Positions 1 through 64,000 of a stretch of 64,000 nucleotides of DNA are shown here, one piece after another (position 1 is the first letter of the stretch; every line of letters starts with the position of its first letter). Source of the stretch: Agmasoma carcini (nom. nud.) (Eukaryota > Microsporidia > Thelohaniidae). The notes beneath the pieces were generated by a model that was not told the origin of the DNA, did no database searches, and was given only the letters and a program-made list of their open reading frames with translations. The position numbers and the translations under genes were made by a program. The stretch lies in contig JAOXFI010000018.1 in NCBI GenBank assembly GCA_029232285.1, positions 1 to 64,000 of the forward strand, written 5' to 3'.

Positions 1-248
1 TTAACCAACCTTGATATGACTAACTAACAGATCATATCTGGGCATGTCTGACCATATCTGACAATATCTGATCCTACCTTTGAATGTATAAAAATTTAAC
101 CAACCTTGATATGACTAACTAACAGATCATATCTGGGCATGTCTGACCATATCTGACAATATCTGATCCTACTTTTGAATATATAAAAATTTAACCAACC
201 TTGATATGACTAACTAACAGATCATATCTGACAATATCTGATCCTACT
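1..248. repeat. 95-bp tandem repeat with internal decamers
   Basis: Three head-to-tail copies start at 1, 96 and 191. The first two are each 95 bp and nearly identical, differing at a few bases near positions 79-86 of the unit. Inside each unit are four consecutive 10-bp subunits ending in ATCTG or GTCTG. The third copy has lost exactly two of these decamers (20 bp) and then diverges after about 248. Each unit junction carries AAAATTTAACC, which resembles the block found before many start codons in this window. The array runs off the left edge, so its true size is unknown. It does not resemble a telomeric repeat. Confidence 0.9.
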
Positions 249-2173
249 ATGACTATATATTGACTTTTAAGCACAATTTTTCGATTTCCGATTTGGTAAT
301 TTTTTACAAAGATTGAAAGCTCTGTAAAGATTCCAGATAGATTAAACGTGATAAGAGTAGAAATATTGAAAACACAATAATCCGACATTAACAGGTTTAT
401 ATTTGCCAAATTGATAAATATTATCTTATTTATTATTAATAAAAAGCTTTCTCTTATTCACTTACTTCAATAAATATCATTTTCTGATCTCTTTATTTTT
501 AAATCCTTTTATTTGTTTTTTAGCTTTTAGCCTTTTAGCCTTTTAAAGGTTTCTAGTTATGCTTTGAGATAATATAGTAAGTGGAAATATAAATATCTTA
601 GTTTTCTAATCACTGCTTAATATAAAAATATCATTTCATAGTTTCTAGATTTTTTCAATATAATTGAAATATGCTGGTGTCACTCGTCTTATTATCTTTA
701 AATTTTTTATTAGTGAATTTTCAATTGATTGAGTGTGCGCCCTTCAAAGGATTAATAAAATTGCTTTGATGATTTGCACTATAATTTAATTCTTTAGATT
801 TTAGTATGCAAGCCATTTATCAGAAAATATTACTAACCCTCTGAATTATAAATATAAGTGTTTCCCTATTTTGATTTTCAACATAAAATATCTTAAATAT
901 TTACCTTGGATCAATTCAAAAACCCAAGCGTTGCCATGTTTACATCATTTGGTGTATTGTTACCACTTAACAATCGCTCCTATTATACTTTATGCACCTA
1001 CAAACCTTGTTTCATATATTTAAATAGGTAATTTGATTGTACCTATCATTTTGAATATATTATCAATAGACACAATTTCAAAGCAAAACTTTCCAAACTT
1101 ATATGGTATCTCTATTTTAAAATAAAACATAAATTATAAAATCTCACAAATATTTAGATTTGTAAAAATTAAGGTTTTTTATAGTATTTTTTGATTGTAC
1201 ATCTAAAAATAATAAATTTTACATCGCAGGGTTCGAACTATATCCCTTTTACAACTTTTCTTTTAATTAAACCCCACATTGAATAAAAAGCCCTAGTCTT
1301 AGGTTTCATCTAAAAGACCATTTTCTCTAAAAATCGATTTCTTCGCTTCTTATTATCTTGTAAAACACTCTAGTAGGATAATAAAGAGGTTAATATCTAT
1401 TATATAAAGAATAAATTATCAATTGAATGTATATAATAATGAAAATGTCTACAATATATGTAAAATTGAATTATTTAAATATCTACAATATATAAATATA
1501 ATAATATAATAATATTTAAATATAATAATATGTACAATATATAAATATAATAATATAATAATATGTACAATATGTAAAATATCTACAATATATAAATATA
1601 AAAATATATAAATATGTAAAATATAAAAATTTTTACTTGTTTTTATAAGTGAAAAATTTTATTTGAATTATCTAAAAATTTGTCAGATCGCAAATCGAAA
1701 CAACACCGATTTTTATTACCAATCATCTCTTTTATAATCAAAACTGAAAATTTTATAACAACCAATCAAACCTTAAATACACATTAAGCTTATATCATAT
1801 CTAAAATAGTTATAATATATCAAGATTACAATAAAATATATTAACAATCATCAAAATATGTCTAAATAAAAAAACATACAAAAATATTATTATAAAAATT
1901 GACTAATCTTTCAAATAAAATATATATCATATACCATTATATATTATATATTATATATTATATACCATCATATATCATATACCATCATATACCACACATA
2001 ACATATACCATTATATATCATATACCATCATATATCATATACCATCATATACCACACATAACATATATTATCAAATAACAATTGTCATACCCTTTTATTT
2101 ACATACCAATCATAATTTATATTCAAACCATTCTGTTTGAAATACTATAAAATATTGAAAATTCTTCTCCCAT
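249..2173. other. Gene-free A+T-rich stretch
   Basis: No convincing coding region is present on either strand. Positions 1390-1630 are low-complexity DNA built from short TATAAATATAATAATA-type runs with recurring CTACAATATATAAATA blocks. A GGTTCGAACT string near 1230 resembles a tRNA B box but no cloverleaf can be folded around it. The stretch leads into the promoter of the lipin gene. Confidence 0.6.
1961..2066. repeat. 60-bp tandem repeat upstream of lipin
   Basis: A 46-base block (1961-2006) recurs at 2021-2066, a period of 60 bp. It consists of TATACCATCATATATCATAT-type runs ending in ACCACACATAACATAT. A looser ATACCATTATATATTA pattern extends to about 1921. The array ends about 105 bp before the lipin start codon, so length changes could affect its promoter region. 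Confidence 0.8.
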
Positions 2174-3811
2174 ATGGGAATTGTTAGTAAAATATTTACA
2201 ACTGTGTCTGGCATCTACAACACAATAAATCCTATCACCTTCAGTGGTGTTAATGACGTAGTCGTTGTTAAGCGGAAGGATGGCACATATTCTTGCTCTC
2301 CTTTTCAACTTAGATTCAGCAAAATTCGTTTCTACAATGCCAAAACCCAAGTAGTCAATCTATATGTAAATAATAAACTATGTGACATCAACATGATCAT
2401 CACAAGTCAAGGTGACCTTCTATTCGAAGAAAACAACAACATATTAAAGACTCATGCTGAAAGAATCATATCTTACATGCCACCAGAGATAAATCCTTCA
2501 GATATTTTGAATACACAAACCATATTCCAAAACTTAAAACCTAAAATAGACATCACTATCAATGACATCAATAATCTTAAAATCGAACGTGAAAAAAACA
2601 TCTCAAAACGTATATTTGGCTTAACTTTCCTCACAGGAACAAAAAATGACATCTACTACGATCTATCACTAAAATACAACAAACTTAGCACATTATTATC
2701 AAGTTCTGAGCATTTTTCAACCCTTCTTGATAAATATGAAATCCTTCTTGAGACCTTTAATAATATTATTAAAGGTTTCAAGTCTCAAATTAAATTTTCG
2801 TTATGTTTAAATGGGAAAATTGAAAATACTGTAAAAGAAACATTCAATTCTTACTTAGTTACACAAATAGACCATCCAGATAACACAGTGGTAAAGATAG
2901 ACGCAAATGGTAAGCGAATCCCCTTCTATTTCCCTTATATATTGTTCACTCGTCTATTCTTTGAACTTAGAGACTGTAAAAATAAAAAGAGAAAACTTAT
3001 TGAATTTCTGGAAAATGAACATAATCTTGCACTAGGCTGGAATATATTTGGTACAAAGAAACCTTTGAAAAGAGACATATCATTTTCTATGATATTAACT
3101 TCAGAAGAACTTTTATCTTTAGATCTAAAATTTGGTAAAAATGATGTTATATTTAAAATAAGTGGGGCAGCAACTCAATTAGAAGGTTCAATTTATCTTT
3201 GGAAAGACACTGATAAGATTGTTGTTTCTGATATAGATGGAACAATAACTAAAAGTGATATATGGGGTCATTTGTATGGACTTATGGGGAGAGATTGGAC
3301 GCAATCTGGTGTTGCAGCTTTGTTTTCAAGAATTGTAAATAATGGTTATAAGATTTTATATCTTAGCTCTAGGCCATTAAGTCAAAGTATGTTTACAAAG
3401 AATTATTTGAATAGTGTTAATCAAGATAACTGTTCATTGCCTCATGGACCCGTTTTTCTAAGTCCAGAGGGTGTATTTGGTGCTATTTACTGTGAGGTGA
3501 TTAGTAGAACACCTCATGAGTTTAAAAATGCAGTGTTGAGCAACCTTTTAGAATTATTTGGAGATCAAAAACCATTAGTTGCTGGGTTTGGTAACAAAGT
3601 TACTGATGTAATTGCTTATAAGGCGGTTAATATAGCTTCTAATAAAATATATACAATAAATCCATCAGGACAGTTGATTGCTGAATATTCGAAGAGCCTG
3701 GTTGGAACTTATCACACTCTTAGTGAGTTCGTAGAATCTTCCTTCCCTGTAATAAATAAGAAAAAAACTGCTGATATGTATAAATATAATGACTTTAACT
3801 ATTGGAGATGA
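2174..3811 (+). CDS. PAH1: Lipin / phosphatidate phosphatase (Pah1/Ned1 family)
   Basis: Mg2+-dependent phosphatidate phosphatase converting phosphatidate to diacylglycerol at the ER and nuclear membrane. The protein has 545 residues, shorter than yeast Pah1 (about 860). The N-terminal lipin domain is clear from residue 1 (MGIVSKIF, then SINP-like INPITFSGVNDVVVV, DGTYSCSPFQLRF). The C-terminal HAD-type catalytic domain contains DIDGT with D353 and D355 as the expected nucleophile pair, followed by YLSSRP, PHEFK with the conserved Lys, and GFGNKVTDVIAY. The middle (about 110-330) is low-similarity linker, as in other lipins. The ATG is preceded by AAAATTCTTCTCCC, the start-site motif of this genome. 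All catalytic residues I would check are present, so the enzyme is probably active. Confidence 0.93.
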   Translation: MGIVSKIFTTVSGIYNTINPITFSGVNDVVVVKRKDGTYSCSPFQLRFSKIRFYNAKTQVVNLYVNNKLCDINMIITSQGDLLFEENNNILKTHAERIISYMPPEINPSDILNTQTIFQNLKPKIDITINDINNLKIEREKNISKRIFGLTFLTGTKNDIYYDLSLKYNKLSTLLSSSEHFSTLLDKYEILLETFNNIIKGFKSQIKFSLCLNGKIENTVKETFNSYLVTQIDHPDNTVVKIDANGKRIPFYFPYILFTRLFFELRDCKNKKRKLIEFLENEHNLALGWNIFGTKKPLKRDISFSMILTSEELLSLDLKFGKNDVIFKISGAATQLEGSIYLWKDTDKIVVSDIDGTITKSDIWGHLYGLMGRDWTQSGVAALFSRIVNNGYKILYLSSRPLSQSMFTKNYLNSVNQDNCSLPHGPVFLSPEGVFGAIYCEVISRTPHEFKNAVLSNLLELFGDQKPLVAGFGNKVTDVIAYKAVNIASNKIYTINPSGQLIAEYSKSLVGTYHTLSEFVESSFPVINKKKTADMYKYNDFNYWR

Positions 3812-4519
3812 AAGTGTTAAGAAAATAAAAATTATTGATAAGTTTTCAACTGTTTTTTATCATTTAAATTTATAGGTTTTGATTTTTATTTTTGAAAAAA
3901 AAATTATATTTTAGTCTTTAAGAAATACATTATGGCTATGATAACTTTAAGGATGGGGTTGAATTATTAGAAATACTAATAGTTATTATTTGATATATCA
4001 AATGTTTAGATACAGAAAGGGATAGCCCTAAACTAACTAAAATACGTAAAAAATCACTACAAATATAAATATAAAGGTAGTAAGTAAAGCGACTGAACAC
4101 AAGTTATGATTTTTTAATATATTTAAAGATAAATTTACTTAAAATCAGAATATAAATGTAGTAACTGAAGGGATTGAACACAAGTAAAGACTTATAGTAC
4201 ATTTCTAAAGATGAAAAGTATAAATTGATAATCTTAGCAGATTTGTTTGATCTCTAATTTCAAAAATAGAAAAACTCCAGTTAATATAAAGGCAGTCAGT
4301 GTATGTAGTATCAATATTTACTACCATGTTGTTAAAGACGTGTTGGTCCTGTATTTCTAAATATTTTTATCATTGATTTTATTAATTTAAATAAATTTTA
4401 TTTTAGGACTTCATAGCAGGTTTTTAATATAAAATCATAATAAATACTTCAAATACTTATAAAACACAAATAACAATAAATAATTTGAAACTATATACAG
4501 AAAAATTACAAAATAAACA
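3812..4519. other. Intergenic, no gene; weak duplicated segment
   Basis: No coding region is supported. Two diverged copies of a 65-70 base segment lie at about 4062-4131 and 4148-4222, sharing GTAGTAA, GATTGAACACAAGT-like and TTTCTAAAGAT-like blocks. This looks like a local tandem duplication. The last 30 bases are the presumed promoter of the next gene. Confidence 0.5.
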
Positions 4520-5314
4520 ATGAATTTATTTTTACAGTTGACGGAATGTGCGAATAGCGTATTTAAAATGTCAATTTTATATGAGAAAGACTATCCAGAG
4601 GATGAATACTTAGAGAATTATGGTCGTAATTTGATAAATGATTATTCAAATATTCTTGAAGGCGTTGATCTTGAATTAAATGAAATATATAACTTTTCAA
4701 AATATAAGGAAAAGGATGAATATTACAGGGTGGGTATGAAAGCAGGAAGTAATGATGTAAGAGAAAGATTAGAAGGATTAGAGGGAATAGATAAGAATAT
4801 AATCATGTTAGTATCATCAAATCAACCAATAGACTATTTTACTCCAAAAAATTGCAATTTTAGATACTTTTTATCAATTGATGAAAATATTTATATAAGC
4901 CTTCATGATTTGATTAAAAAGTTTATAGAAAGATTAACAGAGAATGATATTGATAACTACTATAATTTAAATGAACCAATTGGGACTGAATTGCTTCAGA
5001 AGAAGATCATGAAATGTGATTTGATCAAAGATAAAATAGATATAGATTCTGATACATGGAAGATAATAAAGGAACGAAACTTAAAGAAAAGAGGATTTAG
5101 AAATGAAACTTATAATGATAAAGATACCAAAACTCAGGCAACATTCACACCTCCTCAAAAACCACATGTGCCAGCACCGACTAAAACATTACCAGAGTCG
5201 TATTTGCCAGTGACACGAAATCCTAGTATTAAGAGATCAAGACAAACATTTAATTCTCTGCAAAATAAAAATAAAATTAGAAAATTGAGGTTTAACGTAG
5301 ATGAAAAACAATAA
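4520..5314 (+). CDS. Hypothetical protein, possibly nuclear
   Basis: 264 residues, family not recognised. The first 170 residues are acidic and predicted largely helical; there is no signal peptide or membrane segment. The last 70 residues are different: a proline-rich stretch (TPPQKPHVPAPTKTLPESY) and then a basic tail rich in Lys and Arg that could be a nuclear localisation signal. This layout (folded helical domain, proline linker, basic tail) is common in transcription-related subunits, but I cannot assign one. The ATG follows an AAATTACAAAATAAACA leader with no CCC run, so this start is less typical than its neighbours'. It lies between lipin and a membrane channel on the same strand, with about 700 and 500 bp gaps, so no operon-like linkage is implied. 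Confidence 0.75.
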   Translation: MNLFLQLTECANSVFKMSILYEKDYPEDEYLENYGRNLINDYSNILEGVDLELNEIYNFSKYKEKDEYYRVGMKAGSNDVRERLEGLEGIDKNIIMLVSSNQPIDYFTPKNCNFRYFLSIDENIYISLHDLIKKFIERLTENDIDNYYNLNEPIGTELLQKKIMKCDLIKDKIDIDSDTWKIIKERNLKKRGFRNETYNDKDTKTQATFTPPQKPHVPAPTKTLPESYLPVTRNPSIKRSRQTFNSLQNKNKIRKLRFNVDEKQ

Positions 5315-5821
5315 AAAATGATTTATAATTAGCTTTTATATTTATTAATACAACAATTTTTTATAAAATATATTTGATTTTATATTATTTTCTAATACAT
5401 TAATCATCATAAACGATGAATAGGTGGTTAATTAAAACGTAATAGCTTCTGTCATATTATATTTAAGCTTATTGCCTTATATTAACACAATCCTTTAACA
5501 ATTCAAGTAAATATTTTGATTGTCAACATCAATACTTCATAGCTTTTATACATGTGATTTTATTAAATATTTATTTTGATTGTCAACATCAAAGCTTTAT
5601 GGCTTTATATTTGTAATTTTTATTTAATATTTTGTATCACCCCTTTCTCCTTTCTTTAACAAGAGAACACTCAAATTCATCAAATTTCAAATATTAATAT
5701 ATTTTAATAACTTTAAAATTATTGTATTAAGTACGAGAATGATTGCCCCTATTAACACAATATAACTAGATTGATATAAATTAAGGAGATTAAAATAAAA
5801 CTTCTTTCCTTACTCAATCCC
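5315..5821. other. Intergenic, promoter of MscS-like gene
   Basis: No coding region is supported apart from the 60-bp duplication listed separately. The last bases before the next ATG are CTTACTCAATCCC, carrying the CCC start motif. Confidence 0.5.
5511..5630. repeat. Two-copy 60-bp tandem repeat
   Basis: Copies at 5511-5570 and 5571-5630 share ATTTTGATTGTCAACATCAA, a (C)TTTATGGCTTTTATA-like core and an ATTTTATTTAATAT tail, with scattered substitutions. A third copy only begins (TTTTG). It is non-coding and ends about 190 bp before the MscS-like start codon. Confidence 0.75.
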
Positions 5822-7324
5822 ATGGAGCAAGAATCATACTCTACACAGACAATAACACAACACACACAGATTCAAGAACAAGTTGAAAAACATGAGAAAC
5901 CAATTGAAAACAAAATTAATACTAAAGTTGGTATTATGAATAACATAATTGTAATTATAACCGCATCCTTCTTATTCACAGCCAACAGTAAATTCACATA
6001 TAATTATTGTAGGCTTTATCTTGATTTCCCTTGGGAGCAGGTGATACTGCTACACGTAGGCATTCTAAATCTACTAATATGTATAAAATACATATTAAAC
6101 ATAAATTTAACAAAACAATTAACAAGTTATTTCTTTAAACGATTTCTAGAACAAGATAACACCTCTTTATTGCATCTCATATCAATGGCAATCATAAGTG
6201 GGTTTCTTTTAAATAAACTTGGAATTGATGATAATGATCTGATAAAAGAAGCAAAAAACGGGTGTCTCTCTATCATATGCTTCTTCAGTATCCTTACACT
6301 AGGTTCAATCCTTATCTTTATCATCAATTATAGCACTTATTTCTCCTTTTATTCAAGGAGAATTAAAAAGAACAGTGAAAAAATTGAATATTTAAAGAAA
6401 TTAACACATCTCGTCGATCCAACTAACAGTCGACCAGTTGAATTTATTTGTTCAAAGATTATTGAAAATTTTGGTAAAAATCAAGTTCTAACCGAAAATA
6501 CTTTGTCTCAACTGATAGGACGAGAATCTGCAGCTCAGGTACTGCAATATTGTGATTTTTCTGGAGATAATTCAATTACATATATAGAATTGTGTGGGTT
6601 TTTCAAAAAAACATTGGGAGAAATGGATCAACTTGCAAGTGGGCTAAACCAAAATGAAGAATCAATGCAGAAAATGGTGATGTTGATATCTGTTTTGTCA
6701 TTAATATTGGGATTTTCACTGTTTATAACTGTTTTCTTTGGCTTTTACACCCACATGAAACAAGCTTTGATCTTTGGAAGTAGTATTTTATTTACTGGTG
6801 GTTATATTTTTTCAAAACCCATATCGATAATGCTTGAAAGCATGGTCTTTGTTTTTATAGATAGAAGCTATGAAGTAGATGATACTCTTGTTATTGATAA
6901 TACTTTTTACAAAGTAAAACAAATCAATATATTATCTACAATTTTCTTAAAGGACTCTTTACATACTTCCATACCAAATCACAAACTAGCTAACAAGGAA
7001 ATCACTAACCTTAGATGCAGTAAGGGATGGAAGCATAAGGTTAAGTTAATATTTGACTCTAGAGAAATTATTGAGAAATTGGACATGGTTAAAGCTAAGC
7101 TTGGAGAATTGTACGAAAAACACAAGGCCGTATTTTCATGTCCTATCGATATTCTTTCTATGAAAATTATTGGAGATGATCAAATAGAAGTTGTTTTTTT
7201 CACAGTCTTTAACTTACTTAATCAAGAGCTTGGTGTTATATGTCAAAGGAAGAACAACTTTGCTATAAAATTAGATAGTATTATGAGAGAATTGGAATTA
7301 AAGATTCTAAAAGAAGATTCTTAA
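5822..7324 (+). CDS. Mechanosensitive channel of MscS family with EF-hand (Msy1-like)
   Basis: 500-residue membrane protein. Hydrophobic segments occur at about 38-57, 70-90, 112-132 and 148-170. They are followed by a cytosolic stretch holding an EF-hand loop, DFSGDNSITYIE, at residues 245-256 with good Ca2+ ligands (D, S, D, S, T, E), and then by segments at about 283-305 and 312-330. The MscS beta domain follows: VDDTLVIDNTFYKVKQI, then the KDSLHTSIPNHKLANKEI-type motif. The order EF-hand, pore-lining pair, beta domain is that of fungal Msy1/Msy2 channels, which regulate Ca2+ and volume under hypo-osmotic stress in the ER. In microsporidia, osmotic pressure drives spore germination, so such a channel may matter there; that is inference. 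Start: ATG directly after AATCCC. Confidence 0.88.
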   Translation: MEQESYSTQTITQHTQIQEQVEKHEKPIENKINTKVGIMNNIIVIITASFLFTANSKFTYNYCRLYLDFPWEQVILLHVGILNLLICIKYILNINLTKQLTSYFFKRFLEQDNTSLLHLISMAIISGFLLNKLGIDDNDLIKEAKNGCLSIICFFSILTLGSILIFIINYSTYFSFYSRRIKKNSEKIEYLKKLTHLVDPTNSRPVEFICSKIIENFGKNQVLTENTLSQLIGRESAAQVLQYCDFSGDNSITYIELCGFFKKTLGEMDQLASGLNQNEESMQKMVMLISVLSLILGFSLFITVFFGFYTHMKQALIFGSSILFTGGYIFSKPISIMLESMVFVFIDRSYEVDDTLVIDNTFYKVKQINILSTIFLKDSLHTSIPNHKLANKEITNLRCSKGWKHKVKLIFDSREIIEKLDMVKAKLGELYEKHKAVFSCPIDILSMKIIGDDQIEVVFFTVFNLLNQELGVICQRKNNFAIKLDSIMRELELKILKEDS

Positions 7325-7418
7325 ATAAATTTGTTAGATTATTAATTTTTCAAAAATATTAATTTAATTATAATTGATAATAAGTAAAACTTTAAGTTTA
7401 GTGATTAATAAATATAAT

Positions 7419-7960
7419 AATAAGTTTATTTATAAAATATGCTTGCTCAGGTAAAAGTAATATGAATTTAAAACCTGTCAGCACATTTTTTATAAGAATC
7501 TTAATTATAAATAAATTTACAGGAGTAAAAAAGCCTTAAACAAACAGCAATAATCAAAATGGGTTTTAAAAGGGACAGATTGGAGGGATAAAACCATACA
7601 CTATTCGTGTTTTGGTTAAAGAAGTAAAAAATTTGATTTCATGCTATCCTAAACCATCTTAGATGGTGACAGTAAAACTTTAAAGACATTATATTAAAGG
7701 ATGGGGTTGTAACTGGGCTTAGTCCCATTACGCAAACCTACCAGCTTATATCTTTGAAATCCAGAAGTGATACTTCCCTGCTAATGAATAAGAGGTACTT
7801 GTCTATTGACCGCAAATCAGTTTCCCAGAGTGAACAAGGTTATCCGTATACCCCACGATCCTGCTTTCCCTCTAGCAAGCCTTGACCTGTTATAACCAAA
7901 TTAGCCGTTGTTTCCAACATTACCACGTGGAGGTTTGGACACCTTGCAGAGTGTGAAAAG
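7419..7960 (+). repeat. Dispersed non-coding repeat, copy A
   Basis: About 540 bases similar to 28523-29032, 38397-38726 and, inverted, 29661-29800. Shared ordered blocks are: TATGCTTGCTCAG at the left; ACCATACA-TATTCGTG-TTTGGT; ACCATCTTAGATGGTGACAG (containing a palindrome); ACTTTAAAGA; CCAGCTTATATCTTT; TGACCGCAAATCAGTTTC; CAGAGTGAACAAGGTTATC; AATTAGCC; and CCACGTGGAG. All six frames are interrupted, so it is not a decayed gene of any family I know. Candidate identities: a non-autonomous transposon, a solo LTR, or a family of structured non-coding RNA. It is the longest copy. It fills most of the gap between the channel gene and the secreted protein; the rest of that gap holds nothing recognisable. 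Confidence 0.75.
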
Positions 7961-8439
7961 TTTCTACATTATATGTATTATGGTTGTCAATATTATTATC
8001 TTATATAATCTTTCTGAGCATGATTTAGGGTTAAAATTTTTTATTTAACGGTATTTATAGTCTCAGTCGGAACTGCTTCTTCTCATAGCCAAGATCAATA
8101 TATCTGTCACAATATGATTTTGCACTACTAAGAGACTAATGATTTTTGAATAGACAGTTTTTTTTCAATAAAAATTCAGAATATCACTAAAATTAACTTC
8201 ATCAATTTCTCTTCTTAAACAGAATATGTATTAATAATGATTAAAACAAACAAGGGCTTGCTTATACTAATAATATTCATAATTATATTTATTATTTGAA
8301 TCATATGAAACTATGTGATACATTCAACTTAATCTTTCATCAATTCTTTAAAACATTATATATCATAGCTCAGTTACTTTGATATGTACAATAATAAATA
8401 CAAACATTTTATGAAATAAAAATATTAAAATTATTTTTT

Positions 8440-9120
8440 TTAATTATCTTGATTATAACAGGGACTCTCCAACATCGATCCAATTCCTGTTTCTTCAATA
8501 ATAACAGTGTTTCTAATACCAGAATCTCCTTCGTGAACCTGCGTCACCTTTGCTTCAGACTCTATTGGGAAGCCTGCTGATCTTATCAACGCAGTAGCAA
8601 AGCTCGAAAGCATTTCATTTGAATTATTATTAAGGAAAACGAGCGATCTCTTCTCACATAAAGCATTAGTTCCTCCAGTAATAACTGGTACCTCTTGATT
8701 AACCTTTTTAAATGCCTCTTCTAGAGGATTTGGCTCACATGGAACGAATTCAATCACATTCATATCATTATCATCTACACTATAAGAGTTTAATCTACTT
8801 AAATAATCTTGAATACTCTGTGCACCACAAATACCACCAAAATCTTCATCTTCTTGATGATATTGATCAGCATCAGTCGTGTCAAGATTTATTTCTAATT
8901 TTCTTGGCTGGTTTTGTGATTCTAAAGCTGAATTGATGAAGTTAACTACCTGTTCTCTTGCTGATTCAATCTCTTCAGTAAGATTTCTGCTTTGTGCAGC
9001 TAGTAATCTCGAATAACTTTCAGGAATTAAGACCTTGACAGATATTTCCCTTACTGACTCTTCCCCAGCTAATGTGGCAGATGTGGTATTAAGAAATATA
9101 TGTGCAAAACTGAGTATCAT
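8440..9120 (-). CDS. Secreted hypothetical protein, possibly ADAM-like without active site
   Basis: 226 residues from the first true ATG (a TTG three codons upstream is not a plausible start). The N-terminus, MILSFAHIFLNTTSATLAG, is a likely signal peptide, so the product should be secreted or enter the endomembrane system. There is no transmembrane segment or GPI-like tail. Six cysteines remain in the mature part. The order of blocks (a VKVLIPESY strand, a helix with VNFINSALE, a GICG motif, then LCEKRSLVFL followed by a helix where metzincins carry HExxH) recalls reprolysin/ADAM proteases, but that helix reads FATALIRSAGFP with no zinc ligands. If related, it is an inactive homologue. Family membership is low-confidence inference; that it is a real secreted protein is well supported. 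It diverges from RanBP1 across a 276-bp gap. Confidence 0.75.
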   Translation of the reverse strand: MILSFAHIFLNTTSATLAGEESVREISVKVLIPESYSRLLAAQSRNLTEEIESAREQVVNFINSALESQNQPRKLEINLDTTDADQYHQEDEDFGGICGAQSIQDYLSRLNSYSVDDNDMNVIEFVPCEPNPLEEAFKKVNQEVPVITGGTNALCEKRSLVFLNNNSNEMLSSFATALIRSAGFPIESEAKVTQVHEGDSGIRNTVIIEETGIGSMLESPCYNQDN

Positions 9121-9396
9121 GATAAACAATGGTATTTTATTTTTATATATACCCTGAAACGTGTTTTAAATCAAGACAATGTTTTGATTTATTTGTTAAA
9201 GACAAGGGATAGTGGGAGTGTAATAAGTGATTGTTTGGTGATATATAATACTTTTGAACAATATAATTTATATTTTGTGATCTACATTTCATTTTTTTAT
9301 ATTTATCAAATGTTGGAGATTGTTTTATGATTTTCAAAGTTATTTATTTAGAGAGTTTGTAAATGAAAATTTTTTAAAAATATTTTTATTTTTCCC

Positions 9397-10056
9397 ATGG
9401 TTGAAGATAAAAATGATGTTAAGAACGAATGTAAAATGGAAGTAGTTGATAAGAATAATAAAGGAGAGGATTTGAACACCAAAGACGTTTCTAATCAAAG
9501 CACAGAAGAAAATATCAAATTAGAAAGCAAAGATAAAAAGGATGAAGATATTTTAAAAAGCGAAGATGAGAAAGTTGGAATTAAAGACGAGAAGAAGGCT
9601 TCTCCATTCTTGAAGTCCAAAGTAAAAGAGGATGACCCATTTAAGCTTGCCTTCAAACCAGTTAAAGAGGTGCACACCCATAAAACGTTATTTGAAGATA
9701 CCGTAAAATTGTACTATTTGAAGGATGAAACAAAGACTTTTGAAGCTAGAGGCCCTGGTAAGATATATATTTTACAGACAACTGATGGTTCACCATACAG
9801 ATTGGTTATGTATAGAGATGTTGTCAAGAGAAAGGGTTGTAATCATGTTGTTCAGCCTGAGCTTCCACTTAAGAAGGCTACCGCTAAAGAAAATTCTTTT
9901 GTTTGGGTTGCTTTAAATGATATGGCTGATTCAGATGAGAAGAAAGACAAAATGGTCTATTTTGCCACATTCGAGAAAACAGAGGTTGCTGAACTGTTTG
10001 AGTCTAAATATAATGAAGCTAGATTATATAACAAAGAAATCATACAAAAAAAATAA
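9397..10056 (+). CDS. YRB1: Ran-binding protein 1 (RanBD)
   Basis: 219 residues. The first 80 are charged and low-complexity (Lys, Glu, Asp). The Ran-binding domain spans about 85-215: it starts near PVKEVHTHKTLFEDTVKLYYL, has the FEARGPGKIYIL segment (E116, with R and G following; the family consensus is W/F-K-E-R-G-x-G), then RLVMYRDVVKRKGCNHVV and WVALNDMAD with the family's core aromatic. It binds RanGTP and, with RanGAP, promotes GTP hydrolysis and release of importins and exportins in the cytoplasm. There are no FG repeats, so it is RanBP1/Yrb1-like rather than Nup2-like. The ATG directly follows TTTTTCCC. Confidence 0.9.
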   Translation: MVEDKNDVKNECKMEVVDKNNKGEDLNTKDVSNQSTEENIKLESKDKKDEDILKSEDEKVGIKDEKKASPFLKSKVKEDDPFKLAFKPVKEVHTHKTLFEDTVKLYYLKDETKTFEARGPGKIYILQTTDGSPYRLVMYRDVVKRKGCNHVVQPELPLKKATAKENSFVWVALNDMADSDEKKDKMVYFATFEKTEVAELFESKYNEARLYNKEIIQKK

Positions 10057-10156
10057 ATTCAATATATCTATTTTGTTTGAAATTTGTGATCAGTAATGAA
10101 ACTAAATATATTGATTGGTTTTAAAAGAATAAAAAGATTGTTCAAGATGTTTCATA

Positions 10157-11875
10157 ATGGATCTCGTCGGGAAGTTAGACGATGTTATTAAGGAAATTGA
10201 GTTTATGATGGTTAATGATTTAGTAAGTAATTCTAAGCCTTGTCATAATATATTGGATGTATCTACGATAAAAGTTCCTAAGCTAGTGACCCTCACTGCC
10301 TCTGCATCTAGTCGAATTAAAACATCAACATTCGAGGTTGATGTTACTAAGAAAAATGTTATTGATACTTTTAACTTTGGAATAAAAATCCCATTTGCCA
10401 CTTGTGAGGTTAATTCTTGTGAAAAGGTCAAAATTGAGAATAGCTCATTTATTGGTGGAAATAAAGTTAAAATGTTAATATTTTCATTTGATGGTACGAG
10501 AGAGAGAAATAATGAAAAATTGGTCGATTATCCATCCTTTAGTACTTTAGAGGTATCTACGAATTCAAGTGCTCACTCAATCGGATTTTTTGCCGGAGAA
10601 GAAAACAAATTAGATGATATAAATAATATATTGACCTCTAATTTAAGCATATCACGGAATGCAAAAGAATACAATCACAGACAGAGTAAAATTAATGAAT
10701 TGGGTTCTTTTATTGGATATAATGAGCCAAAAAGTACACAGATATCTGAATTTGTAATTGAGAAAGGAAATATTGATGAAACGGGCACATTTACAGCTTA
10801 TGATGAACCAGAAATCGTAAAAACTAATGTCTTTAATGTTGAGAAGGGTAATATTGATGAAACGGGCACATTTATAGCTTATGATGAACCAGAAATTGTA
10901 AAAACTAATGTTTTTAATGTTGAGAAGGGAAATATTGATGAAACAGGTACATTTACAGCTTATGATGAACCAAAGCCAGCTAGGATTGAAATTCTTGATG
11001 TTGAGAAGGGAAATATTGATGAAACAGGTACATTTATAGCGTATAGTGAACCAAAGAGTGTTATTTTTGATAAATTTAGAGTGGATAATGGAAAAATCAA
11101 CGAAACGGGAACATTCATATCATATAATGAGCCAAAACAGAGAAATTATGATTTATTTAATTTTGAATATGATAAGAATGAAAAAACAAGTGAATTTATA
11201 TCACATAATAAGTCGACACCTGTCAAGACTGAAATAATGACTGTAAAGAAAGGCCAAATGAACGGTAAAATCGGGACTTTCACCTTAAATGAATTCCACA
11301 CTCCCCAAGCGCGAGTTGCTCCTAATAAAAACAGTTCTACATCGGAAGAAAACCTTAATCCTGCTTCAAGTAAGAAACAGACGAAAGGATCAAATGCTCG
11401 TGTATCTGGTAAATCAGCATGTCCAGATGCTAAAACTGCAATTAATAATTATGATCATGCCAACAAAGTTATTCAAATTGAAGATATTCTAAAGATTGAC
11501 TTGCTTTCGATAGAAGAAAGAAAATATATTGAAAGTGTGTTTTCAAGATTTTCAAAGACAAGTTTAATAGATATTGACACTCTTCAAATGCCAAGAATCC
11601 CTTCACTTGATTTTAATACTTTCATTTTTGAAAAACTACCTGAATCTGAAAATTCATTCTTCTGCAATGAAATTCTTAAATTTATATCTGAGGGATCTTT
11701 GGAATGTGATAAAAGGTTTTTAGAGTTGTTTGACAGTTCAATTGAGCGGTTAGAGAAGTATTCGTGTAGGAGTATTTGCAGGATAACAATTCACATGTCT
11801 ATAGCAAAGAGGTATATCACCGACTATATCAGAGTAAAGGAAATAATGGAGAAATATTCTAATATTAAATTGTAA
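10157..11875 (+). CDS. Repeat protein with about eight 27-residue units
   Basis: 572 residues, no known family recognised. Residues 179-373 consist of seven to eight consecutive 27-residue units, each containing an (I/N)DETGTF(T/I)AYDEP-like core followed by a variable strand and VEKGN. Outside the array are an N-terminal 170 residues with further F/G-spaced strands, a Ser/Thr-rich linker around 400-430, and a C-terminal predicted helical domain (about 445-572). There is no signal peptide or membrane segment. Units two to five are also nearly identical as DNA (81-bp period), which suggests recent unit duplication or gene conversion. The regular strand-turn units might form a solenoid or an array of short binding motifs, but this is inference. 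It follows RanBP1 on the same strand after 100 bp; the ATG lacks a CCC run. Confidence 0.85.
   Translation: MDLVGKLDDVIKEIEFMMVNDLVSNSKPCHNILDVSTIKVPKLVTLTASASSRIKTSTFEVDVTKKNVIDTFNFGIKIPFATCEVNSCEKVKIENSSFIGGNKVKMLIFSFDGTRERNNEKLVDYPSFSTLEVSTNSSAHSIGFFAGEENKLDDINNILTSNLSISRNAKEYNHRQSKINELGSFIGYNEPKSTQISEFVIEKGNIDETGTFTAYDEPEIVKTNVFNVEKGNIDETGTFIAYDEPEIVKTNVFNVEKGNIDETGTFTAYDEPKPARIEILDVEKGNIDETGTFIAYSEPKSVIFDKFRVDNGKINETGTFISYNEPKQRNYDLFNFEYDKNEKTSEFISHNKSTPVKTEIMTVKKGQMNGKIGTFTLNEFHTPQARVAPNKNSSTSEENLNPASSKKQTKGSNARVSGKSACPDAKTAINNYDHANKVIQIEDILKIDLLSIEERKYIESVFSRFSKTSLIDIDTLQMPRIPSLDFNTFIFEKLPESENSFFCNEILKFISEGSLECDKRFLELFDSSIERLEKYSCRSICRITIHMSIAKRYITDYIRVKEIMEKYSNIKL
10691..11257 (+). 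repeat. 81-bp coding repeat array
   Basis: Seven in-frame 81-bp units (27 codons each) begin at 10691; a degenerate eighth begins at 11258. Each starts at an ATT/AAT codon ahead of GATGAAACGGGCACATTT or a variant. Units starting at 10772, 10853, 10934 and 11015 differ by only a few bases, with many changes silent, while the outer units are more diverged. That gradient is typical of arrays that expand from the centre. Confidence 0.9.
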
Positions 11876-11939
11876 ATAATTTTCCCTCTTTTTATTTTAA
11901 AATTTTGAATATATTTAAAAATAATATAAAATTTTTGCC

Positions 11940-12917
11940 ATGTCGGTTTTGAGATTGGAAGGAAACAAATTGTATCTAAATGGAAGACTAGAGTATGACT
12001 TCGAACATATGAAGAAGTCTGCATGCGAAATCAAAGAAGGTTGCACCGATAATATTAAGTTTGTATGTAAAAATGGGGTTGAAATTCAGGATGTAGGGAG
12101 TATTTATCAAATTTATAATGGGATTCTTTATTATCTTGATAACTCTGATTTGTATTCGGTTGATTTGGAATCATCAGAGAAAAAAATGATTGATAAAAAT
12201 GTAAGAAACTTTTACTTTGATGAGAACATAACGTTCTATGTCAGAAAAGAGCAAATCTGTGATTATAACGGTGAAAAATTCAAGTATGGGCATAGGATTG
12301 ATAAATTTTTGAGTGTTAATGACACTCTTTACATAGTAAGTCAAAACAGGGTGCTTATGTATGAAAATTCCAAGTTTGTTTGCAAATTTGGGTTTATTGG
12401 GAGATTTACTGATGCTGTGTGTGATTCTAAATATATCTACGTATTGAGTGAGGATTTATTGATAATTTATGATGTTGTGAGGTGTGTGGTGTTTAGCAAA
12501 GAGTGGATTGTCAATAATTGTCATAATGTTGTGTTTGAAGATAAAGAAATTATTTCTAAGAGTAAGATAAAGAACATATTTAATCCTGATGAAGATAAGT
12601 TTGAGGGTTTAAACCTAGAAAATAAGATGTCTGCTAGTCTAAATGGGGAAGTTTTGATACTTTATGATGATAAGATAAAGTCTGTCTTTGTTCTGCCCAC
12701 CAAATCTAATTTTATTTGTGGGAATGTTGTGTATTCTCTTAAAATAGCAAAAAAACGTAATGTGCTAAGGAAATATAAAATTTATCTTGATTCCATTATT
12801 TTTGAAAGGGAATATAGTTTGAGACTTGAATCACAGATTCAGAGAATTGATGGTGATCGAATCTACACGGAAAATAAGATCTACGACTTAAACGGAAGGA
12901 TTATTTCTATTTTATGA
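11940..12917 (+). CDS. Hypothetical protein, beta-propeller-like
   Basis: 325 residues, unrecognised. The sequence consists of short alternating beta-strand and turn segments spaced about 40 residues apart (YQIYNGILYYLDNSDLYSVDL, FLSVNDTLYIVSQNRVLMYE, CDSKYIYVLSEDLLIIYDVV), as in divergent beta-propellers, without the GH and WD signatures of canonical WD40 repeats. There is no signal peptide or membrane segment. The start ATG follows AAAATTTTTGCC exactly, so the start is secure. The gene is convergent with the next one (90 bp between stop codons). Function unknown; it could be a scaffold subunit in trafficking or RNA processing, but nothing specific is visible. Confidence 0.8.
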   Translation: MSVLRLEGNKLYLNGRLEYDFEHMKKSACEIKEGCTDNIKFVCKNGVEIQDVGSIYQIYNGILYYLDNSDLYSVDLESSEKKMIDKNVRNFYFDENITFYVRKEQICDYNGEKFKYGHRIDKFLSVNDTLYIVSQNRVLMYENSKFVCKFGFIGRFTDAVCDSKYIYVLSEDLLIIYDVVRCVVFSKEWIVNNCHNVVFEDKEIISKSKIKNIFNPDEDKFEGLNLENKMSASLNGEVLILYDDKIKSVFVLPTKSNFICGNVVYSLKIAKKRNVLRKYKIYLDSIIFEREYSLRLESQIQRIDGDRIYTENKIYDLNGRIISIL

Positions 12918-13007
12918 ATTAAATCTTTGAATTTTTAGTTTTTAGCAATAAAATATGATTTTAAGATTAAGTACCATCAAAATATACAAAATTTAATAAA
13001 AAATTGA

Positions 13008-13394
13008 TCAACTATAAACAATTTTATTATCTTCAATATTAAATACAACATCTTTTAGGTTAGTAAAAACACAGTCAATCACGTTTTTTAAGAACTCTAA
13101 ATAAATTTCTTCAGTTTCCCAAATATTTTTATCAACAAAGCAAATCCTTTTGTTCTGAATTTGAACTTTACAGTCAAGATATTCCAACATGAATTTAACT
13201 AAAAGTTCATCAATGTTTTCCTGTTTGGAGAAAAGATTGTTAGAACAATAAAAATCATCACTTATAGACTCACCAACGTTCCTACCAAGCTCAACAATCT
13301 TAGATTTATAATCAGTTTCACTTTGAACTATCTTTTTTATCACTGAAGTGTAAACCGCTACAAAAAAATCATAATCTACTTCTTTGGTTGACAT
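13008..13394 (-). CDS. Possible TRAPP subunit (Bet3/Trs31-type fold)
   Basis: 128 residues from the first ATG (a TTG two codons upstream is rejected). The segment FVAVYTSVIKKIVQSETDYKSKIVELGRNVGESISDD resembles the helical core of Bet3/Trs31/Trs33-family TRAPP subunits: a hydrophobic helix, a Lys-rich spacer, then an LG-x-VG motif. The rest also fits in size and alpha/beta pattern. TRAPP tethers ER-derived vesicles and acts as a Rab exchange factor at the Golgi. The resemblance is by eye and short, so I hold it loosely; the ORF itself looks genuine. Its start is preceded by AAATAATTTTTTTGTTT rather than a CCC motif. Confidence 0.6.
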   Translation of the reverse strand: MSTKEVDYDFFVAVYTSVIKKIVQSETDYKSKIVELGRNVGESISDDFYCSNNLFSKQENIDELLVKFMLEYLDCKVQIQNKRICFVDKNIWETEEIYLEFLKNVIDCVFTNLKDVVFNIEDNKIVYS

Positions 13395-14124
13395 AAACAA
13401 AAAAATTATTTTTTTCTTAAAAATTTTATTTTGTATTAAAAGGTATTATTTTATTAAAAATACTAAACCAACACGTATGTAATAAATATTAATGCTACAC
13501 ATCTACCATGATTGAATTTTTTTAATAGAGATTACTTGCTTTATTGGTTTTTTAGTAAACAAGATTCACTAAGATTGCAAATATTTGAAAGTTGGTCATT
13601 TCTCTCTATTGTATTTTGTTATATACTGACGAGATTTTAATATCTAACCAGTTCTTGATAATTAATAAGATTATCATTTTATATTCTTCATGTTTGAAAA
13701 TATACTATATATCTTTCCTTGTGCTGTCTACAGCTAGAGTAGTCGCCATAATTGATGTTTATATTGAATCGCCTTAGTTTGCACAACCATTTTTATGTAC
13801 CTATTCGAGTTTAAGCCTATTGTCTAACCTTTTGGTCAGTTTTGAATCACATTGATTTGTTATAAAAGTCTTTTAGTGAGTTTAAGGTCACCCTTTTGTA
13901 TACTTACACAGTTGGAATTTGTTGAATGACACATATTAGTACTTCTGTATGTTAATATGTTTCTGTTTATAAACATTGTAAGCCCTCTTCCATTTTTGAT
14001 TAAATTTTCATTATAATTAAAATTTAAAAAACGATAATAAAATTCAACCTTGTCAAAGTCAAACAAAATTAGAATATTTCAAAAATAAAAAAATATTTTT
14101 TTGTAAAAAAGTTTAATAAAAAGA
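13395..14124. other. Intergenic, no supported gene
   Basis: Open frames on both strands here lack an ATG start or any family resemblance and have ordinary A+T-driven composition. No repeat or RNA gene was recognised. The left end holds the promoter of the minus-strand TRAPP-like gene; the right end is the 3' side of the Hsp70 gene. Confidence 0.5.
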
Positions 14125-16299
14125 TTAAAGATCTCTTCTCTTCTGTTCTTCTTCCTTTGGAGATTCTTCTTTTGGACCTTTCAAATCTCCTCCAATCTCA
14201 TTCTTGACTTCATCATACAAAGTCTCAAGTTCCTTCAATTTGGCTTCAACAATATCAGAATTAGAACTGTATGCTTGACCATCATCAAAGAATTTTGTAA
14301 TACCTGTAAGATTGGCCTTGTAAAGATCTTTCTGTGCATTACTTGGTACCTGTTCAATAAATCCTTCAAGAACTTGAATCTTAGCCAAAGCAGAATCAAC
14401 TTCCTTCTTACGATTCAACAACTCTTCATCTTGCTTTTCATTATCAACTGCTTGATGAACCAATTTTCTAAGATCTTCAGAATTTGGTGTCACATATTGT
14501 CTCTCAACTCCATGTTTAAGCTCCTTTCCAGACTCCTTATCCATAGCAGTGATACTCATTCTGTAGTTAGTATCAAGTTCCATTGTAATCTCAATCTGGG
14601 GTATACCCTTAGCCTTTGGTGCATCTATATAGAAAGTAAACTTATCAATAAATTGATTATATTTTGTCTGAGGCCTGATACCAGAGTATATCTTAATTTC
14701 AATAGATCTTTGTCCATCAGTAGTGGTTGTAAAAATCTTTGAAAGCTTGGTTGGAATTGGTGTACTTCTAGTGATAATAGGCTCAAACCATTCTCCCCTA
14801 GTCTCAATACCAAATGAAAGTGGTGCCACATCAACAACAACCAAATCATCATTGGCAAATGATGAAATAGAAATAGCTCTTTCACATGCACCAATAGAAA
14901 CAGCCAAGTCAACATCAGAATCAGTAAAAATTGGAACTCTATTCCTGAAATAACTCTCTATCATGACCTTAACCTTAGGAATTCTTGAAGAACCGCCCAC
15001 AAGTACAACATCAGTAATATTACTCATAGTAAAATCACCAGATCCAAAGATACCAACTGTTTTATCTATAAGTAGATTAGAAATGGTATTCCAAACAGGT
15101 GTGCATATCTTTTCAAAATCATATGCACTCAAAGTGGTTTCAAAATTATGTTCAGTAGCCAAAGCGAATGTTTTGGTCAAAACGATATCTTTCTTCTCTT
15201 TATCAGGATTAGCTGTCTGGAGATTACATAATTGAATCTTGAAATTCTCAATGTGTTCTACAAAGAATCTTTTACTTAAAGAACTGAAAGATTCATCAAT
15301 CTTATTTGCCTTTTTGAGTTCATTGTATTCATTTTTAAGATTTTTTATAAAATGATCATAAAGATGGGAATTGATGTTAAGACCTCCACAGAAATTATCA
15401 CCGGCATATTTTCTTACACCAAGATACCTTTGAAGGGTCTTAGGCTCTTCTTCATCTCTTTCAACATCAACCTTACATATTGCAACATCAGTTGTACCTC
15501 CACCAATATCTACAACAAGGATGTTTTTATCAACCTCGTCAATCTTAAGAGCCTCAACATTTTCCTTCTGCAAGCCACTGTAATAAAGACAGGCTGCGGA
15601 TGGTTCTTTAAAGATATTTACATTTTTCAAACCAGCAGATGCAGCAGCAGCAAGAACTTCACCTTCTTGTAGACCATCATAGTGGGCAGGTGTAGTAATA
15701 ACAGAAGAAATTGGGTAGATCTTGTGGGTTGCTATTAACTTATCAATGATATCTCTGAGTAACATCTCAGTTAACTTAGTTGGGGTCAAATCATAGACTT
15801 TACTGCCATATTCCCATGGGAAAACAACACCTTTGTAAAGTAGATTGTTGTTTTTATCCCTTTTTTCAGTTTGTTTGACCTTGTATTTAACACTTGTATC
15901 AAATTTGCTCATTCTAGAATCTTCTTTGTAGTTAGGAACACCAAGAACACCCTTCCAAGTGTAAAAGAAGTTATCTCCTACTGATCCAGTGTCTTCATCT
16001 GCGATATCCTGGGCTTCACGACCGGATATGTATTCAAATTCACTAGGTTGTCTGTCTAGAAGGATATCCAAAGGAGTTTTTACATCAAAATTCTTGTTTA
16101 ATCCTTTCATAAGAATTACAGAATTGTATGTTTCATTCTTGTCATCAACCTTAATCATTTGTCTGATTTTACTAGAAGGTGTGTAGATGTTTACTGCACA
16201 GAAGGTAGTACCTAAATCAATACCTACGACGGCATCAACGAGATTCTCTCTGGAGATTTGATCTTCACATTGTGCTAATGAAAGGAAGTCAAAGCGCAT
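14125..16299 (-). CDS. Divergent Hsp70-family chaperone
   Basis: 724 residues, starting at the ATG right after AAATTTTGTCC (a TTG two codons upstream is rejected). Hsp70 landmarks in order: phosphate-1 loop GIDLGTTFCAVNI (residues 26-38), ITTPAHYDGLQ, the phosphate-2 motif VVDIGGGTTDVAIC, the adenosine motif VVLVGGSSRIPKV, the VAPLSFGIET entry to the substrate-binding domain, and a helical Lys/Glu-rich lid. Features unlike standard cytosolic Hsp70: an N-terminal extension of about 25 residues, an insertion with a KRDKNNN loop near residue 150, LDILLDRQPSEFEYISGREAQ in place of the canonical nucleotide-binding-lobe sequence, and an end in RRDL instead of EEVD or HDEL. There is no signal peptide. 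It is probably a third, diverged Hsp70 (Ssb/Ssz/Hsp110-like role possible) rather than BiP or the mitosomal form. Confidence 0.9.
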   Translation of the reverse strand: MRFDFLSLAQCEDQISRENLVDAVVGIDLGTTFCAVNIYTPSSKIRQMIKVDDKNETYNSVILMKGLNKNFDVKTPLDILLDRQPSEFEYISGREAQDIADEDTGSVGDNFFYTWKGVLGVPNYKEDSRMSKFDTSVKYKVKQTEKRDKNNNLLYKGVVFPWEYGSKVYDLTPTKLTEMLLRDIIDKLIATHKIYPISSVITTPAHYDGLQEGEVLAAAASAGLKNVNIFKEPSAACLYYSGLQKENVEALKIDEVDKNILVVDIGGGTTDVAICKVDVERDEEEPKTLQRYLGVRKYAGDNFCGGLNINSHLYDHFIKNLKNEYNELKKANKIDESFSSLSKRFFVEHIENFKIQLCNLQTANPDKEKKDIVLTKTFALATEHNFETTLSAYDFEKICTPVWNTISNLLIDKTVGIFGSGDFTMSNITDVVLVGGSSRIPKVKVMIESYFRNRVPIFTDSDVDLAVSIGACERAISISSFANDDLVVVDVAPLSFGIETRGEWFEPIITRSTPIPTKLSKIFTTTTDGQRSIEIKIYSGIRPQTKYNQFIDKFTFYIDAPKAKGIPQIEITMELDTNYRMSITAMDKESGKELKHGVERQYVTPNSEDLRKLVHQAVDNEKQDEELLNRKKEVDSALAKIQVLEGFIEQVPSNAQKDLYKANLTGITKFFDDGQAYSSNSDIVEAKLKELETLYDEVKNEIGGDLKGPKEESPKEEEQKRRDL

Positions 16300-17638
16300 G
16301 GACAAAATTTTTTTATTTTTTTTATATAGAAAATCTCATGAAGATTTTGTTTACAGAAAATAAATTAAAATTGAAAATTGCGATTAACAAAAAAAGTGGC
16401 TAAGTTTAAAGTTTATAGTGTTTGTCTATTATTAAATATTGGATGTAAAATTTTTCATATACAAACAAAAGATTTATGATTGATATAAAAATACCTGATT
16501 GATGAGGTAATTATGAATTATTCTTTTTGAATTAATTCATTATTATTAATTAAACATTTAATATATTTAAAATTTTCAATAAATTTAATATTAATGTCAA
16601 TTCTTAAAAAAATATCTTTTGTTATTTTTTGAGTTAGAAAAGAAAGATTTGATTATAAACAAGTAATGTGATTTATATTTAAAATTGTGGTTATAAATCT
16701 TCAAAATATACCAAAAACTTAGTAACCATCATTGAATGCTTCGTGTTGTATTAATAATTGTTATATTCGTATCAAGTTTTGTTGAAAACATCATTATTAA
16801 AACCATGTTAAGGCATAGGTGAGGGTCTCACAATTACTTAAATACTCTTGAGACAATGAAGATATATTATATAGATTTTGATACAACATTATTAAATTTA
16901 AACTTTATAGATATTTTAGTACAGTTTGACTGATTTTATAATTGTTTTATCATAAAAATTGTATGATCTCTATCATTTGTATTTTAAATTACGTATGTAC
17001 TCTTGCACCACTCCTCTGTAGAAGTATTTTACTTGAAAGCCTTCATTTTGTCTAAGATAATATGATTAATCAGAAATAATGATCTATATTGATAGATTTG
17101 TGTTAATTTAAGATATAATTTATAAATGCATCAAGACTTATATCATATTGAAAGTTAAAACATTATATATATTAAAGATTTAGTTCTTGATATTGTGAAG
17201 GAACATAAATCAAATTAACAAACAGGGGTTGTCTGAGCTATACTTACTTTACCAGGTCAGATACATGATATATTATATTGAAGATTAGAAATTATGAAAG
17301 ATCAATAAATTTGACACAATTGAAAATTTTTAAGATTTTCGATATAAATCAAGTTTGAATCAAGAAATCTATACGTTAACACTAAATATGATTTAATTAA
17401 CTATTTATGAATCTAATAATCATTATTGTGGTCTGTAATTATATGAAATATTAGTAATTATTTAAGGAATATTTGGGTGAGATCAAGGGTAGTAAAAAGA
17501 CAGACAATATAAATAAATATGATTACAACAATATAGCGACAGTGTCAAAACAGTAGTCACAACTATTGGTTTAAGATTCTCGTGTTTGTTTGATAATTGC
17601 CCTATTTTATGATAGCCCAAATTTGACAAATTATGCAT
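16300..17638. other. Gene-free A+T-rich stretch
   Basis: No gene, RNA or transposon remnant could be recognised between the Hsp70 promoter and the first Tc1-type element. The first 30 bases hold the Hsp70 start motif. Confidence 0.5.
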
Positions 17639-18609
17639 AGGGGTGGCAAAAAAGGTAAAAATTATTATGACTCTACCAGTACAGATCATAGCTAAATACT
17701 TTTTAAAAATATATAATATTATTATAACACACACTTAATTCTCTTTTTATGATTTATAGCGACATATATTAATTAAAAATATCAAACACTTTACCGAAAA
17801 TAAATTAAAATGGTTAATATGACCATCTTTCTCTAAAAAGCATCTCCGTTTTTAGCTTTTAACCCAAATTTTGTCTGAAATGGGCCAAAGATGCTCATTT
17901 GTGTTTAATTCTAGAGATTTATCCAATTATTCAATTCCTTTAGACCTAAAGAATATTCCAAATTTTTAATCAAAATACCAATATGTTTATATTTATCTTT
18001 TATTAAAATAATTTATCAAACTTGTTGATGAAAACCAACCCACACCATAATTTTACTTTTCTGTGTTTATTGTTGCACAATATGTTTATGATCATAAGCT
18101 TACCTTCTCTTTATAATAATACTGTATTTTTTAAATAAAGGTTCATCATTCTATTTAATTTATCCCACGTGCTATTATTGTAATAAATCCACTTCTGTGT
18201 CAATTTAAACCTATACAAAACCTCTTCTTTCTTTATATTTATTTTCTACTCACTTACTTTTTAATTCTTTTGTGATTTCAAAATTTTTGATCATTTTTTC
18301 TTTCAATTATATCATGAATATTATACTCTTATATGTACTGATAAATAAACTAACCTTTTCAGCAACTTATTTTACTTTAAAACCCAAATCTTTTAGTGCT
18401 ACAAGTTGACCTTAAATAAAATAATATTTTAAAAATAGAGGGAATGTTTTTTCATCACATTATTTGATATATTGATATAGATTGTTATAAAATACAAATT
18501 TATCTATAATTGCCTTATATAATACTACTTTGTTTATTTATCAAATATTTGGCTATGATTTGAACTGGCGGAGTCATAAAAGCTCGGTTCAAGACCACAA
18601 TCTGCCCCG
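17639..18609 (-). mobile_element. Degenerate Tc1/mariner element, shortened
   Basis: The left end (about 17639-17693) and right end (about 18551-18609) are inverted copies: GCTATGATCTGTACTGGTAGAGTCATAA on one side answers GCTATGATTTGAACTGGCGGAGTCATAA on the other, in rows of fewer than 20 identical bases. The outer parts match the GGGTTGGCAAAAAA end of the 61.7-kb element only loosely. Between them, on the minus strand, is a wrecked transposase whose DNA parallels 61.9-62.8 kb: the CCCACATGCTATTATTGTAA-like block near 18160-18180, an SDES-type region, and the N-terminal helix region near 18360-18410. It is about 970 bp against 1307 bp for the better copy, so it has internal deletions, frameshifts and stops. 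Confidence 0.75.
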
Positions 18610-20219
18610 AGGAAATTCCTACTTATTTTTAATAAAATAGGAATATCATAAATAATATTGTTCTTATGATTATAATTATATTATAAAAACATCACGATTA
18701 TGTGTGTTTACACTAAGTAATCTATCAACAAACCTATAATTATGACACACTGTACTGTGTTCAATTTCTATTCTTGTCAATGCTTAATAAACTGGAACTT
18801 TATCAGTGCATATGATAGTATTTGAGACAACTTTTTGATTTATAATAGGTAAAATAGTTGCGGTCTGTTTATTGGGTATAACTTTTGCAAAACACGCCTA
18901 ATTTCCTTGTTTTCTACTATACATAGTGCATTTGATAGTTTTATAGATTTACACTTGTAATATAACATAGTTTGTATGATCTGTACAATGTTATCATAAG
19001 AAAAATCAAGATCAAGAATTCTTATAATATTTGTCTATTTTATTTTCTTAAAATATAATCTGATACTACAATGAGAAAAATATTTTAATATACTGAAATT
19101 ATCACTTTTATATCAACATTAAAAACTCCAAATCTAATACAAAGATATTTCTTAAATACACCTCCAAGCATATCTATTCATTTTTTCTTTGTAAATCAAT
19201 GAATTGGTTTGTAGCATTTCTACCAATTCAAAATCATCAATGTTGTCAAGATACCTTTCAACCTCACCTTATGTTTTGTTACTAAGGTTAGTTGTCACTA
19301 GGGTAAAGTTTTATAGGAAAGATTCCGATCCTGATACATAGCTTTTGTTTTTCTAACACTATTATTAAATAGTTGCAAATGGCTATAGAGTTAGTTTTGG
19401 TTTATTTATATCAATTGAGGTTCACATTTAGAAAAAATAAGTCTTTTATAATTTTAATAATATCAAATTTATAAATGCGATATTTTATTTTAATGTAAGC
19501 CTGTGATTATTGATAGAGAAAATGTTCAAATTATAAGTTTTGTTTATGTATTTGATATTGAAGTATAGCAGATCAATAATTATATGTAGAAAGGGTGTGA
19601 TAAAATATTATATTTATATATATGATGGTGTCAAAAATTAAAGTTGGTTTCTTGGGTTATTAAGATTTTTATTTGATAAGGGTTAAAGATAATTATAATA
19701 GATTTAATATTCAAATAAACTTTTATATAAATTTTATTGATAGGTTATTAGTATTCCTCTTCGATTTTAAATAAAACTTTTAACATTTTGAGTATGCACA
19801 CTACTTTTCTTATAAATAAAAATTGTGGTATTAAACAAAATAGTATTAGCTGTTAAATCAGAAATTATTTGTCATAAAGACGAATTATTTGTTATTACTG
19901 ATCTTAATTATGCATATGATCTATCAGGCTAAGATATGTTTGCTGTAGTATTTGACTTTGTTATTCAGCATGTTTTCGTCAATCTGAATAGTTTTATCAA
20001 TTCAATTAGTTATTATGACTGAAATCACGAATCTGAATATATTCTTTAATTTTTTTTAAAAACATCTGGCTGTAATATACTGAATACCTGTTTCAAAGTA
20101 TCTAGTCACTTCCCTTAAAACATCTTTGTTATAATTGGTTGTTATTTTTAAAGTAAGTACCTTTTTTTAAAATCATAAATCTTCTATTGGTATTTATCCT
20201 TAATAATCTATATTTATAC
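18610..20219. other. Gene-free stretch
   Basis: No coding region, RNA gene or clear transposon fragment recognised. Likely old, decayed transposon DNA given its surroundings, but I see no motif to prove it. Confidence 0.4.
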
Positions 20220-20500
20220 ATTTTTAATTTATTTAGCTTAATTCTCATATCACAATATTTCTCAAGTGAAATCAATTTTTGTCCGCAACAGCCTTATTAA
20301 TTCTAAACTCTCTAAGTTACAAATTTATCAACAAAATATTCATATGATGCGTGGTTTTAATTAATTTTACTATAAATTTTATATTTTAGTTGATTTTATA
20401 CGTGTCTTGACCTCTCCCCAATATTTCGAGTATGAGTGGGGGTTGAATGATCAACAAAGTTAACATTATGTTAAACTGTGCGATGAAGAATATGATCACT
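20220..20500 (-). pseudogene. Merlin (IS1016/ISXO2-type) transposase C-terminal fragment
   Basis: Read on the minus strand, about 20500 down to 20395 encodes HNVNFVDHSTPTHTRNIGER, the Merlin signature normally read as H-x-V-N-H-S-x-N-F-V-D-P-x-T-x-x-H-T-Q-x-I-E. Stops and frameshifts break the frame. DNA below 20395 is also shared with about 32560-32700 on the plus strand. The fragment is the inverted partner of 21500-21595. Confidence 0.7.
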
Positions 20501-21189
20501 ATTCATAAGAATAAAATACAGTAACACTCTACATATATCTTATTAAGTAATAACTTAAGTACATTTCTGTCAGTAACATGTTCTATGTATACTTGTCAGA
20601 TTTGACTAGGTATCTGCGATATCAAACGCCCATACATCATTATTCTGATAATTCTTCTGTGTTTGAATTTACTTTTATAAACATAACTAATAATATCCGT
20701 TACATTTCACATCATCTGATTCGTATCAAAATAGTTCATACACTTTGATTTTAACTTTTCATATTTTTAATTTTATCATATTTGATATCCACTCAAATTA
20801 AAAACTTGCACAAATATTGTATCATTTGAAACATAATTGAAAATGATTATCAAAGTAATAAAAAATGGATAAAGGGCAGTTTTTATCAAAAACTTTATTT
20901 TAATACCATGCTACTTAATTAAATTTCTACAAGATTTGGGTGTATTAAAGAAGAACTATTTATGTACAATCTATTGTGTCCCTGTATAATATCAAATTAT
21001 ACAAGAAACGTAGATAAGAAGACTTTTGGGTGTTTAATAGACCTTGCACCGATTAAAAAAGTTCTTAATTCGTAAAAATAATTTTTGATGACTTTGATAA
21101 ATCATTATCTATTATATTAAAAATAATTAATTTTTGATTAAATGATACAACAGTTATCAAATTAACAGGATTATTTAAGAAAATGATAA

Positions 21190-21625
21190 TTTAAATTTAT
21201 GAAAAAATTAAGACGCATCCGATGATGTTGAGAGTAACGGATGTTGTTTGTCAGGTTGATGAAAGTCAATTCAAACACAAAAGAAAAATCAAATAGGTGG
21301 GTTCAGTATAATGATCTATGGGTGTTCGGTTTCACTGATACCTCATCAATACTTTCCAAAGTATACATAAAGATGTTATTGATAGAAGTTAGCTGAGGTT
21401 TATTACCTATTATCAGACGTGTCTTTAGAAAGTGTACAGTGAACCATTCTGATGAATAGCGATCATATTATATAATATATTCTCGGCTTGGGTTGATTAT
21501 CGCACAGTTAATCATAATGTTAACTTTGTTGATCCTTTAACCTCTGTTCATACTCAGAATATTGGAGAGAGGTCAAGACACGTATAAAAGCAAGAAAAGG
21601 TTTACAAACCATTAGTATAGAAGTT
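21190..21625 (+). pseudogene. Merlin transposase fragment
   Basis: Plus-strand translation gives VDESQF-x-HKRKSNRWVQYNDLWVFGFTD, the segment around the first catalytic Asp of Merlin transposases. It continues with LLPIIRRVFRKCTVNHSDEWRSY-like sequence (stop in place of W) at the second Asp, and then the NHNVNFVDP-x-x-HTQNIERGQ region with in-frame stops. Several frameshifts are present. This is a dead copy covering the central and C-terminal part only. Confidence 0.75.
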
Positions 21626-21869
21626 TTTCTAGCGGAAATAAATTTGAAAAAAATGTTTTTGTTTAGGAGGAAAATTTTACACCTGATACATGGTGGGGGA
21701 AATTTTGCCCCTGATCCATAAACACTATATATAATATCAAAATTAAAAAACATTAAAATTGATTGAAATCTTATTTGCAACGTGATTATTTTACATCTAC
21801 TCAAGTAAATAGAATTTCTATAAATCAATATACGAATCCATGTTATTTCTTGTTCTTTTTTTGAATTAT

Positions 21870-22200
21870 TCTACAAAGATTCAATATTTTGAGTATGAAC
21901 GCCATTAATTGGATTGACGATGTTTAATATGATTGACCCTTGAATGAGATAGATTTATATTATTAGTATAAATATAACCACGCTATTCATCATTCCACAT
22001 TATTGAACCATCTCCGCACATATTGCTTATTATAGGTATAAGGATAGTTGCACTTTTATTTGTAACCAATTTGATAAAATATTTTGAAGAAGAAAGATGT
22101 ATCCTCAGTATCAAATACCCATCTCTCTTCATTTTACACTCTTCACATATAATGTTTTTGTTTACATTTAAACTTTGATTCATCAATTTGACAAATCACT
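21870..22200 (-). pseudogene. Merlin transposase fragment, minus strand
   Basis: On the minus strand from about 22200 the DNA encodes CQIDESKFKCKQKH (first catalytic Asp region), RWVFDTEDTSFF, a GDGSIMWNDE block matching the G-S-x-I-x-x-D-E-W motif, and ends with NPINGVHTQNIES near 21890. A short open frame at 21983-22186 covers part of it. It lies in the orientation opposite to the copy at 21190-21625. Broken by frameshifts. Confidence 0.7.
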
Positions 22201-22462
22201 GCAGAACCACCCAGAAAATTAAGTATATATCAATTTATTTTTTCTTCGAATTTTGATATATTTTATTTGCACAGCCCCAGACAAATTAAATTCACGAATA
22301 ATTATAGTTTTGTAATATTTTCAAACAATCTAAAACACATAATAACCCTCTTGTGAAATGGTATTTTAATAACACAAAAGACCATTTTTTAAATATTTAG
22401 TAGAATTGATTTTGTAATAAATAAAAGCTATATTATCAAATTAGTTAGAATACTTAACTTCT

Positions 22463-22633
22463 TTAAATGGTTATTACAAACAGAACAGTATACAATCCTC
22501 TGTATAATGCCTTATTTCTTAGCATTTCAATCATCTTTTCAACATCATTCTGGATCGGTGAAAATTCATTTTCAAAATTAAAATGTAAAATTTTCGTTTC
22601 ATTTTCTAACCCCGTGTAATACAACCAAGCCAT
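22463..22633 (-). CDS. Possible 56-residue protein
   Basis: An ATG-initiated frame of 56 codons starting MAWLYYTGLENETKILHFNF and ending in a hydrophobic LYTVLFVITI tail. Codons ending in C or G are more frequent than in the surrounding non-coding DNA, and it sits between the transposon graveyard and the NAP-like gene on the same strand. There is no recognisable family and no CCC/AAATTT motif directly before the ATG. It could be a small membrane-anchored protein or chance. Low confidence. Confidence 0.35.
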   Translation of the reverse strand: MAWLYYTGLENETKILHFNFENEFSPIQNDVEKMIEMLRNKALYRGLYTVLFVITI

Positions 22634-23044
22634 GATTTTATTATAATGTGTAAGAGATCAATAACATTTGTCAATTTTTTTATTTACACATCTTCAAGCT
22701 TAACCTTCCCATTTTTAGCTTGTTAATATTCATATTTTTAGACGAAATATTAAAAACAGCTTATATAGTTTTTTGATTCAAATCTTCTATACATTCAAGC
22801 TATTGTACCAATTTCTTTTAATATAAGTTCCACAACTCACGTCCATAACCAGTGAAATTAAACATGAAGCGAATTCTAACCTTGAGACGAAACCTTGCAT
22901 GTCGGAGCGCGTCCCTTTTTATTGTGTTGATATGACTTAAATAAATTTTTAAGAATATGAAAAATAATACAACAATAATATATAAATTAAAATAATATAT
23001 TGATCAACTGTTATTTACAAGTCTTCCCTTAATAAAAAATTAAT

Positions 23045-23578
23045 TTATTCTATTTTTGAATAATATATCAAATTTATATAGAAATCATATAAAATATCAA
23101 ACATTTCAAGATCTTCCTCATTATTACTCATAAAAGCCAATAGTGGACAGTTTTTTTCATTATCTTTCCATACAATCTCCATCGATTGCGGCTCTTTATC
23201 ATTTAAATAAATTGTTTTTTCTAAAAATTCATTTTCAATGAACTTATTTGTATAAAAGTCAACTCTAACCTTCAAAACGTAGTTATCACAGTAACTAGCC
23301 TGTATAAATTTCACTATATCTGATAAATGATAATCTTTGTCTGTATTCAACACGAAGTCGTTGAATTCGCAGGCACTAGTTAAGGCTTTAGAGACAATGT
23401 TTTTTAAAGAATTTTTAGATAGTTCATTTAATAAAATGTCATCTCTTTCTTTAAGCATAGATTCAACCTTTTTGTGATACCTCAGCTTTAGATCCAAGTC
23501 TTCATATACATATTTATCATAAATCTCATCTAGTCTGTCTTGAATATTGGCTAATTCATCTCCTTTGTTTGTGGACAT
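23045..23578 (-). CDS. NAP/SET-family histone chaperone, short form
   Basis: 177 residues. The N-terminal helix (about 1-60, Asp/Glu/Lys-rich) fits the long dimerisation helix of NAP proteins. The stretch SKALTSACEFNDFVLNTDKDYHLSDIVKF and then YVLKVRVDFYTNKFIENEFLEKTIYL follows the NAP core pattern (helix, then the F-x-F-x-x-N-x-Y-F-x-N-x-x-L-x-K strand pair), followed by IVWKDNEKNCP as the usual WK-containing strand. The last 40 residues end without the acidic tail. NAP/SET proteins bind H2A-H2B and H3-H4 for nucleosome assembly. It is about half the size of yeast Nap1 and closer to SET or Vps75. Start ATG follows AAAAATTTATC. Confidence 0.68.
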   Translation of the reverse strand: MSTNKGDELANIQDRLDEIYDKYVYEDLDLKLRYHKKVESMLKERDDILLNELSKNSLKNIVSKALTSACEFNDFVLNTDKDYHLSDIVKFIQASYCDNYVLKVRVDFYTNKFIENEFLEKTIYLNDKEPQSMEIVWKDNEKNCPLLAFMSNNEEDLEMFDILYDFYINLIYYSKIE

Positions 23579-23778
23579 GATAAATTTTTATTTTCTAATA
23601 TTTTTTTCAATAATAACAATAGCATGTCATCATCATGTATGTTAGTAAGACTTGAAATTGTTCTTTGATAGCATTAGAATGTCGTCACTATTATATTAAG
23701 TATCCCACCTTTGTTATAAATATGTAATATAAAAAAATATAATCCATCAATTACCCCAAATTATTTATTTAAATGTAT

Positions 23779-24645
23779 TTAATTATTAAAATCGAAAATA
23801 TATTGACCATCTCGAACCATCCATCTTATTTTGTTAGCTATAATCTCATTATTGAATAATTTTGCAGCCTCAGAGACTTTATCATCTTTTTTTAAAGATG
23901 TGGTATCATACCTCTTTGATAGATCATCTAAGAACATCTCACAGTCATCAGTGTTAGCAACATAGAAGTGGCTCTTAAGCGATTCTTTAGAAATGTAATC
24001 ATAGACATCTTCAACTAGTGACACTGGATCAACCTCAGATAAATCGTAAACTTTTCTATAAACCATCGAAGGCGTGAGATCGTCGTACTCCGGACGTATG
24101 AAAGAGAAATTGATATTTAAGGCCCCTTCAATTTGTTTAGATAACCAAAACTTTCCTGAATTCTTCTGTCCAATTATACAAACATTGTTAAAAGATTTCA
24201 ATAAATCAAAATTAACAAGTTGCTTTAGTTCTTTGACTGGTTCATAAGACAAATTATCTGAAAAATTATAGAAAAGGAAAAGAGGTTTTTGCTTTGAAGT
24301 GATAAATTCTTCACAATCAACACATCTGCTCTCTTCTACATCTCTGGCATCCACCACTTCAATAAAAGCATCTACCTCATCGATGATATGGCTTAGTCTA
24401 TCAAAATATTCTGGTTCTGGCTCATCTCCTATGTGATTAGCAGCTCTTTCCATGTTCGCTTGCTTAACTTTCTCGTAAGTAATCTTTTCTTCATCAGTCA
24501 AATATGCAGACTTTGGTGCTCTTGGTACAAGCTTCGCCTTCTGCTTTTCTAACTTCTTTGACTTCCTATCTCTATTTTTTTGCAACTTTTGTACTCTCAT
24601 TCGCTTTCTTGTAGAAATTCTATTTGACTTTCTCTTCTTTGCCAT
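23779..24645 (-). CDS. Nug1/GNL3-type circularly permuted GTPase with degraded GTP site
   Basis: 288 residues, shorter than yeast Nug1 (about 520). A strongly basic N-terminus (residues 1-40, MAKKRKSNRISTRKRMRVQ) matches the nucleolar-targeting region of Nug1, nucleostemin and GNL3L. The permuted domain has VDARDVEESRC (residues 98-108), the DAR motif that opens it. The G4 position reads YNFSDN instead of NKxD, the P-loop is GQKNSGKF (159-166) with Phe for the Mg2+-binding Ser/Thr, and no DxPG is seen after it. The family acts in 60S pre-ribosome maturation. Here GTP binding or hydrolysis looks impaired or lost, so the role may be structural. It lies 200 bp upstream of the NAP-like gene on the same strand. 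Confidence 0.82.
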   Translation of the reverse strand: MAKKRKSNRISTRKRMRVQKLQKNRDRKSKKLEKQKAKLVPRAPKSAYLTDEEKITYEKVKQANMERAANHIGDEPEPEYFDRLSHIIDEVDAFIEVVDARDVEESRCVDCEEFITSKQKPLFLFYNFSDNLSYEPVKELKQLVNFDLLKSFNNVCIIGQKNSGKFWLSKQIEGALNINFSFIRPEYDDLTPSMVYRKVYDLSEVDPVSLVEDVYDYISKESLKSHFYVANTDDCEMFLDDLSKRYDTTSLKKDDKVSEAAKLFNNEIIANKIRWMVRDGQYIFDFNN

Positions 24646-25610
24646 AGTAAAATTTTTTTTTAAAAAATTTATAGTTGAATTAAAAAATATAATAAAATAT
24701 TTAAATATCTTATATTGTTACATATAATCAAGTATATTGACAAACAACTTCAACATATCACTTAAATTTATTAATTAATTGATTTTTTAAGGAGAAATAT
24801 TAATAATCAAAAATAGTTATAGATTTTGAATATTAATTTTTTAGAATATATTGAATTTATTACACAATAGACCAAAATTATGATTTATTTGTGATAATTG
24901 CATATCTAAATAGTCTTTGACATCATATAGTGTTAGATTTGATACTAAGTATAAATATCATAGTATAATTATAAATAAATGTGCTATGGTTATTAATATA
25001 TTTATATTTCTCACATGAATATTTAGATCATTCTTGATATACATCACTGACCATATACATATTTTATATTATAATTTTATTTTTAATTAATATTAAATAT
25101 CACAAAATATAAAATTATTGTTTGTTTAAGCAGATAAGTGGCTATTGTCGCAAATAAATCTAAATTTTAGTTTAACTTGTGTTCCTGGTCACCGTTCATC
25201 ATGTCAAGGGCTAAACTCTTTTATATTCAATATATTATAAAGTCTTGAGATATTAATCAATTATTTCTTAATCAACATTGGAACTACAACCACAACAGTG
25301 GCACAGATCAATATTACTAGACTTATTGAGTTTAAGTTATTTCTAGTTAGTTTAGAACACAAAAAATCAACAACCTTTAAATAAACAGTAGTGGTGCCCA
25401 GTAACAATTATATACTGAATAGATATGATTTACAGGCATATATTTGAGTTTATAAGCTTTTTAGCACTTAAAACAATCAATATAACTAAAGCAGTTCAGT
25501 TTATCTGTTTCTTTATCAGAAGATAACTTGAATATCCTCACAATAGCAACATTCTAAATTTTTGTTTACTTCATTTCTTTATAAAAATTTTGAAAATTTA
25601 AAATATCCAA
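24646..25610. other. Intergenic region between divergent genes
   Basis: 965 bp between the Nug1-like gene (minus) and the coiled-coil gene (plus). Both promoters carry AAATTT-type motifs close to the ATG. No gene is seen. A segment at 25130-25400 has a higher G+C content than its surroundings and may be an old transposon piece, without a recognisable motif. Confidence 0.45.
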
Positions 25611-27749
25611 ATGATTGAGTCAAGCTCGTTAAAAAATAACATTGAGCAATTTGCAGACATTAACGATGATATTCAATCTTTATTAAACCAGAAACCTATG
25701 AGAGAAGGTTTAAAACAGGAAAATAACAATGAAATGTTGCCTTTACTAGAAAAATTGTTAACCTCTTACGATGAAATAAATAGAGCCATAAAGACAGGCG
25801 AGGAGGAGAGAATCAAGGACAGCCTACTTAAAAACGATGTAAAGATGTCATTGGTCTGTGAAAGTTTGCTTCAGACGTTAAAGAAGAATCTTGAACATAT
25901 TAAATTCTTAGAACAGAAATGTAAAGATAGTGATAAAAAAACGCAAGATCTTGAAGAAAGGTTTTCAAAGTTAAAAGTTGATAAGTCTAGAGTGGATGAA
26001 GAACACGAATTTAAAAAAAGTACAGTAAATGAACTTTCTAGGCTTATAAGAGATCAAAAACAGAAGATTTCTGAAATAAGAAATGAATTTGATAAGAAAA
26101 AGAGCGAAACAAACCTTATAAGGGTTAGAAATGAGGAATTAGAGAATCTTAGACAAAAATCTTTTGAAAGATTAGCTGTTTATGAGAGAGAGATAAATGC
26201 TTTAAATAAATATATTAAGGAAAAGGATGATAAGCTGAAGAACTATGATAAGGAGTATAAGATTGAAATTAATAAGAATTCAGGTATAAAGAAGAGAGTG
26301 TTAGAGCTTGAAAGACAGGTTGAACAATTAAATAACAGAAATGAGGCAAAAGAGAACACTCTGGCAATAAGTAATAATGAATTATCAAAGGTGATTTTGA
26401 TAAACAAAAAAATGAAAGCTGAAAATGAAGATTATAAGAGCAAATCTGGTTACTATGAGAATCTATACAACAAAGTAAATGAACAAAATGCATATTTAAA
26501 CAAACAACTTAGTAAATATATCAAAAATAGTGATATGGACGATGTACACAAGAAATACAAGAAGCGTATTAAGAAATTAAAGAAAAAGGTTGGTGAAACT
26601 AAAAACATGCCAAAGGCTGATGAAACTACAGATGACAGTATGGAATCATTTATTAAAAGAATTGATGACTTAAGTACCAAAAATAAACAATATAGGAACA
26701 GGATAGATGAGTTGGAGTCAAAAATAGGTGATCGTTTCAAACCGACTCCAATTATTAAGAAAGATGATACAATAAAATTCAACAAACCTATTGAAAGATA
26801 TGCGCCAAGCCTTTATCAACCGAAAAATGCTTGGAGACCAATTGAAACGCGTTCCAGCGCTTACGTTCCATCTAAAAACAATGATTTTAGAAGCAATTTA
26901 GAATTTAAGAGTGATGGTTTCTATAATAAGAAAGCAGAATTTGATCGATCACTGTTCAAAAAACCCGCCGCTTCCAATTTTATAAGTACAAAAGACTTAA
27001 ATGAAGATATTGATATGATAAATGACTCGTCAGCTTCATTGATGAATGAATTGAAGATAAACAAGCCTTCAAGACTATTTAATCTTGATAATACATATGA
27101 AATAAATAATCATAAAAAAGAAGTAGAGATTGGAGAGATGGTTGAAGATGTAAAGACAGTGGAGAAGAAGGAAAATACCAATAAAGTTGATGATAATGGT
27201 GAGTCTTTGTTCAAACAGTTTTACAATGCACTATCATCAAATGTATTTAAGCTTTCTGAAAAACCTGTTGAAGTGGATAGCGGACCTGTCATAAGCGGAA
27301 ATAACTTTAAAATGGGAAACATTGAAGAGTTAGATGTTGAACCCGTCAATGAAGTCAAAGAGAAACGTGCTTATAGAAGAAAGCCAAAGACCAAACAAGA
27401 AAAAAAACAAGATAATCCTACCGTATCACTTGATAGTACTTTAAATTTTAAAAACTTAGACGCCCAAAATGAGATTAAAAGACCGGAAGATGTTAAGAAT
27501 TATAATAAATTCTTCGAGGATGATATTTCTACAGAATCAGTAAAGACTTATCACACTACATCTACTTTAAAGGATATGATTGCAAAGACTAATGAGCTTC
27601 AATCAGCCTTTGGTAAAATGGAAAAGCAGTTAGATGCTATTAAAGAAGGTGAAGGAGATTCGAAAGAAAAAATTGGAAATAGGATTAAGGAATTTGGAAA
27701 ATATTACAGTCATTGGGCTGAAGATTCAAATGGCTCTGACATTATATAA
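25611..27749 (+). CDS. Long coiled-coil protein
   Basis: 712 residues. Residues about 75-345 are almost continuous heptad-like coiled coil (Lys, Glu, Leu, Asn, Ile rich). The tail from about 375 is low-complexity and probably disordered with short conserved-looking motifs (FKQFYNALSSNVFKL; TLKDMIAKTNELQSAFGKMEKQL), the last being a second short coiled coil. There is no signal peptide or membrane segment. Such an arrangement is found in spindle-pole, kinetochore, nuclear-pore and Golgi tethers; I cannot choose. The ATG follows AAAATTTAAAATATCCAA, so the start is well placed. A tRNA-His gene follows 130 bp downstream on the other strand. Confidence 0.82.
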   Translation: MIESSSLKNNIEQFADINDDIQSLLNQKPMREGLKQENNNEMLPLLEKLLTSYDEINRAIKTGEEERIKDSLLKNDVKMSLVCESLLQTLKKNLEHIKFLEQKCKDSDKKTQDLEERFSKLKVDKSRVDEEHEFKKSTVNELSRLIRDQKQKISEIRNEFDKKKSETNLIRVRNEELENLRQKSFERLAVYEREINALNKYIKEKDDKLKNYDKEYKIEINKNSGIKKRVLELERQVEQLNNRNEAKENTLAISNNELSKVILINKKMKAENEDYKSKSGYYENLYNKVNEQNAYLNKQLSKYIKNSDMDDVHKKYKKRIKKLKKKVGETKNMPKADETTDDSMESFIKRIDDLSTKNKQYRNRIDELESKIGDRFKPTPIIKKDDTIKFNKPIERYAPSLYQPKNAWRPIETRSSAYVPSKNNDFRSNLEFKSDGFYNKKAEFDRSLFKKPAASNFISTKDLNEDIDMINDSSASLMNELKINKPSRLFNLDNTYEINNHKKEVEIGEMVEDVKTVEKKENTNKVDDNGESLFKQFYNALSSNVFKLSEKPVEVDSGPVISGNNFKMGNIEELDVEPVNEVKEKRAYRRKPKTKQEKKQDNPTVSLDSTLNFKNLDAQNEIKRPEDVKNYNKFFEDDISTESVKTYHTTSTLKDMIAKTNELQSAFGKMEKQLDAIKEGEGDSKEKIGNRIKEFGKYYSHWAEDSNGSDII

Positions 27750-27878
27750 ATAACTTGAAAAAAATGATTTTTTACAATAATTTATATTTTATTATATAAT
27801 AAATTTTTGATTAGAGAAACGGTTTATGTTTTAAAAAATATAACAATTTTATAAAATTCAAAAAAAAATTATAAAAAT

Positions 27879-27948
27879 GCGGTTTACGGGAATCGAACCC
27901 ATGTCTAGGCGGCCACAACGCCTCACTCGACCACTAAGCTAAAACCGC
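27879..27948 (-). tRNA. tRNA-His (GUG)
   Basis: 70-nt minus-strand cloverleaf. Acceptor GCGGTTT pairs with AAACCGC; anticodon arm AGGCG-TTGTGGC-CGCCT gives anticodon GTG; T arm ATGGG-TTCGATT-CCCGT has one G-T wobble. The D arm is short with a wobble closing pair. The gene has no intron, no encoded CCA and no encoded G-1, which eukaryotes add after transcription. Internal A and B boxes are readable (TAGCTTAGTGG; GGTTCGATTCC). Confidence 0.93.
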
Positions 27949-28010
27949 CATTTGTTTACATACATACAATTATTAACTGTATTATTTTATTATTTTACAC
28001 AATTATTTAT

Positions 28011-28190
28011 TTACTTTTTGTTTTCCTCATTAAGAATATCTGAAATCTTCATTACATCGTTATAGAACTTCTTAGTGATAAAATCATCCTCATCTATTGG
28101 TTGTACATGTAGTTTTTCCTTCATATATCGTATTGCTCGCTTATCTTTCTTAGTAATCCATTTCTTTTGGAATAGTTTTGAGAATTTCAT
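28011..28190 (-). CDS. Small basic hypothetical protein (59 aa)
   Basis: 59 residues, MKFSKLFQKKWITKKDKRAI at the start, basic in the first half and mixed-charge helical in the second, ending EENKK. No family recognised. Reasons to accept it: ATG start preceded by AAAAAAATTATTT, a composition richer in C and G at third positions than the flanking DNA, and a position directly beyond tRNA-His on the same strand in a gene-containing block. It falls just below common 60-residue cut-offs, so automated annotation may miss it. Confidence 0.6.
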   Translation of the reverse strand: MKFSKLFQKKWITKKDKRAIRYMKEKLHVQPIDEDDFITKKFYNDVMKISDILNEENKK

Positions 28191-28522
28191 AAATAATTTT
28201 TTTGTGCAGATTTAATAGAAGAGTTAAATTTTTTGATATCAAATAAATATTTTAAAAGTGATCTTTGTAAATATTATTACTTTAACTAGTATTTATTATT
28301 GTAATTTTGAAATAAATTATTGAGTATAAATGTTACAAGATAAATTTATAATCTTTAATTGATTTTATATTTAATCATGATGTATAATTTATGTTTATTA
28401 TAAGAAAGATTGTGATTTTTAGCTAGGAGATTAAAATACGAACTAAAATTATGGTTATTATTCGTTATTCACATACGTGACGATAAATCTTGATCAATTT
28501 AATTATATGAAATGACTTTATT
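28191..28522. other. Intergenic, nothing recognised
   Basis: A+T-rich DNA between the 59-residue gene and dispersed repeat copy B. No coding region or motif seen beyond the promoter of the minus-strand gene. Confidence 0.5.
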
Positions 28523-29032
28523 CAATAATAAAAGTTTATTTGTCCAATATGCTTGCTCAGACAAAAGTATGAAAAAAAATACAAACAACACAAAGTATTG
28601 TCAATTGGAAACCTCTCTGCCAATATTCACGTTTTTTACAAGGAATTTTAGTTATCAATAAACTTACCATAGGAGAAAAGCCAAACCAGCATATAAAAAT
28701 AATAAAATATAAAAGGGACAAAAACAAATATTAATGACCATACATTATTCGTGCTTTGGTAAAAGACAGTAGAAAAAATTGATTGTCATACTATCTTAGA
28801 TGGTGACAGTAGTACTTTAAAGATATTATACTATATTGTAGCTAGGTTAGTGCTATTACTTACGTATAACAACCAGCTTATATCTTTAAGAAGTGTGTGT
28901 TTATCGACCGCAAACCAGTTTCACAGAGTGAACAAGGTTATCTGTATCCTTACAGCTCTGCTTTAGCCTAATTAGCCATTTTTTCCAACCTTATCATTCT
29001 GTACCATTTTGAGGTGTATTCATCGCAGAACA
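28523..29032 (+). repeat. Dispersed non-coding repeat, copy B
   Basis: Aligns end to end with copy A (7419-7960) in the same orientation. Shared blocks include TATGCTTGCTCAG, AAAAGGGACA, CCATACA-TATTCGTG, ATCTTAGATGGTGACAGTA, ACTTTAAAGA, CCAGCTTATATCTTT, ATCGACCGCAAACCAGTTTC, AGAGTGAACAAGGTTATC and AATTAGCC. The intervening DNA has diverged and has small deletions, notably around copy A's 7720-7790 segment. No reading frame is conserved. Confidence 0.75.
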
Positions 29033-29660
29033 ATAATATAAATAAAATATTTAAATAAATTTGTAAATTTTTGATTATTATAGCTTTATATCAATATGTG
29101 ATTTAAAATAGAGATTAAGAACAATATTTATTTAGTAAATCTAAGATTTAAGGGTTAATTTTAGTGTAATTTTACATATTTTTATGAAAGGCAGTGTTGT
29201 ATGATTTGTAAAACTGTTAATAACAATATTATTTTGTGTTCAATAACAATATTTTATGATTAATGTTTAATAAATCATCATAATATGAGAGATTAGATGT
29301 ATAAACACAGTCTTAGTAGTCATTATATACTTAAAAGCATGTCTTTAATGTTTTGTTAAATTAATTAATTGAAATATAGTAATTAATAAATAAATTTAAA
29401 TAAGAATTGTAGTGATGAATATAAAAATAGAAAAAAATCAAAATATTTATTGAGATCTTACGGTGTTTATTATAAAGTTACATATAATAATCACATTATG
29501 TTATATTGATTAGTGATCGTTAGTTCTGCCAAGAGACCAGATCTATACATTTAGCAAAATAGAAACGTTAAAAAATAACTTATTGGGCTAAAGCAAAAGT
29601 AAGAAAATACGGTAAAACTTATTCACTTTAAGAAACTACTTGTGGTATTAAAAAATATAT

Positions 29661-29800
29661 CATATTGGCAGAGAAGGTCACTTCTGTAATTCAAAAGATA
29701 AGCTGACACGTGTGCATCGATTGCTAAATCAACTGCAACCCTATCCTTAGTATGCGTCTTTAAAGTTTTGTTGTCACCATCCTAAATGGTTCAAAAGGGT
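29661..29800 (-). repeat. Dispersed non-coding repeat, copy D (inverted fragment)
   Basis: The reverse complement of this segment reads ACCATTTAGGATGGTGACA, AAAACTTTAAAGA, AAGGATAGGGTTG, CAGCTTATCTTT and CAGAAGTGA-CTTC, matching the middle of copy A (7650-7780). It is only about 630 bp from copy B and in the opposite orientation. The rest of 29033-30638 holds no supported gene. Confidence 0.65.
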
Positions 29801-30625
29801 GAGATATTCTGTTTTTCTGCCATTTTTATTAAAGAAATATTGTTGTATGATTGTTATATCGCTTTACGTTACTTATCTATTGAATCTTACCACTTATTTG
29901 TATGATTTTTACATCTTTATCTACTTTTCTCTATAAATACTAACTATTTTTGATTTTTTAAGGAAGGTTAAAACAATTATTATTCAACATTCTTGGTGGG
30001 TTTTCGGTTTTCTGGTACAAAAAGCCTATTTATTATTTCATTTAAGCAAATTACTTTGTTTTATATAGCAGATCATCACATACAATAATGTACAATAATG
30101 TTTTTGAAACTATTTTCATAATCAAAAGACTTAAAAACATGATTTCGAACAAGCATGACCATCAATTAAGTACACCTTTGGCTAGTTTATATTATTTTTG
30201 CTGATTTCATTATTTCTACACAATAAAAATCAAATTATATAATCAGCTCAAGAATACAAAGGAGAATGCCTAAGCACATCATTTTTAATTATAATTATTA
30301 GATAACAACAGCTTCCCCCTCAAAAATCAATATATTAGACTTTAGCTAATAAATGCTACATTTATATATATTATTTAGAGACAATCCATCATAAAGCTTT
30401 AATGTTATGAAATAAACAAATTATTTAATTTTTTTAGGTTTTTTATACAAATTTTAAATAAAAACAAACATTTTGTATATTTGTATGTTTTTTACATGTT
30501 ATTTCTAATTTTCGTTATATTTAACTTATGTGCCACAGTTTATTTGAACCCCTTTACCAACCTTTGAATTAAGGGACAGTTTCTATTGGTAGAACATTAA
30601 AGGATTCAAAACATAAAAGTTTTTT

Positions 30626-30638
30626 AAATTTTACCCCC
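30626..30638 (+). promoter_or_regulatory. Start-site motif AAATTTTACCCCC (clearest example)
   Basis: AAATTTT followed by ACCCCC directly abuts the ATG of the BAR-domain gene. The same AAATTT block, then CC or CCC, then ATG arrangement recurs before most genes in the window, on both strands. Microsporidian studies describe AAATTT-like and CCC-like signals at start sites; here it helps decide which ATG is used. Confidence 0.7.
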
Positions 30639-31337
30639 ATGAAGGTTATCAATGACACAAAGAAGATGCTCAAAAGAAAGTTTTCTAAGTTTAACGAATA
30701 TAAATATGCTGTGTTACCAGATGATTATAACGTAGTTGAATGTGAGTATAAACGAGTAAGGGATAGTATGGATCCTGTGATGGGTATTGTAAGTTCGTTA
30801 TCTTCATATGAATATGGTGGAGAAAGTCTTAAAGCTTTTCATTCTTTTACAGGTTCTATAGCTAAGGCTGCAAACCTTGAAAGTCTTGAATCTTGTGATG
30901 TCTATCGAAGTATTGGACTTGCTGGTGAAAAAATTAAAAAGACGGGTGATCACAGCTTTCAAAACCTTTGTGGATCCTTTGGTAAGGCCTATAATGAAAT
31001 TTCAGAGAGTAAGAAAACCATGAATAAGTCTTTGAACGAAATTCAAGGTCTTCTTAAGAAAGAAAAACAAAAATTTTCTAAAATTGATGCTCTTAGACGT
31101 GAAGTTGATGAAAAGAGGTATGATTATGAAGAGATGATGATTTCTAACAATGATGTTAGTCAGAGTGACAAAGAAGCTTTACATAATACCTTCTCGACCA
31201 AGGCTAGCGAGGCAGTAAATTCAATGTCGGAGCTATCAAGCTCAAATGGAACAATACAATCTCTTCTTAGAAAGGTTTTTGATACCCATAAGAAATTTAC
31301 AAAGGAAGGTATTGAAGCACTTGAGAAGATTCAATAA
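30639..31337 (+). CDS. BAR-domain protein
   Basis: 232 residues, almost entirely helical, with no signal peptide or membrane segment. The pattern fits a whole-length BAR domain: a basic N-terminal helix, YKRVRDSMDPVMGIVSSLSSYEYGG in helix 1, GLAGEKIKKTGDHSFQNLCGSFGKAYNEISESKK across the kinked second helix, and the FSKIDALRREVDEKRYDYEEMM segment that matches the K-x-x-R-x-D-Y-E hallmark of amphiphysin/Rvs/Gvp36-type BAR domains. BAR dimers bind and curve membranes in endocytosis and Golgi traffic. No SH3 domain follows, so it is closer to Gvp36 or endophilin-like stand-alone BAR proteins. It is isolated between two long gene-free stretches, yet has the best start motif in the window. Confidence 0.75.
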   Translation: MKVINDTKKMLKRKFSKFNEYKYAVLPDDYNVVECEYKRVRDSMDPVMGIVSSLSSYEYGGESLKAFHSFTGSIAKAANLESLESCDVYRSIGLAGEKIKKTGDHSFQNLCGSFGKAYNEISESKKTMNKSLNEIQGLLKKEKQKFSKIDALRREVDEKRYDYEEMMISNNDVSQSDKEALHNTFSTKASEAVNSMSELSSSNGTIQSLLRKVFDTHKKFTKEGIEALEKIQ

Positions 31338-32539
31338 AATTGTGATTTGAATAGTTTTTTAAAATATTATATTTATATATGATGTGGTTGTTTTAGTTTG
31401 ATCAAAAATATTAGGAATTATTTTACATATTTATCATAAATGATTGGAATGGGTTTTTAAGAGCTATTTAGGAAATAATTCAAGGTTATTATATATCACT
31501 TGATTCAATTATTATTAATTTATAAAAGACTTCATTATCAAATATTAAACAAAAATAGGATTATAAACCGAGTAAATTATGTTGAAACAAGTAGATTGAC
31601 ATAAATATTGTCTTTGTCATATTTAAATGCAATATATTTTACATTTATTATATAAAATATGGTTTTTGGGAATAAAAATAATCATGAGCGAAAATGTTAA
31701 TCACAAATAAATAAATTGATTTTTATCATTTAAAAGTATACAATTTATTCTTTTAATTTCGAATTTTAATTCTTTTTTAAACTATTCGGCTGCCTGTGCA
31801 TTTACTCTATTACTCAGGTTGACAAATATATATTAATATATAGACCATCGTATATAAATCTTAATTGATTAAATTTGCAATAACTTCTGTGCAAACTTAG
31901 ATACAGCTAATTGGAATTTAATTTTTTGGCCATTTGATTTGAATTACTCTGGTCTAATATTATATTCAATAATACAAATTGTGTCAGTTTATTGTATAAT
32001 TTCCCCCCTCTGTGACTTTATTTTTAAAATCTAGCATATTTACATTAACTTGCACTGTTAGACTTGGTCCTCCTAATTTATCTGATTAGAAGCTGACAAG
32101 TGGTACTAAGTTAATAGATTTGTTAATTGTTTTATAAATAACCCTGATTTGTTTTTTTATCAATGAACTCTTAATCTCTCACCAAGTAAGTTATTAAAAT
32201 ATTTCTAATATTATTTTATATAATTTAAGTATTTTAATTTACATCAATTCCCTACATAAACATATATACTTCTTTTGTAGGATTCGGGTAACGTTATTAT
32301 ACAGTTATTACACCCTTTTTTACATTAATTAACGTTTAGTTATAACCCTCTGGTGGTAAATGTATATATAATAGGTAGTAATTGATTAGAGTCAGTTATT
32401 TATCTTTTTTCTATAGAAGTGAAGAAATTATTCATATGATGTCTTCTTAGGATACCAAAATATCAAATCTTTGTTTTTAAAGTTTCATAAGCGTTCATGA
32501 GTGATTTTGAATCACACCCCAAAAATTACCCAATTTGTG
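31338..32539. other. Gene-free stretch
   Basis: No coding region, RNA gene or transposase motif was recognised. Some patches (near 31980-32120) are less A+T-rich than the rest. Confidence 0.4.
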
Positions 32540-32760
32540 AATATTAATTTGAAGATACGTGCTTTGGTGAATTTAAAAAACTTACTTAAAGAATTTAGAA
32601 TTGATAAGGTTGTTGCAGATAAATAACTTAATTTCACTTGAGAAGTATTGCGCTATGAGCATGATTTACCAATAGAAGATGTGATGATTTTTAAGAAATG
32701 CAACTCTATTAGAAAAGGTGCATTCTTCAAAATATAAAACATTAATATCAAGGTATTTTA
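32540..32760 (+). pseudogene. Decayed transposase-related segment
   Basis: Shares DNA with the minus strand of 20220-20340 (TTTAGAATTRATAAGG, TTGTTGCRGA, TTTCACTTGAGAARTATTG). Conceptual translation gives FRIDKVVADK and KKCNSIRKGAFF, the latter resembling the block after the zinc-binding Cys pairs of Merlin transposases. Stops interrupt it. Probable Merlin relic, weakly supported. Confidence 0.4.
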
Positions 32761-32879
32761 AAGGATTTGACTAGATATTTTACAATAGGTAGTCTTATAT
32801 TACTGCTAGGTGCTGTGATAATGTTTTTATAGGGTTTCTCGATCTATATGGTCGGTTTTTTAAAATATGACTTTATTTT

Positions 32880-33640
32880 TCGTTTTGTTTTAATGACCGG
32901 CAAATAAGAAATTTCACAAGAAGATAGAGAAGGAATTGCAGCAAAAGCTGATGCTAGATAGACGATAATATAAAATGCAAGAATTATAAGACATTATCAC
33001 GATACTGAATCTGTTCAATCAAAAACAGGTGCGGTGGTAAGCGTTCTAAACTAAGTTTAGAAGCGATGTGTGGCTGGATTGATGAGTGTTGTACATTAAC
33101 ACTTAAGTTGATTTCAAATAATCTTAGTGAAAATTATAACATTTTTGTTTCTACATGCACTATTGATAAATGTTTTATTATTCTTTAAAACGGTTTTCAA
33201 TAGTTCCTGAGAAACGAAATTGTGTCAATACAATGAATCTGAGATAGACATATGCAAAGAAAAAGGGACTTTAGAGAAACGCTAAATATAAAAACTTTAT
33301 CTTTATTGATGAAATTAGATTTTCTGTTTCGACAAGGACATTCACTAGTCGGGACTAGCCACAACAAATGTTCCTACTGTAGAAAAAAAACATTTCTGTT
33401 TTGTTATGATGAGCAAGTACTGCATGTTATACAATAAAATTCATATACGCTCTATCAATGGTGATGATTCCAAATCTTGTTTGGTTAATTTAAAATGGAA
33501 TTGTGAAAGACGTAACATTCTTAACTTATTTTTATTTTAGATAACGCTAAAATTTATCACTATCATGGTATTCTCTATTTCTGAATCTTATCGAGAATTG
33601 TTTTTCTAAAAATATTTGATATATGATGAGATTTCAAGTA
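32880..33640 (+). pseudogene. Tc1-type (DDE_3) transposase pseudogene
   Basis: Plus-strand frames together show an N-terminal helix-turn-helix (ARIIRHYHDTESVQSKTGA), VPEKRN, then a frameshift into the first catalytic Asp region (FIFIDEIRFSVS) and SLVG-T-x-x-x-x-VPTVEKKHFCFVMMSK with NGDDFKSCLVNLK-like sequence. This order is that of the Tc1/IS630 DDE_3 superfamily. At least three frameshifts and stops separate the pieces. It is a different lineage from the 61.7-kb element. Confidence 0.65.
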
Positions 33641-33779
33641 TCATCTCTAATGATTATAAAAATATGATTTTAGATATCTTAATCTTCCGAGTTAAAAAAA
33701 TCATTTATACTTAAATAAACAGGTTTTAATTTTTAAAATTTATTATAATTATTGCAACCCCGCTCATATAAATTTAGAA

Positions 33780-34130
33780 ATTCTATATTAATACCTGGCG
33801 TATTTGACTATGTTCCTGCTCCTGATTTCATTCATAACGAACTGGGTGGTCTTGATAAAATTAATAAGAGTAGATCTTCAACCAATAAATCAAATGGGTT
33901 ATGTATAGTAAAGTAGGTAATGGCAAAATATCTCGTGTTTATACACAAGTTATCGTTCATAAAACAGCTAATACATTTTACTATTATTAATAATCTGGCT
34001 TTATCTAATACCATGATTTTTACAGATGAAGCTTGTGTATAAGATACGAACAAAACAAGGAACTGTCTGTCATAAGTATTGTATTGTTGACACTCAAAAC
34101 GTTTAAAGTTTTAATCAAATATGAGATTAA
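33780..34130 (+). pseudogene. Merlin transposase fragment
   Basis: Translation yields KWVMYSKVGNGKISRVYTQV, then a helix and NTMIFTDEACVYKIRTKQGT-like sequence followed by CHKYCIVDTQNV. That fits the Merlin core: the W-V-x-G strand after the first Asp, and G-S-x-I-x-x-D-E-x-x-x-Y before H-x-x-V. Frameshifts lie near 33830 and 33970. Confidence 0.55.
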
Positions 34131-35449
34131 AACGAGAAGAGGAGTACTAATGATCTGTCATTCATAATCTATAAAGGTTTTTTAGTAAAAACAAGAAAAA
34201 AACCCCATTAAAAAATTGTTGTGATTTTTGATTTTTAGAAAAGTAATGTTTTGTTTTTATTATATAATGTGTAAATTATATTATCGTAACTGTCATACAC
34301 GTGATTTGATTAGAAAATTGATTAACGGTGATGAGATTTCATATTATTACTCTAGAAAAGTGTGAATATTCTTTATTTTTTACATAATGTACTTTCAGAC
34401 AGACGAGAATAAGAAATTAGAGTTTACAAAGATCAACCTAATCACTAAATAAAATATTAATTTTTTTTAATATTATGCCCAGAGAAACTAATAAAATTTA
34501 TATTGTTGAATTCCACTTAATATGAGCGAAGAAATTTTATATTGACTGCTTAATAAAGAATATTTTTTTGTACAATTTAGAATTACCGGGAATAAAATTA
34601 TAATCTTTTATGACCATTTTAACTGATAATTGCCAAGCAGAGGGTTATTTTGAATGTACTAAAAATTAGGATTATAGTTTATTTTGTAATCAGGAAAGAA
34701 ATACAAACTATAATAAAAACCAGTTTTTACAATATACAACAAGATGTTTCTATTCAGCTGAAAATATTTGCTTCTAAAAATAAAAATCTATGTAAAATGC
34801 ACAGGAGCTTGAAGGAAAAAAATACTTGTAATAATTTAGTTTCTATTAAAAATTTTATAGACCAAAACCTGTTATATAATGAAATATAAAAAATACCACT
34901 TTATATGATTTAAAGGTTTTTGGTGATTTTTCAATTGAAATTTAGAGTTTTGGTAAAATATTTCAAATAATTGTCTAATAAGTAATTAAAAACGGTTGTA
35001 ATATTAGTAGATACAGTGTTGATAAAATAATTAATGAATTTAGTCAAAACAACTGATGTTAAATGTAAAAATTATCGTAAGAGGTCATTACACAATAGAA
35101 CAGGTGGGTTTTCGCAACCACAATTCAAATAAAAAAGAAATATTAATCATAACAATTGTTTGTCGGGGTGCAGCATAATAGATAAATTGAACTGATGAAC
35201 ACATGTCCTATAATTGTCTAAAATATTTTAATTATACATATGATATCATTTGCTATAAATCATAATACAAGGTACCCACACAAGCAGTTAAATCATTCAA
35301 TAATATTATAAAGGTATACATACTAATAAGAGAACAATAAAATGTGTTTTTTGGAACAACAAACATAAGAATGCCTGAACTTAATAAAATTTAAATTTTT
35401 ATATTTTTAAAAATAATAAAACTACAGGAGAGGGTCTATAAAGACACTA
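34131..35449. other. Gene-free stretch
   Basis: No gene recognised. The open frame at 34650-34889 starts at a non-ATG codon and has no family resemblance. Possibly further decayed transposon DNA. Confidence 0.4.
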
Positions 35450-35830
35450 TGATAAAAATAAGTAGTTTTGACAAATTTAATAGTGAATATTGTCGAGATT
35501 GATAAATTTTTATTATTAAACGAAAATATAACTGAAGAAGGTTCACGGGTTGTAGACGAAATTGAAAAAGGGGATCTGGAAAGTGTTTTATAGTTATCAA
35601 TAGAAACAAAACTAATGATAGCACGAATTATAACGGAGAACATTAAATAAAATAATTTATTATTAATGAATAGCGTTCTCATATCAATATTTAATATATT
35701 GAACATTAAACGTTACCCATTCTTATAATTTTTGGTCTTTAATATACACACAAAAACAATTGGAAGTATGTGATCGAATTCGAAATTAAAAAATATTTAT
35801 TAATCAATTTTTTATTATAAATTAAAAGAT
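35450..35830 (+). pseudogene. Merlin transposase fragment
   Basis: Plus-strand translation gives VEIDKFLLLNENI (first catalytic region, Glu of DESK lost), GSRVVDEIEKGDLESVL, IARIITENIK, LLMNSVLIS at the second Asp site and NIHTKTIGSMWSNSKLKNI, the H-T-x-x-I-E-x-x-W-x-x-x-K motif. Stops occur after VL and IK. Old dead copy. Confidence 0.6.
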
Positions 35831-36294
35831 AGAAAATATTATTTTTTTATAACTGATATGCTCTGATGGTTATTATTAAGAGTTTATTTCTCTGACCAGT
35901 TTTTCAAAAAAATAAAATTTTGCTCAGGGTGTAGAGTAATTACAAAAATCCTACAGAATGGTCTTGAGCCGAAATTACAGTGTCGTACAATTTTGCTGTC
36001 CGGGGCAATATTTTTACGAATTCTAAAAATTTTTAAAAATAACCCCAGTAATGACGTAAAAACATTTTATTTGTTAAATGATTGAACCTATTTCTTTTAT
36101 GTATGATTTATACCTATCAACATAAAAATCATTTGATATTTTAACATTTCTTGGTAGAATAATTGTATGTAGTATTTCTTACACATATGTTGAAAAAATA
36201 ACTAAAGAATTTAATATGTTAATTTTGGAGTGAATTAATAATATAAAAAATAACAATACTAATGTTATTAATGTACTAGAAAGGGGGTTCTTCA

Positions 36295-36430
36295 TTTTAT
36301 CGTTTATTGTTGTGGTTGTAACATTAAAAAATTGGATTTCAAATCTAAAGAATTCACTGAAAAGGCAAATATATCTATCAGTACATGAAAATGTAAAAAG
36401 TACAATATCAATGGTACAATTTAAAAAAAA
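36295..36430 (+). pseudogene. Tc1-type transposase N-terminal fragment
   Basis: DNA such as ACATTAAAAAATTGGATTTC and AACTGAAAAGGC...CTATCTATCAGTA-like sequence matches the N-terminal helix-turn-helix part of the transposase in the 61.7-kb element (its minus strand, 62690-62800). It is in the opposite orientation to that copy. Only the N-terminus is left. Confidence 0.5.
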
Positions 36431-36540
36431 TGGTTCATGAAGGCTCGTTTTAATTATATCAGAAAGATCCAAAAGTTTAAATGTTAATTCAGTCTTTTTA
36501 GACATCAGTTAAATTATATATAATATTATTCTTAAAAAAT

Positions 36541-36603
36541 TAGCTCTGATCTACACTGGTAGAGTCATGATAACTTTTCTGTTTTTTGACAAACTTGTAT
36601 ATG
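36541..36603 (-). repeat. Solitary Tc1-type terminal repeat
   Basis: TAGCTCTGATCTACACTGG, TAGAGTCATGATAACTTTTC and GTTTTTTGACAAACTTGTA match the right terminal inverted repeats at 62957-63017 and 18551-18609. The adjacent transposase fragment (36295-36430) is in the wrong orientation to belong to the same end, which suggests rearrangement or nested insertion. Confidence 0.6.
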
Positions 36604-37205
36604 CTTTCAACTGATAAATTAATATTTATTTTTATAAAAGTGGTTGTATCAATTTTAAAAAAGAATAAACATATAAACATTTTTTAATCTTATCAAGATA
36701 CCCCTTAAAAACAATTTTTTGTTTTAGGTGGTTCGAAAACATATTACAAGCTGTACAAAATACGTTAAAAACGTTTTTTGATAATTCTTCAATGATACTA
36801 AGTGTTTTAAGTCCGATTTGTCAAATTTATGATTTTATGTTTAATTTTAAGTAAATTTCATATTTTAAGAATTGGTGATGATTTTTTAAACTGGTTAATG
36901 ATAAGAGTCTAATAATTCTATTACCCACTTTACAAAGGACTATAATATGAATTAATGATCAAAATATAACCAATTTTAAGCTTTTCTCTTTAACAATAAT
37001 TCATATTATAAACTTTGTTTACTTAATTGATGATGTTCAAGCTTGAAATATTGAGTCTTTATGGAATAAACTAAAAAATATGATGGTTTCTTATAATCGT
37101 ATTTATATGAGTGAATGTGAAAAGATAATATTTCAAAAAGTAACTTTGATCAATATATTGATTTTAAAAACCATATTTTTATATCAGAGAGAATACTAGA
37201 TCTTA
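36604..37205. other. Gene-free stretch
   Basis: Nothing recognised on either strand before the stop codon of the Tfb1-like gene. Confidence 0.4.
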
Positions 37206-38207
37206 TTATTTACTTGATTTTATCTCCCGAACAAACTTAGGATCAAATTTTTTAACCAACTCAAACGCTTCCTTACCATATTTGCTTTCAATAGTGTTTC
37301 TGAACTGACTACTAAGTCTCTCTATTTCTTTTTCCATATCTTCATCAATCTCTTTAAGTGAATAAATCACTTTTGAAAAATCTTTAGCCCACAACAAGTC
37401 AGATTTATCAATATCAACATAAGAGCTCTGCTGTGGATCACTTTCAACTTTAACACTAAAGTAAAGTGGCTCATCTCTAATAAATGTCTTTATATCTTTC
37501 TTTTCTACATCCAATCTAAAAGGACACGTTGGCTCAAAATTCACACATCTAAATTTTTTCGTTATATTTATTGGCTTAGGTGGTTCCTTATTTGAAAGTA
37601 TAGAATATGTGTTGATTCTAGATGCATAGCTACTATCGACCGTGAAATTTCTAACAGAATGCTCCAATAGCCTATCAAATACATTTTTGTTATTACCGAT
37701 ATCATAAAAATATGAACTAGTAAAGTTATTATAAAACTGATTAACACTACAATTCATTTCTATAAACACATCAATAAGATTTTGGTTAAGACTTTCAATA
37801 AATTTATCTTCAAATATATCATTAACTGGTTTTTGACTGTATATATTTGATTTTGGTAGAATTTTAGAAAAAATATTTTCTTCTATTAAATTCTTAAGAC
37901 TGTTAAAAGCAGTATGAATATCGTTATTTGATTTGAGGATTCTTGATAATTGATCATTGTTTGGTGCTATAAGCTTAACAAGTATGGTTTTTACAATATC
38001 GCGCACGTGCACTACTGTAAATGATAAAATAACAGCAGATTCGTCTTTCATTTTCAATTTAAGAAGGAAAATATCTGTAGATTTCGTATGGAGTGACTTT
38101 ATGTCATTATAATGATATTTATCTGTTGAATCTTTAATAGATATGCATGTTTCTTCTATAATCATGGTTACATCCTTGTTGTTGATCCTAGTTGGAATTC
38201 TTAACAT
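37206..38207 (-). CDS. TFB1: TFIIH subunit Tfb1/p62-like protein
   Basis: 333 residues against 642 in yeast Tfb1. Residues 1-85 have the seven-strand pattern of the Tfb1 PH domain. Around 150-180 is NQFYNNFTSSYFYDIGNNKNVFDRL, which parallels the p62 BSD motif (E-F-W-x-x-F-x-x-S-x-Y-F ... D-x-F), with Tyr in place of Trp. The C-terminal 60 residues form charged helices like the p62 C-terminal anchor. Tfb1/p62 is a core TFIIH scaffold for transcription initiation and nucleotide excision repair. The assignment rests on fold order plus one motif, so it is moderate. The ATG is preceded by AAATTTTTTATTACAG, which has an AAATTT block but no CCC and a splice-acceptor-like CAG. Confidence 0.62.
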   Translation of the reverse strand: MLRIPTRINNKDVTMIIEETCISIKDSTDKYHYNDIKSLHTKSTDIFLLKLKMKDESAVILSFTVVHVRDIVKTILVKLIAPNNDQLSRILKSNNDIHTAFNSLKNLIEENIFSKILPKSNIYSQKPVNDIFEDKFIESLNQNLIDVFIEMNCSVNQFYNNFTSSYFYDIGNNKNVFDRLLEHSVRNFTVDSSYASRINTYSILSNKEPPKPINITKKFRCVNFEPTCPFRLDVEKKDIKTFIRDEPLYFSVKVESDPQQSSYVDIDKSDLLWAKDFSKVIYSLKEIDEDMEKEIERLSSQFRNTIESKYGKEAFELVKKFDPKFVREIKSSK

Positions 38208-38396
38208 CTGTAATAAAAAATTTGGTTCGAGTTAAATATCTAAAACAAAAAAATTATTTGAGTTACTTGATTACAGGATTTCAAATTATTATAAAAATTA
38301 GAGTAATAGTGATTGTAAATATCTTCATATTTTCTAGAAAAGTAGTATTAATAGAGAAAGACAGACCAACATGTAAAACTCCAAAAATTGGGGTGC

Positions 38397-38726
38397 ATCA
38401 GCAATAAGTAAGAAACGTATATCAAGGATGGCAATCATACACTGATCGTTCTTTGATAAAAACTCATAAAATCAGAATATAATTTTTATTAGGTGGTGAC
38501 AACAAAACTTCAATGGTACCTACCATAGTATGAGGTTACAGCTAGATTTATCGATCACCCACATCGAGATACTAAGGTGTCCTTCTTTACCAACAAGAAA
38601 AGTTTTTAACTATCGACCGTAAACCAGTTTTCCAGCGTGAACAAGATCAGTTATAGATAAATTAGTCTTTATTTATAACGTTTCAACTCTACACCACGTG
38701 GAGTTTGAATGCTATATAGAGTTTAA
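38397..38726 (+). repeat. Dispersed non-coding repeat, copy C
   Basis: Matches the 3' two thirds of copy A: CATACACTGATCGTTCTTTG, TTAGGTGGTGACAACAAAAC, GGTTACAGCTAG, ACTATCGACCGTAAACCAGT, CCAGCGTGAACAAG, AAATTAGTC and CACCACGTGGAGTTTGAA. A possible further partial copy follows at about 38770-38870 (GACCATACACTCACCGAGCTTTTGTTA). The left part (TGCTTGCTCAG block) is missing. Confidence 0.65.
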
Positions 38727-40374
38727 AGGATTGTAAAAAGCATTAAAACACCAAATCTATAAGTAACAGGGATAGAAAATATTGATGCTATACACTGACC
38801 ATACACTCACCGAGCTTTTGTTACTAATAACGATTTTTATAATGATACCACTTTAAAACCATAAGGGCTATAGTAACACATGTCATAAGATGTTACCGTG
38901 AATTATTCAATGATCTATCCACATCACATTCAAATACATTTCTGATTTGGACCAGCCAAATACCGTTTATTTCTCTATCATAAATTTATTTTTTCAAAAA
39001 TTAAATTCATACTTAAGGCATCAAGTAAGTATATTTAGTTTTAATAAGGTTCTATTGACTGTTATAGAATAATAAGTATCGACTAAGTTGTCTTTATTTG
39101 ACAACACAATGAAGTTATTTATAATCCTTAACTGACTAAAATAATTTGAATTTTGATTAAACTGATTAGGTTTGAAACAACATTTTAATCAATTTTAGTA
39201 AGATTTAAATATTGTAATATGTGAATGTGAGAACAACATATAAATGTGTACATCTGTTAATTCTTACATTGTACATTATAGATTAGCATGGAAAAGGGTG
39301 TGATACTTAAAAATACATGGATTAATTATATCAGTATTTCTTAGACTAAAATTATAAATTTTTTATATTTACTGATAATAATTTTTGTATTATTTTAATC
39401 TACACTAAAGATCATAATAAAAACCTTAAAAGTAGTTTTTTTTCGTAGGAAGCTTGGTCAATAATCATGAGAAGTATATTGAACACCTAAAAATATATAA
39501 ATGATATATTTATATTCGTTAAAAGGTGTTACATACAGTTAAGAGCCATTCAATAAAGAATTTATTTAAAATATTTTTGTCAAGAAACAATTAGTGATAT
39601 TTAACTAAGGGGATACTTATATTTATTAAAAACACTTGAATATGTTGTTAGAGTGGTTATATGCAATTTAAATTACACTTTATCAACCCTAATATATTAT
39701 ATTAAAGTAGTTATACATGGTCTTTGATTATTGATAAATCTCTTAGAAAGATTGAAATTATAGAAAGATTGTAATATACAAGAATATCCTTAACATACAA
39801 AAAATAATACACGAATTATTAAAATGTGATTCAGAAAGGATACGAAGATGAAACAAAGTGTTAAATCATACGTATCATTCGCTAGGCATCGAACAAACAA
39901 GAATGTATCAAAATGATGATATTTATGATTGATAAATTTTCACTTAAACATGAAAATATCAAAAATGATTGAAGATGCGAACAAAACTTAAAAAATTATA
40001 ATTTTATTATTGCTGAGTTAAAGCCAAGTTGTATTTATAAAAAAAATATTTCTTATCCTTAAAATAGACTTATTCAATATTGATTTAATTTCACTCGCCT
40101 ATATAAAAATATAAATCTTTCAAACTGTTACCAATTTTTAAAAATAAATCTTAACAATTTTTAATTAATGCGTTCTCTTCTAAAATTGATTTAATTTTTG
40201 AATTATTTTAGAAAAAAATATTAAAAATTTGACACAAACATAAAAATTTTTAACTTCATTGGTGGAAAAAAACAATAAATAAAATCATTAGTTTTTCATG
40301 AATTTTGCAATATCCGTCAAACCGTTTCATTTTAAATTTTTGAATATTTATGCAAAAAATTTTTCTTTCCCAAT
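38727..40374. other. Gene-free stretch upstream of CHD1
   Basis: About 1.6 kb with no recognised gene or RNA apart from the possible partial repeat noted at copy C. The last bases, AAAAAATTTTTCTTTCCCAAT, are the start-site motif of the CHD1 gene. Confidence 0.5.
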
Positions 40375-43300
40375 ATGTTGAACGATTCTTCAAACGATTC
40401 TGAAAGACATTATAAAAAGAGACAAAAACCATTTCAATTCGGCCCAGCCGTTTACAACTCGCCTCTGGGTTTTCAATACACACAACCGATGGTTTTCAAC
40501 TTCAAAGGGTTAGATCTTGGAACTACTGACGAAAATATATCCATTCGTAGAAAAAGACCAGCTTCCATAAGAGGCTTGGATTTAATGTACAAGCGTAAAA
40601 AAATGGTAGATAAAGATGAAAGGAGTTCATCAACCGCGGAAGAAACACCAGCAGAAGATCCGCACGAAAAATTATTAGAATACAGCGAAGAAAAGAATGC
40701 TTATCTGGTAAAATATAGAGGTAAATCATATTTACACTGTGATTGGGTACCCGCTGAAAGACTACAAGCCAATAAACACACAAGTTTAAAGGTTAGAAAA
40801 TTCAGTAAAAATATTGGTGTAAATCCAGACTTTGTCAAAGTAGAAAGAGTGATTAATGAAATTGATGACGAACAAAACCTTGTATTGATAAAATGGAAGG
40901 GTCTTGCAATTGAGCATGCTTCTTTTGAATATAATGAAGTTGCCAAAAAATGTGAGGGGTTCACCGAAGCCTACAACATCTTTAAAGCTAGATTAGTTCA
41001 AAACTCTACACCAGTCCCATTAGAGTATAGACCATCAAAAGAGTTGCAGAAGAAGTATACAAAGTCTCCTGGTTTCAAAAACGATAATACACTCAGAGAA
41101 TACCAACTTGAGGGCCTAAATTGGCTCATGAATAGATGGTACTATAAAACATCTTGTATTATGGCGGATGAGATGGGTCTGGGTAAGACGGTCCAATCCG
41201 TCACTTTTATCGATTCCATCTTTAAGGAATTTGACTATTGTGCCCCATGTTTAATTGTAGCTCCTCTCTCTACAATTGTTCATTGGGAGAGAGAATTTGC
41301 CGCATGGACTGATTTAAGGGTAGTAACATATCATGGATCTAGTCAAGGCAGACAGGTTATCAATGACTATGAATTCTCACATGAAAGTAAAAGATTATTT
41401 GATGTTATAATCACTACCTACGAGATGTGTATGTTTGGCCTTGAACATTTGAGTAGGTTTGATTATGGAATTGGTATTTTTGATGAAGCTCATAGACTAA
41501 AAAACGTGAATTCAAAAGCTTTTAAGGTTATGATACAGTTTTCGATATCCCATAAGGTGTTGTTGAGTGGTACTCCCATTCAAAACAATATTAATGAGCT
41601 TTGGGCTCTTTTCCACTTTATTGATCCACAAAGATTTAATAGCATCGACGCTTTCCTAGAAGAATATAAGTTAGACAATGCTGATGATGTTGCAAGGTTA
41701 CAAGATTTGTTGAAGCCACTCATGCTCAGAAGATTAAAAGAGGATGTAGAAACATCAATCCCGCAGAAGGAAGAAACTATTATTGAGGTAGAGCTTACAA
41801 CAATACAGAAGAGATATTATCGAGCTATCATTGAGAAGAATATGGAATTTCTTAAGAAAGATTCCAAGGCTAATGTTCCAAATTTGGTTAATACCATGAT
41901 GGAACTTAGAAAGTGTTGCTCCCATCCATTTCTATTGAAAGGAGCCGAGGAAAAAATCATTAATGAATATTTCAAGAAGAAAGAATTTAAAAAGAAAACT
42001 GAAGTCAATCCTTATTTAAATCCCACTCAAACTGGTAAAGAAATTCCTGATAACACAAACATAGAACAGGTAAATTTTGCCAAGCCTATTATTATTGGTG
42101 ATCATGTTATTAAGGATTTAGATGAATATTACAGAATTTTGATACAATCAAGTGGTAAGCTCGTTCTTTTGGATAAATTATTAACAAAACTACAAAATGG
42201 ACATAAAGTATTGATTTTCTCCCAAATGACCATGATTTTGGATATTTTAGCTGATTATCTTATTCATAAAAGGTTTACTTTTGAAAGAATTGATGGTGGA
42301 ATTAGAGGAGATTTGCGTCAAGCAGCCATTGATAGATTTTCTAACGGTGAAACTTTTGTGTTTTTGCTTTGTACCAGGGCTGGTGGTGTTGGTATTAATC
42401 TTACAGCTGCTGATACAGTCATTATATTTGATTCAGACTGGAATCCTCAGAATGATTTGCAGGCTCAAGCCAGATGTCATAGAATTGGACAGAAGCAAGA
42501 GGTTAAAATTTATAGACTTATAACCAGAAATACTTATGAAAGGGAAATGTTTAATAAGGCTGGTATGAAATTAGGTCTAGATAAAGCTATTTTACAAAGA
42601 ATGTCTTTTGAAAAGGAAACTGAGGTTAAGAAAGAAGAATCAATACAGTTGCTCTTAAGAAAAGGTGCGTATGGTGTGCTGATGGACAATGATGAAGCTG
42701 GAGAGAAATTCTGTCAAGAGGATATTGAACAAATACTTTCTAAAAGGACAACCAAAGTTACATTGGAAGGTGAGGGTGGTAATGTTTTCTCTAAAGCAAC
42801 CTTCCAGGTTGATGAAGATGTTGATGATCCTAACTTTTGGGATAATTTGCTCTCCTCGAGGAAGAATCAGGAGTCGGAAGGAAGATTGAAACGTCTATGT
42901 AGAAAGTTTTCTAGAGAGGGTACTCTTACAAATAATGATTGTTTATACATTAAAATATTTAGATATGGGGAAGAAGAGATTAATGATCAGCTAGTTCGAA
43001 CTGATGCTGAACTGCCAACGGAGATACCCATAGAATTAGATCAAAACGTTGTTGAACCTGGTAAAGAGAAAACAAAATCATCAAAGAGTGATAGAACGCA
43101 AAAGAAATTTGTATTGTACAGGGTCATAAATGAAGAGATCAAGTTTGATCCTGAACTATTGACAACTAAGAACATATATTCGTTCATAAAGAGGGTTTTA
43201 TTGAATGGTACTGAAGATATTGATATTTATGGTGAGAATGGATTTCCTGTTTTAAATGCAGTTGTTTCGAAATGCCTAACCTATATAGAGGATGGTAAGT

Positions 43301-44043
43301 CTAAGGATGATCATATGTATAATATTAATCATTTAGTGACAGATTTTGATAATAGATTATTTGTGCCACTGGAAGAGTTCGTTAAGATATTCCATTATCA
43401 TTTCTTATTTAGAATACAAATTCCTATAATATTAAATAATCTTTTGAAAACAGAGCCATTGATTGTAGAAAAGGCTAGAGGTTGGAATCATGTTGATGAT
43501 GAGATAATTGTAAAGAGTGTGTTGACTAAAGGTTATGATGTTATTTCTGTGCTAGATAAGCCTAAAGAAGATGTAAATCAGAGAGTAAGAAAGATTATTC
43601 TTAGTCTTAATACACGTAAAGAGATCAAAGAGAATGACAACATGTATTACAAGTCTATTATTAAGTTTGGAAGACCTACTGAACTTAATATGTCAGCTAT
43701 AGAGAAGAGCAAGTGTAAAGATCCATTTAAGCTGAGAGATATTATTGATAATTTACTAAGAACAGCTAATCGTCACTTGAGGAGGGAGACGATTGAAAAT
43801 GAGTGTATTCAGAGGGCTAAATTCTTTGATAAGCTGTTTGAATTAGACGATGTTCCTCTAATGAGGAGGCAGTTCATGCCACGTGGTTGGACTATTGAAA
43901 AAGATTATAAATTGAGAGAGCATCTTTTATCGCAAGGATTTGATGAGATTAAAGAAACATTTAATATTGATGAAGATACTGCTGTTAAGAGGTTTGAACT
44001 ACTCTTTAAGGCTGTTGATAGAAAGGAAGTTGGTCGTAAATAA
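40375..44043 (+). CDS. CHD1: CHD1-type chromatin remodeller
   Basis: 1222 residues (yeast Chd1 about 1470). Domain order: a short disordered N-terminus; tandem chromodomains about 95-225 (AYLVKYRGKSYLHCDWVP and VLIKWKGLAIEHASFE, with the aromatic and WK positions conserved); SNF2 ATPase with DEMGLGKT (Lys271) and DEAH (370-373), then SGTPIQNN; and the helicase C lobe with FSQMTMILD, RIDGG, CTRAGGVGINL and HRIGQKQEV. The C-terminal 300 residues are helical with SANT/SLIDE-like spacing, as in Chd1. There are no PHD fingers, so it is not Mi-2/CHD4. It slides and spaces nucleosomes during transcription. It is the largest gene in the window, and all ATPase motifs are intact. Start: ATG after TTTCCCAAT. 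Confidence 0.95.
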   Translation: MLNDSSNDSERHYKKRQKPFQFGPAVYNSPLGFQYTQPMVFNFKGLDLGTTDENISIRRKRPASIRGLDLMYKRKKMVDKDERSSSTAEETPAEDPHEKLLEYSEEKNAYLVKYRGKSYLHCDWVPAERLQANKHTSLKVRKFSKNIGVNPDFVKVERVINEIDDEQNLVLIKWKGLAIEHASFEYNEVAKKCEGFTEAYNIFKARLVQNSTPVPLEYRPSKELQKKYTKSPGFKNDNTLREYQLEGLNWLMNRWYYKTSCIMADEMGLGKTVQSVTFIDSIFKEFDYCAPCLIVAPLSTIVHWEREFAAWTDLRVVTYHGSSQGRQVINDYEFSHESKRLFDVIITTYEMCMFGLEHLSRFDYGIGIFDEAHRLKNVNSKAFKVMIQFSISHKVLLSGTPIQNNINELWALFHFIDPQRFNSIDAFLEEYKLDNADDVARLQDLLKPLMLRRLKEDVETSIPQKEETIIEVELTTIQKRYYRAIIEKNMEFLKKDSKANVPNLVNTMMELRKCCSHPFLLKGAEEKIINEYFKKKEFKKKTEVNPYLNPTQTGKEIPDNTNIEQVNFAKPIIIGDHVIKDLDEYYRILIQSSGKLVLLDKLLTKLQNGHKVLIFSQMTMILDILADYLIHKRFTFERIDGGIRGDLRQAAIDRFSNGETFVFLLCTRAGGVGINLTAADTVIIFDSDWNPQNDLQAQARCHRIGQKQEVKIYRLITRNTYEREMFNKAGMKLGLDKAILQRMSFEKETEVKKEESIQLLLRKGAYGVLMDNDEAGEKFCQEDIEQILSKRTTKVTLEGEGGNVFSKATFQVDEDVDDPNFWDNLLSSRKNQESEGRLKRLCRKFSREGTLTNNDCLYIKIFRYGEEEINDQLVRTDAELPTEIPIELDQNVVEPGKEKTKSSKSDRTQKKFVLYRVINEEIKFDPELLTTKNIYSFIKRVLLNGTEDIDIYGENGFPVLNAVVSKCLTYIEDGKSKDDHMYNINHLVTDFDNRLFVPLEEFVKIFHYHFLFRIQIPIILNNLLKTEPLIVEKARGWNHVDDEIIVKSVLTKGYDVISVLDKPKEDVNQRVRKIILSLNTRKEIKENDNMYYKSIIKFGRPTELNMSAIEKSKCKDPFKLRDIIDNLLRTANRHLRRETIENECIQRAKFFDKLFELDDVPLMRRQFMPRGWTIEKDYKLREHLLSQGFDEIKETFNIDEDTAVKRFELLFKAVDRKEVGRK

Positions 44044-44449
44044 TAAATTATATTTACTTGTTTTTTTATTTAAAATGATATGAAAATAATGTTTTGTTTA
44101 TAATTTAAATAAAGAAATATTAAAGTTATCAATTTAAAATTTCAGGGATGGTATAATTGTTGACTGGGTTAAATCATAAGATTTACATTACACTGGGTTC
44201 GATCCCCACACAGTTATAAAAATGATTTAGTCTTCCTAACATTATTAATTGAAAATAAAATATCACTAATATTTGAGACAATTCATAAAAAACGGTTATT
44301 TATTATTAAGTAAAATATTATGAAGTGATCTAAAATTAATACTAATAAATGATTAATATGTATTTGATATTAGAACAGATTATAAAATTTAATAAAAATA
44401 ATACATGAACATTATTTATTTTTAAAATTGTATTGTTGAATCAATAATT
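44044..44449. other. Intergenic with tRNA-like remnant
   Basis: Contains one B-box string GGTTCGATCCC at about 44198-44208. The flanks TAATTGT (about 44154-44160) and ACAGTTA can pair as a 7-bp acceptor stem with one G-T, and CTGGG/CCCAC gives most of a T stem. Only about 30 nt lie between the acceptor strand and the T arm, too few for normal D and anticodon arms. Likely a decayed or truncated tRNA gene rather than a working one. Confidence 0.4.
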
Positions 44450-44818
44450 TCATTTTTTTATTTTATCAAAATATTTTATAATCAAAAATTTTAGTTTTTC
44501 ATAAGCAACACAATTTTTAAATGTACCAACCTTTGGTTTTTTTCCTAAATTAAATTTGTTTAGAAAAGGATTAAATCTTGCTTCCATTGTACCTTTGTTA
44601 AAGCCAAGTGTTGTTCCTAAGAAGGTATTTGGATAGCTTTTTTTTTCTGATATGATTTTATAGACTTTGGTGTCTCTATCTTCAAAAGTATCGGTGTTCA
44701 TGTTGTTATATTCCCATATCATTCTGTCTAATACTTCATTACGTTCATTTTTGTACTTTTTTATATCTCTTATGATCTCTGCCATATCTGAGAGTGTTTG
44801 TTCTTCAAAGGATTTCAT
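44450..44818 (-). CDS. Hypothetical protein (122 aa)
   Basis: 122 residues starting MKSFEEQTLSDMAEI at the ATG after AAATTTATATAAAAATATCCAA (the in-frame TTG further upstream is rejected because it lies beyond this start motif). The first half is helical and charged; the second half carries FLGTTLGFNKGTMEARFNPFL and a Lys-rich end. No family recognised and no signal peptide. It is transcribed divergently from Brx1 across about 180 bp, so the two may share a regulatory region. Confidence 0.7.
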   Translation of the reverse strand: MKSFEEQTLSDMAEIIRDIKKYKNERNEVLDRMIWEYNNMNTDTFEDRDTKVYKIISEKKSYPNTFLGTTLGFNKGTMEARFNPFLNKFNLGKKPKVGTFKNCVAYEKLKFLIIKYFDKIKK

Positions 44819-44995
44819 TTGGATATTTTTATATAAATTTATTAAGTAATACAAAAAATAACTAAAATAAACATGACAAACATCAAAATCTAACTAATAA
44901 CAGAAATGACTAACTAACTAATACTAATATAACTATTTTACATATTTACGCTTCTTATTCAAAATTATAAAAATATTTTATAAAAATTTTACCAT

Positions 44996-45568
44996 ATGAC
45001 TACAATGGTTATTTCTACTAAGAAACCAAGCGTTTACGTTCGTAATGTAATGAAAAACGTTTCTATTTTTACCAACTCTGTTGTAGAGTCTCCATGTGAT
45101 TTCCGAAGGGATCTCTCTCAGTTTGAGACTTCTATGGATTTAAATGATTGTGATAGTGTTTTATACTTTGAGAGCACCAGGAGAGTCAATAGAATGTGGT
45201 GTTATTCAGATGATATCACACTACAATTTGATATGTGTGAAGCTATGAGCATATTTGAGTTAAGTAATCTCAATAATTGTCATAAGGAGGGTGGTCATGT
45301 GTTGGTATTCACTGAAGATTTTGATGAAATTGATGAACTTAAATATGTAAAATCTGTCTTTGATTCTGTATTTGATAAGCCAACGAATCCTGAGAGGATG
45401 CTTTGTTTTTATTATGTAAATGGTGTGATTTATATTAGAAATTATATTATCGATGGTAGAAGTGAAATAGGACCACGTATATCACTTAAATTGCTTAGAA
45501 TATTCAAGGGTGCATTTAAAGGTGATTTATTATATAAAAAGGAATGCGAAGAAGTAGAAAGCGAATAA
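44996..45568 (+). CDS. BRX1: Ribosome biogenesis protein Brx1 (Brix domain)
   Basis: 190 residues, shorter than yeast Brx1 (291) but covering the Brix domain. Motifs in family order: VRNVMKNVSIF, DFRRDLSQFE, CDSVLYFESTRR, the TLQFDMCEAMSIFEL strand pair, HVLVFTEDFDE, VFDKPTNPERM, and the hallmark FYYVNGVIYIRNY then EIGPRISLKLLRIFKGAFKGDLLY. Brx1 acts with Ebp2 in assembling 60S pre-ribosomal particles in the nucleolus and contacts 25S rRNA. The basic N- and C-terminal extensions of other Brx1 proteins are missing. The ATG follows AAAAATTTTACCAT. Confidence 0.92.
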   Translation: MTTMVISTKKPSVYVRNVMKNVSIFTNSVVESPCDFRRDLSQFETSMDLNDCDSVLYFESTRRVNRMWCYSDDITLQFDMCEAMSIFELSNLNNCHKEGGHVLVFTEDFDEIDELKYVKSVFDSVFDKPTNPERMLCFYYVNGVIYIRNYIIDGRSEIGPRISLKLLRIFKGAFKGDLLYKKECEEVESE

Positions 45569-45707
45569 ATTTATAGAATTTGATGTTTTTTAAGGATTAT
45601 TTATTATACAAAAAGGAGAGTTAATAAATTTATAGAATTTGATATTTTTAAGGATAATTTATTATACAAAAGGGAGAGCAAAAAATTATAGAATTTGATG
45701 TTTTTAG
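45521..45707. repeat. Tandem duplication of the BRX1 3' end
   Basis: The end of the BRX1 coding region (GGTGATTTATTATATAAAAA, then the stop) is echoed downstream. Units of 59 and 58 bp at 45564-45622 and 45623-45680 contain AATAAATTTATAGAATTTGAT, AAGGATTATTTATTATACAA and a GGAGAG block, followed by a partial third unit to about 45707. The first copy spans the stop codon; later ones lack about 15 bp of coding tail. Confidence 0.7.
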
Positions 45708-45959
45708 TAATTCATTTGTCACAGAACTGATAATTATTTATAAATTTAATTAGTGATTACACAATATGTATAATTATAGTGTAAATAATCATATAACTAA
45801 CTAATAATGGACTTATACTTTAAAAATCACCTCTATGTTACATATCAAACCATATTACTCGTTCTATAATATTATTTTTGTATATTTTAAAATCACTCCC
45901 CCTTTACAATATAACATCAATTTTATATCTCAAAATAAGCTCTTAAACATTTAAAATAA

Positions 45960-46322
45960 TTAATTTTTATTTTCTATTGAATCACTCAAAAAATCAAACA
46001 CTTCTATTGCCCATGGCTCATTTTCAAACCCATTTCTAACAATAAACTGACAGATGTACTGCATATATGCTTCAAAGAATGTTCTTCGTTCTTCTATGAC
46101 TTTCAGGCCTTTATTAAAAAACCTTTTTTGGGGGAAATTAGGATCATACATAATAAACTTCCTTATCTTCTTATGTAGTGCACGAAACTCACTGTACCTT
46201 CTAAAAACTCTAATGTACGTGTTATTCAACATCTTACAGTTAGATATGCACATTATTTGATATTCAGTTCTGTTCTTATTTTTTCTATAACCACTCACAA
46301 ATATCTCAAAAACACGTTCCAT
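45960..46322 (-). CDS. PX-domain protein (sorting-nexin type)
   Basis: 120 residues consisting of little more than one PX (phox homology) domain. After MERVFEIFVSGYRKNKNRTEYQIM (first strands), VFRRYSEFRALHKKI gives the R-R-Y-S-E-F phosphoinositide-binding motif. FPQKRFFNKGLKVIEERRTFFEAYMQYI supplies the P-x-x-x membrane loop and the conserved R-x-x-x-x-x-x-Y helix. Such one-domain proteins include Snx3/Grd19, which bind PI3P on endosomes and sort retromer cargo. Length and the basic pocket fit that role. It is divergent from the sigma-type gene across 93 bp, so they probably share one small intergenic promoter. Confidence 0.85.
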   Translation of the reverse strand: MERVFEIFVSGYRKNKNRTEYQIMCISNCKMLNNTYIRVFRRYSEFRALHKKIRKFIMYDPNFPQKRFFNKGLKVIEERRTFFEAYMQYICQFIVRNGFENEPWAIEVFDFLSDSIENKN

Positions 46323-46415
46323 GTCAATAAAAACAAATAATTATTTTATATTAAGTAAACACGTTGATACAATAAATAATTTGAAACATTTAAATAAAAT
46401 TGGAATTTCTCTGAC

Positions 46416-46832
46416 ATGATAAATAAAATATTGATATTCGACAGAACTGGTGAAGTATTCGTTAATAGATGCTATAAATCACCTGTGAAGGCCAATTTAG
46501 ATGAATATTTGATAAATCTCGTACTTAAATACCCCAAAGAGATAAACATAGTTGATCTATCTCAGTTTAATTTTGACTTTTATGTTGGAAATCTATCAAT
46601 AGTGTTTAGAGAACGATATGGTGTATTTACTGCGGTAGTTTCTGAGGACGAAAATGATTTCTACATTCTACACATCATAAATACTTTGTTTTCTTTGTAT
46701 GACTTCCACTTCACACCCCTAAAACATACAAATTTTATTTATAATTTTAAAGAAACACATTTGTTGTTAGACGAAATGATTTTGGATGGAAAAGTAATTG
46801 AAACTGCCATAGAAAAAATATCAAATTCTTAA
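46416..46832 (+). CDS. Adaptin sigma / coatomer zeta-type small subunit
   Basis: 138 residues of longin-like (SNARE-like) fold. It begins MINKILIFDRTGEVFVNRCY, continues with a VFRERYGVFTAVVSEDENDFYILHIINTLF core (matching Y-x-x-x-x-F ... E-N-E-L-x-x-L-x-x-I-H), and ends NFIYNFKETHLLLDEMILDGKVIET, the I-x-x-N-F-x-x-x-x-x-x-L-D-E-x-x-x-x-G-x-x-x-E-T signature. This is the small subunit of an AP clathrin-adaptor complex (sigma) or COPI zeta. The F-x-F-x-x-x-H-x-L-L-D-E layout slightly favours sigma. It is about 20 residues shorter than usual. Confidence 0.75.
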   Translation: MINKILIFDRTGEVFVNRCYKSPVKANLDEYLINLVLKYPKEINIVDLSQFNFDFYVGNLSIVFRERYGVFTAVVSEDENDFYILHIINTLFSLYDFHFTPLKHTNFIYNFKETHLLLDEMILDGKVIETAIEKISNS

Positions 46833-46899
46833 ATAAGTAAATCATTTCCTAATATTTCAATCATTCACAATTTTCTGTTTTCATTTAACCAATTCTTAA

Positions 46900-46910
46900 A
46901 AAATTTAACC
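46900..46910 (+). promoter_or_regulatory. Start-site motif AAATTTAACC before B-box gene
   Basis: AAATTTAACC ends directly at the ATG of the double B-box gene, a compact version of the AAATTT/CC arrangement. The same string occurs at the junctions of the 95-bp array at 1-248. Confidence 0.6.
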
Positions 46911-48191
46911 ATGGATAGCATGGAATACAAGCTAAGGTTCGCTTTAAGAAGCTCTACTCTCAAAATATTAAGTACAAAGGATATCACAAATGTTGATGAT
47001 CTTACAGACTTCAATAGGAAGTACTCAGGTGTCAAAAGATTCTCTGGATTCTGCTCACAAGTAGATACCACCACATACTTTCCTTTGCTAAACGTACCTT
47101 ACAACCCAAAAGAAACAAATCATAAGGTATTTTTCTGTGAGGTTGCTATTGGTAACTCTTTGTTTGTTAAAAAATCTTTTGCTGAGAAAAACGTTTTACC
47201 TTCTGGAGCAGATAGCTTCATCACTGATAACTCAGAAAACGTGGACTTCCTTTCAGAAGCAACAATTGAAACGAAGGAAACTTGTTATGTCATAAAAGAT
47301 CAACTCAAAATACTTCCTTTGTATGAAATCGAGTTTTATTATGATGAGGTCTTTGAGAAGAAGAACAGAGGCAAGAACCTATGCCACAGTTGCCATAATA
47401 AGCGTTCTATCGTATTTTGTCCTTCTGAAAAGGCTAACCTTTGTGAGGAATGTGATAACGAAATTCATAAGCATATATTGACTCGAAATCATGAAAGAAT
47501 ATATTTCAAAGATGTAAAGCAAGAAAAATTCATTTATTGTGAATCACACAACAACAGGGCGGTGGAATACTTCTGTAAAGATTGTCTTGAGCCTTTATGT
47601 GTTGATTGTAGGATCAAAACAGACGGATCACACTATGGACATCATTCAACCTCACATAACATTATGAACTTTCTTGATGCATGTTCTTTTGTTAAGGATG
47701 GAATTGATGGTACCCTTTCTGATATACAGGAACAGCAATCCAAGTTAAGAAACGATGTTGATACATTCAATGCTAAGATTCATTCATTTAGAGGTAATTT
47801 AACGAGGGTTAGGGAACAAATCAAATCATTATTTGATAATTTAAACCATCGAGTTGATATGCTTGAAAGTGTAGAAAGACAAAGGATAAATGCAGAGCTT
47901 ATACAAAAGGTTTATATGATGGAGCTTGCTAATCTTAAGGTCATGTATGCAAAAGATAATGATCCGGCTGATATTCTCAAGGTATGTTCCAAGGTTCTTG
48001 CTCACAGGAAGGAAGTGATGTATGATGGGCCTACCCCATTTCATTTACCAAAGATTGAATTACATGGTAAATTGGGCTTGATGCAACCCAAGCCTTCTAA
48101 GATGAGGGATGTGAGCAGTTCTACTGAATCAACCACACTTTCGCTAAAGATTGAAAGTGGATGTGTTAAGGATGAAATCATTAAAAAGTAA
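46911..48191 (+). CDS. Double B-box zinc finger, coiled-coil protein (TRIM-like, no RING)
   Basis: 426 residues. The first zinc-binding box starts at C158: C-x2-C-x8-C-x7-C-x2-C-x4-H then H, with CDNEIH, the spacing of CONSTANS-type B-boxes. A second box follows near residue 208 (YCESH-x9-FCKDCLEPLCVDC and HYGHHSTSH), of the C-H-C type seen in TRIM B-box 2. Next is a coiled coil of about 110 residues (FVKDGIDGTLSDIQEQQSKL onward) and a short tail with PTPFHLPKIEL. The N-terminal 150 residues are unlike a RING; no Cys/His pairs are present there, so no E3 activity is predicted. B-box plus coiled coil usually means oligomeric scaffolding. B-box proteins are known in microsporidia, function open. 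Secure start after AAATTTAACC. Confidence 0.85.
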   Translation: MDSMEYKLRFALRSSTLKILSTKDITNVDDLTDFNRKYSGVKRFSGFCSQVDTTTYFPLLNVPYNPKETNHKVFFCEVAIGNSLFVKKSFAEKNVLPSGADSFITDNSENVDFLSEATIETKETCYVIKDQLKILPLYEIEFYYDEVFEKKNRGKNLCHSCHNKRSIVFCPSEKANLCEECDNEIHKHILTRNHERIYFKDVKQEKFIYCESHNNRAVEYFCKDCLEPLCVDCRIKTDGSHYGHHSTSHNIMNFLDACSFVKDGIDGTLSDIQEQQSKLRNDVDTFNAKIHSFRGNLTRVREQIKSLFDNLNHRVDMLESVERQRINAELIQKVYMMELANLKVMYAKDNDPADILKVCSKVLAHRKEVMYDGPTPFHLPKIELHGKLGLMQPKPSKMRDVSSSTESTTLSLKIESGCVKDEIIKK

Positions 48192-48994
48192 GAATGTATT
48201 TTTTTATAAATATTATTTATGATGTTGGGTGTTGGGTGGACCAAAATATACAAATTTATTATTAGGCATTACAATTTGACTGATTTAGAATTACCTATTG
48301 TATATTTATTATTCTTTAATTCAACACGTCATACCTAAAATTTGGTCAGATAAAGAATTATTAGATGTTATTTTTTCTAATATTGTTAGATTTGATCAAA
48401 AATTATTGCTAGATACAAAATTTAAATAAAATTGGTATTTTGATATATTAGTTAGTATAATTCATTAAAAAAACACTATTGTATCATACTTAACCTCTAA
48501 TTGGCTAAATTTTTTGTGTGATGTGTTTATTAAACGTAGGTATTTTATAAAAGATAGCTCTTCAGCAGTTCTGCAAAGATTTATACTTTATATTAGTTAT
48601 TATATATCACTATGCTTCTTATTTTATGATAATTAGCTAAATATTACAATAAGGCTTATATTTTATAAAAATATAATTTCAACCAATGTTAAGATAGGCA
48701 ATACATTGGAAAGTAACAATAATATGATTAATTCATACACAAACTATGTAATAACATTTAATTATCTATTTTGTAGTGACCTTAGGTGTTGCTACATTAC
48801 ACCTCACTTTAACTATTGATAATTCTTTTAAAAAAATCATAAAATGTTAATGATTTCATTTCAATATCTTTATTAATATGCTATTTTAATACCACAACAA
48901 CTAATATTTATTAAAATTAAGCTTTAACTCTAAAACTTTTACTTGTTTCGTCAATAATTTATTTCTAAAAACAAAACAAAAAATTTAAATCCAA
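48192..48994. other. Intergenic, nothing recognised
   Basis: About 800 bp without a supported gene, RNA or transposon motif. The last 35 bases contain AAATTTAAATCCAA, the start motif of the Caf40 gene. Confidence 0.5.
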
Positions 48995-49783
48995 ATGTAT
49001 GATGTTGATAAACTCTGTTGTCTTGCACTAAATCCATCAACTAGATTGGAATCACTACGTGGGATCTATGGTCACCTACAAAGGGACAGCTCTTTAGCCA
49101 AACGCATATGGAATCAAAGAGGATTTATCGCAATTGTAACAGAAGTGATATTTTCTTGCCTTCATGACTCAATTGATGCTCAAAGTAATAACTCTAACAT
49201 TAATATGATGATAATAATGGCAAAGATCTTACAAATATGCTGTAAAGACAGCTCCGTTAAAAATGAGTTCTTAGATGCTAATCTTGATATCTTTTCTTAT
49301 GGGTTAATACCATTACAAGATGATGACTTGGTAATGGAAGTTTTAAAATTACTCTGCATCATTCTTAGTGAAGATACCCCGGATAGGGTTCAAAAGGGAG
49401 AGCTACTTCCCATAATATTAAAGAATTGCGAAATCAAAACAGGAAATCAACTTCTGCTCGGTTGTGAAGTTTTGAAATTGATCTTAGACGCAGGTGGCCT
49501 AAGCTATGCCGTACAGACGAAAGATAGATTCTTAGCCATCAATGCTATTCTTGATCCTTTACTTAAGAACTCTATCTGTACTAAAAATATTGAGCTGGCA
49601 TCAAAAGTGATGGAAGTGTACGTAAGACTTTGCAAAGATAAAAATGTACGTATAAATTTTAAAGACAGACTCTCAGATATACTTGAAAACAAAGTCTCGA
49701 TACCCTTCTTTACTTCAGATGAAAGATTAAGAAAGACCAGAACACAAATTCTTGATGAATTAGCTTCAAATAATAAAATATAA
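48995..49783 (+). CDS. CAF40: CCR4-NOT subunit Caf40 / CNOT9 (Rcd1)
   Basis: 262 residues with the all-helical armadillo-like Rcd1 fold. It opens with NPSTRLESLRGIYGHLQRDSSLAKRIW (family: N-P-x-x-R-E-x-A-L-x-x-L-S ... L-W). Then QSNNSNINMMIIMAKILQICCKDSSVKNEFLDANLDIF parallels the Q-S-N-R-V-C-N-A-L-A-L-L-Q ... R-x-x-F-L-x-A block, and EVLKLILDAGGLSYAVQTKDRFLAI matches the I-L-x-D-x-x-G-L-x-Y-x-C-x-T-x-x-R-F signature. CNOT9 docks RNA-binding and GW proteins onto the NOT module for deadenylation and repression. Start: ATG after TTTAAATCCAA. Its stop codon ends 3 bp before the stop codon of the convergent next gene. Confidence 0.88.
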   Translation: MYDVDKLCCLALNPSTRLESLRGIYGHLQRDSSLAKRIWNQRGFIAIVTEVIFSCLHDSIDAQSNNSNINMMIIMAKILQICCKDSSVKNEFLDANLDIFSYGLIPLQDDDLVMEVLKLLCIILSEDTPDRVQKGELLPIILKNCEIKTGNQLLLGCEVLKLILDAGGLSYAVQTKDRFLAINAILDPLLKNSICTKNIELASKVMEVYVRLCKDKNVRINFKDRLSDILENKVSIPFFTSDERLRKTRTQILDELASNNKI

Positions 49784-49786
49784 CGT

Positions 49787-50041
49787 TTATTCATCTTCTT
49801 CTTGATCTATAATTGTGTATTCCCTCACTATAAACATCTTAGCAAAGTTTTTAGGCTTATCAGTAACGTTCTCACATTCCTTCTGAGCAAATTTTAACTC
49901 TTTCACCTTATCGCACTCAAATTCAACCATTATATAAGTCTTACCATCGATTTCAAAAGGAACATCAACACGCAAGTCATCAGGAAGCTTACTTTCTTCA
50001 ATGGACGAAGGAAGCTGGATTAAAAAATTTTGAGAAGACAT
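49787..50041 (-). CDS. Small hypothetical protein (84 aa)
   Basis: 84 residues: a short N-terminus (SSQNFLIQLPSSI), two or three predicted strands (VDVPFEIDGKTYIMVEFEC), a charged helix and an acidic EEDE end. No family recognised. It sits 23 bp downstream of eS8 on the same strand, with AAATTTT and TTTTTCC before its ATG, so its start signal lies in the 23-bp gap and overlaps the eS8 stop region. Its 3' end is 3 bp from that of Caf40. Short length, conserved context signals and tight packing support a real gene. Confidence 0.7.
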   Translation of the reverse strand: MSSQNFLIQLPSSIEESKLPDDLRVDVPFEIDGKTYIMVEFECDKVKELKFAQKECENVTDKPKNFAKMFIVREYTIIDQEEDE

Positions 50042-50064
50042 GGAAAAAAATAATAAAAATTTAT

Positions 50065-50610
50065 TTAGGCAGCAGAAGCAATACCTCTAGACTTCTTCTT
50101 TTTATTTAAGGAGTCTAAATAGAACTTAAGCTCGTCTCCTTGTAAGACGTGCCCATCTGCTTTACCTTCCTGACCAGGTCTAGTTGTAACGATACCATAA
50201 AGGGTCTTCTTCTCAATTAAAGACTTAAGGACTGGATCAGCAACGCTCAAATCACTATTCTTAAGTTGTTCTGTAAATGGTGTAGGATCAAGCTTGACTA
50301 TACTTGATTTAGTGATTGTGTTGGTTCTGGCCAATTCATTAGAAGATGGGTGGTGAACAACGTCCTCAATTTTTGCTTTACAAGTAAAAGGTTTGTTATT
50401 GGAGTTGTACATTTTGTATTCACCCATGTTGATCCTTAAAGCTCTATCTTTAGAGTTACCACCTCTAACTTTTATCTTCTTGACTCTTTCATCTCCTAAC
50501 TTAGTTGATGCGGGAGGTCTACCCTTCATATTATTTCTCTTTTTATGATTTCTGACTCTCTTAGCACCACTGGCTGAACGCTTGTGCTTACCATCTCTGC
50601 AAATACCCAT
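50065..50610 (-). CDS. RPS8: 40S ribosomal protein eS8
   Basis: 181 residues. The invariant opening MGICRDGKHKRSASGAKR (family M-G-I-S-R-D-x-x-H-K-R), the GRPPASTKLGDERVKKIKVRGG strand pair and ALRINMGEY are diagnostic of eS8. EDVVHHPSSNELARTNTITKSSIVKLDPTPF is the usual second half. The C-terminus has SLIEKKTLYGIVTTRPGQEGKADGHVLQGDELKFYL. eS8 lies on the solvent face of the 40S subunit near the foot. The protein is about 20 residues shorter than in yeast. Start after AAATTTACCCA, which combines the AAATTT and CCC motifs. No intron is needed to keep the frame. Confidence 0.97.
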   Translation of the reverse strand: MGICRDGKHKRSASGAKRVRNHKKRNNMKGRPPASTKLGDERVKKIKVRGGNSKDRALRINMGEYKMYNSNNKPFTCKAKIEDVVHHPSSNELARTNTITKSSIVKLDPTPFTEQLKNSDLSVADPVLKSLIEKKTLYGIVTTRPGQEGKADGHVLQGDELKFYLDSLNKKKKSRGIASAA

Positions 50611-50844
50611 TGGGTAAATTTTTAGTTAAAAAATTTTTGTTTATGAGAAATTTAAAATATGAATTTTAACATTAATAAGTGTTATAAAATTTTAATTTAA
50701 AAATTTAACCATTCCAATATAAAACGCAAATTATTATGAATAAATATTATTTAATAAGAACAAAGATAAAATTTTATATATAACATAAGATTTATCATAA
50801 TATTAATTAAATAAAAAAATATCAATTTTCAAAAAAACAAAAAG

Positions 50845-50914
50845 GCCATAACCGGGAGTCGAACCCGGGCCACACACACCCTAAGCGAGCATCTTACCAC
50901 TTGACTATTATGGC
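50845..50914 (-). tRNA. tRNA-Pro (AGG)
   Basis: 70-nt minus-strand cloverleaf. Acceptor GCCATAA pairs with TTATGGC; the D arm is GTCA-AGTGGTA-AGAT; the anticodon loop TTAGGGT has anticodon AGG; the T arm CCGGG-TTCGACT-CCCGG is perfect. The anticodon stem CTCGC/GTGTG has a U-U mismatch at the second pair and one G-U, where other eukaryotes have CTCGC/GCGAG. The loop and the 5' stem strand are as in yeast tRNA-Pro(AGG), so identity is secure despite the odd stem. Confidence 0.9.
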
Positions 50915-51015
50915 TTAAAAAGAAAACAATCAATTGTTTTATACAACCTTAAATAAATACTCCATAGTAATAGTATATATAATTTATATTAAATAAATAA
51001 TTTGATTCAAATACT

Positions 51016-53211
51016 TTATTTATAAACAAATTTACCTGTTGTGATTCCAATATTATCATCCATGTTCCTTTTCAAACCAATTTCATCATATTCAACTGAC
51101 ATAGTGTCAACATCACGTAGAGAAATATGAAAACCTTCATATACACATAGACTAGCATAAGATACATCAATAACGTGATATAATGACGAATTGATCACTT
51201 TAAATAGTGAATTTTCAATTCTTACGAATAATTCACCATCAAAATAACAACCAAAAGTTATAGAATGAGAGGTAAAGACAAAATTGATTCTGTGAATTAT
51301 AAATTTAGATGGAGTTCCTTTTTGTTCATCTTCATATCTGTTGAACCTGCGATTGTTAAAATCGTTATGAACTGATCCATTATAGGCAATATTTTGAGAT
51401 CCCATGCTTTTGCCGAAATCTGAATAAATACCACTCGTGAATGAACTATGACCTACAGGCATGCTCTCTTTCCTATTAATATCAATATTTGAACTGTTCA
51501 TGTTACTTATATTTTCTTTCGTTTCTGAATCATTACAATCAAATGAATTTTCAATTTCATATTCAACTATTTTACTTTGATCAATAATTGCAATCTTATT
51601 TTTATCAACTACAACATCTCTGACACTTCCAACGTATATTTTACTTAATAGGTTTTTTTTATAATCATAAATACTTAAGAAGTAGTCATGGACTACGTAA
51701 ATAAAATCACTAAGTTCTACTTTATGAACATCCTTCAACTCTAATTCCCATTCTCCATTAAATTTTACCACTGAACCATCACTAACAACATAGTTAGACC
51801 TATAGAAAGCACCTTTAGTACATTTGATTGATTCTTTAATCTCTTTAATGGGTTTTATACTATCATGGTATTTAATTGTAACTAAATTCACAAGATCAGT
51901 AGAAGCTGATGTCATATATCCTTCTGATGTATAAGCTAAAAGATTGGTATTTTCAGTCTTAGGAAGCTCATTTAGGTCACTGGGAATAAAATTATTAAAA
52001 AATTGATGATTTGTTTCTGGTTGCTTGATTTTGGTTCTGTTAAACGCTTCAATCTCATTCTGTGAAAATAAATCTTCAATCTTCCGAGTAGTCCTGACAA
52101 AAGATTTATTCTCCTCCTGTACTGATTCAGTCTCATCCTCTTCTCCACTATACAATAAACCATCGTCTTTTGGTCTTTTTATCCTTTGAATACATTCACT
52201 GCTTGAATCTTCGTTATTATTAACTTTTCTACTTTTTTCGGTTTTAGGCTGATATCCACCAATACGTGGTCTTTTAAGGTCCCCTGCATTATATTCTAAT
52301 TCCTTTTTCTTTGTGATTAGCTTGTTTTCTAAAAACTCAGGTTGCTCAAAGTCTTCGATAATTACATCGTAAACAGAAAATGTACCATCATAAGAAACAA
52401 GTTGAGAATTGATAACTATAAAATTATTGAGGTTGTAACTATTTACTATTTCCCCTGTGCTTAAATTGACTTCAAAAACATTATCACCTTGTCTATCTTT
52501 AACCTTTATAAAGACAATGCCCTTCACTATTTGGAAATCATCAATAGGGTATTTAAATGTAAACAATAAACCTAAGACATCTTTTTTGATGTATAAGTTT
52601 GATTTTTCTGCCATAAAAACGCTGTTATTGTATAAATGAAGCTTTGGTTCGTAAAGATCAAATGAATAACACTTAGATGAACCCATAGAATAAACAGTTA
52701 CCCTGTTTCTAGTGTCCATGACAAAAATATCTTTGCAATCAGTCACCACATTGAAAACGGGGTGAAAATGTGAAATTTTTTTAGAGAATTCAAAAATTTC
52801 ATCAAATAAATACACACATATGTCACCAGAGTCTGTTCCATACATGAGATAAGATCCTTTGGTACAAATAGTTGTGATGCGCTCCTTCGTTCGATTCTCT
52901 GAAGTTAAACTAGAAGCAAAAGATTGACTAAATGTAGATTGCAATGTTGTTTGTGTATTATTAAGTGTATCTTTAGTACTCTTCTTCTGGTATGGATCTA
53001 AAACCATGTTATCTTTAACGTTAACTGCCTTTCCTGTGAGATACTCCAATGCTACGAGATTTCCTTCTTGTGAAAAGAAAATATACTTAGCAGAAAAGTG
53101 GAAAGATTCTGCTTCTGGAAGGTCAAATGAATGCAAATAGTTCAAGTTGTTGTCATAAATGTCAAAAGTCTTTGTTCTTACTAATAAGTGTTGGTTATTG
53201 GTAAAAATCAT
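51016..53211 (-). CDS. CTF4: Ctf4/AND-1 (WDHD1)-like replisome adaptor
   Basis: 731 residues (yeast Ctf4 927). The N-terminal 300 residues have propeller-type strands without strict WD motifs (ITTICTKGSYLMYGTDSGDICVY; FHPVFNVVTDCKDIFVMDTR). After a disordered acidic linker (about 310-400), the second propeller opens with NHQFFNNFIPSDLNELPKTE and LLAYTSEGYMTSAS, paralleling the P-F-Q-P-G-S-T-P ... R-x-L-x-W-N-x-x-G-x-I entry of the Ctf4 SepB domain. It continues with VTIKYHDSIKP (family V-E-F-H-D) and TKGAFYRSNYVVSDGSVVKF. Ctf4 trimers link CMG helicase, Pol alpha and other client proteins at forks. The C-terminal helical bundle appears short. Assigned by order of motifs. Start after AAAATTTTCTCAAGACC. 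Confidence 0.65.
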   Translation of the reverse strand: MIFTNNQHLLVRTKTFDIYDNNLNYLHSFDLPEAESFHFSAKYIFFSQEGNLVALEYLTGKAVNVKDNMVLDPYQKKSTKDTLNNTQTTLQSTFSQSFASSLTSENRTKERITTICTKGSYLMYGTDSGDICVYLFDEIFEFSKKISHFHPVFNVVTDCKDIFVMDTRNRVTVYSMGSSKCYSFDLYEPKLHLYNNSVFMAEKSNLYIKKDVLGLLFTFKYPIDDFQIVKGIVFIKVKDRQGDNVFEVNLSTGEIVNSYNLNNFIVINSQLVSYDGTFSVYDVIIEDFEQPEFLENKLITKKKELEYNAGDLKRPRIGGYQPKTEKSRKVNNNEDSSSECIQRIKRPKDDGLLYSGEEDETESVQEENKSFVRTTRKIEDLFSQNEIEAFNRTKIKQPETNHQFFNNFIPSDLNELPKTENTNLLAYTSEGYMTSASTDLVNLVTIKYHDSIKPIKEIKESIKCTKGAFYRSNYVVSDGSVVKFNGEWELELKDVHKVELSDFIYVVHDYFLSIYDYKKNLLSKIYVGSVRDVVVDKNKIAIIDQSKIVEYEIENSFDCNDSETKENISNMNSSNIDINRKESMPVGHSSFTSGIYSDFGKSMGSQNIAYNGSVHNDFNNRRFNRYEDEQKGTPSKFIIHRINFVFTSHSITFGCYFDGELFVRIENSLFKVINSSLYHVIDVSYASLCVYEGFHISLRDVDTMSVEYDEIGLKRNMDDNIGITTGKFVYK

Positions 53212-53741
53212 GGTCTTGAGAAAATTTTAAAAGAAAATTTATTTCTTTAATATTATTTGAGAATCTGAAAATAAATATATTAATATGACTATGCATTTTT
53301 TGAGTCTGTATCAGGAAATATATATATAAATATATCATTAGCAGCGAATAGAAGTAGTATATGAATCATAAGTGTTTGATTATCAACTATTATAGTATTT
53401 ATTCGTTCTGTGGTTGATCTCAATCAACAATTATCACTTAAAGCAGCATGGTTGTAGTAAAAAAAAACATTATATGATTTTCAAACTTGTGATATTCAAT
53501 ATATTTACGATATACCTTACCAACCACATATATTAATAATGGCATATCATGTATACATAATCATAAAATGTTGTTAAGGATGATATAGTATACATACATT
53601 GCTTCTTATGGTTTTGATTCAATATATATCATTTTCATCACAAGTTGATTTTATAATCTAATGTTCAAGGTTTGGGATCTTAAAAGCCAATAATTTGTTT
53701 GTTTAAGTATAAAAATTTAACTAAAATTTTTTTTTTATTCC
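53212..53741. other. Divergent promoter region CTF4-RNA14
   Basis: 530 bp between two divergent genes. There is no coding region. Short ATATATAAATAT and TATACATAC patches occur but no repeat unit was resolved. The right end has AAATTTTTTTTTTATTCC right before the RNA14 ATG. Confidence 0.5.
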
Positions 53742-55181
53742 ATGTCAGCCGAGGACTCACAAAAAGATTTAGTTGGTGGAAATGAAACATCAACAAATGC
53801 TTACAAGTCTCCAAAGGAGATCTTAGATGAAGCAAATAAACTATTTGTTTCTAAACAATATAAGCCTTTAGAAAGTCATTTTAGTACGCACCTTAAGAAA
53901 TCTTTTGATTTTGAACTTTATTTGTTATATCTTAAATATATTAAGGCTGTTGTAGTCAATGTAGACCCTGTTCGTGCTTACGACTTTGTCCTTAAGAAAT
54001 TTTCACATTCTTATTATATTTATGATTTATTGATCGAAATTTTGGATTACTTAGAACAACAGGAAGATGTACTTGGTAAGACAGAACGAATACGTAAGTT
54101 TTATCACAAACATTTGTCTCTTCCAATTTTTTCTATTTCAAAACTCTTTGAACGATATTGTGAATTTGAAAGACGAACCAACAATATTACAGCCAGAAAA
54201 AACATTGAGTCTATTGAGCAGGCTTATAACTCAGCCCTTATGGTCATTAATCGCATATCAAATTCAAATATTGTCAAAATTATTGATATTGAATCACAGA
54301 ATCCACTTAAATTAGATAAAACTGAGTTCACTGATCGTTTAACTTTCATGTTTTTGTTTTATATTGAACAAAACCCTAAGAAAGAAGATTTATATTTTCT
54401 ATTTTCGTATTATCAGCCAAATATTTTTCACGACTTTTTCAAAAAGTCTAACCTACGAGAATTTGTACTTAAAAGCAAATTTCTAAGCGTATGGATGTCA
54501 TTTTATTATAAAAAGAATTATTTTCCTAGTGAAGACCTTGAAAGGTTGTTTGATAGCTCAAAAACAATGGATGGTGATCTTAATATCATCAGTATAAACT
54601 ACCTGAACTTTATTCTTAAGACTGAGGGTCTTAAAAGTATGAGAAATATTTTTGTAAAAATGAACAAAAATGTTTATTTATACTGTTACATGGCAGAGTG
54701 TGAATATTTTGTTGGTAATTCCAAAGAAAATTCGTATAAACTGTTTATGGAGGCGGTCATGAAGTATGAGGATAGCTTGTTCATAAAATATCAGTTCTTT
54801 AGCCTATTTGTAAAGATTGCGGATGAGGAATTGATCAGAAATTTATATAAAAAGATTAAATGTCAGCCCATTCATAGACTTATGTTAGAATATGAGAGGA
54901 GCTATGGTGATTTTACTAAATACATTGAATTACTTGGTGAAGAATTTGATGAAGAATATAAACCTAATGTTGATGATAAGAAGAAGCCATCTAAGTCTGA
55001 TGTGAGATCGGAAATGATTTACAGTCTTTCAGTTAAGTTTTTTGAGCATTATGGGCTTTCATTTGGTGTGGATGATTTTGTACTTAGTTTTATTTCTAAA
55101 TTGCCTAATATTGATTCTAATGAGAATATATTGAGTAATTTGAAGCCAGAGGCTGTTATTTCTTTACTTGAGTCCATTTAG
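53742..55181 (+). CDS. RNA14: mRNA 3'-end processing factor Rna14 / CstF-77
   Basis: 479 residues against about 680-720 in yeast and human. Built of helical HAT repeats: LEQQEDVLGKTERIRKFYHKHLSLPIF then SISKLFERYCEFERRTN is the family's R-x-x-Y-x-R-x-L ... L-W-x-x-Y-x-x-F-E signature, and later repeats include YCYMAECEYFVGN and LYKKIKC. The C-terminal 'monkeytail' that binds Rna15/CstF-64 is largely absent; the last 70 residues are a helical region (VRSEMIYSLSVKFFEHYGL). Rna14 dimers scaffold cleavage factor IA / CstF at poly(A) sites. ATG follows TTTTATTCC. Confidence 0.85.
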   Translation: MSAEDSQKDLVGGNETSTNAYKSPKEILDEANKLFVSKQYKPLESHFSTHLKKSFDFELYLLYLKYIKAVVVNVDPVRAYDFVLKKFSHSYYIYDLLIEILDYLEQQEDVLGKTERIRKFYHKHLSLPIFSISKLFERYCEFERRTNNITARKNIESIEQAYNSALMVINRISNSNIVKIIDIESQNPLKLDKTEFTDRLTFMFLFYIEQNPKKEDLYFLFSYYQPNIFHDFFKKSNLREFVLKSKFLSVWMSFYYKKNYFPSEDLERLFDSSKTMDGDLNIISINYLNFILKTEGLKSMRNIFVKMNKNVYLYCYMAECEYFVGNSKENSYKLFMEAVMKYEDSLFIKYQFFSLFVKIADEELIRNLYKKIKCQPIHRLMLEYERSYGDFTKYIELLGEEFDEEYKPNVDDKKKPSKSDVRSEMIYSLSVKFFEHYGLSFGVDDFVLSFISKLPNIDSNENILSNLKPEAVISLLESI

Positions 55182-55731
55182 TGATTGTTCAATAAAATAA
55201 TTACAAGATTTACTTTTTTAATTTTGCCTATCTCACAGTTGAGGTTGGTGACATATATTGCTGTTATGATCGTAGGAATGTGTATCCCGCCTCACACACT
55301 CTTACAAATATCAATATTGATCACTATAAGGTTTTTGTTAGCATTTTCATATCAAATATTTTGGTTAGTTAGCTTGTGTATTGAATTTTAAAATATATAC
55401 CAAAAAACTTAAGAAATTAATTAATTGGATTATTGCTTATTCTAAAAAAAAACATATGTATTTTAGTATAGATATATTACAAATGATCATATTATGTAAT
55501 TATATATATGAAAGAATTACCAGTCTTTACCTTTTTATGTACTTGAATAAGTAATCTTACTGATTTTTATCAGGTTACCTACAAAAAGTTACCTTTCTAT
55601 ATTTATGACTATAAGTTATGAACCCAGCCTTATAATACACTTTGAACAAGAAATGTGACTCGTATATAAAATTAATATCTTCTGCTAAATCTACAACTTT
55701 TGATTTTTGTGTCAAACAAAAAAATTTTGCC
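55182..55731. other. Intergenic, no supported gene
   Basis: An open frame at 55185-55391 is hydrophobic but begins at TTG, has no start motif, and shows only the composition expected of A+T-rich DNA. Otherwise nothing is recognised until the lectin promoter, AAAAAAATTTTGCC. Confidence 0.5.
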
Positions 55732-56538
55732 ATGTTTTTGTTACAGCATTTACCTTACATATTCGCAAGAGAGAAAACAATAATGACTTTGCAGGATAAG
55801 TTTATCCTTAGGACTCCTTACATCCAAGAGAATGGTAAACCAATCAACTATGTGTATAATAACGACTATCTTATTGTTGAAGACCCAGGAAGATCAGGCT
55901 ATAATCTCAAAAACCTAAGACTCGGTCACCCTAAGCGGGAATCCAGAGGGTTAATAGTATCAAAGGATGAATTTAGTTCTAAAAATTTCAATATTTCTTT
56001 CAATTTTAATATTACAGGAAAAAATGCACAAGGTAGGGGCACCGGTTTTTGGATAGGAACAAATTTGATTAATGGTGAATATTATGGTATTACTAACCTT
56101 TACAGAGGTTTTGGTGTTGTATTAAATTCATCCCGCAACAATTGGGTGCAATTTGTCAATAATACTGCACAAGTTAAAGGATCAAAAACACATTCATTGG
56201 AACAGGGTAATCATACCATTTCATTCGAATATACAAACAATTATGCATCTATAGTTGTAGACGCTAATACTAAAAAGCCTATTGTTCTGTATAGAGGCAA
56301 GTTATCAATAAGAATGCCATTTAAGATTGCTGTTTCTCATGATTCTGGAAATTCTGAATCTGCCATGACTCTTTATGGTATAAATGTTCATAGCTTGAGA
56401 ATGAACACTTATGATTATGACAGAGGGGAAGCTTCAAAGAATAGTTCTTTAGTTTTCATTCTTGGTGTAGTGTCAATAGGTGCTATGTTGTTCTATTTGG
56501 TTCAAAGAAAGCAGAAGGACACACAATTAATGAATTGA
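55732..56538 (+). CDS. L-type lectin, ER-Golgi cargo receptor (ERGIC-53/VIP36/Emp47-like)
   Basis: 268 residues from the ATG after AAAATTTTGCC; a TTG 30 codons upstream is rejected because it lacks the motif and extends into non-coding DNA. The N-terminus MFLLQHLPYIF is a short hydrophobic signal-like segment. The lectin domain spans about 20-230: FNFNITGKNAQGRGTGFWIG matches the carbohydrate-binding strand G-x-G-x-A/F-W, then YRGFGVVLNSS, and NHTISFEYTNNYASIVVD. A single transmembrane helix (about 239-257, SSLVFILGVVSIGAMLFYLV) and an 11-residue cytosolic tail (QRKQKDTQLMN) follow, giving a type I membrane protein. The family carries glycoproteins from the ER to the Golgi. The tail lacks KKXX and FF exit signals, and no coiled-coil stalk is present. 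Confidence 0.85.
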   Translation: MFLLQHLPYIFAREKTIMTLQDKFILRTPYIQENGKPINYVYNNDYLIVEDPGRSGYNLKNLRLGHPKRESRGLIVSKDEFSSKNFNISFNFNITGKNAQGRGTGFWIGTNLINGEYYGITNLYRGFGVVLNSSRNNWVQFVNNTAQVKGSKTHSLEQGNHTISFEYTNNYASIVVDANTKKPIVLYRGKLSIRMPFKIAVSHDSGNSESAMTLYGINVHSLRMNTYDYDRGEASKNSSLVFILGVVSIGAMLFYLVQRKQKDTQLMN

Positions 56539-57119
56539 TATTTCTATTTTTTTTAGTTTTTAGGCAATATGGTAAGAAATCAATAGAGTTAAATTTTTGG
56601 GTTTAAATAACGCTTAAGTGTTAGGCGGGTTCTGAAATTGGATTGTAGGTGTTGATTTAAGAGCAATGTCAAATCTATAGCCTTTAAAATACAATTTTTG
56701 TATTACTGAAACTTTTCTTGAAAAATCATAGTATTAAGGCAAAATATCTAATACTTATAAAAAATATAATAAGTGCGGGTTGATAACTAATTCAAGTTTT
56801 TTATTTTTTTATCCGGTTCTGCAAAGAATTCGGACCTCCTCTTGATGCCGTATTAAAACATCTTATTTACTAGATAATTGGTTATAACAAGTGTAAATAC
56901 TTATAGTAGGTCTTAATTACTTGCTTAGAGCCCTAAACGTGAATTTATATTTTGAAAAGAGTTTTAAAATGGATAAATATTAAAGCGCTGTTCTGTTTTG
57001 CGACCCTAAAAACAATTTTTATAATATTCTATTTTTTTAAAGATTATATATCATGTAGAAAAGCTATGAACATATTCTCTCGTGTTCCCCTGGATCTTTT
57101 CCAATAAAAAAAATCTAAT
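56539..57119. other. Intergenic, nothing recognised
   Basis: A+T-rich DNA between the lectin gene and the Merlin pseudogene without coding signal or repeat unit. Confidence 0.4.
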
Positions 57120-58007
57120 GTGATTGAAATGTACGTGGTGATATCCCTCTCATTTTTTTAATATTTTAACATTTGCGTCTAATCATGATCTCTCAATATT
57201 TTGGGTATAAGCTGTAGTAAAAAGGTTTATAAAATTCTGTTAGTAATATTGTTTAATAAACATAGCCCAGATATGATAGATTTGAATATGAAAACCAATC
57301 ATCCAAAAATATAATTGAACCATCCTCAACCTATCTTTGAATAATAGATATTAAGGTTGACCTGTCTTGTTTTTCAACGTAGAAATTTCTTAAAACATCA
57401 CCCTTTATCAGACCAAAAATCCACGAGCCATCTATTCTTTTTCCATGATTCCTACTGTTTTTAACCCTTGGCTTCATTATCAACCATCAAAATTATTTCA
57501 TTCTTTCTTAATATTCTAATTTTTAGATTATCTACACCCAAGAAACTTAAATTTATCTATATGAACTAGTTGTTCTATTGCTCCCATCATTTTATACTGA
57601 TGTGATACCGAAATGATTCTGAGCACAATTTTCTAAACAGCTCGAACCATTTGCAAATAGTATCAATACAACGCCGGTTTATTTATATGGTATTTTTATT
57701 GTAAAATAGAATGCAAACTCTAGTATATCGCAAATATTAAGTTTTATTTTCAAAATCACACTTAGGTTTAAAAGATAAAAAGGTTTTAATAGTAATATCC
57801 ATAGAACAACACGTTTGCATTTATTATTTCTGCATCTAAATGTATAAAATTTATTACTTCTCTATTTTTCCTCTTTGATTCTTTTAATACTGTTCCGCAA
57901 CGATTACAGGTTCGTAAATTATCGATATCATTTAATATACCATGTTCTTCAAGAATTCTATAGCCTTTTCTCACTATTAATAATAGTATAAACTCTTTAG
58001 CTAACAT
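57120..58007 (-). pseudogene. Merlin transposase pseudogene, most complete
   Basis: Minus strand from ATG at 58007: an intact 73-codon N-terminus with GYRILEEHGILNDID and CNRCGTVLKESKRKN (Cys pair of the zinc-binding region). After frameshifts come GAIEQLVHIDKFKFLG (first catalytic Asp region, Glu of DE lost), KNSRNHGKRIDGSWIFGLIKGD, FYVEKQDRSTLISIIQR, EDGSIIFLDDWFSYSNL (second Asp), and near 57200 YTQNIERS-like sequence. The order of motifs matches the IS1016/Merlin family throughout. Several in-frame stops make it non-functional. It is the best template here for identifying the smaller relics. Confidence 0.8.
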
Positions 58008-59127
58008 AATAAAGGGTTTTAGTGCTGATATATATTTAATAATAATATTTTAAAAAATTGAAGTGATAAAGAAGAGATAATATACAATTATAGAATAAAA
58101 TTTAAACTTTTTATCATTTGCTAACTATTTTTATTTAAATATAATATTTTGATGTAATAGCGTTTATATTTTATTTCATATCTAAAATTATATTTTAAAA
58201 CACAATTACATGGCAACAATTTATCAGATCGCTAGCAGAACAGCACCAGTATTAACTCTTTTAATCAAGTAAGAATCTTAAAAATAACAAATTACGGTTT
58301 CATAGGAAGCGACAACAACATTATATAAATAAAAATGCTTTATATATACACACTGTTAAATACATTATTACTAAATTCAAAGCTTCTTTTTTATGAACTA
58401 AAAAATAATTTTAATCTTTATTATTTTTCATATAATTTTGTGAAAATACCGTTTCTCTCATTATAAAGCATTTAAATTATTATGACTAGATATAAAACTT
58501 AGAACATTAAAATATTGTTAAACTTAGGAGGAATGGGATATTTATAAGAGGTATTTCTTAAAATACGGCTGCACTAATTTCAAATACAGTATATTTGATA
58601 AAAATATCTAGAAAAGAATAACATAGAAATTTAAAACTTGATTATTGGGATTAAGTTCTTAAGGTGAATTATATAATTAAATCAAAAAATCTTACAAAAA
58701 ACAGTAGTTGATGTAATTATCAAATCTTTAAAATGATTTGATAATATTAACATTCATACAAAAATTGCTTACAATAATTTATCATGTTTAATTTTGAAAA
58801 TAAATGCGTTATACAGTAGTGGGCAATTTTTCCTTCTTATAAAAATGTTAATTTTTTATCCTGACTTATATTTTTTCATTTTTGGATATGTGATCTCAGA
58901 TAAAAATTTTTTATGATGACGAATAGCCTTATAATACTTTTGTGTATATGTTCACAGTAAAAATATTTATTTGTGACATACAATTATAATAAAATTATAA
59001 AAATAATTTATAGTTTAATCATTTTTTAATATTTCTGTATAGATTAAAAATATTTGAATATTATATGTATCTTTTGAGTATATAATAACAAACATTGATT
59101 AAAATAAGTATTTATAAAAGCAAATTC
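58008..59127. other. Gene-free stretch
   Basis: Lies between two Merlin pseudogenes in opposite orientation. No coding region longer than about 20 codons from an ATG, and no repeat units, were recognised. Confidence 0.4.
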
Positions 59128-59945
59128 ATGAAAGCAGTTGATTTTTATTGAGGCATGGTCTAATAGATGAAATAAGAATCTGTCATCGCTGTGGAGGTGA
59201 CTTACAAGAAATGTTATGCTGATATTGATGTGTAGAAATAAAAATTGTCAAACCTATTGCTCGATAATTTAGTAAAAAATAATTTTAATTTATTGATTAA
59301 ATATGATATAAGAACATCAAAATTGACAACTTATCAAATAATGGAATTAGATTTTTATTTTGCCATATAGAACGGTACAGCAATTACTGGTAGAATTAGT
59401 GACGCCATTTGCAATTGGTTCAAATTATTTTATGGGTTTTGCTTAGAAATAATATCAATTACAAATAGAAATAAGATGTTAGGTACTATAGAATACCCTT
59501 TTTAAATAGACGAATCTAAGTTTGTGGGAAGAAGAAAAAGTTATAGGGGTCGTTTATTACGGGTTGATGAACCAGCAGGCTTGGTTGATCCTAAAACAAA
59601 TATAATAAATAATAATAATTTTGGCTTAATTAAAAAATATGATTGTCAGGTTTTAGGTTAAAAAGGAATGAGCGCTCTTAATACCTATATTACAAAGGGA
59701 AGTAGAAGATGAATCAGTAATATTTTCAGATGAATAGCGAAGTTATTCGAATCTAAATGATCTTAATAATGTGCATTACAACGTCAATCATTAATCTAAT
59801 TATGTCGATCATCTGACTGGTGCATATACTCAAGCTATAGAAATATCTTGGTATGTAAAAATCAAATACTTAAAAATGAGATGTGTAACGGCTAGTACAT
59901 TTCAGTCTCATCTAGATTTTATATGTTGGAAGAGATCTAAGAGGT
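59128..59945 (+). pseudogene. Merlin transposase pseudogene, plus strand
   Basis: Shows LRHGLIDEIRICHRCGGDLQEM (N-terminal Cys pair), then IDESKFVGRRKSYRGR (first catalytic Asp with the D-E-S-K-F signature intact), SVIFSDE-stop-RSY (second Asp), and VNH-SNYVDHLTGAYTQAIEISWYVK (H-T-Q-x-I-E motif). Stops are present within and after these blocks. It faces away from the 57-58-kb copy across about 1.1 kb. Confidence 0.8.
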
Positions 59946-60289
59946 AGCAAGTTGATATTTTCATTGCCTTTCTCAGAACATAAAGGAATTAAATCAATAA
60001 AAATCAATTTAAAAAATCATTTAAAATATTAAATACAAATCAATTCTATTATAAGCTTTAAGTATAGCTGTATTTGATCTAAACAGCACCAAACATATTA
60101 TTATATATTTATGAACAAGAGATTATCTTAAAAATATAATATGATGATGACTATCAACACGGATATATTTTATTATAAAATTTTAGATTGTTTATTTTTA
60201 CATTCCTTTTTTCTTAACTTTCTCATAAAACAGGAATTTTTTAATATAATTTTGGATTTTATTTTTATATCCCGTTTATAAATGACAAG

Positions 60290-61310
60290 ATTAACAAATG
60301 ATGAAGACTAAATAACGAAAAAGTAAAAGAAACGCATTGAAATCACAATAGATGCAATAGAAAATGATCTTGGTTGGCGTAAATCAAAAATAGCATCATA
60401 ACAGAATCACAGACTCTTTCTATAAAAACTAAGTAAATATTTTGTGTAATTTATACGAAAATGAATTTGAAAAAAAATTATAAGCAATAAAGACAAAATC
60501 AATCAAACTGATTCGTTCTTAACTTCAAAAAATAACCAACTTTGAATTTAAAAATTACTAAAATTAAAAACATGATTAATCCATTTAATAAACTAAATAT
60601 TGCAACTGTTTTAAATCACATATAATTTTATTAAAAGTGTTGATTTGATTTGGTCTGCACTACATAGTGAGGCAGCAGATTTAATGAAACAAAAATCGTG
60701 CAGGTATTATAGATTTTAAAGAAAAATCAAATTTATGAGCCTGAAGATATTTTTAAACTTAATAGACTAATTTTTACGTAAAAACAACTGGAAACAAAAG
60801 CTATGTGTTTGATAAGAGGAATTATAAATCAAATATAACATCTGATAAAACTCGTGTTACAATTATGCTGACTTATTCTATGACAGCAGATCGCCTCACA
60901 CCTTTTATAATTGCCAAATCAAAATCTCCATGGTATTTTAAAAACTTTAATTTAGTGGCGTTTGATATTTCTTATGAAGCAAAAAACCTTCCTGGTAAAC
61001 ACGAGATTTTTTGCTTCATATATGAAAAAAACTCAATGAAAGAATTATAAAAAAACAACGAAATTATTTTTGATAATTTTTAATAATTTCTCTGGACACA
61101 AAATTGGTGATTTTTAAATATTAATTTTTATTGTCTTTCCTCCAAAAACAATATCAAATCTTCAATCACTTGATATGAGAATAATTCATTCATCAAAATA
61201 TAAATACCTTCTTAATAATTTTATTCTTTCTTCAGAACTTGATGATACTGAGCTATTTAAAATCATTTATAAAACGAAAGAGAAATCTGCTTTTATAGAT
61301 CACTTAATAT
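60290..61310 (+). pseudogene. pogo/Tigger-type (DDE_1) transposase pseudogene
   Basis: Plus-strand frames give an N-terminal helix region with stops (60290-60420), IYEPEDIFKLNRLIFT (the N-x-D-E-T-G position, decayed), then KRNYKSNITSDKTRVTIMLTYSMTADRLTPFIIAKSKSPWYFKN. The last is the K-x-R-V-T ... G-x-K-L-P-P-x-x-I-x-K pattern of DDE_1 transposases. Around 61140-61220 is FLPPKTISNLQSLDMRIIHSSKYKYLL, matching L-P-P-N-T-T-S-x-L-Q-P-L-D-x-G-I-I. Open segments are separated by frameshifts. The open frame at 60805-61050 is its middle part, not a gene. Confidence 0.7.
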
Positions 61311-61710
61311 AACAAAGAATTGTTGGGGAAAAGCCAAATTGATTCCAGTTTGCCAAGGTTTCATAGTCTCTTTTGATTCTCAAATTCTTTTTGGAATTTT
61401 AAAGAAGATTTGAATCACATCGAAATTCTTGTTGAAAAAAAGTTTTATAATTATATAAATCTTAAGAAAATCAAGCTTACAAAGACTTGTTTGTGATTTA
61501 GCGACTCATGGTAATTTTTTTTCACAAAAACTAACTAAGAAGATACATAGTAACACTGATTGCATTTATGAAAAGCTTTGCAACCACAAGAACAGCTAGA
61601 TTTCTAAAGGTTCTACAAAAAAAACTTATATTTATTATCAATATACGTCCTATTAAATTTTTATATCCCTATTTTACAAAAGTGAGATGTTTTAATCAAC
61701 AATTTATGTA

Positions 61711-63017
61711 CAGGGTTGGCAAAAAAACCAGGAAAAGCTATTATGGTTTTACCGGTGCATGTTGGATCTAAATTTTTTTAATAAATAAACATAATAAATT
61801 GTAGAACACAATTTATTATTTTTAAAATATTTTATAAGAATGTAAATTAATTTAAAAACAATAAATAATATAACATGAAAATCTGGATATATATTTTTTA
61901 TAATCAATATGATCACTTTTTGCTAAAATCACAGCTTTGCGCTCCTTTTACATGCTTCTTACGAGGGTTTTGCAATTTTCACTTAGTATGCTATACTAAA
62001 TGCACTTTAATTCATTAAAAGGCCCAAAGATGTTTAATTGGATTTAAATCTAGAGAATTGAGCCAGCCATTCAAGTTTTCAATTTTTTGACCTAAAGATT
62101 TTTTAGTATGTTTTGATGTATGTTTATGATCATTATCTTGATAAAAAACATAATTTTCAAGGTTTAATTTATCTAAAGAGTATTTAAGATTCTCAATTAA
62201 AGATCAAAATATTTGTATTTATCTATTTTACCTTCTATTAAAATTAATTTACTAACTCCTGTAGATGAAAAACACCTCACACCATAATTGCTACCTCTTT
62301 GTTTTACTGTTGGCATAAGATGTTTGTGACCATAAGCCGTACCTTCTCTTCGCCAACAATACTGTATTTCATTGTTCACAAATAAATTAAATAATGATTC
62401 ATCACTTCGTAAAATTCTATCCCACATGCTATTATTGTAATAAATCTACTTTGTGTCAATTTAAACATATCCAAAATATTTATTTTCAAAAAAGGCTTGC
62501 GTATAGCAACACACCCTCTTAAGCCTTCAAAATTCAACCAATGTATAACAGATCGTAACTAACATCTATATTTTAATCCCTGTTAATTTTTTGGATTTTA
62601 TTTGATATAATCATCGAAATCTTTTCCATAATTTTGATCATTAATTAAAGCAGGTCTCCCGATCCATTTTTTCAAAAAAATATATTTTTACATATATCAT
62701 ATACCATACTGATAGATAGGTTAACCTTTTCAGCGATTTTTTTGATTTTGAAATTTAAATTTTTTAATGCTACAATTTGTACTTTAGTAAAATCAGATGT
62801 ATGTTTACCCATATAATAATATTTTTAATAAAAATCATTACGTAAATTCGGAAGCGTTTTTTCCGGTTTTTTTGCCACATTATATGATGTTTTGGTATTT
62901 TTATAAAATATAATAAATTGTGTTATTTAATGTTATTATGTTTATTTAAAAATGAATCTAGCTCTAACATACACTGGTAGAGCTTTAATGGATTTCCCGT
63001 TTTTTTTGACAACCCTG
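61711..63017 (-). mobile_element. Tc1/mariner element with TIRs and TA target site
   Basis: Inverted ends about 60 bp long: CAGGGTTGGCAAAAAAACCA at the left, and CAGGGTTGTCAAAAAAAACG read inward at the right, with ACCGGTGCATGTTGGATCTA/ACCAGTGTATGTTAGAGCTA further in. TA flanks both ends (61709-61710 and 63018-63019), the usual Tc1 target duplication. Length 1307 bp. The minus-strand transposase runs from about 62812 to 61920: MGKHTSDFTKVQIVALKN, a helix-turn-helix, then WDRILRSDESLFNLF (first catalytic Asp), PTVKQRGSNYGVRCFSSTG, and more distal decayed blocks with a H-D-N-D-like read near 62120. Frameshifts make it inactive, but it is the youngest-looking element in the window. Confidence 0.85.
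62197..62427 (-). pseudogene. Tc1-type transposase, open catalytic segment
   Basis: The longest open piece of the 61.7-kb element's transposase, with SDES (first catalytic Asp), CWRREGTAYGHKHLMPTVKQ and FSSTGVSKLILIEGKIDKYKY. It is not a free-standing gene. Confidence 0.75.
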
Positions 63018-64000
63018 TACCTGTGCAAACATTTTTAAAAATAAAATATATTTGTCTTTATACACTTGTTGTAATTCCGATTTTTCCAACACTGTATGTA
63101 TAAAAATACCAGATATAATTATTTATACCAAAATTACAAAAATAAATATAAAAATTTGAATACAAATGAAGTTGTGGTATAATAACATGAGCGATGATTG
63201 TCAATCTAAGTTAAATAAGAATGATAAAAGAGATTGGACTGTACATTCATAAAATGAAAGAATCAAAAAAGCAACGTATTATTTTTTTATTCCTGAGAAT
63301 TGAATGACAACCAAAGATTAAATAATTTGATAGATAAAATAAATTCAATTGATTATATTGAACTTTTAGCAATAATATACAACCTTTTAGCAAAAGATTA
63401 TTTAAACAAACTTACCTTTAAAGAATTTTGCTTTTATATTAATTGACTAGCCATATCAAACCTTAAAGCCTGATTAAAGCTTTTCAAGGTCTTTTAAAAT
63501 TGGGATTATGTAGAATATTTCAGTTGATATTGTTAAAAGATTGATTACTTCAATGAGAAACATTATTAAACAGTTATCCAAACATTTGCAGTCCAATAGA
63601 TCATCAATTTAAATTTTGCCTATGTTGCTATTTTTTCAGCAAATTTCATGATATATCATATAACAATATTAGATAACTAAAAATATAATAAGACCTTGAA
63701 GTAACCTGAAAGCGGGACTCTTCTATGAGAAGGGATACTATTTTATTAAATATAATTTATTCATCTTATTATTATAGTGGTTCATATAACCGCTCAAAGG
63801 TTTACTATCATCCTTCAATATAACATATTGTTAAATTTTAGTAAATCTTTTATAATTTAAAAAAATATTTATCACCTGAAAATGAATGAAGAAGAAATTT
63901 GTGTGGATCTGCAAAGACTAAGCTTCTACGAATTAAAGTTGAAAACAACGGCTAGTTAGACTATAAGAGGTTAAAATCGCCAAAGCCTAAAGCAAGATCA
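63018..64000. other. Gene-free right end
   Basis: No supported gene. Plus-strand reading around 63340-63470 shows a run with few stops (IDYIELLAIIYNLLAKDYL and LNKLTFKEFCFYIN) that could be the start of another decayed transposase, but no diagnostic motif was seen. An ATG-led frame near 63880 may continue beyond the window. Confidence 0.35.

What the first reader, a model, noticed from the sequence alone, without database searches (positions are those of the whole stretch)
7419..38726. Undescribed dispersed non-coding repeat family with ordered conserved blocks
Four copies (7419-7960, 28523-29032, 38397-38726, inverted 29661-29800) keep the same order of 12-20 base blocks while the DNA between them has diverged and no reading frame survives. 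The blocks include GACCGCAAACCAGTTTC, CAGAGTGAACAAGG, CCACGTGGAG and ATCTTAGATGGTGACA. Islands of conservation in non-coding DNA suggest either a non-autonomous transposon with functional ends, a solo LTR, or a structured RNA family. I cannot match it to Merlin, Tc1 or pogo ends in this window.
Basis: seen in the sequence. Interest (0 to 1): 0.8.

Follow-up and report, generated by a model that had tools for sequence, protein, structure and literature searches.

The report
Microsporidian short retroelement with HDV-like ribozyme
The repeats are worn copies of a short, protein-less jumping element in a microsporidian parasite genome that appears to begin with a self-cutting RNA of the hepatitis-delta type, a design known from insects and trypanosomes.

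Summary
The repeat is real: at least 74 places on 42 contigs of the 4.26 Mb genome. In the other orientation, near-full-length copies average 533 nt, start GCTCTG.GATGAGTCC and end CAAATAAACCTTTTATTATT. Variable-length target duplications abut base 1: 15 of 34 copies score 8 or more against 54 of 1122 mismatched flank pairs; 0 of 20000 permutations reach the total. There are no terminal repeats and no frame over 64 aa. This points to target-primed reverse transcription: a SINE-like retroelement.

The first 69 nt of the majority sequence form a complete HDV-type double pseudoknot; a strict descriptor of it gave 0 hits in 15.65 Mb of random sequence. Rfam HDV-type models match there, all below threshold. 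Against: copies show no covariation beyond shuffles, and cleavage is untested.

Most likely: a non-autonomous, LINE-dependent element freed from read-through transcripts by its 5' ribozyme, like R2 SIDEs and trypanosomatid SIDERs. No partner LINE sharing its ends was found. The blocks are a decayed family, one of them the ribozyme core.

The parts
7414..7952 (-). near-full-length copy (profile 1-549 at 7951-7414, plus base 1 at 7952); its ribozyme region lacks the 10-nt block that carries most of the P1 3' strand
28525..29031 (-). near-full-length copy (profile 2-549 at 29029-28525; base 1 is the G at 29031); keeps the P1 3' block, but its ribozyme region is worn (15 of 24 pairs)
38298..38706 (-). 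partial copy (profile 16-492)
28964..29031 (-). region corresponding to the predicted HDV-like ribozyme at the 5' end of the 28525-29031 copy (worn)
   Evidence: no Rfam ribozyme match in this copy

Best explanation
The repeats are decayed copies of a SINE-like, protein-less non-LTR retroelement of about 530-550 nt in a microsporidian genome. Shown by sequence: a dispersed family with sharp 5' and 3' ends, variable-length target duplications that abut base 1 in a good part of the copies, a short ATT-type 3' tail, no reading frame, and no terminal repeats. Predicted: the first 69 nt of the RNA fold as an HDV-like self-cleaving ribozyme whose cleavage point is exactly the 5' end of the inserted element. 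Inferred: the element is transcribed as part of a longer host transcript; the ribozyme cuts the RNA just before base 1; a LINE reverse transcriptase acting in trans recognises the 3' end and copies the RNA into nicked DNA, making the target duplication. After insertion copies decay, mostly by G:C to A:T changes, and about a third carry the same 10-nt deletion that removes most of one strand of ribozyme helix P1.
For: Family and ends: 65 profile matches in 46 segments (231,646 nt), 39 of them running from profile position 1-10 to 540 or beyond. Target duplications: among 34 copies, 15 score 8 or more with the repeat anchored within 1 nt of base 1, against 54 of 1122 mismatched pairs; 0 of 20000 permutations reach the observed total. 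Examples: C13 TAGCATTAAATACT, C3 TTAAAATCACAACARTA. Non-coding: longest frame 64 aa in the majority string, no codon periodicity. Ribozyme: the majority of 20 rows (20 of the 36 rows that keep the P1 3' block, chosen by eye as the less damaged) gives P1 GCTCTGC/GCAGAGT with G1.U, P2 AGTCCAG/TTGGGCT, P3 ACC/GGT, P1.1 CC/GG, P4 CGTTG-GAAA-CAACG and J4/2 GCTAA. A strict descriptor of this fold hits the majority at base 1 and gives 0 hits in 12.8 Mb and 2.85 Mb of Markov sequence. With fixed spacing, all 8 positions that form 22 or more of 24 pairs, among about 457,000 tested, are 5' ends of this element, one of them 24 of 24 (C40:21475). Rfam HDV-F-prausnitzii matches start at base 1 in 4 of 16 loci searched; drz-agam-1 matches one of these copies starting 1 nt upstream.
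Against: All Rfam ribozyme matches are below the curated thresholds (27.6 bits at best against 44; E 0.13 to 3.4). The third model, drz-agam-2-2, overlaps one copy but starts 33 nt upstream of base 1, so it is not in register. 12 of the 16 loci and the window copy give no ribozyme match. Pair counts across the 20 chosen copies show no covariation above shuffles (103 to 170 of 500 shuffles reach each measure), so the copies do not by themselves prove the structure. The fold was first read off copy C40:21475 (L010) and the consensus, so the fixed-spacing scan is partly circular; 3 unrelated positions reach 21 pairs. No real copy in the 231 kb passed the strict descriptor; the best copy fails my rule of two G-C pairs in P3 (my reading of its sequence). 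Base 1 is G in only 19 of 34 copies. No target duplication reaching 8 was found in 19 of 34 copies. No partner LINE with the same ends was found.
Confidence: 0.8

Rival explanations
1. SINE-like retroelement without a working ribozyme: the 5' end resembles an HDV fold by chance, and transcription starts at base 1 from an internal promoter.
For: No covariation among copies; sub-threshold Rfam scores only. A box-A-like motif has one mismatch, but 140 of 200 shuffles do as well.
Against: 0 descriptor hits in 15.65 Mb of random sequence. The fold lies exactly at the insertion junction, where ribozymes of R4, Dong and other LINEs cut (PMC3774820, passages read). Two Rfam HDV-type models agree on strand and on the start to within 1 nt. 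No box B (best 3 mismatches, 162 of 200 shuffles as good).
Confidence: 0.14
2. Solo LTR or non-autonomous DNA transposon (MITE): copies left by recombination or cut-and-paste transposition.
For: Size and dispersion fit a solo LTR. Gypsy-type reverse transcriptase/integrase frames exist in the genome (C21, C37, judged by eye from the frames).
Against: No terminal inverted repeat (score 5, 233 of 500 shuffles as good) and no direct one (477 of 500). The majority begins GCTC and ends TTAT, not TG...CA. Target duplications vary in length, whereas LTR elements and DNA transposons make fixed short ones (recalled).
Confidence: 0.03
3. A family of functional structured RNA genes or regulatory elements kept by selection.
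For: Ordered blocks; slightly uneven conservation (1 of 2000 permutations reaches it).
Against: Copies sit 7-30% from the majority, with the change dominated by G:C to A:T, no covariation, truncated and neighbouring copies, and duplicated target DNA at the ends of many. This is decay, not maintenance.
Confidence: 0.03

Closest known systems
R2 SIDE and R2/R1 hybrid SIDE of Drosophila (PMC3414825; abstract and the R2 SIDE section read)
   Same: 529 bp in D. willistoni, protein-less, HDV-like ribozyme at the 5' end, spread by target-primed reverse transcription; that SIDE also has a 197-bp middle of unknown origin.
   Different: R2 SIDEs sit at rDNA sites, share ends with R2 or R1, and were shown to self-cleave. 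This element is dispersed, has no identified parent, and is untested.
Trypanosomatid SIDER / NARTc / RIME with Pr77 ribozyme (PMC4035085; passages read)
   Same: Short, often degenerate elements with a 5' HDV-like ribozyme; only some tested copies fold and cleave.
   Different: Those share the 77-nt Pr77 hallmark with L1Tc/ingi LINEs. No LINE with this 5' end was found here.
Dong and R4 LINEs (PMC3774820; section 16 and passages read)
   Same: LINEs with HDV-like ribozymes that cut at the element 5' junction; Dong cleavage was confirmed there in vitro.
   Different: Autonomous coding elements. Dong-R4 LINEs are listed for Nosema bombycis (table passage of PMC3614468), but here no shared ends with the LINE loci held were seen.
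Rfam HDV-F-prausnitzii and drz-agam-1
   Same: Match on the element's sense strand, starting at base 1 (HDV-F-prausnitzii, 4 copies) or 1 nt before it (drz-agam-1, 1 copy).
   Different: All scores below the gathering thresholds; drz-agam-2-2 overlaps one copy but out of register.

Membership tests
HDV-like self-cleaving ribozyme | P1 of typically 6-7 bp, its 3' strand directly after P3/L3 (PMC3774820) | tested here: met
   Majority: 7 bp, columns 1-7 with 32-38, 87.1% of cells paired in the 20 chosen rows; 16 of 52 copies lack most of the 3' strand
HDV-like self-cleaving ribozyme | P2 of at least 5 bp, P3, P1.1 and optional P4 in a double pseudoknot | tested here: met
   P2 7 bp 91.3%, P3 83.1%, P1.1 71.8%, P4 83.0% of cells; strict descriptor satisfied by the majority
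HDV-like self-cleaving ribozyme | Catalytic C in J4/2 | tested here: met
   C at column 59 in 17 of the 20 chosen rows; T in 2, A in 1
HDV-like self-cleaving ribozyme | Covariation supporting the helices | tested here: inconclusive
   103-170 of 500 shuffles reach the observed values; 9 cells with a change on both sides against a shuffled mean of 6.7
HDV-like self-cleaving ribozyme | Score above a curated Rfam threshold | tested here: not met
   Best 27.6 bits against 44
HDV-like self-cleaving ribozyme | Self-cleavage in vitro | not testable with these tools
   needs bench work
SINE-like / non-autonomous non-LTR retroelement | Dispersed, short, non-coding, no terminal repeats | tested here: met
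SINE-like / non-autonomous non-LTR retroelement | Variable-length target duplications | tested here: met
   15 of 34 copies at score 8 or more vs 54 of 1122 pairs; 0 of 20000 permutations
SINE-like / non-autonomous non-LTR retroelement | Pol III promoter (canonical SINE) | tested here: not met
   box A and B matches no better than shuffles (140 and 162 of 200; box motifs recalled)
SIDE (short internally deleted LINE) | 5' and 3' ends shared with an autonomous LINE of the genome | tested here: inconclusive
   No shared ends seen with the LINE loci held (whose printed output was cut); four stretches fetched around 3'-end hits held further copies, not LINEs. Not exhaustive: the whole genome is not available as a file
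LTR retrotransposon solo LTR | TG...CA ends, constant short duplication, coding element with two copies | tested here: not met
   first two features; a coding element with two copies was not searched for as such

The most novel reading that the evidence does not exclude
The ribozyme stays folded while the element is reverse transcribed, and the polymerase often skips the P1 3' strand by jumping between two GTGGT repeats 10 nt apart. About a third of new copies are thereby born unable to free themselves again, so the ribozyme that launches the element also limits its spread. Basis: the same 10-nt deletion occurs in 16 of 52 copies that reach the 5' end (profile start 20 or less). On a tree of 43 copies it is scattered (11 changes for 13 carriers; shuffled mean 11.4, 248 of 500 shuffles as low). 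Carriers are no more diverged than other copies (0.839 vs 0.848 identity to the majority, p 0.57). It is the commonest exact deletion of 4 nt or more (13 of 43). Against: other exact deletions recur in 10 and 8 of 43 copies, ordinary replication slippage between the same repeats after insertion would look similar, and 24 of 40 inner branches of the tree are unresolved.
Probability: 0.2. Interest if true: 0.62.

Novelty: new member of a known kind. Interest (0 to 1): 0.5.

Why it matters
HDV-like ribozymes at LINE and SIDE 5' ends are documented in animals and trypanosomatids (PMC3774820, PMC4035085, PMC3414825). In the open papers searched I found none that couples them with microsporidia (0 papers; 6, none on the subject by title and start of abstract; with fungi: 2, likewise). 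A compact microsporidian genome carrying at least 74 copies would extend this ribozyme-launched way of retroposition to another major lineage. It also gives a concrete end structure for annotating the 'unknown' repeats of microsporidian genomes (14.06% of N. bombycis in the table passage of PMC3614468), and a cheap in vitro test.

Tried and rejected
Solo LTR, MITE and RNA-gene readings were rejected. A pol III promoter was sought and not found. The LINEs at C48 were examined as parents: no shared 5' or 3' end was seen (the printed output was cut, best E shown 0.001). The weak match behind that E-value, in L044 (C59), is a partial element copy at C59:4091-3830 on the opposite strand to, and about 0.7 kb from, a broken LINE reverse transcriptase. 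Four stretches around 3'-end hits without a known body were fetched as possible LINE 3' ends; all four held more element copies. I first aligned copies in mixed orientation, which misaligned part of the rows; the mistake exposed the true orientation and the 5' end. The 10-nt deletion was tested as an inherited subfamily and does not behave as one.
Full report
What was given. The blocks are where stated. The window comes from a microsporidian: a MICSWaP spore-wall protein lies at 8440-9120, and the closest organism-named match to the lipin gene is Vittaforma corneae at 49% identity. The genome held is 4,263,419 bases in 69 contigs.

The family. Two window copies used as queries gave 53 matches each in the genome. 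A 5' query gave 42 and a 3' query 41. Listed by hand, overlapping rows dropped, and merged within 150 nt, these are 74 places on 42 contigs. This is a lower bound, because at most 40 candidates are scored per query; merging joined neighbouring copies at C40 and C21 and counted one C47 copy twice. A profile run over the 46 merged segments held (231,646 nt) gives 65 matches, 39 of them from profile position 1-10 to 540 or beyond. In the window the copies are 7951-7414, 29029-28525 and 38706-38298 on the minus strand, and 29525-29930 and 63918 onward on the plus strand. The finding is therefore right that a family exists, but it reads the family in antisense, understates the inverted copy, and misses a fifth copy.

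Ends and mode of insertion. Read in the other orientation, base 1 is G in 19 of 34 copies (A 10, T 4, C 1), followed by CTCTG.GATGAGTCC in the majority. Copies end ...CAAATAAACCTTTTATTATT or similar; 21 of 34 hold TTATTATT at the end. The flank just before base 1 is repeated after the tail in many copies. In an unanchored comparison of 40 copies, 8 reach score 12 or more against 6 of 1560 mismatched pairs. Anchored to base 1 in 34 copies, 15 reach 8 against 54 of 1122, and 0 of 20000 permutations reach the observed sum. Repeat lengths vary, roughly 8 to 20 nt, imperfect ones included. In 19 of 34 no such repeat reached 8, as expected for old copies, but this is also a gap in the evidence. No terminal inverted or direct repeats exist. 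This combination is that of target-primed reverse transcription.

Coding and conservation. The majority string (572 columns, 41% GC) has no frame over 64 aa, and conservation shows no 3-base phase. The 43 copies used there run 426-604 nt, mean 533. Mean identity to the majority is 84%, individual copies 70-93%. Changes are dominated by G-to-A (786) and C-to-T (713). Window means run 0.71-0.94, and their variance is reached by 1 of 2000 permutations: some unevenness, but not the islands expected of selected copies.

The 5' end as ribozyme. The majority of 20 rows (chosen by eye as the less damaged of the 36 rows that keep the P1 3' block) folds as P1 columns 1-7/32-38 with G1.U38, P2 12-18/63-69, P3 19-21/29-31, P1.1 23-24/39-40, P4 44-48/53-57 with a GAAA loop, and J4/2 58-62 with C59. 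The helix scheme and the C in J4/2 agree with the description of HDV-like ribozymes in PMC3774820 (section 16 read whole; passages). The G.U at the cut site and the CC/GG make-up of P1.1 are recalled features of HDV. A strict descriptor hits this string at base 1 and gives 0 hits in 12.8 Mb plus 2.85 Mb of Markov sequence; it also gives 0 in the 231 kb of real segments, where the best copy has only one G-C pair in P3 and my rule asked for two. With fixed spacing, copy C40:21475 forms 24 of 24 pairs, and all eight positions at 22 or more among about 457,000 tested are 5' ends of this element; of the four positions at 21 one is an element end and three are not. That scan is partly circular, since the scheme was read from these sequences. 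Independent models agree in part: HDV-F-prausnitzii matches at base 1 in L010. In one search, run on 16 of the 30 loci that brought, it matches in 4, all at base 1 (one is the L010 copy again); drz-agam-1 matches one of them from 1 nt upstream, and drz-agam-2-2 overlaps another but starts 33 nt upstream. All are below threshold. The window at the gathering threshold and the window copy alone gave no ribozyme match.

Evidence that did not help. On the 20 rows the pairs are kept in 85.7% of cells against 28.6-46.7% when slid, but shuffling the 3' letters does as well in 103-170 of 500 shuffles on the five measures. The copies have decayed from a common source and carry no covariation signal. The case for the ribozyme rests on the fold of the source sequence and its position at the junction.

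The recurrent deletion. 16 of 52 copies lack exactly the 10 nt between two GTGGT repeats, which holds most of the P1 3' strand; some of the other 36 carry different damage. On a 43-copy tree built without the first 100 alignment columns, the 13 carriers need 11 changes (shuffled mean 11.4), so the deletion recurs; carriers are not more diverged. It is the most frequent exact deletion (13 of 43; others reach 10 and 8). Whether it arises during reverse transcription or later cannot be told.

The helper. The genome holds LINE reverse transcriptases, best at C48; 18 of the 19 matches to it contain stop codons. The sequence has relatives among LINE-1 and R2 structures and among LINE-like proteins of fungi and microsporidia; the clade was not resolved, and Pfam gave nothing for the stretch after the reverse transcriptase. 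None of the LINE loci held was seen to share the element's ends, and four stretches around 3'-end hits held further copies. A trans-acting LINE is therefore inferred, not shown.

Comparison. The design matches R2 SIDEs (529 bp in D. willistoni, ribozyme shown to cleave; PMC3414825 abstract and section 5 read) and trypanosomatid SIDER/NARTc (PMC4035085 passages). Dong and R4 LINEs also carry such ribozymes, Dong shown active (PMC3774820 passages). SINE (0.18%) and Dong-R4 (1.04%) are listed for Nosema bombycis, and 'ribozyme' does not occur in that paper's main text (PMC3614468, find results). Searches for microsporidia with 'HDV-like ribozyme' gave 0 papers, and with 'ribozyme' and 'retrotransposon' 6, none on this subject by title and start of abstract. 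I therefore call it a new member of a known kind.

Noticed in passing
G000 C48:39202-39564 and C48:40982-41344 (L079:6202-6564, 7982-8344): A second short repeat of 363 nt (96% identical pair) ending AATAAATAC.TTTTTTTT; one copy sits inside a LINE reverse transcriptase frame with a CATTGCTAACCTCT duplication. Looks like another small retroelement; parts of it match three other contigs.
   Followed up: partly
G000 C48:25000-42071 (L078, L079): LINE copies lie on one strand one after another, next to the end of a small-subunit rRNA gene at the contig edge.
   Followed up: partly
G000 C18:19894 (L055): After this element copy's 3' tail the 5' flank plus the first bases of the element occur again, as if a copy inserted at or next to another element start.
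   Followed up: no
whole genome, contig ends: 24 of 66 listed places with known contig length lie 5-13 kb from a contig end (15.2 expected, 14 of 2000 simulations as high), while 2 of 66 lie in the last 5 kb (9.9 expected). Possibly subtelomeric targeting; whether contig ends are chromosome ends is unknown.
   Followed up: partly
L049:871-934 (G000 C20): SNORD31-like C/D box snoRNA match, 33.7 bits against a threshold of 40.
   Followed up: no
L040 (C21:1-2186) and L042 (C37 end): Long open frames of Gypsy-type reverse transcriptase/integrase, 728 and 582 aa, cut by contig ends (type judged by eye).
   Followed up: no
window 10671-11217: 81-nt tandem repeat inside the frame 10157-11875, so a 27-residue protein repeat.
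   Followed up: no
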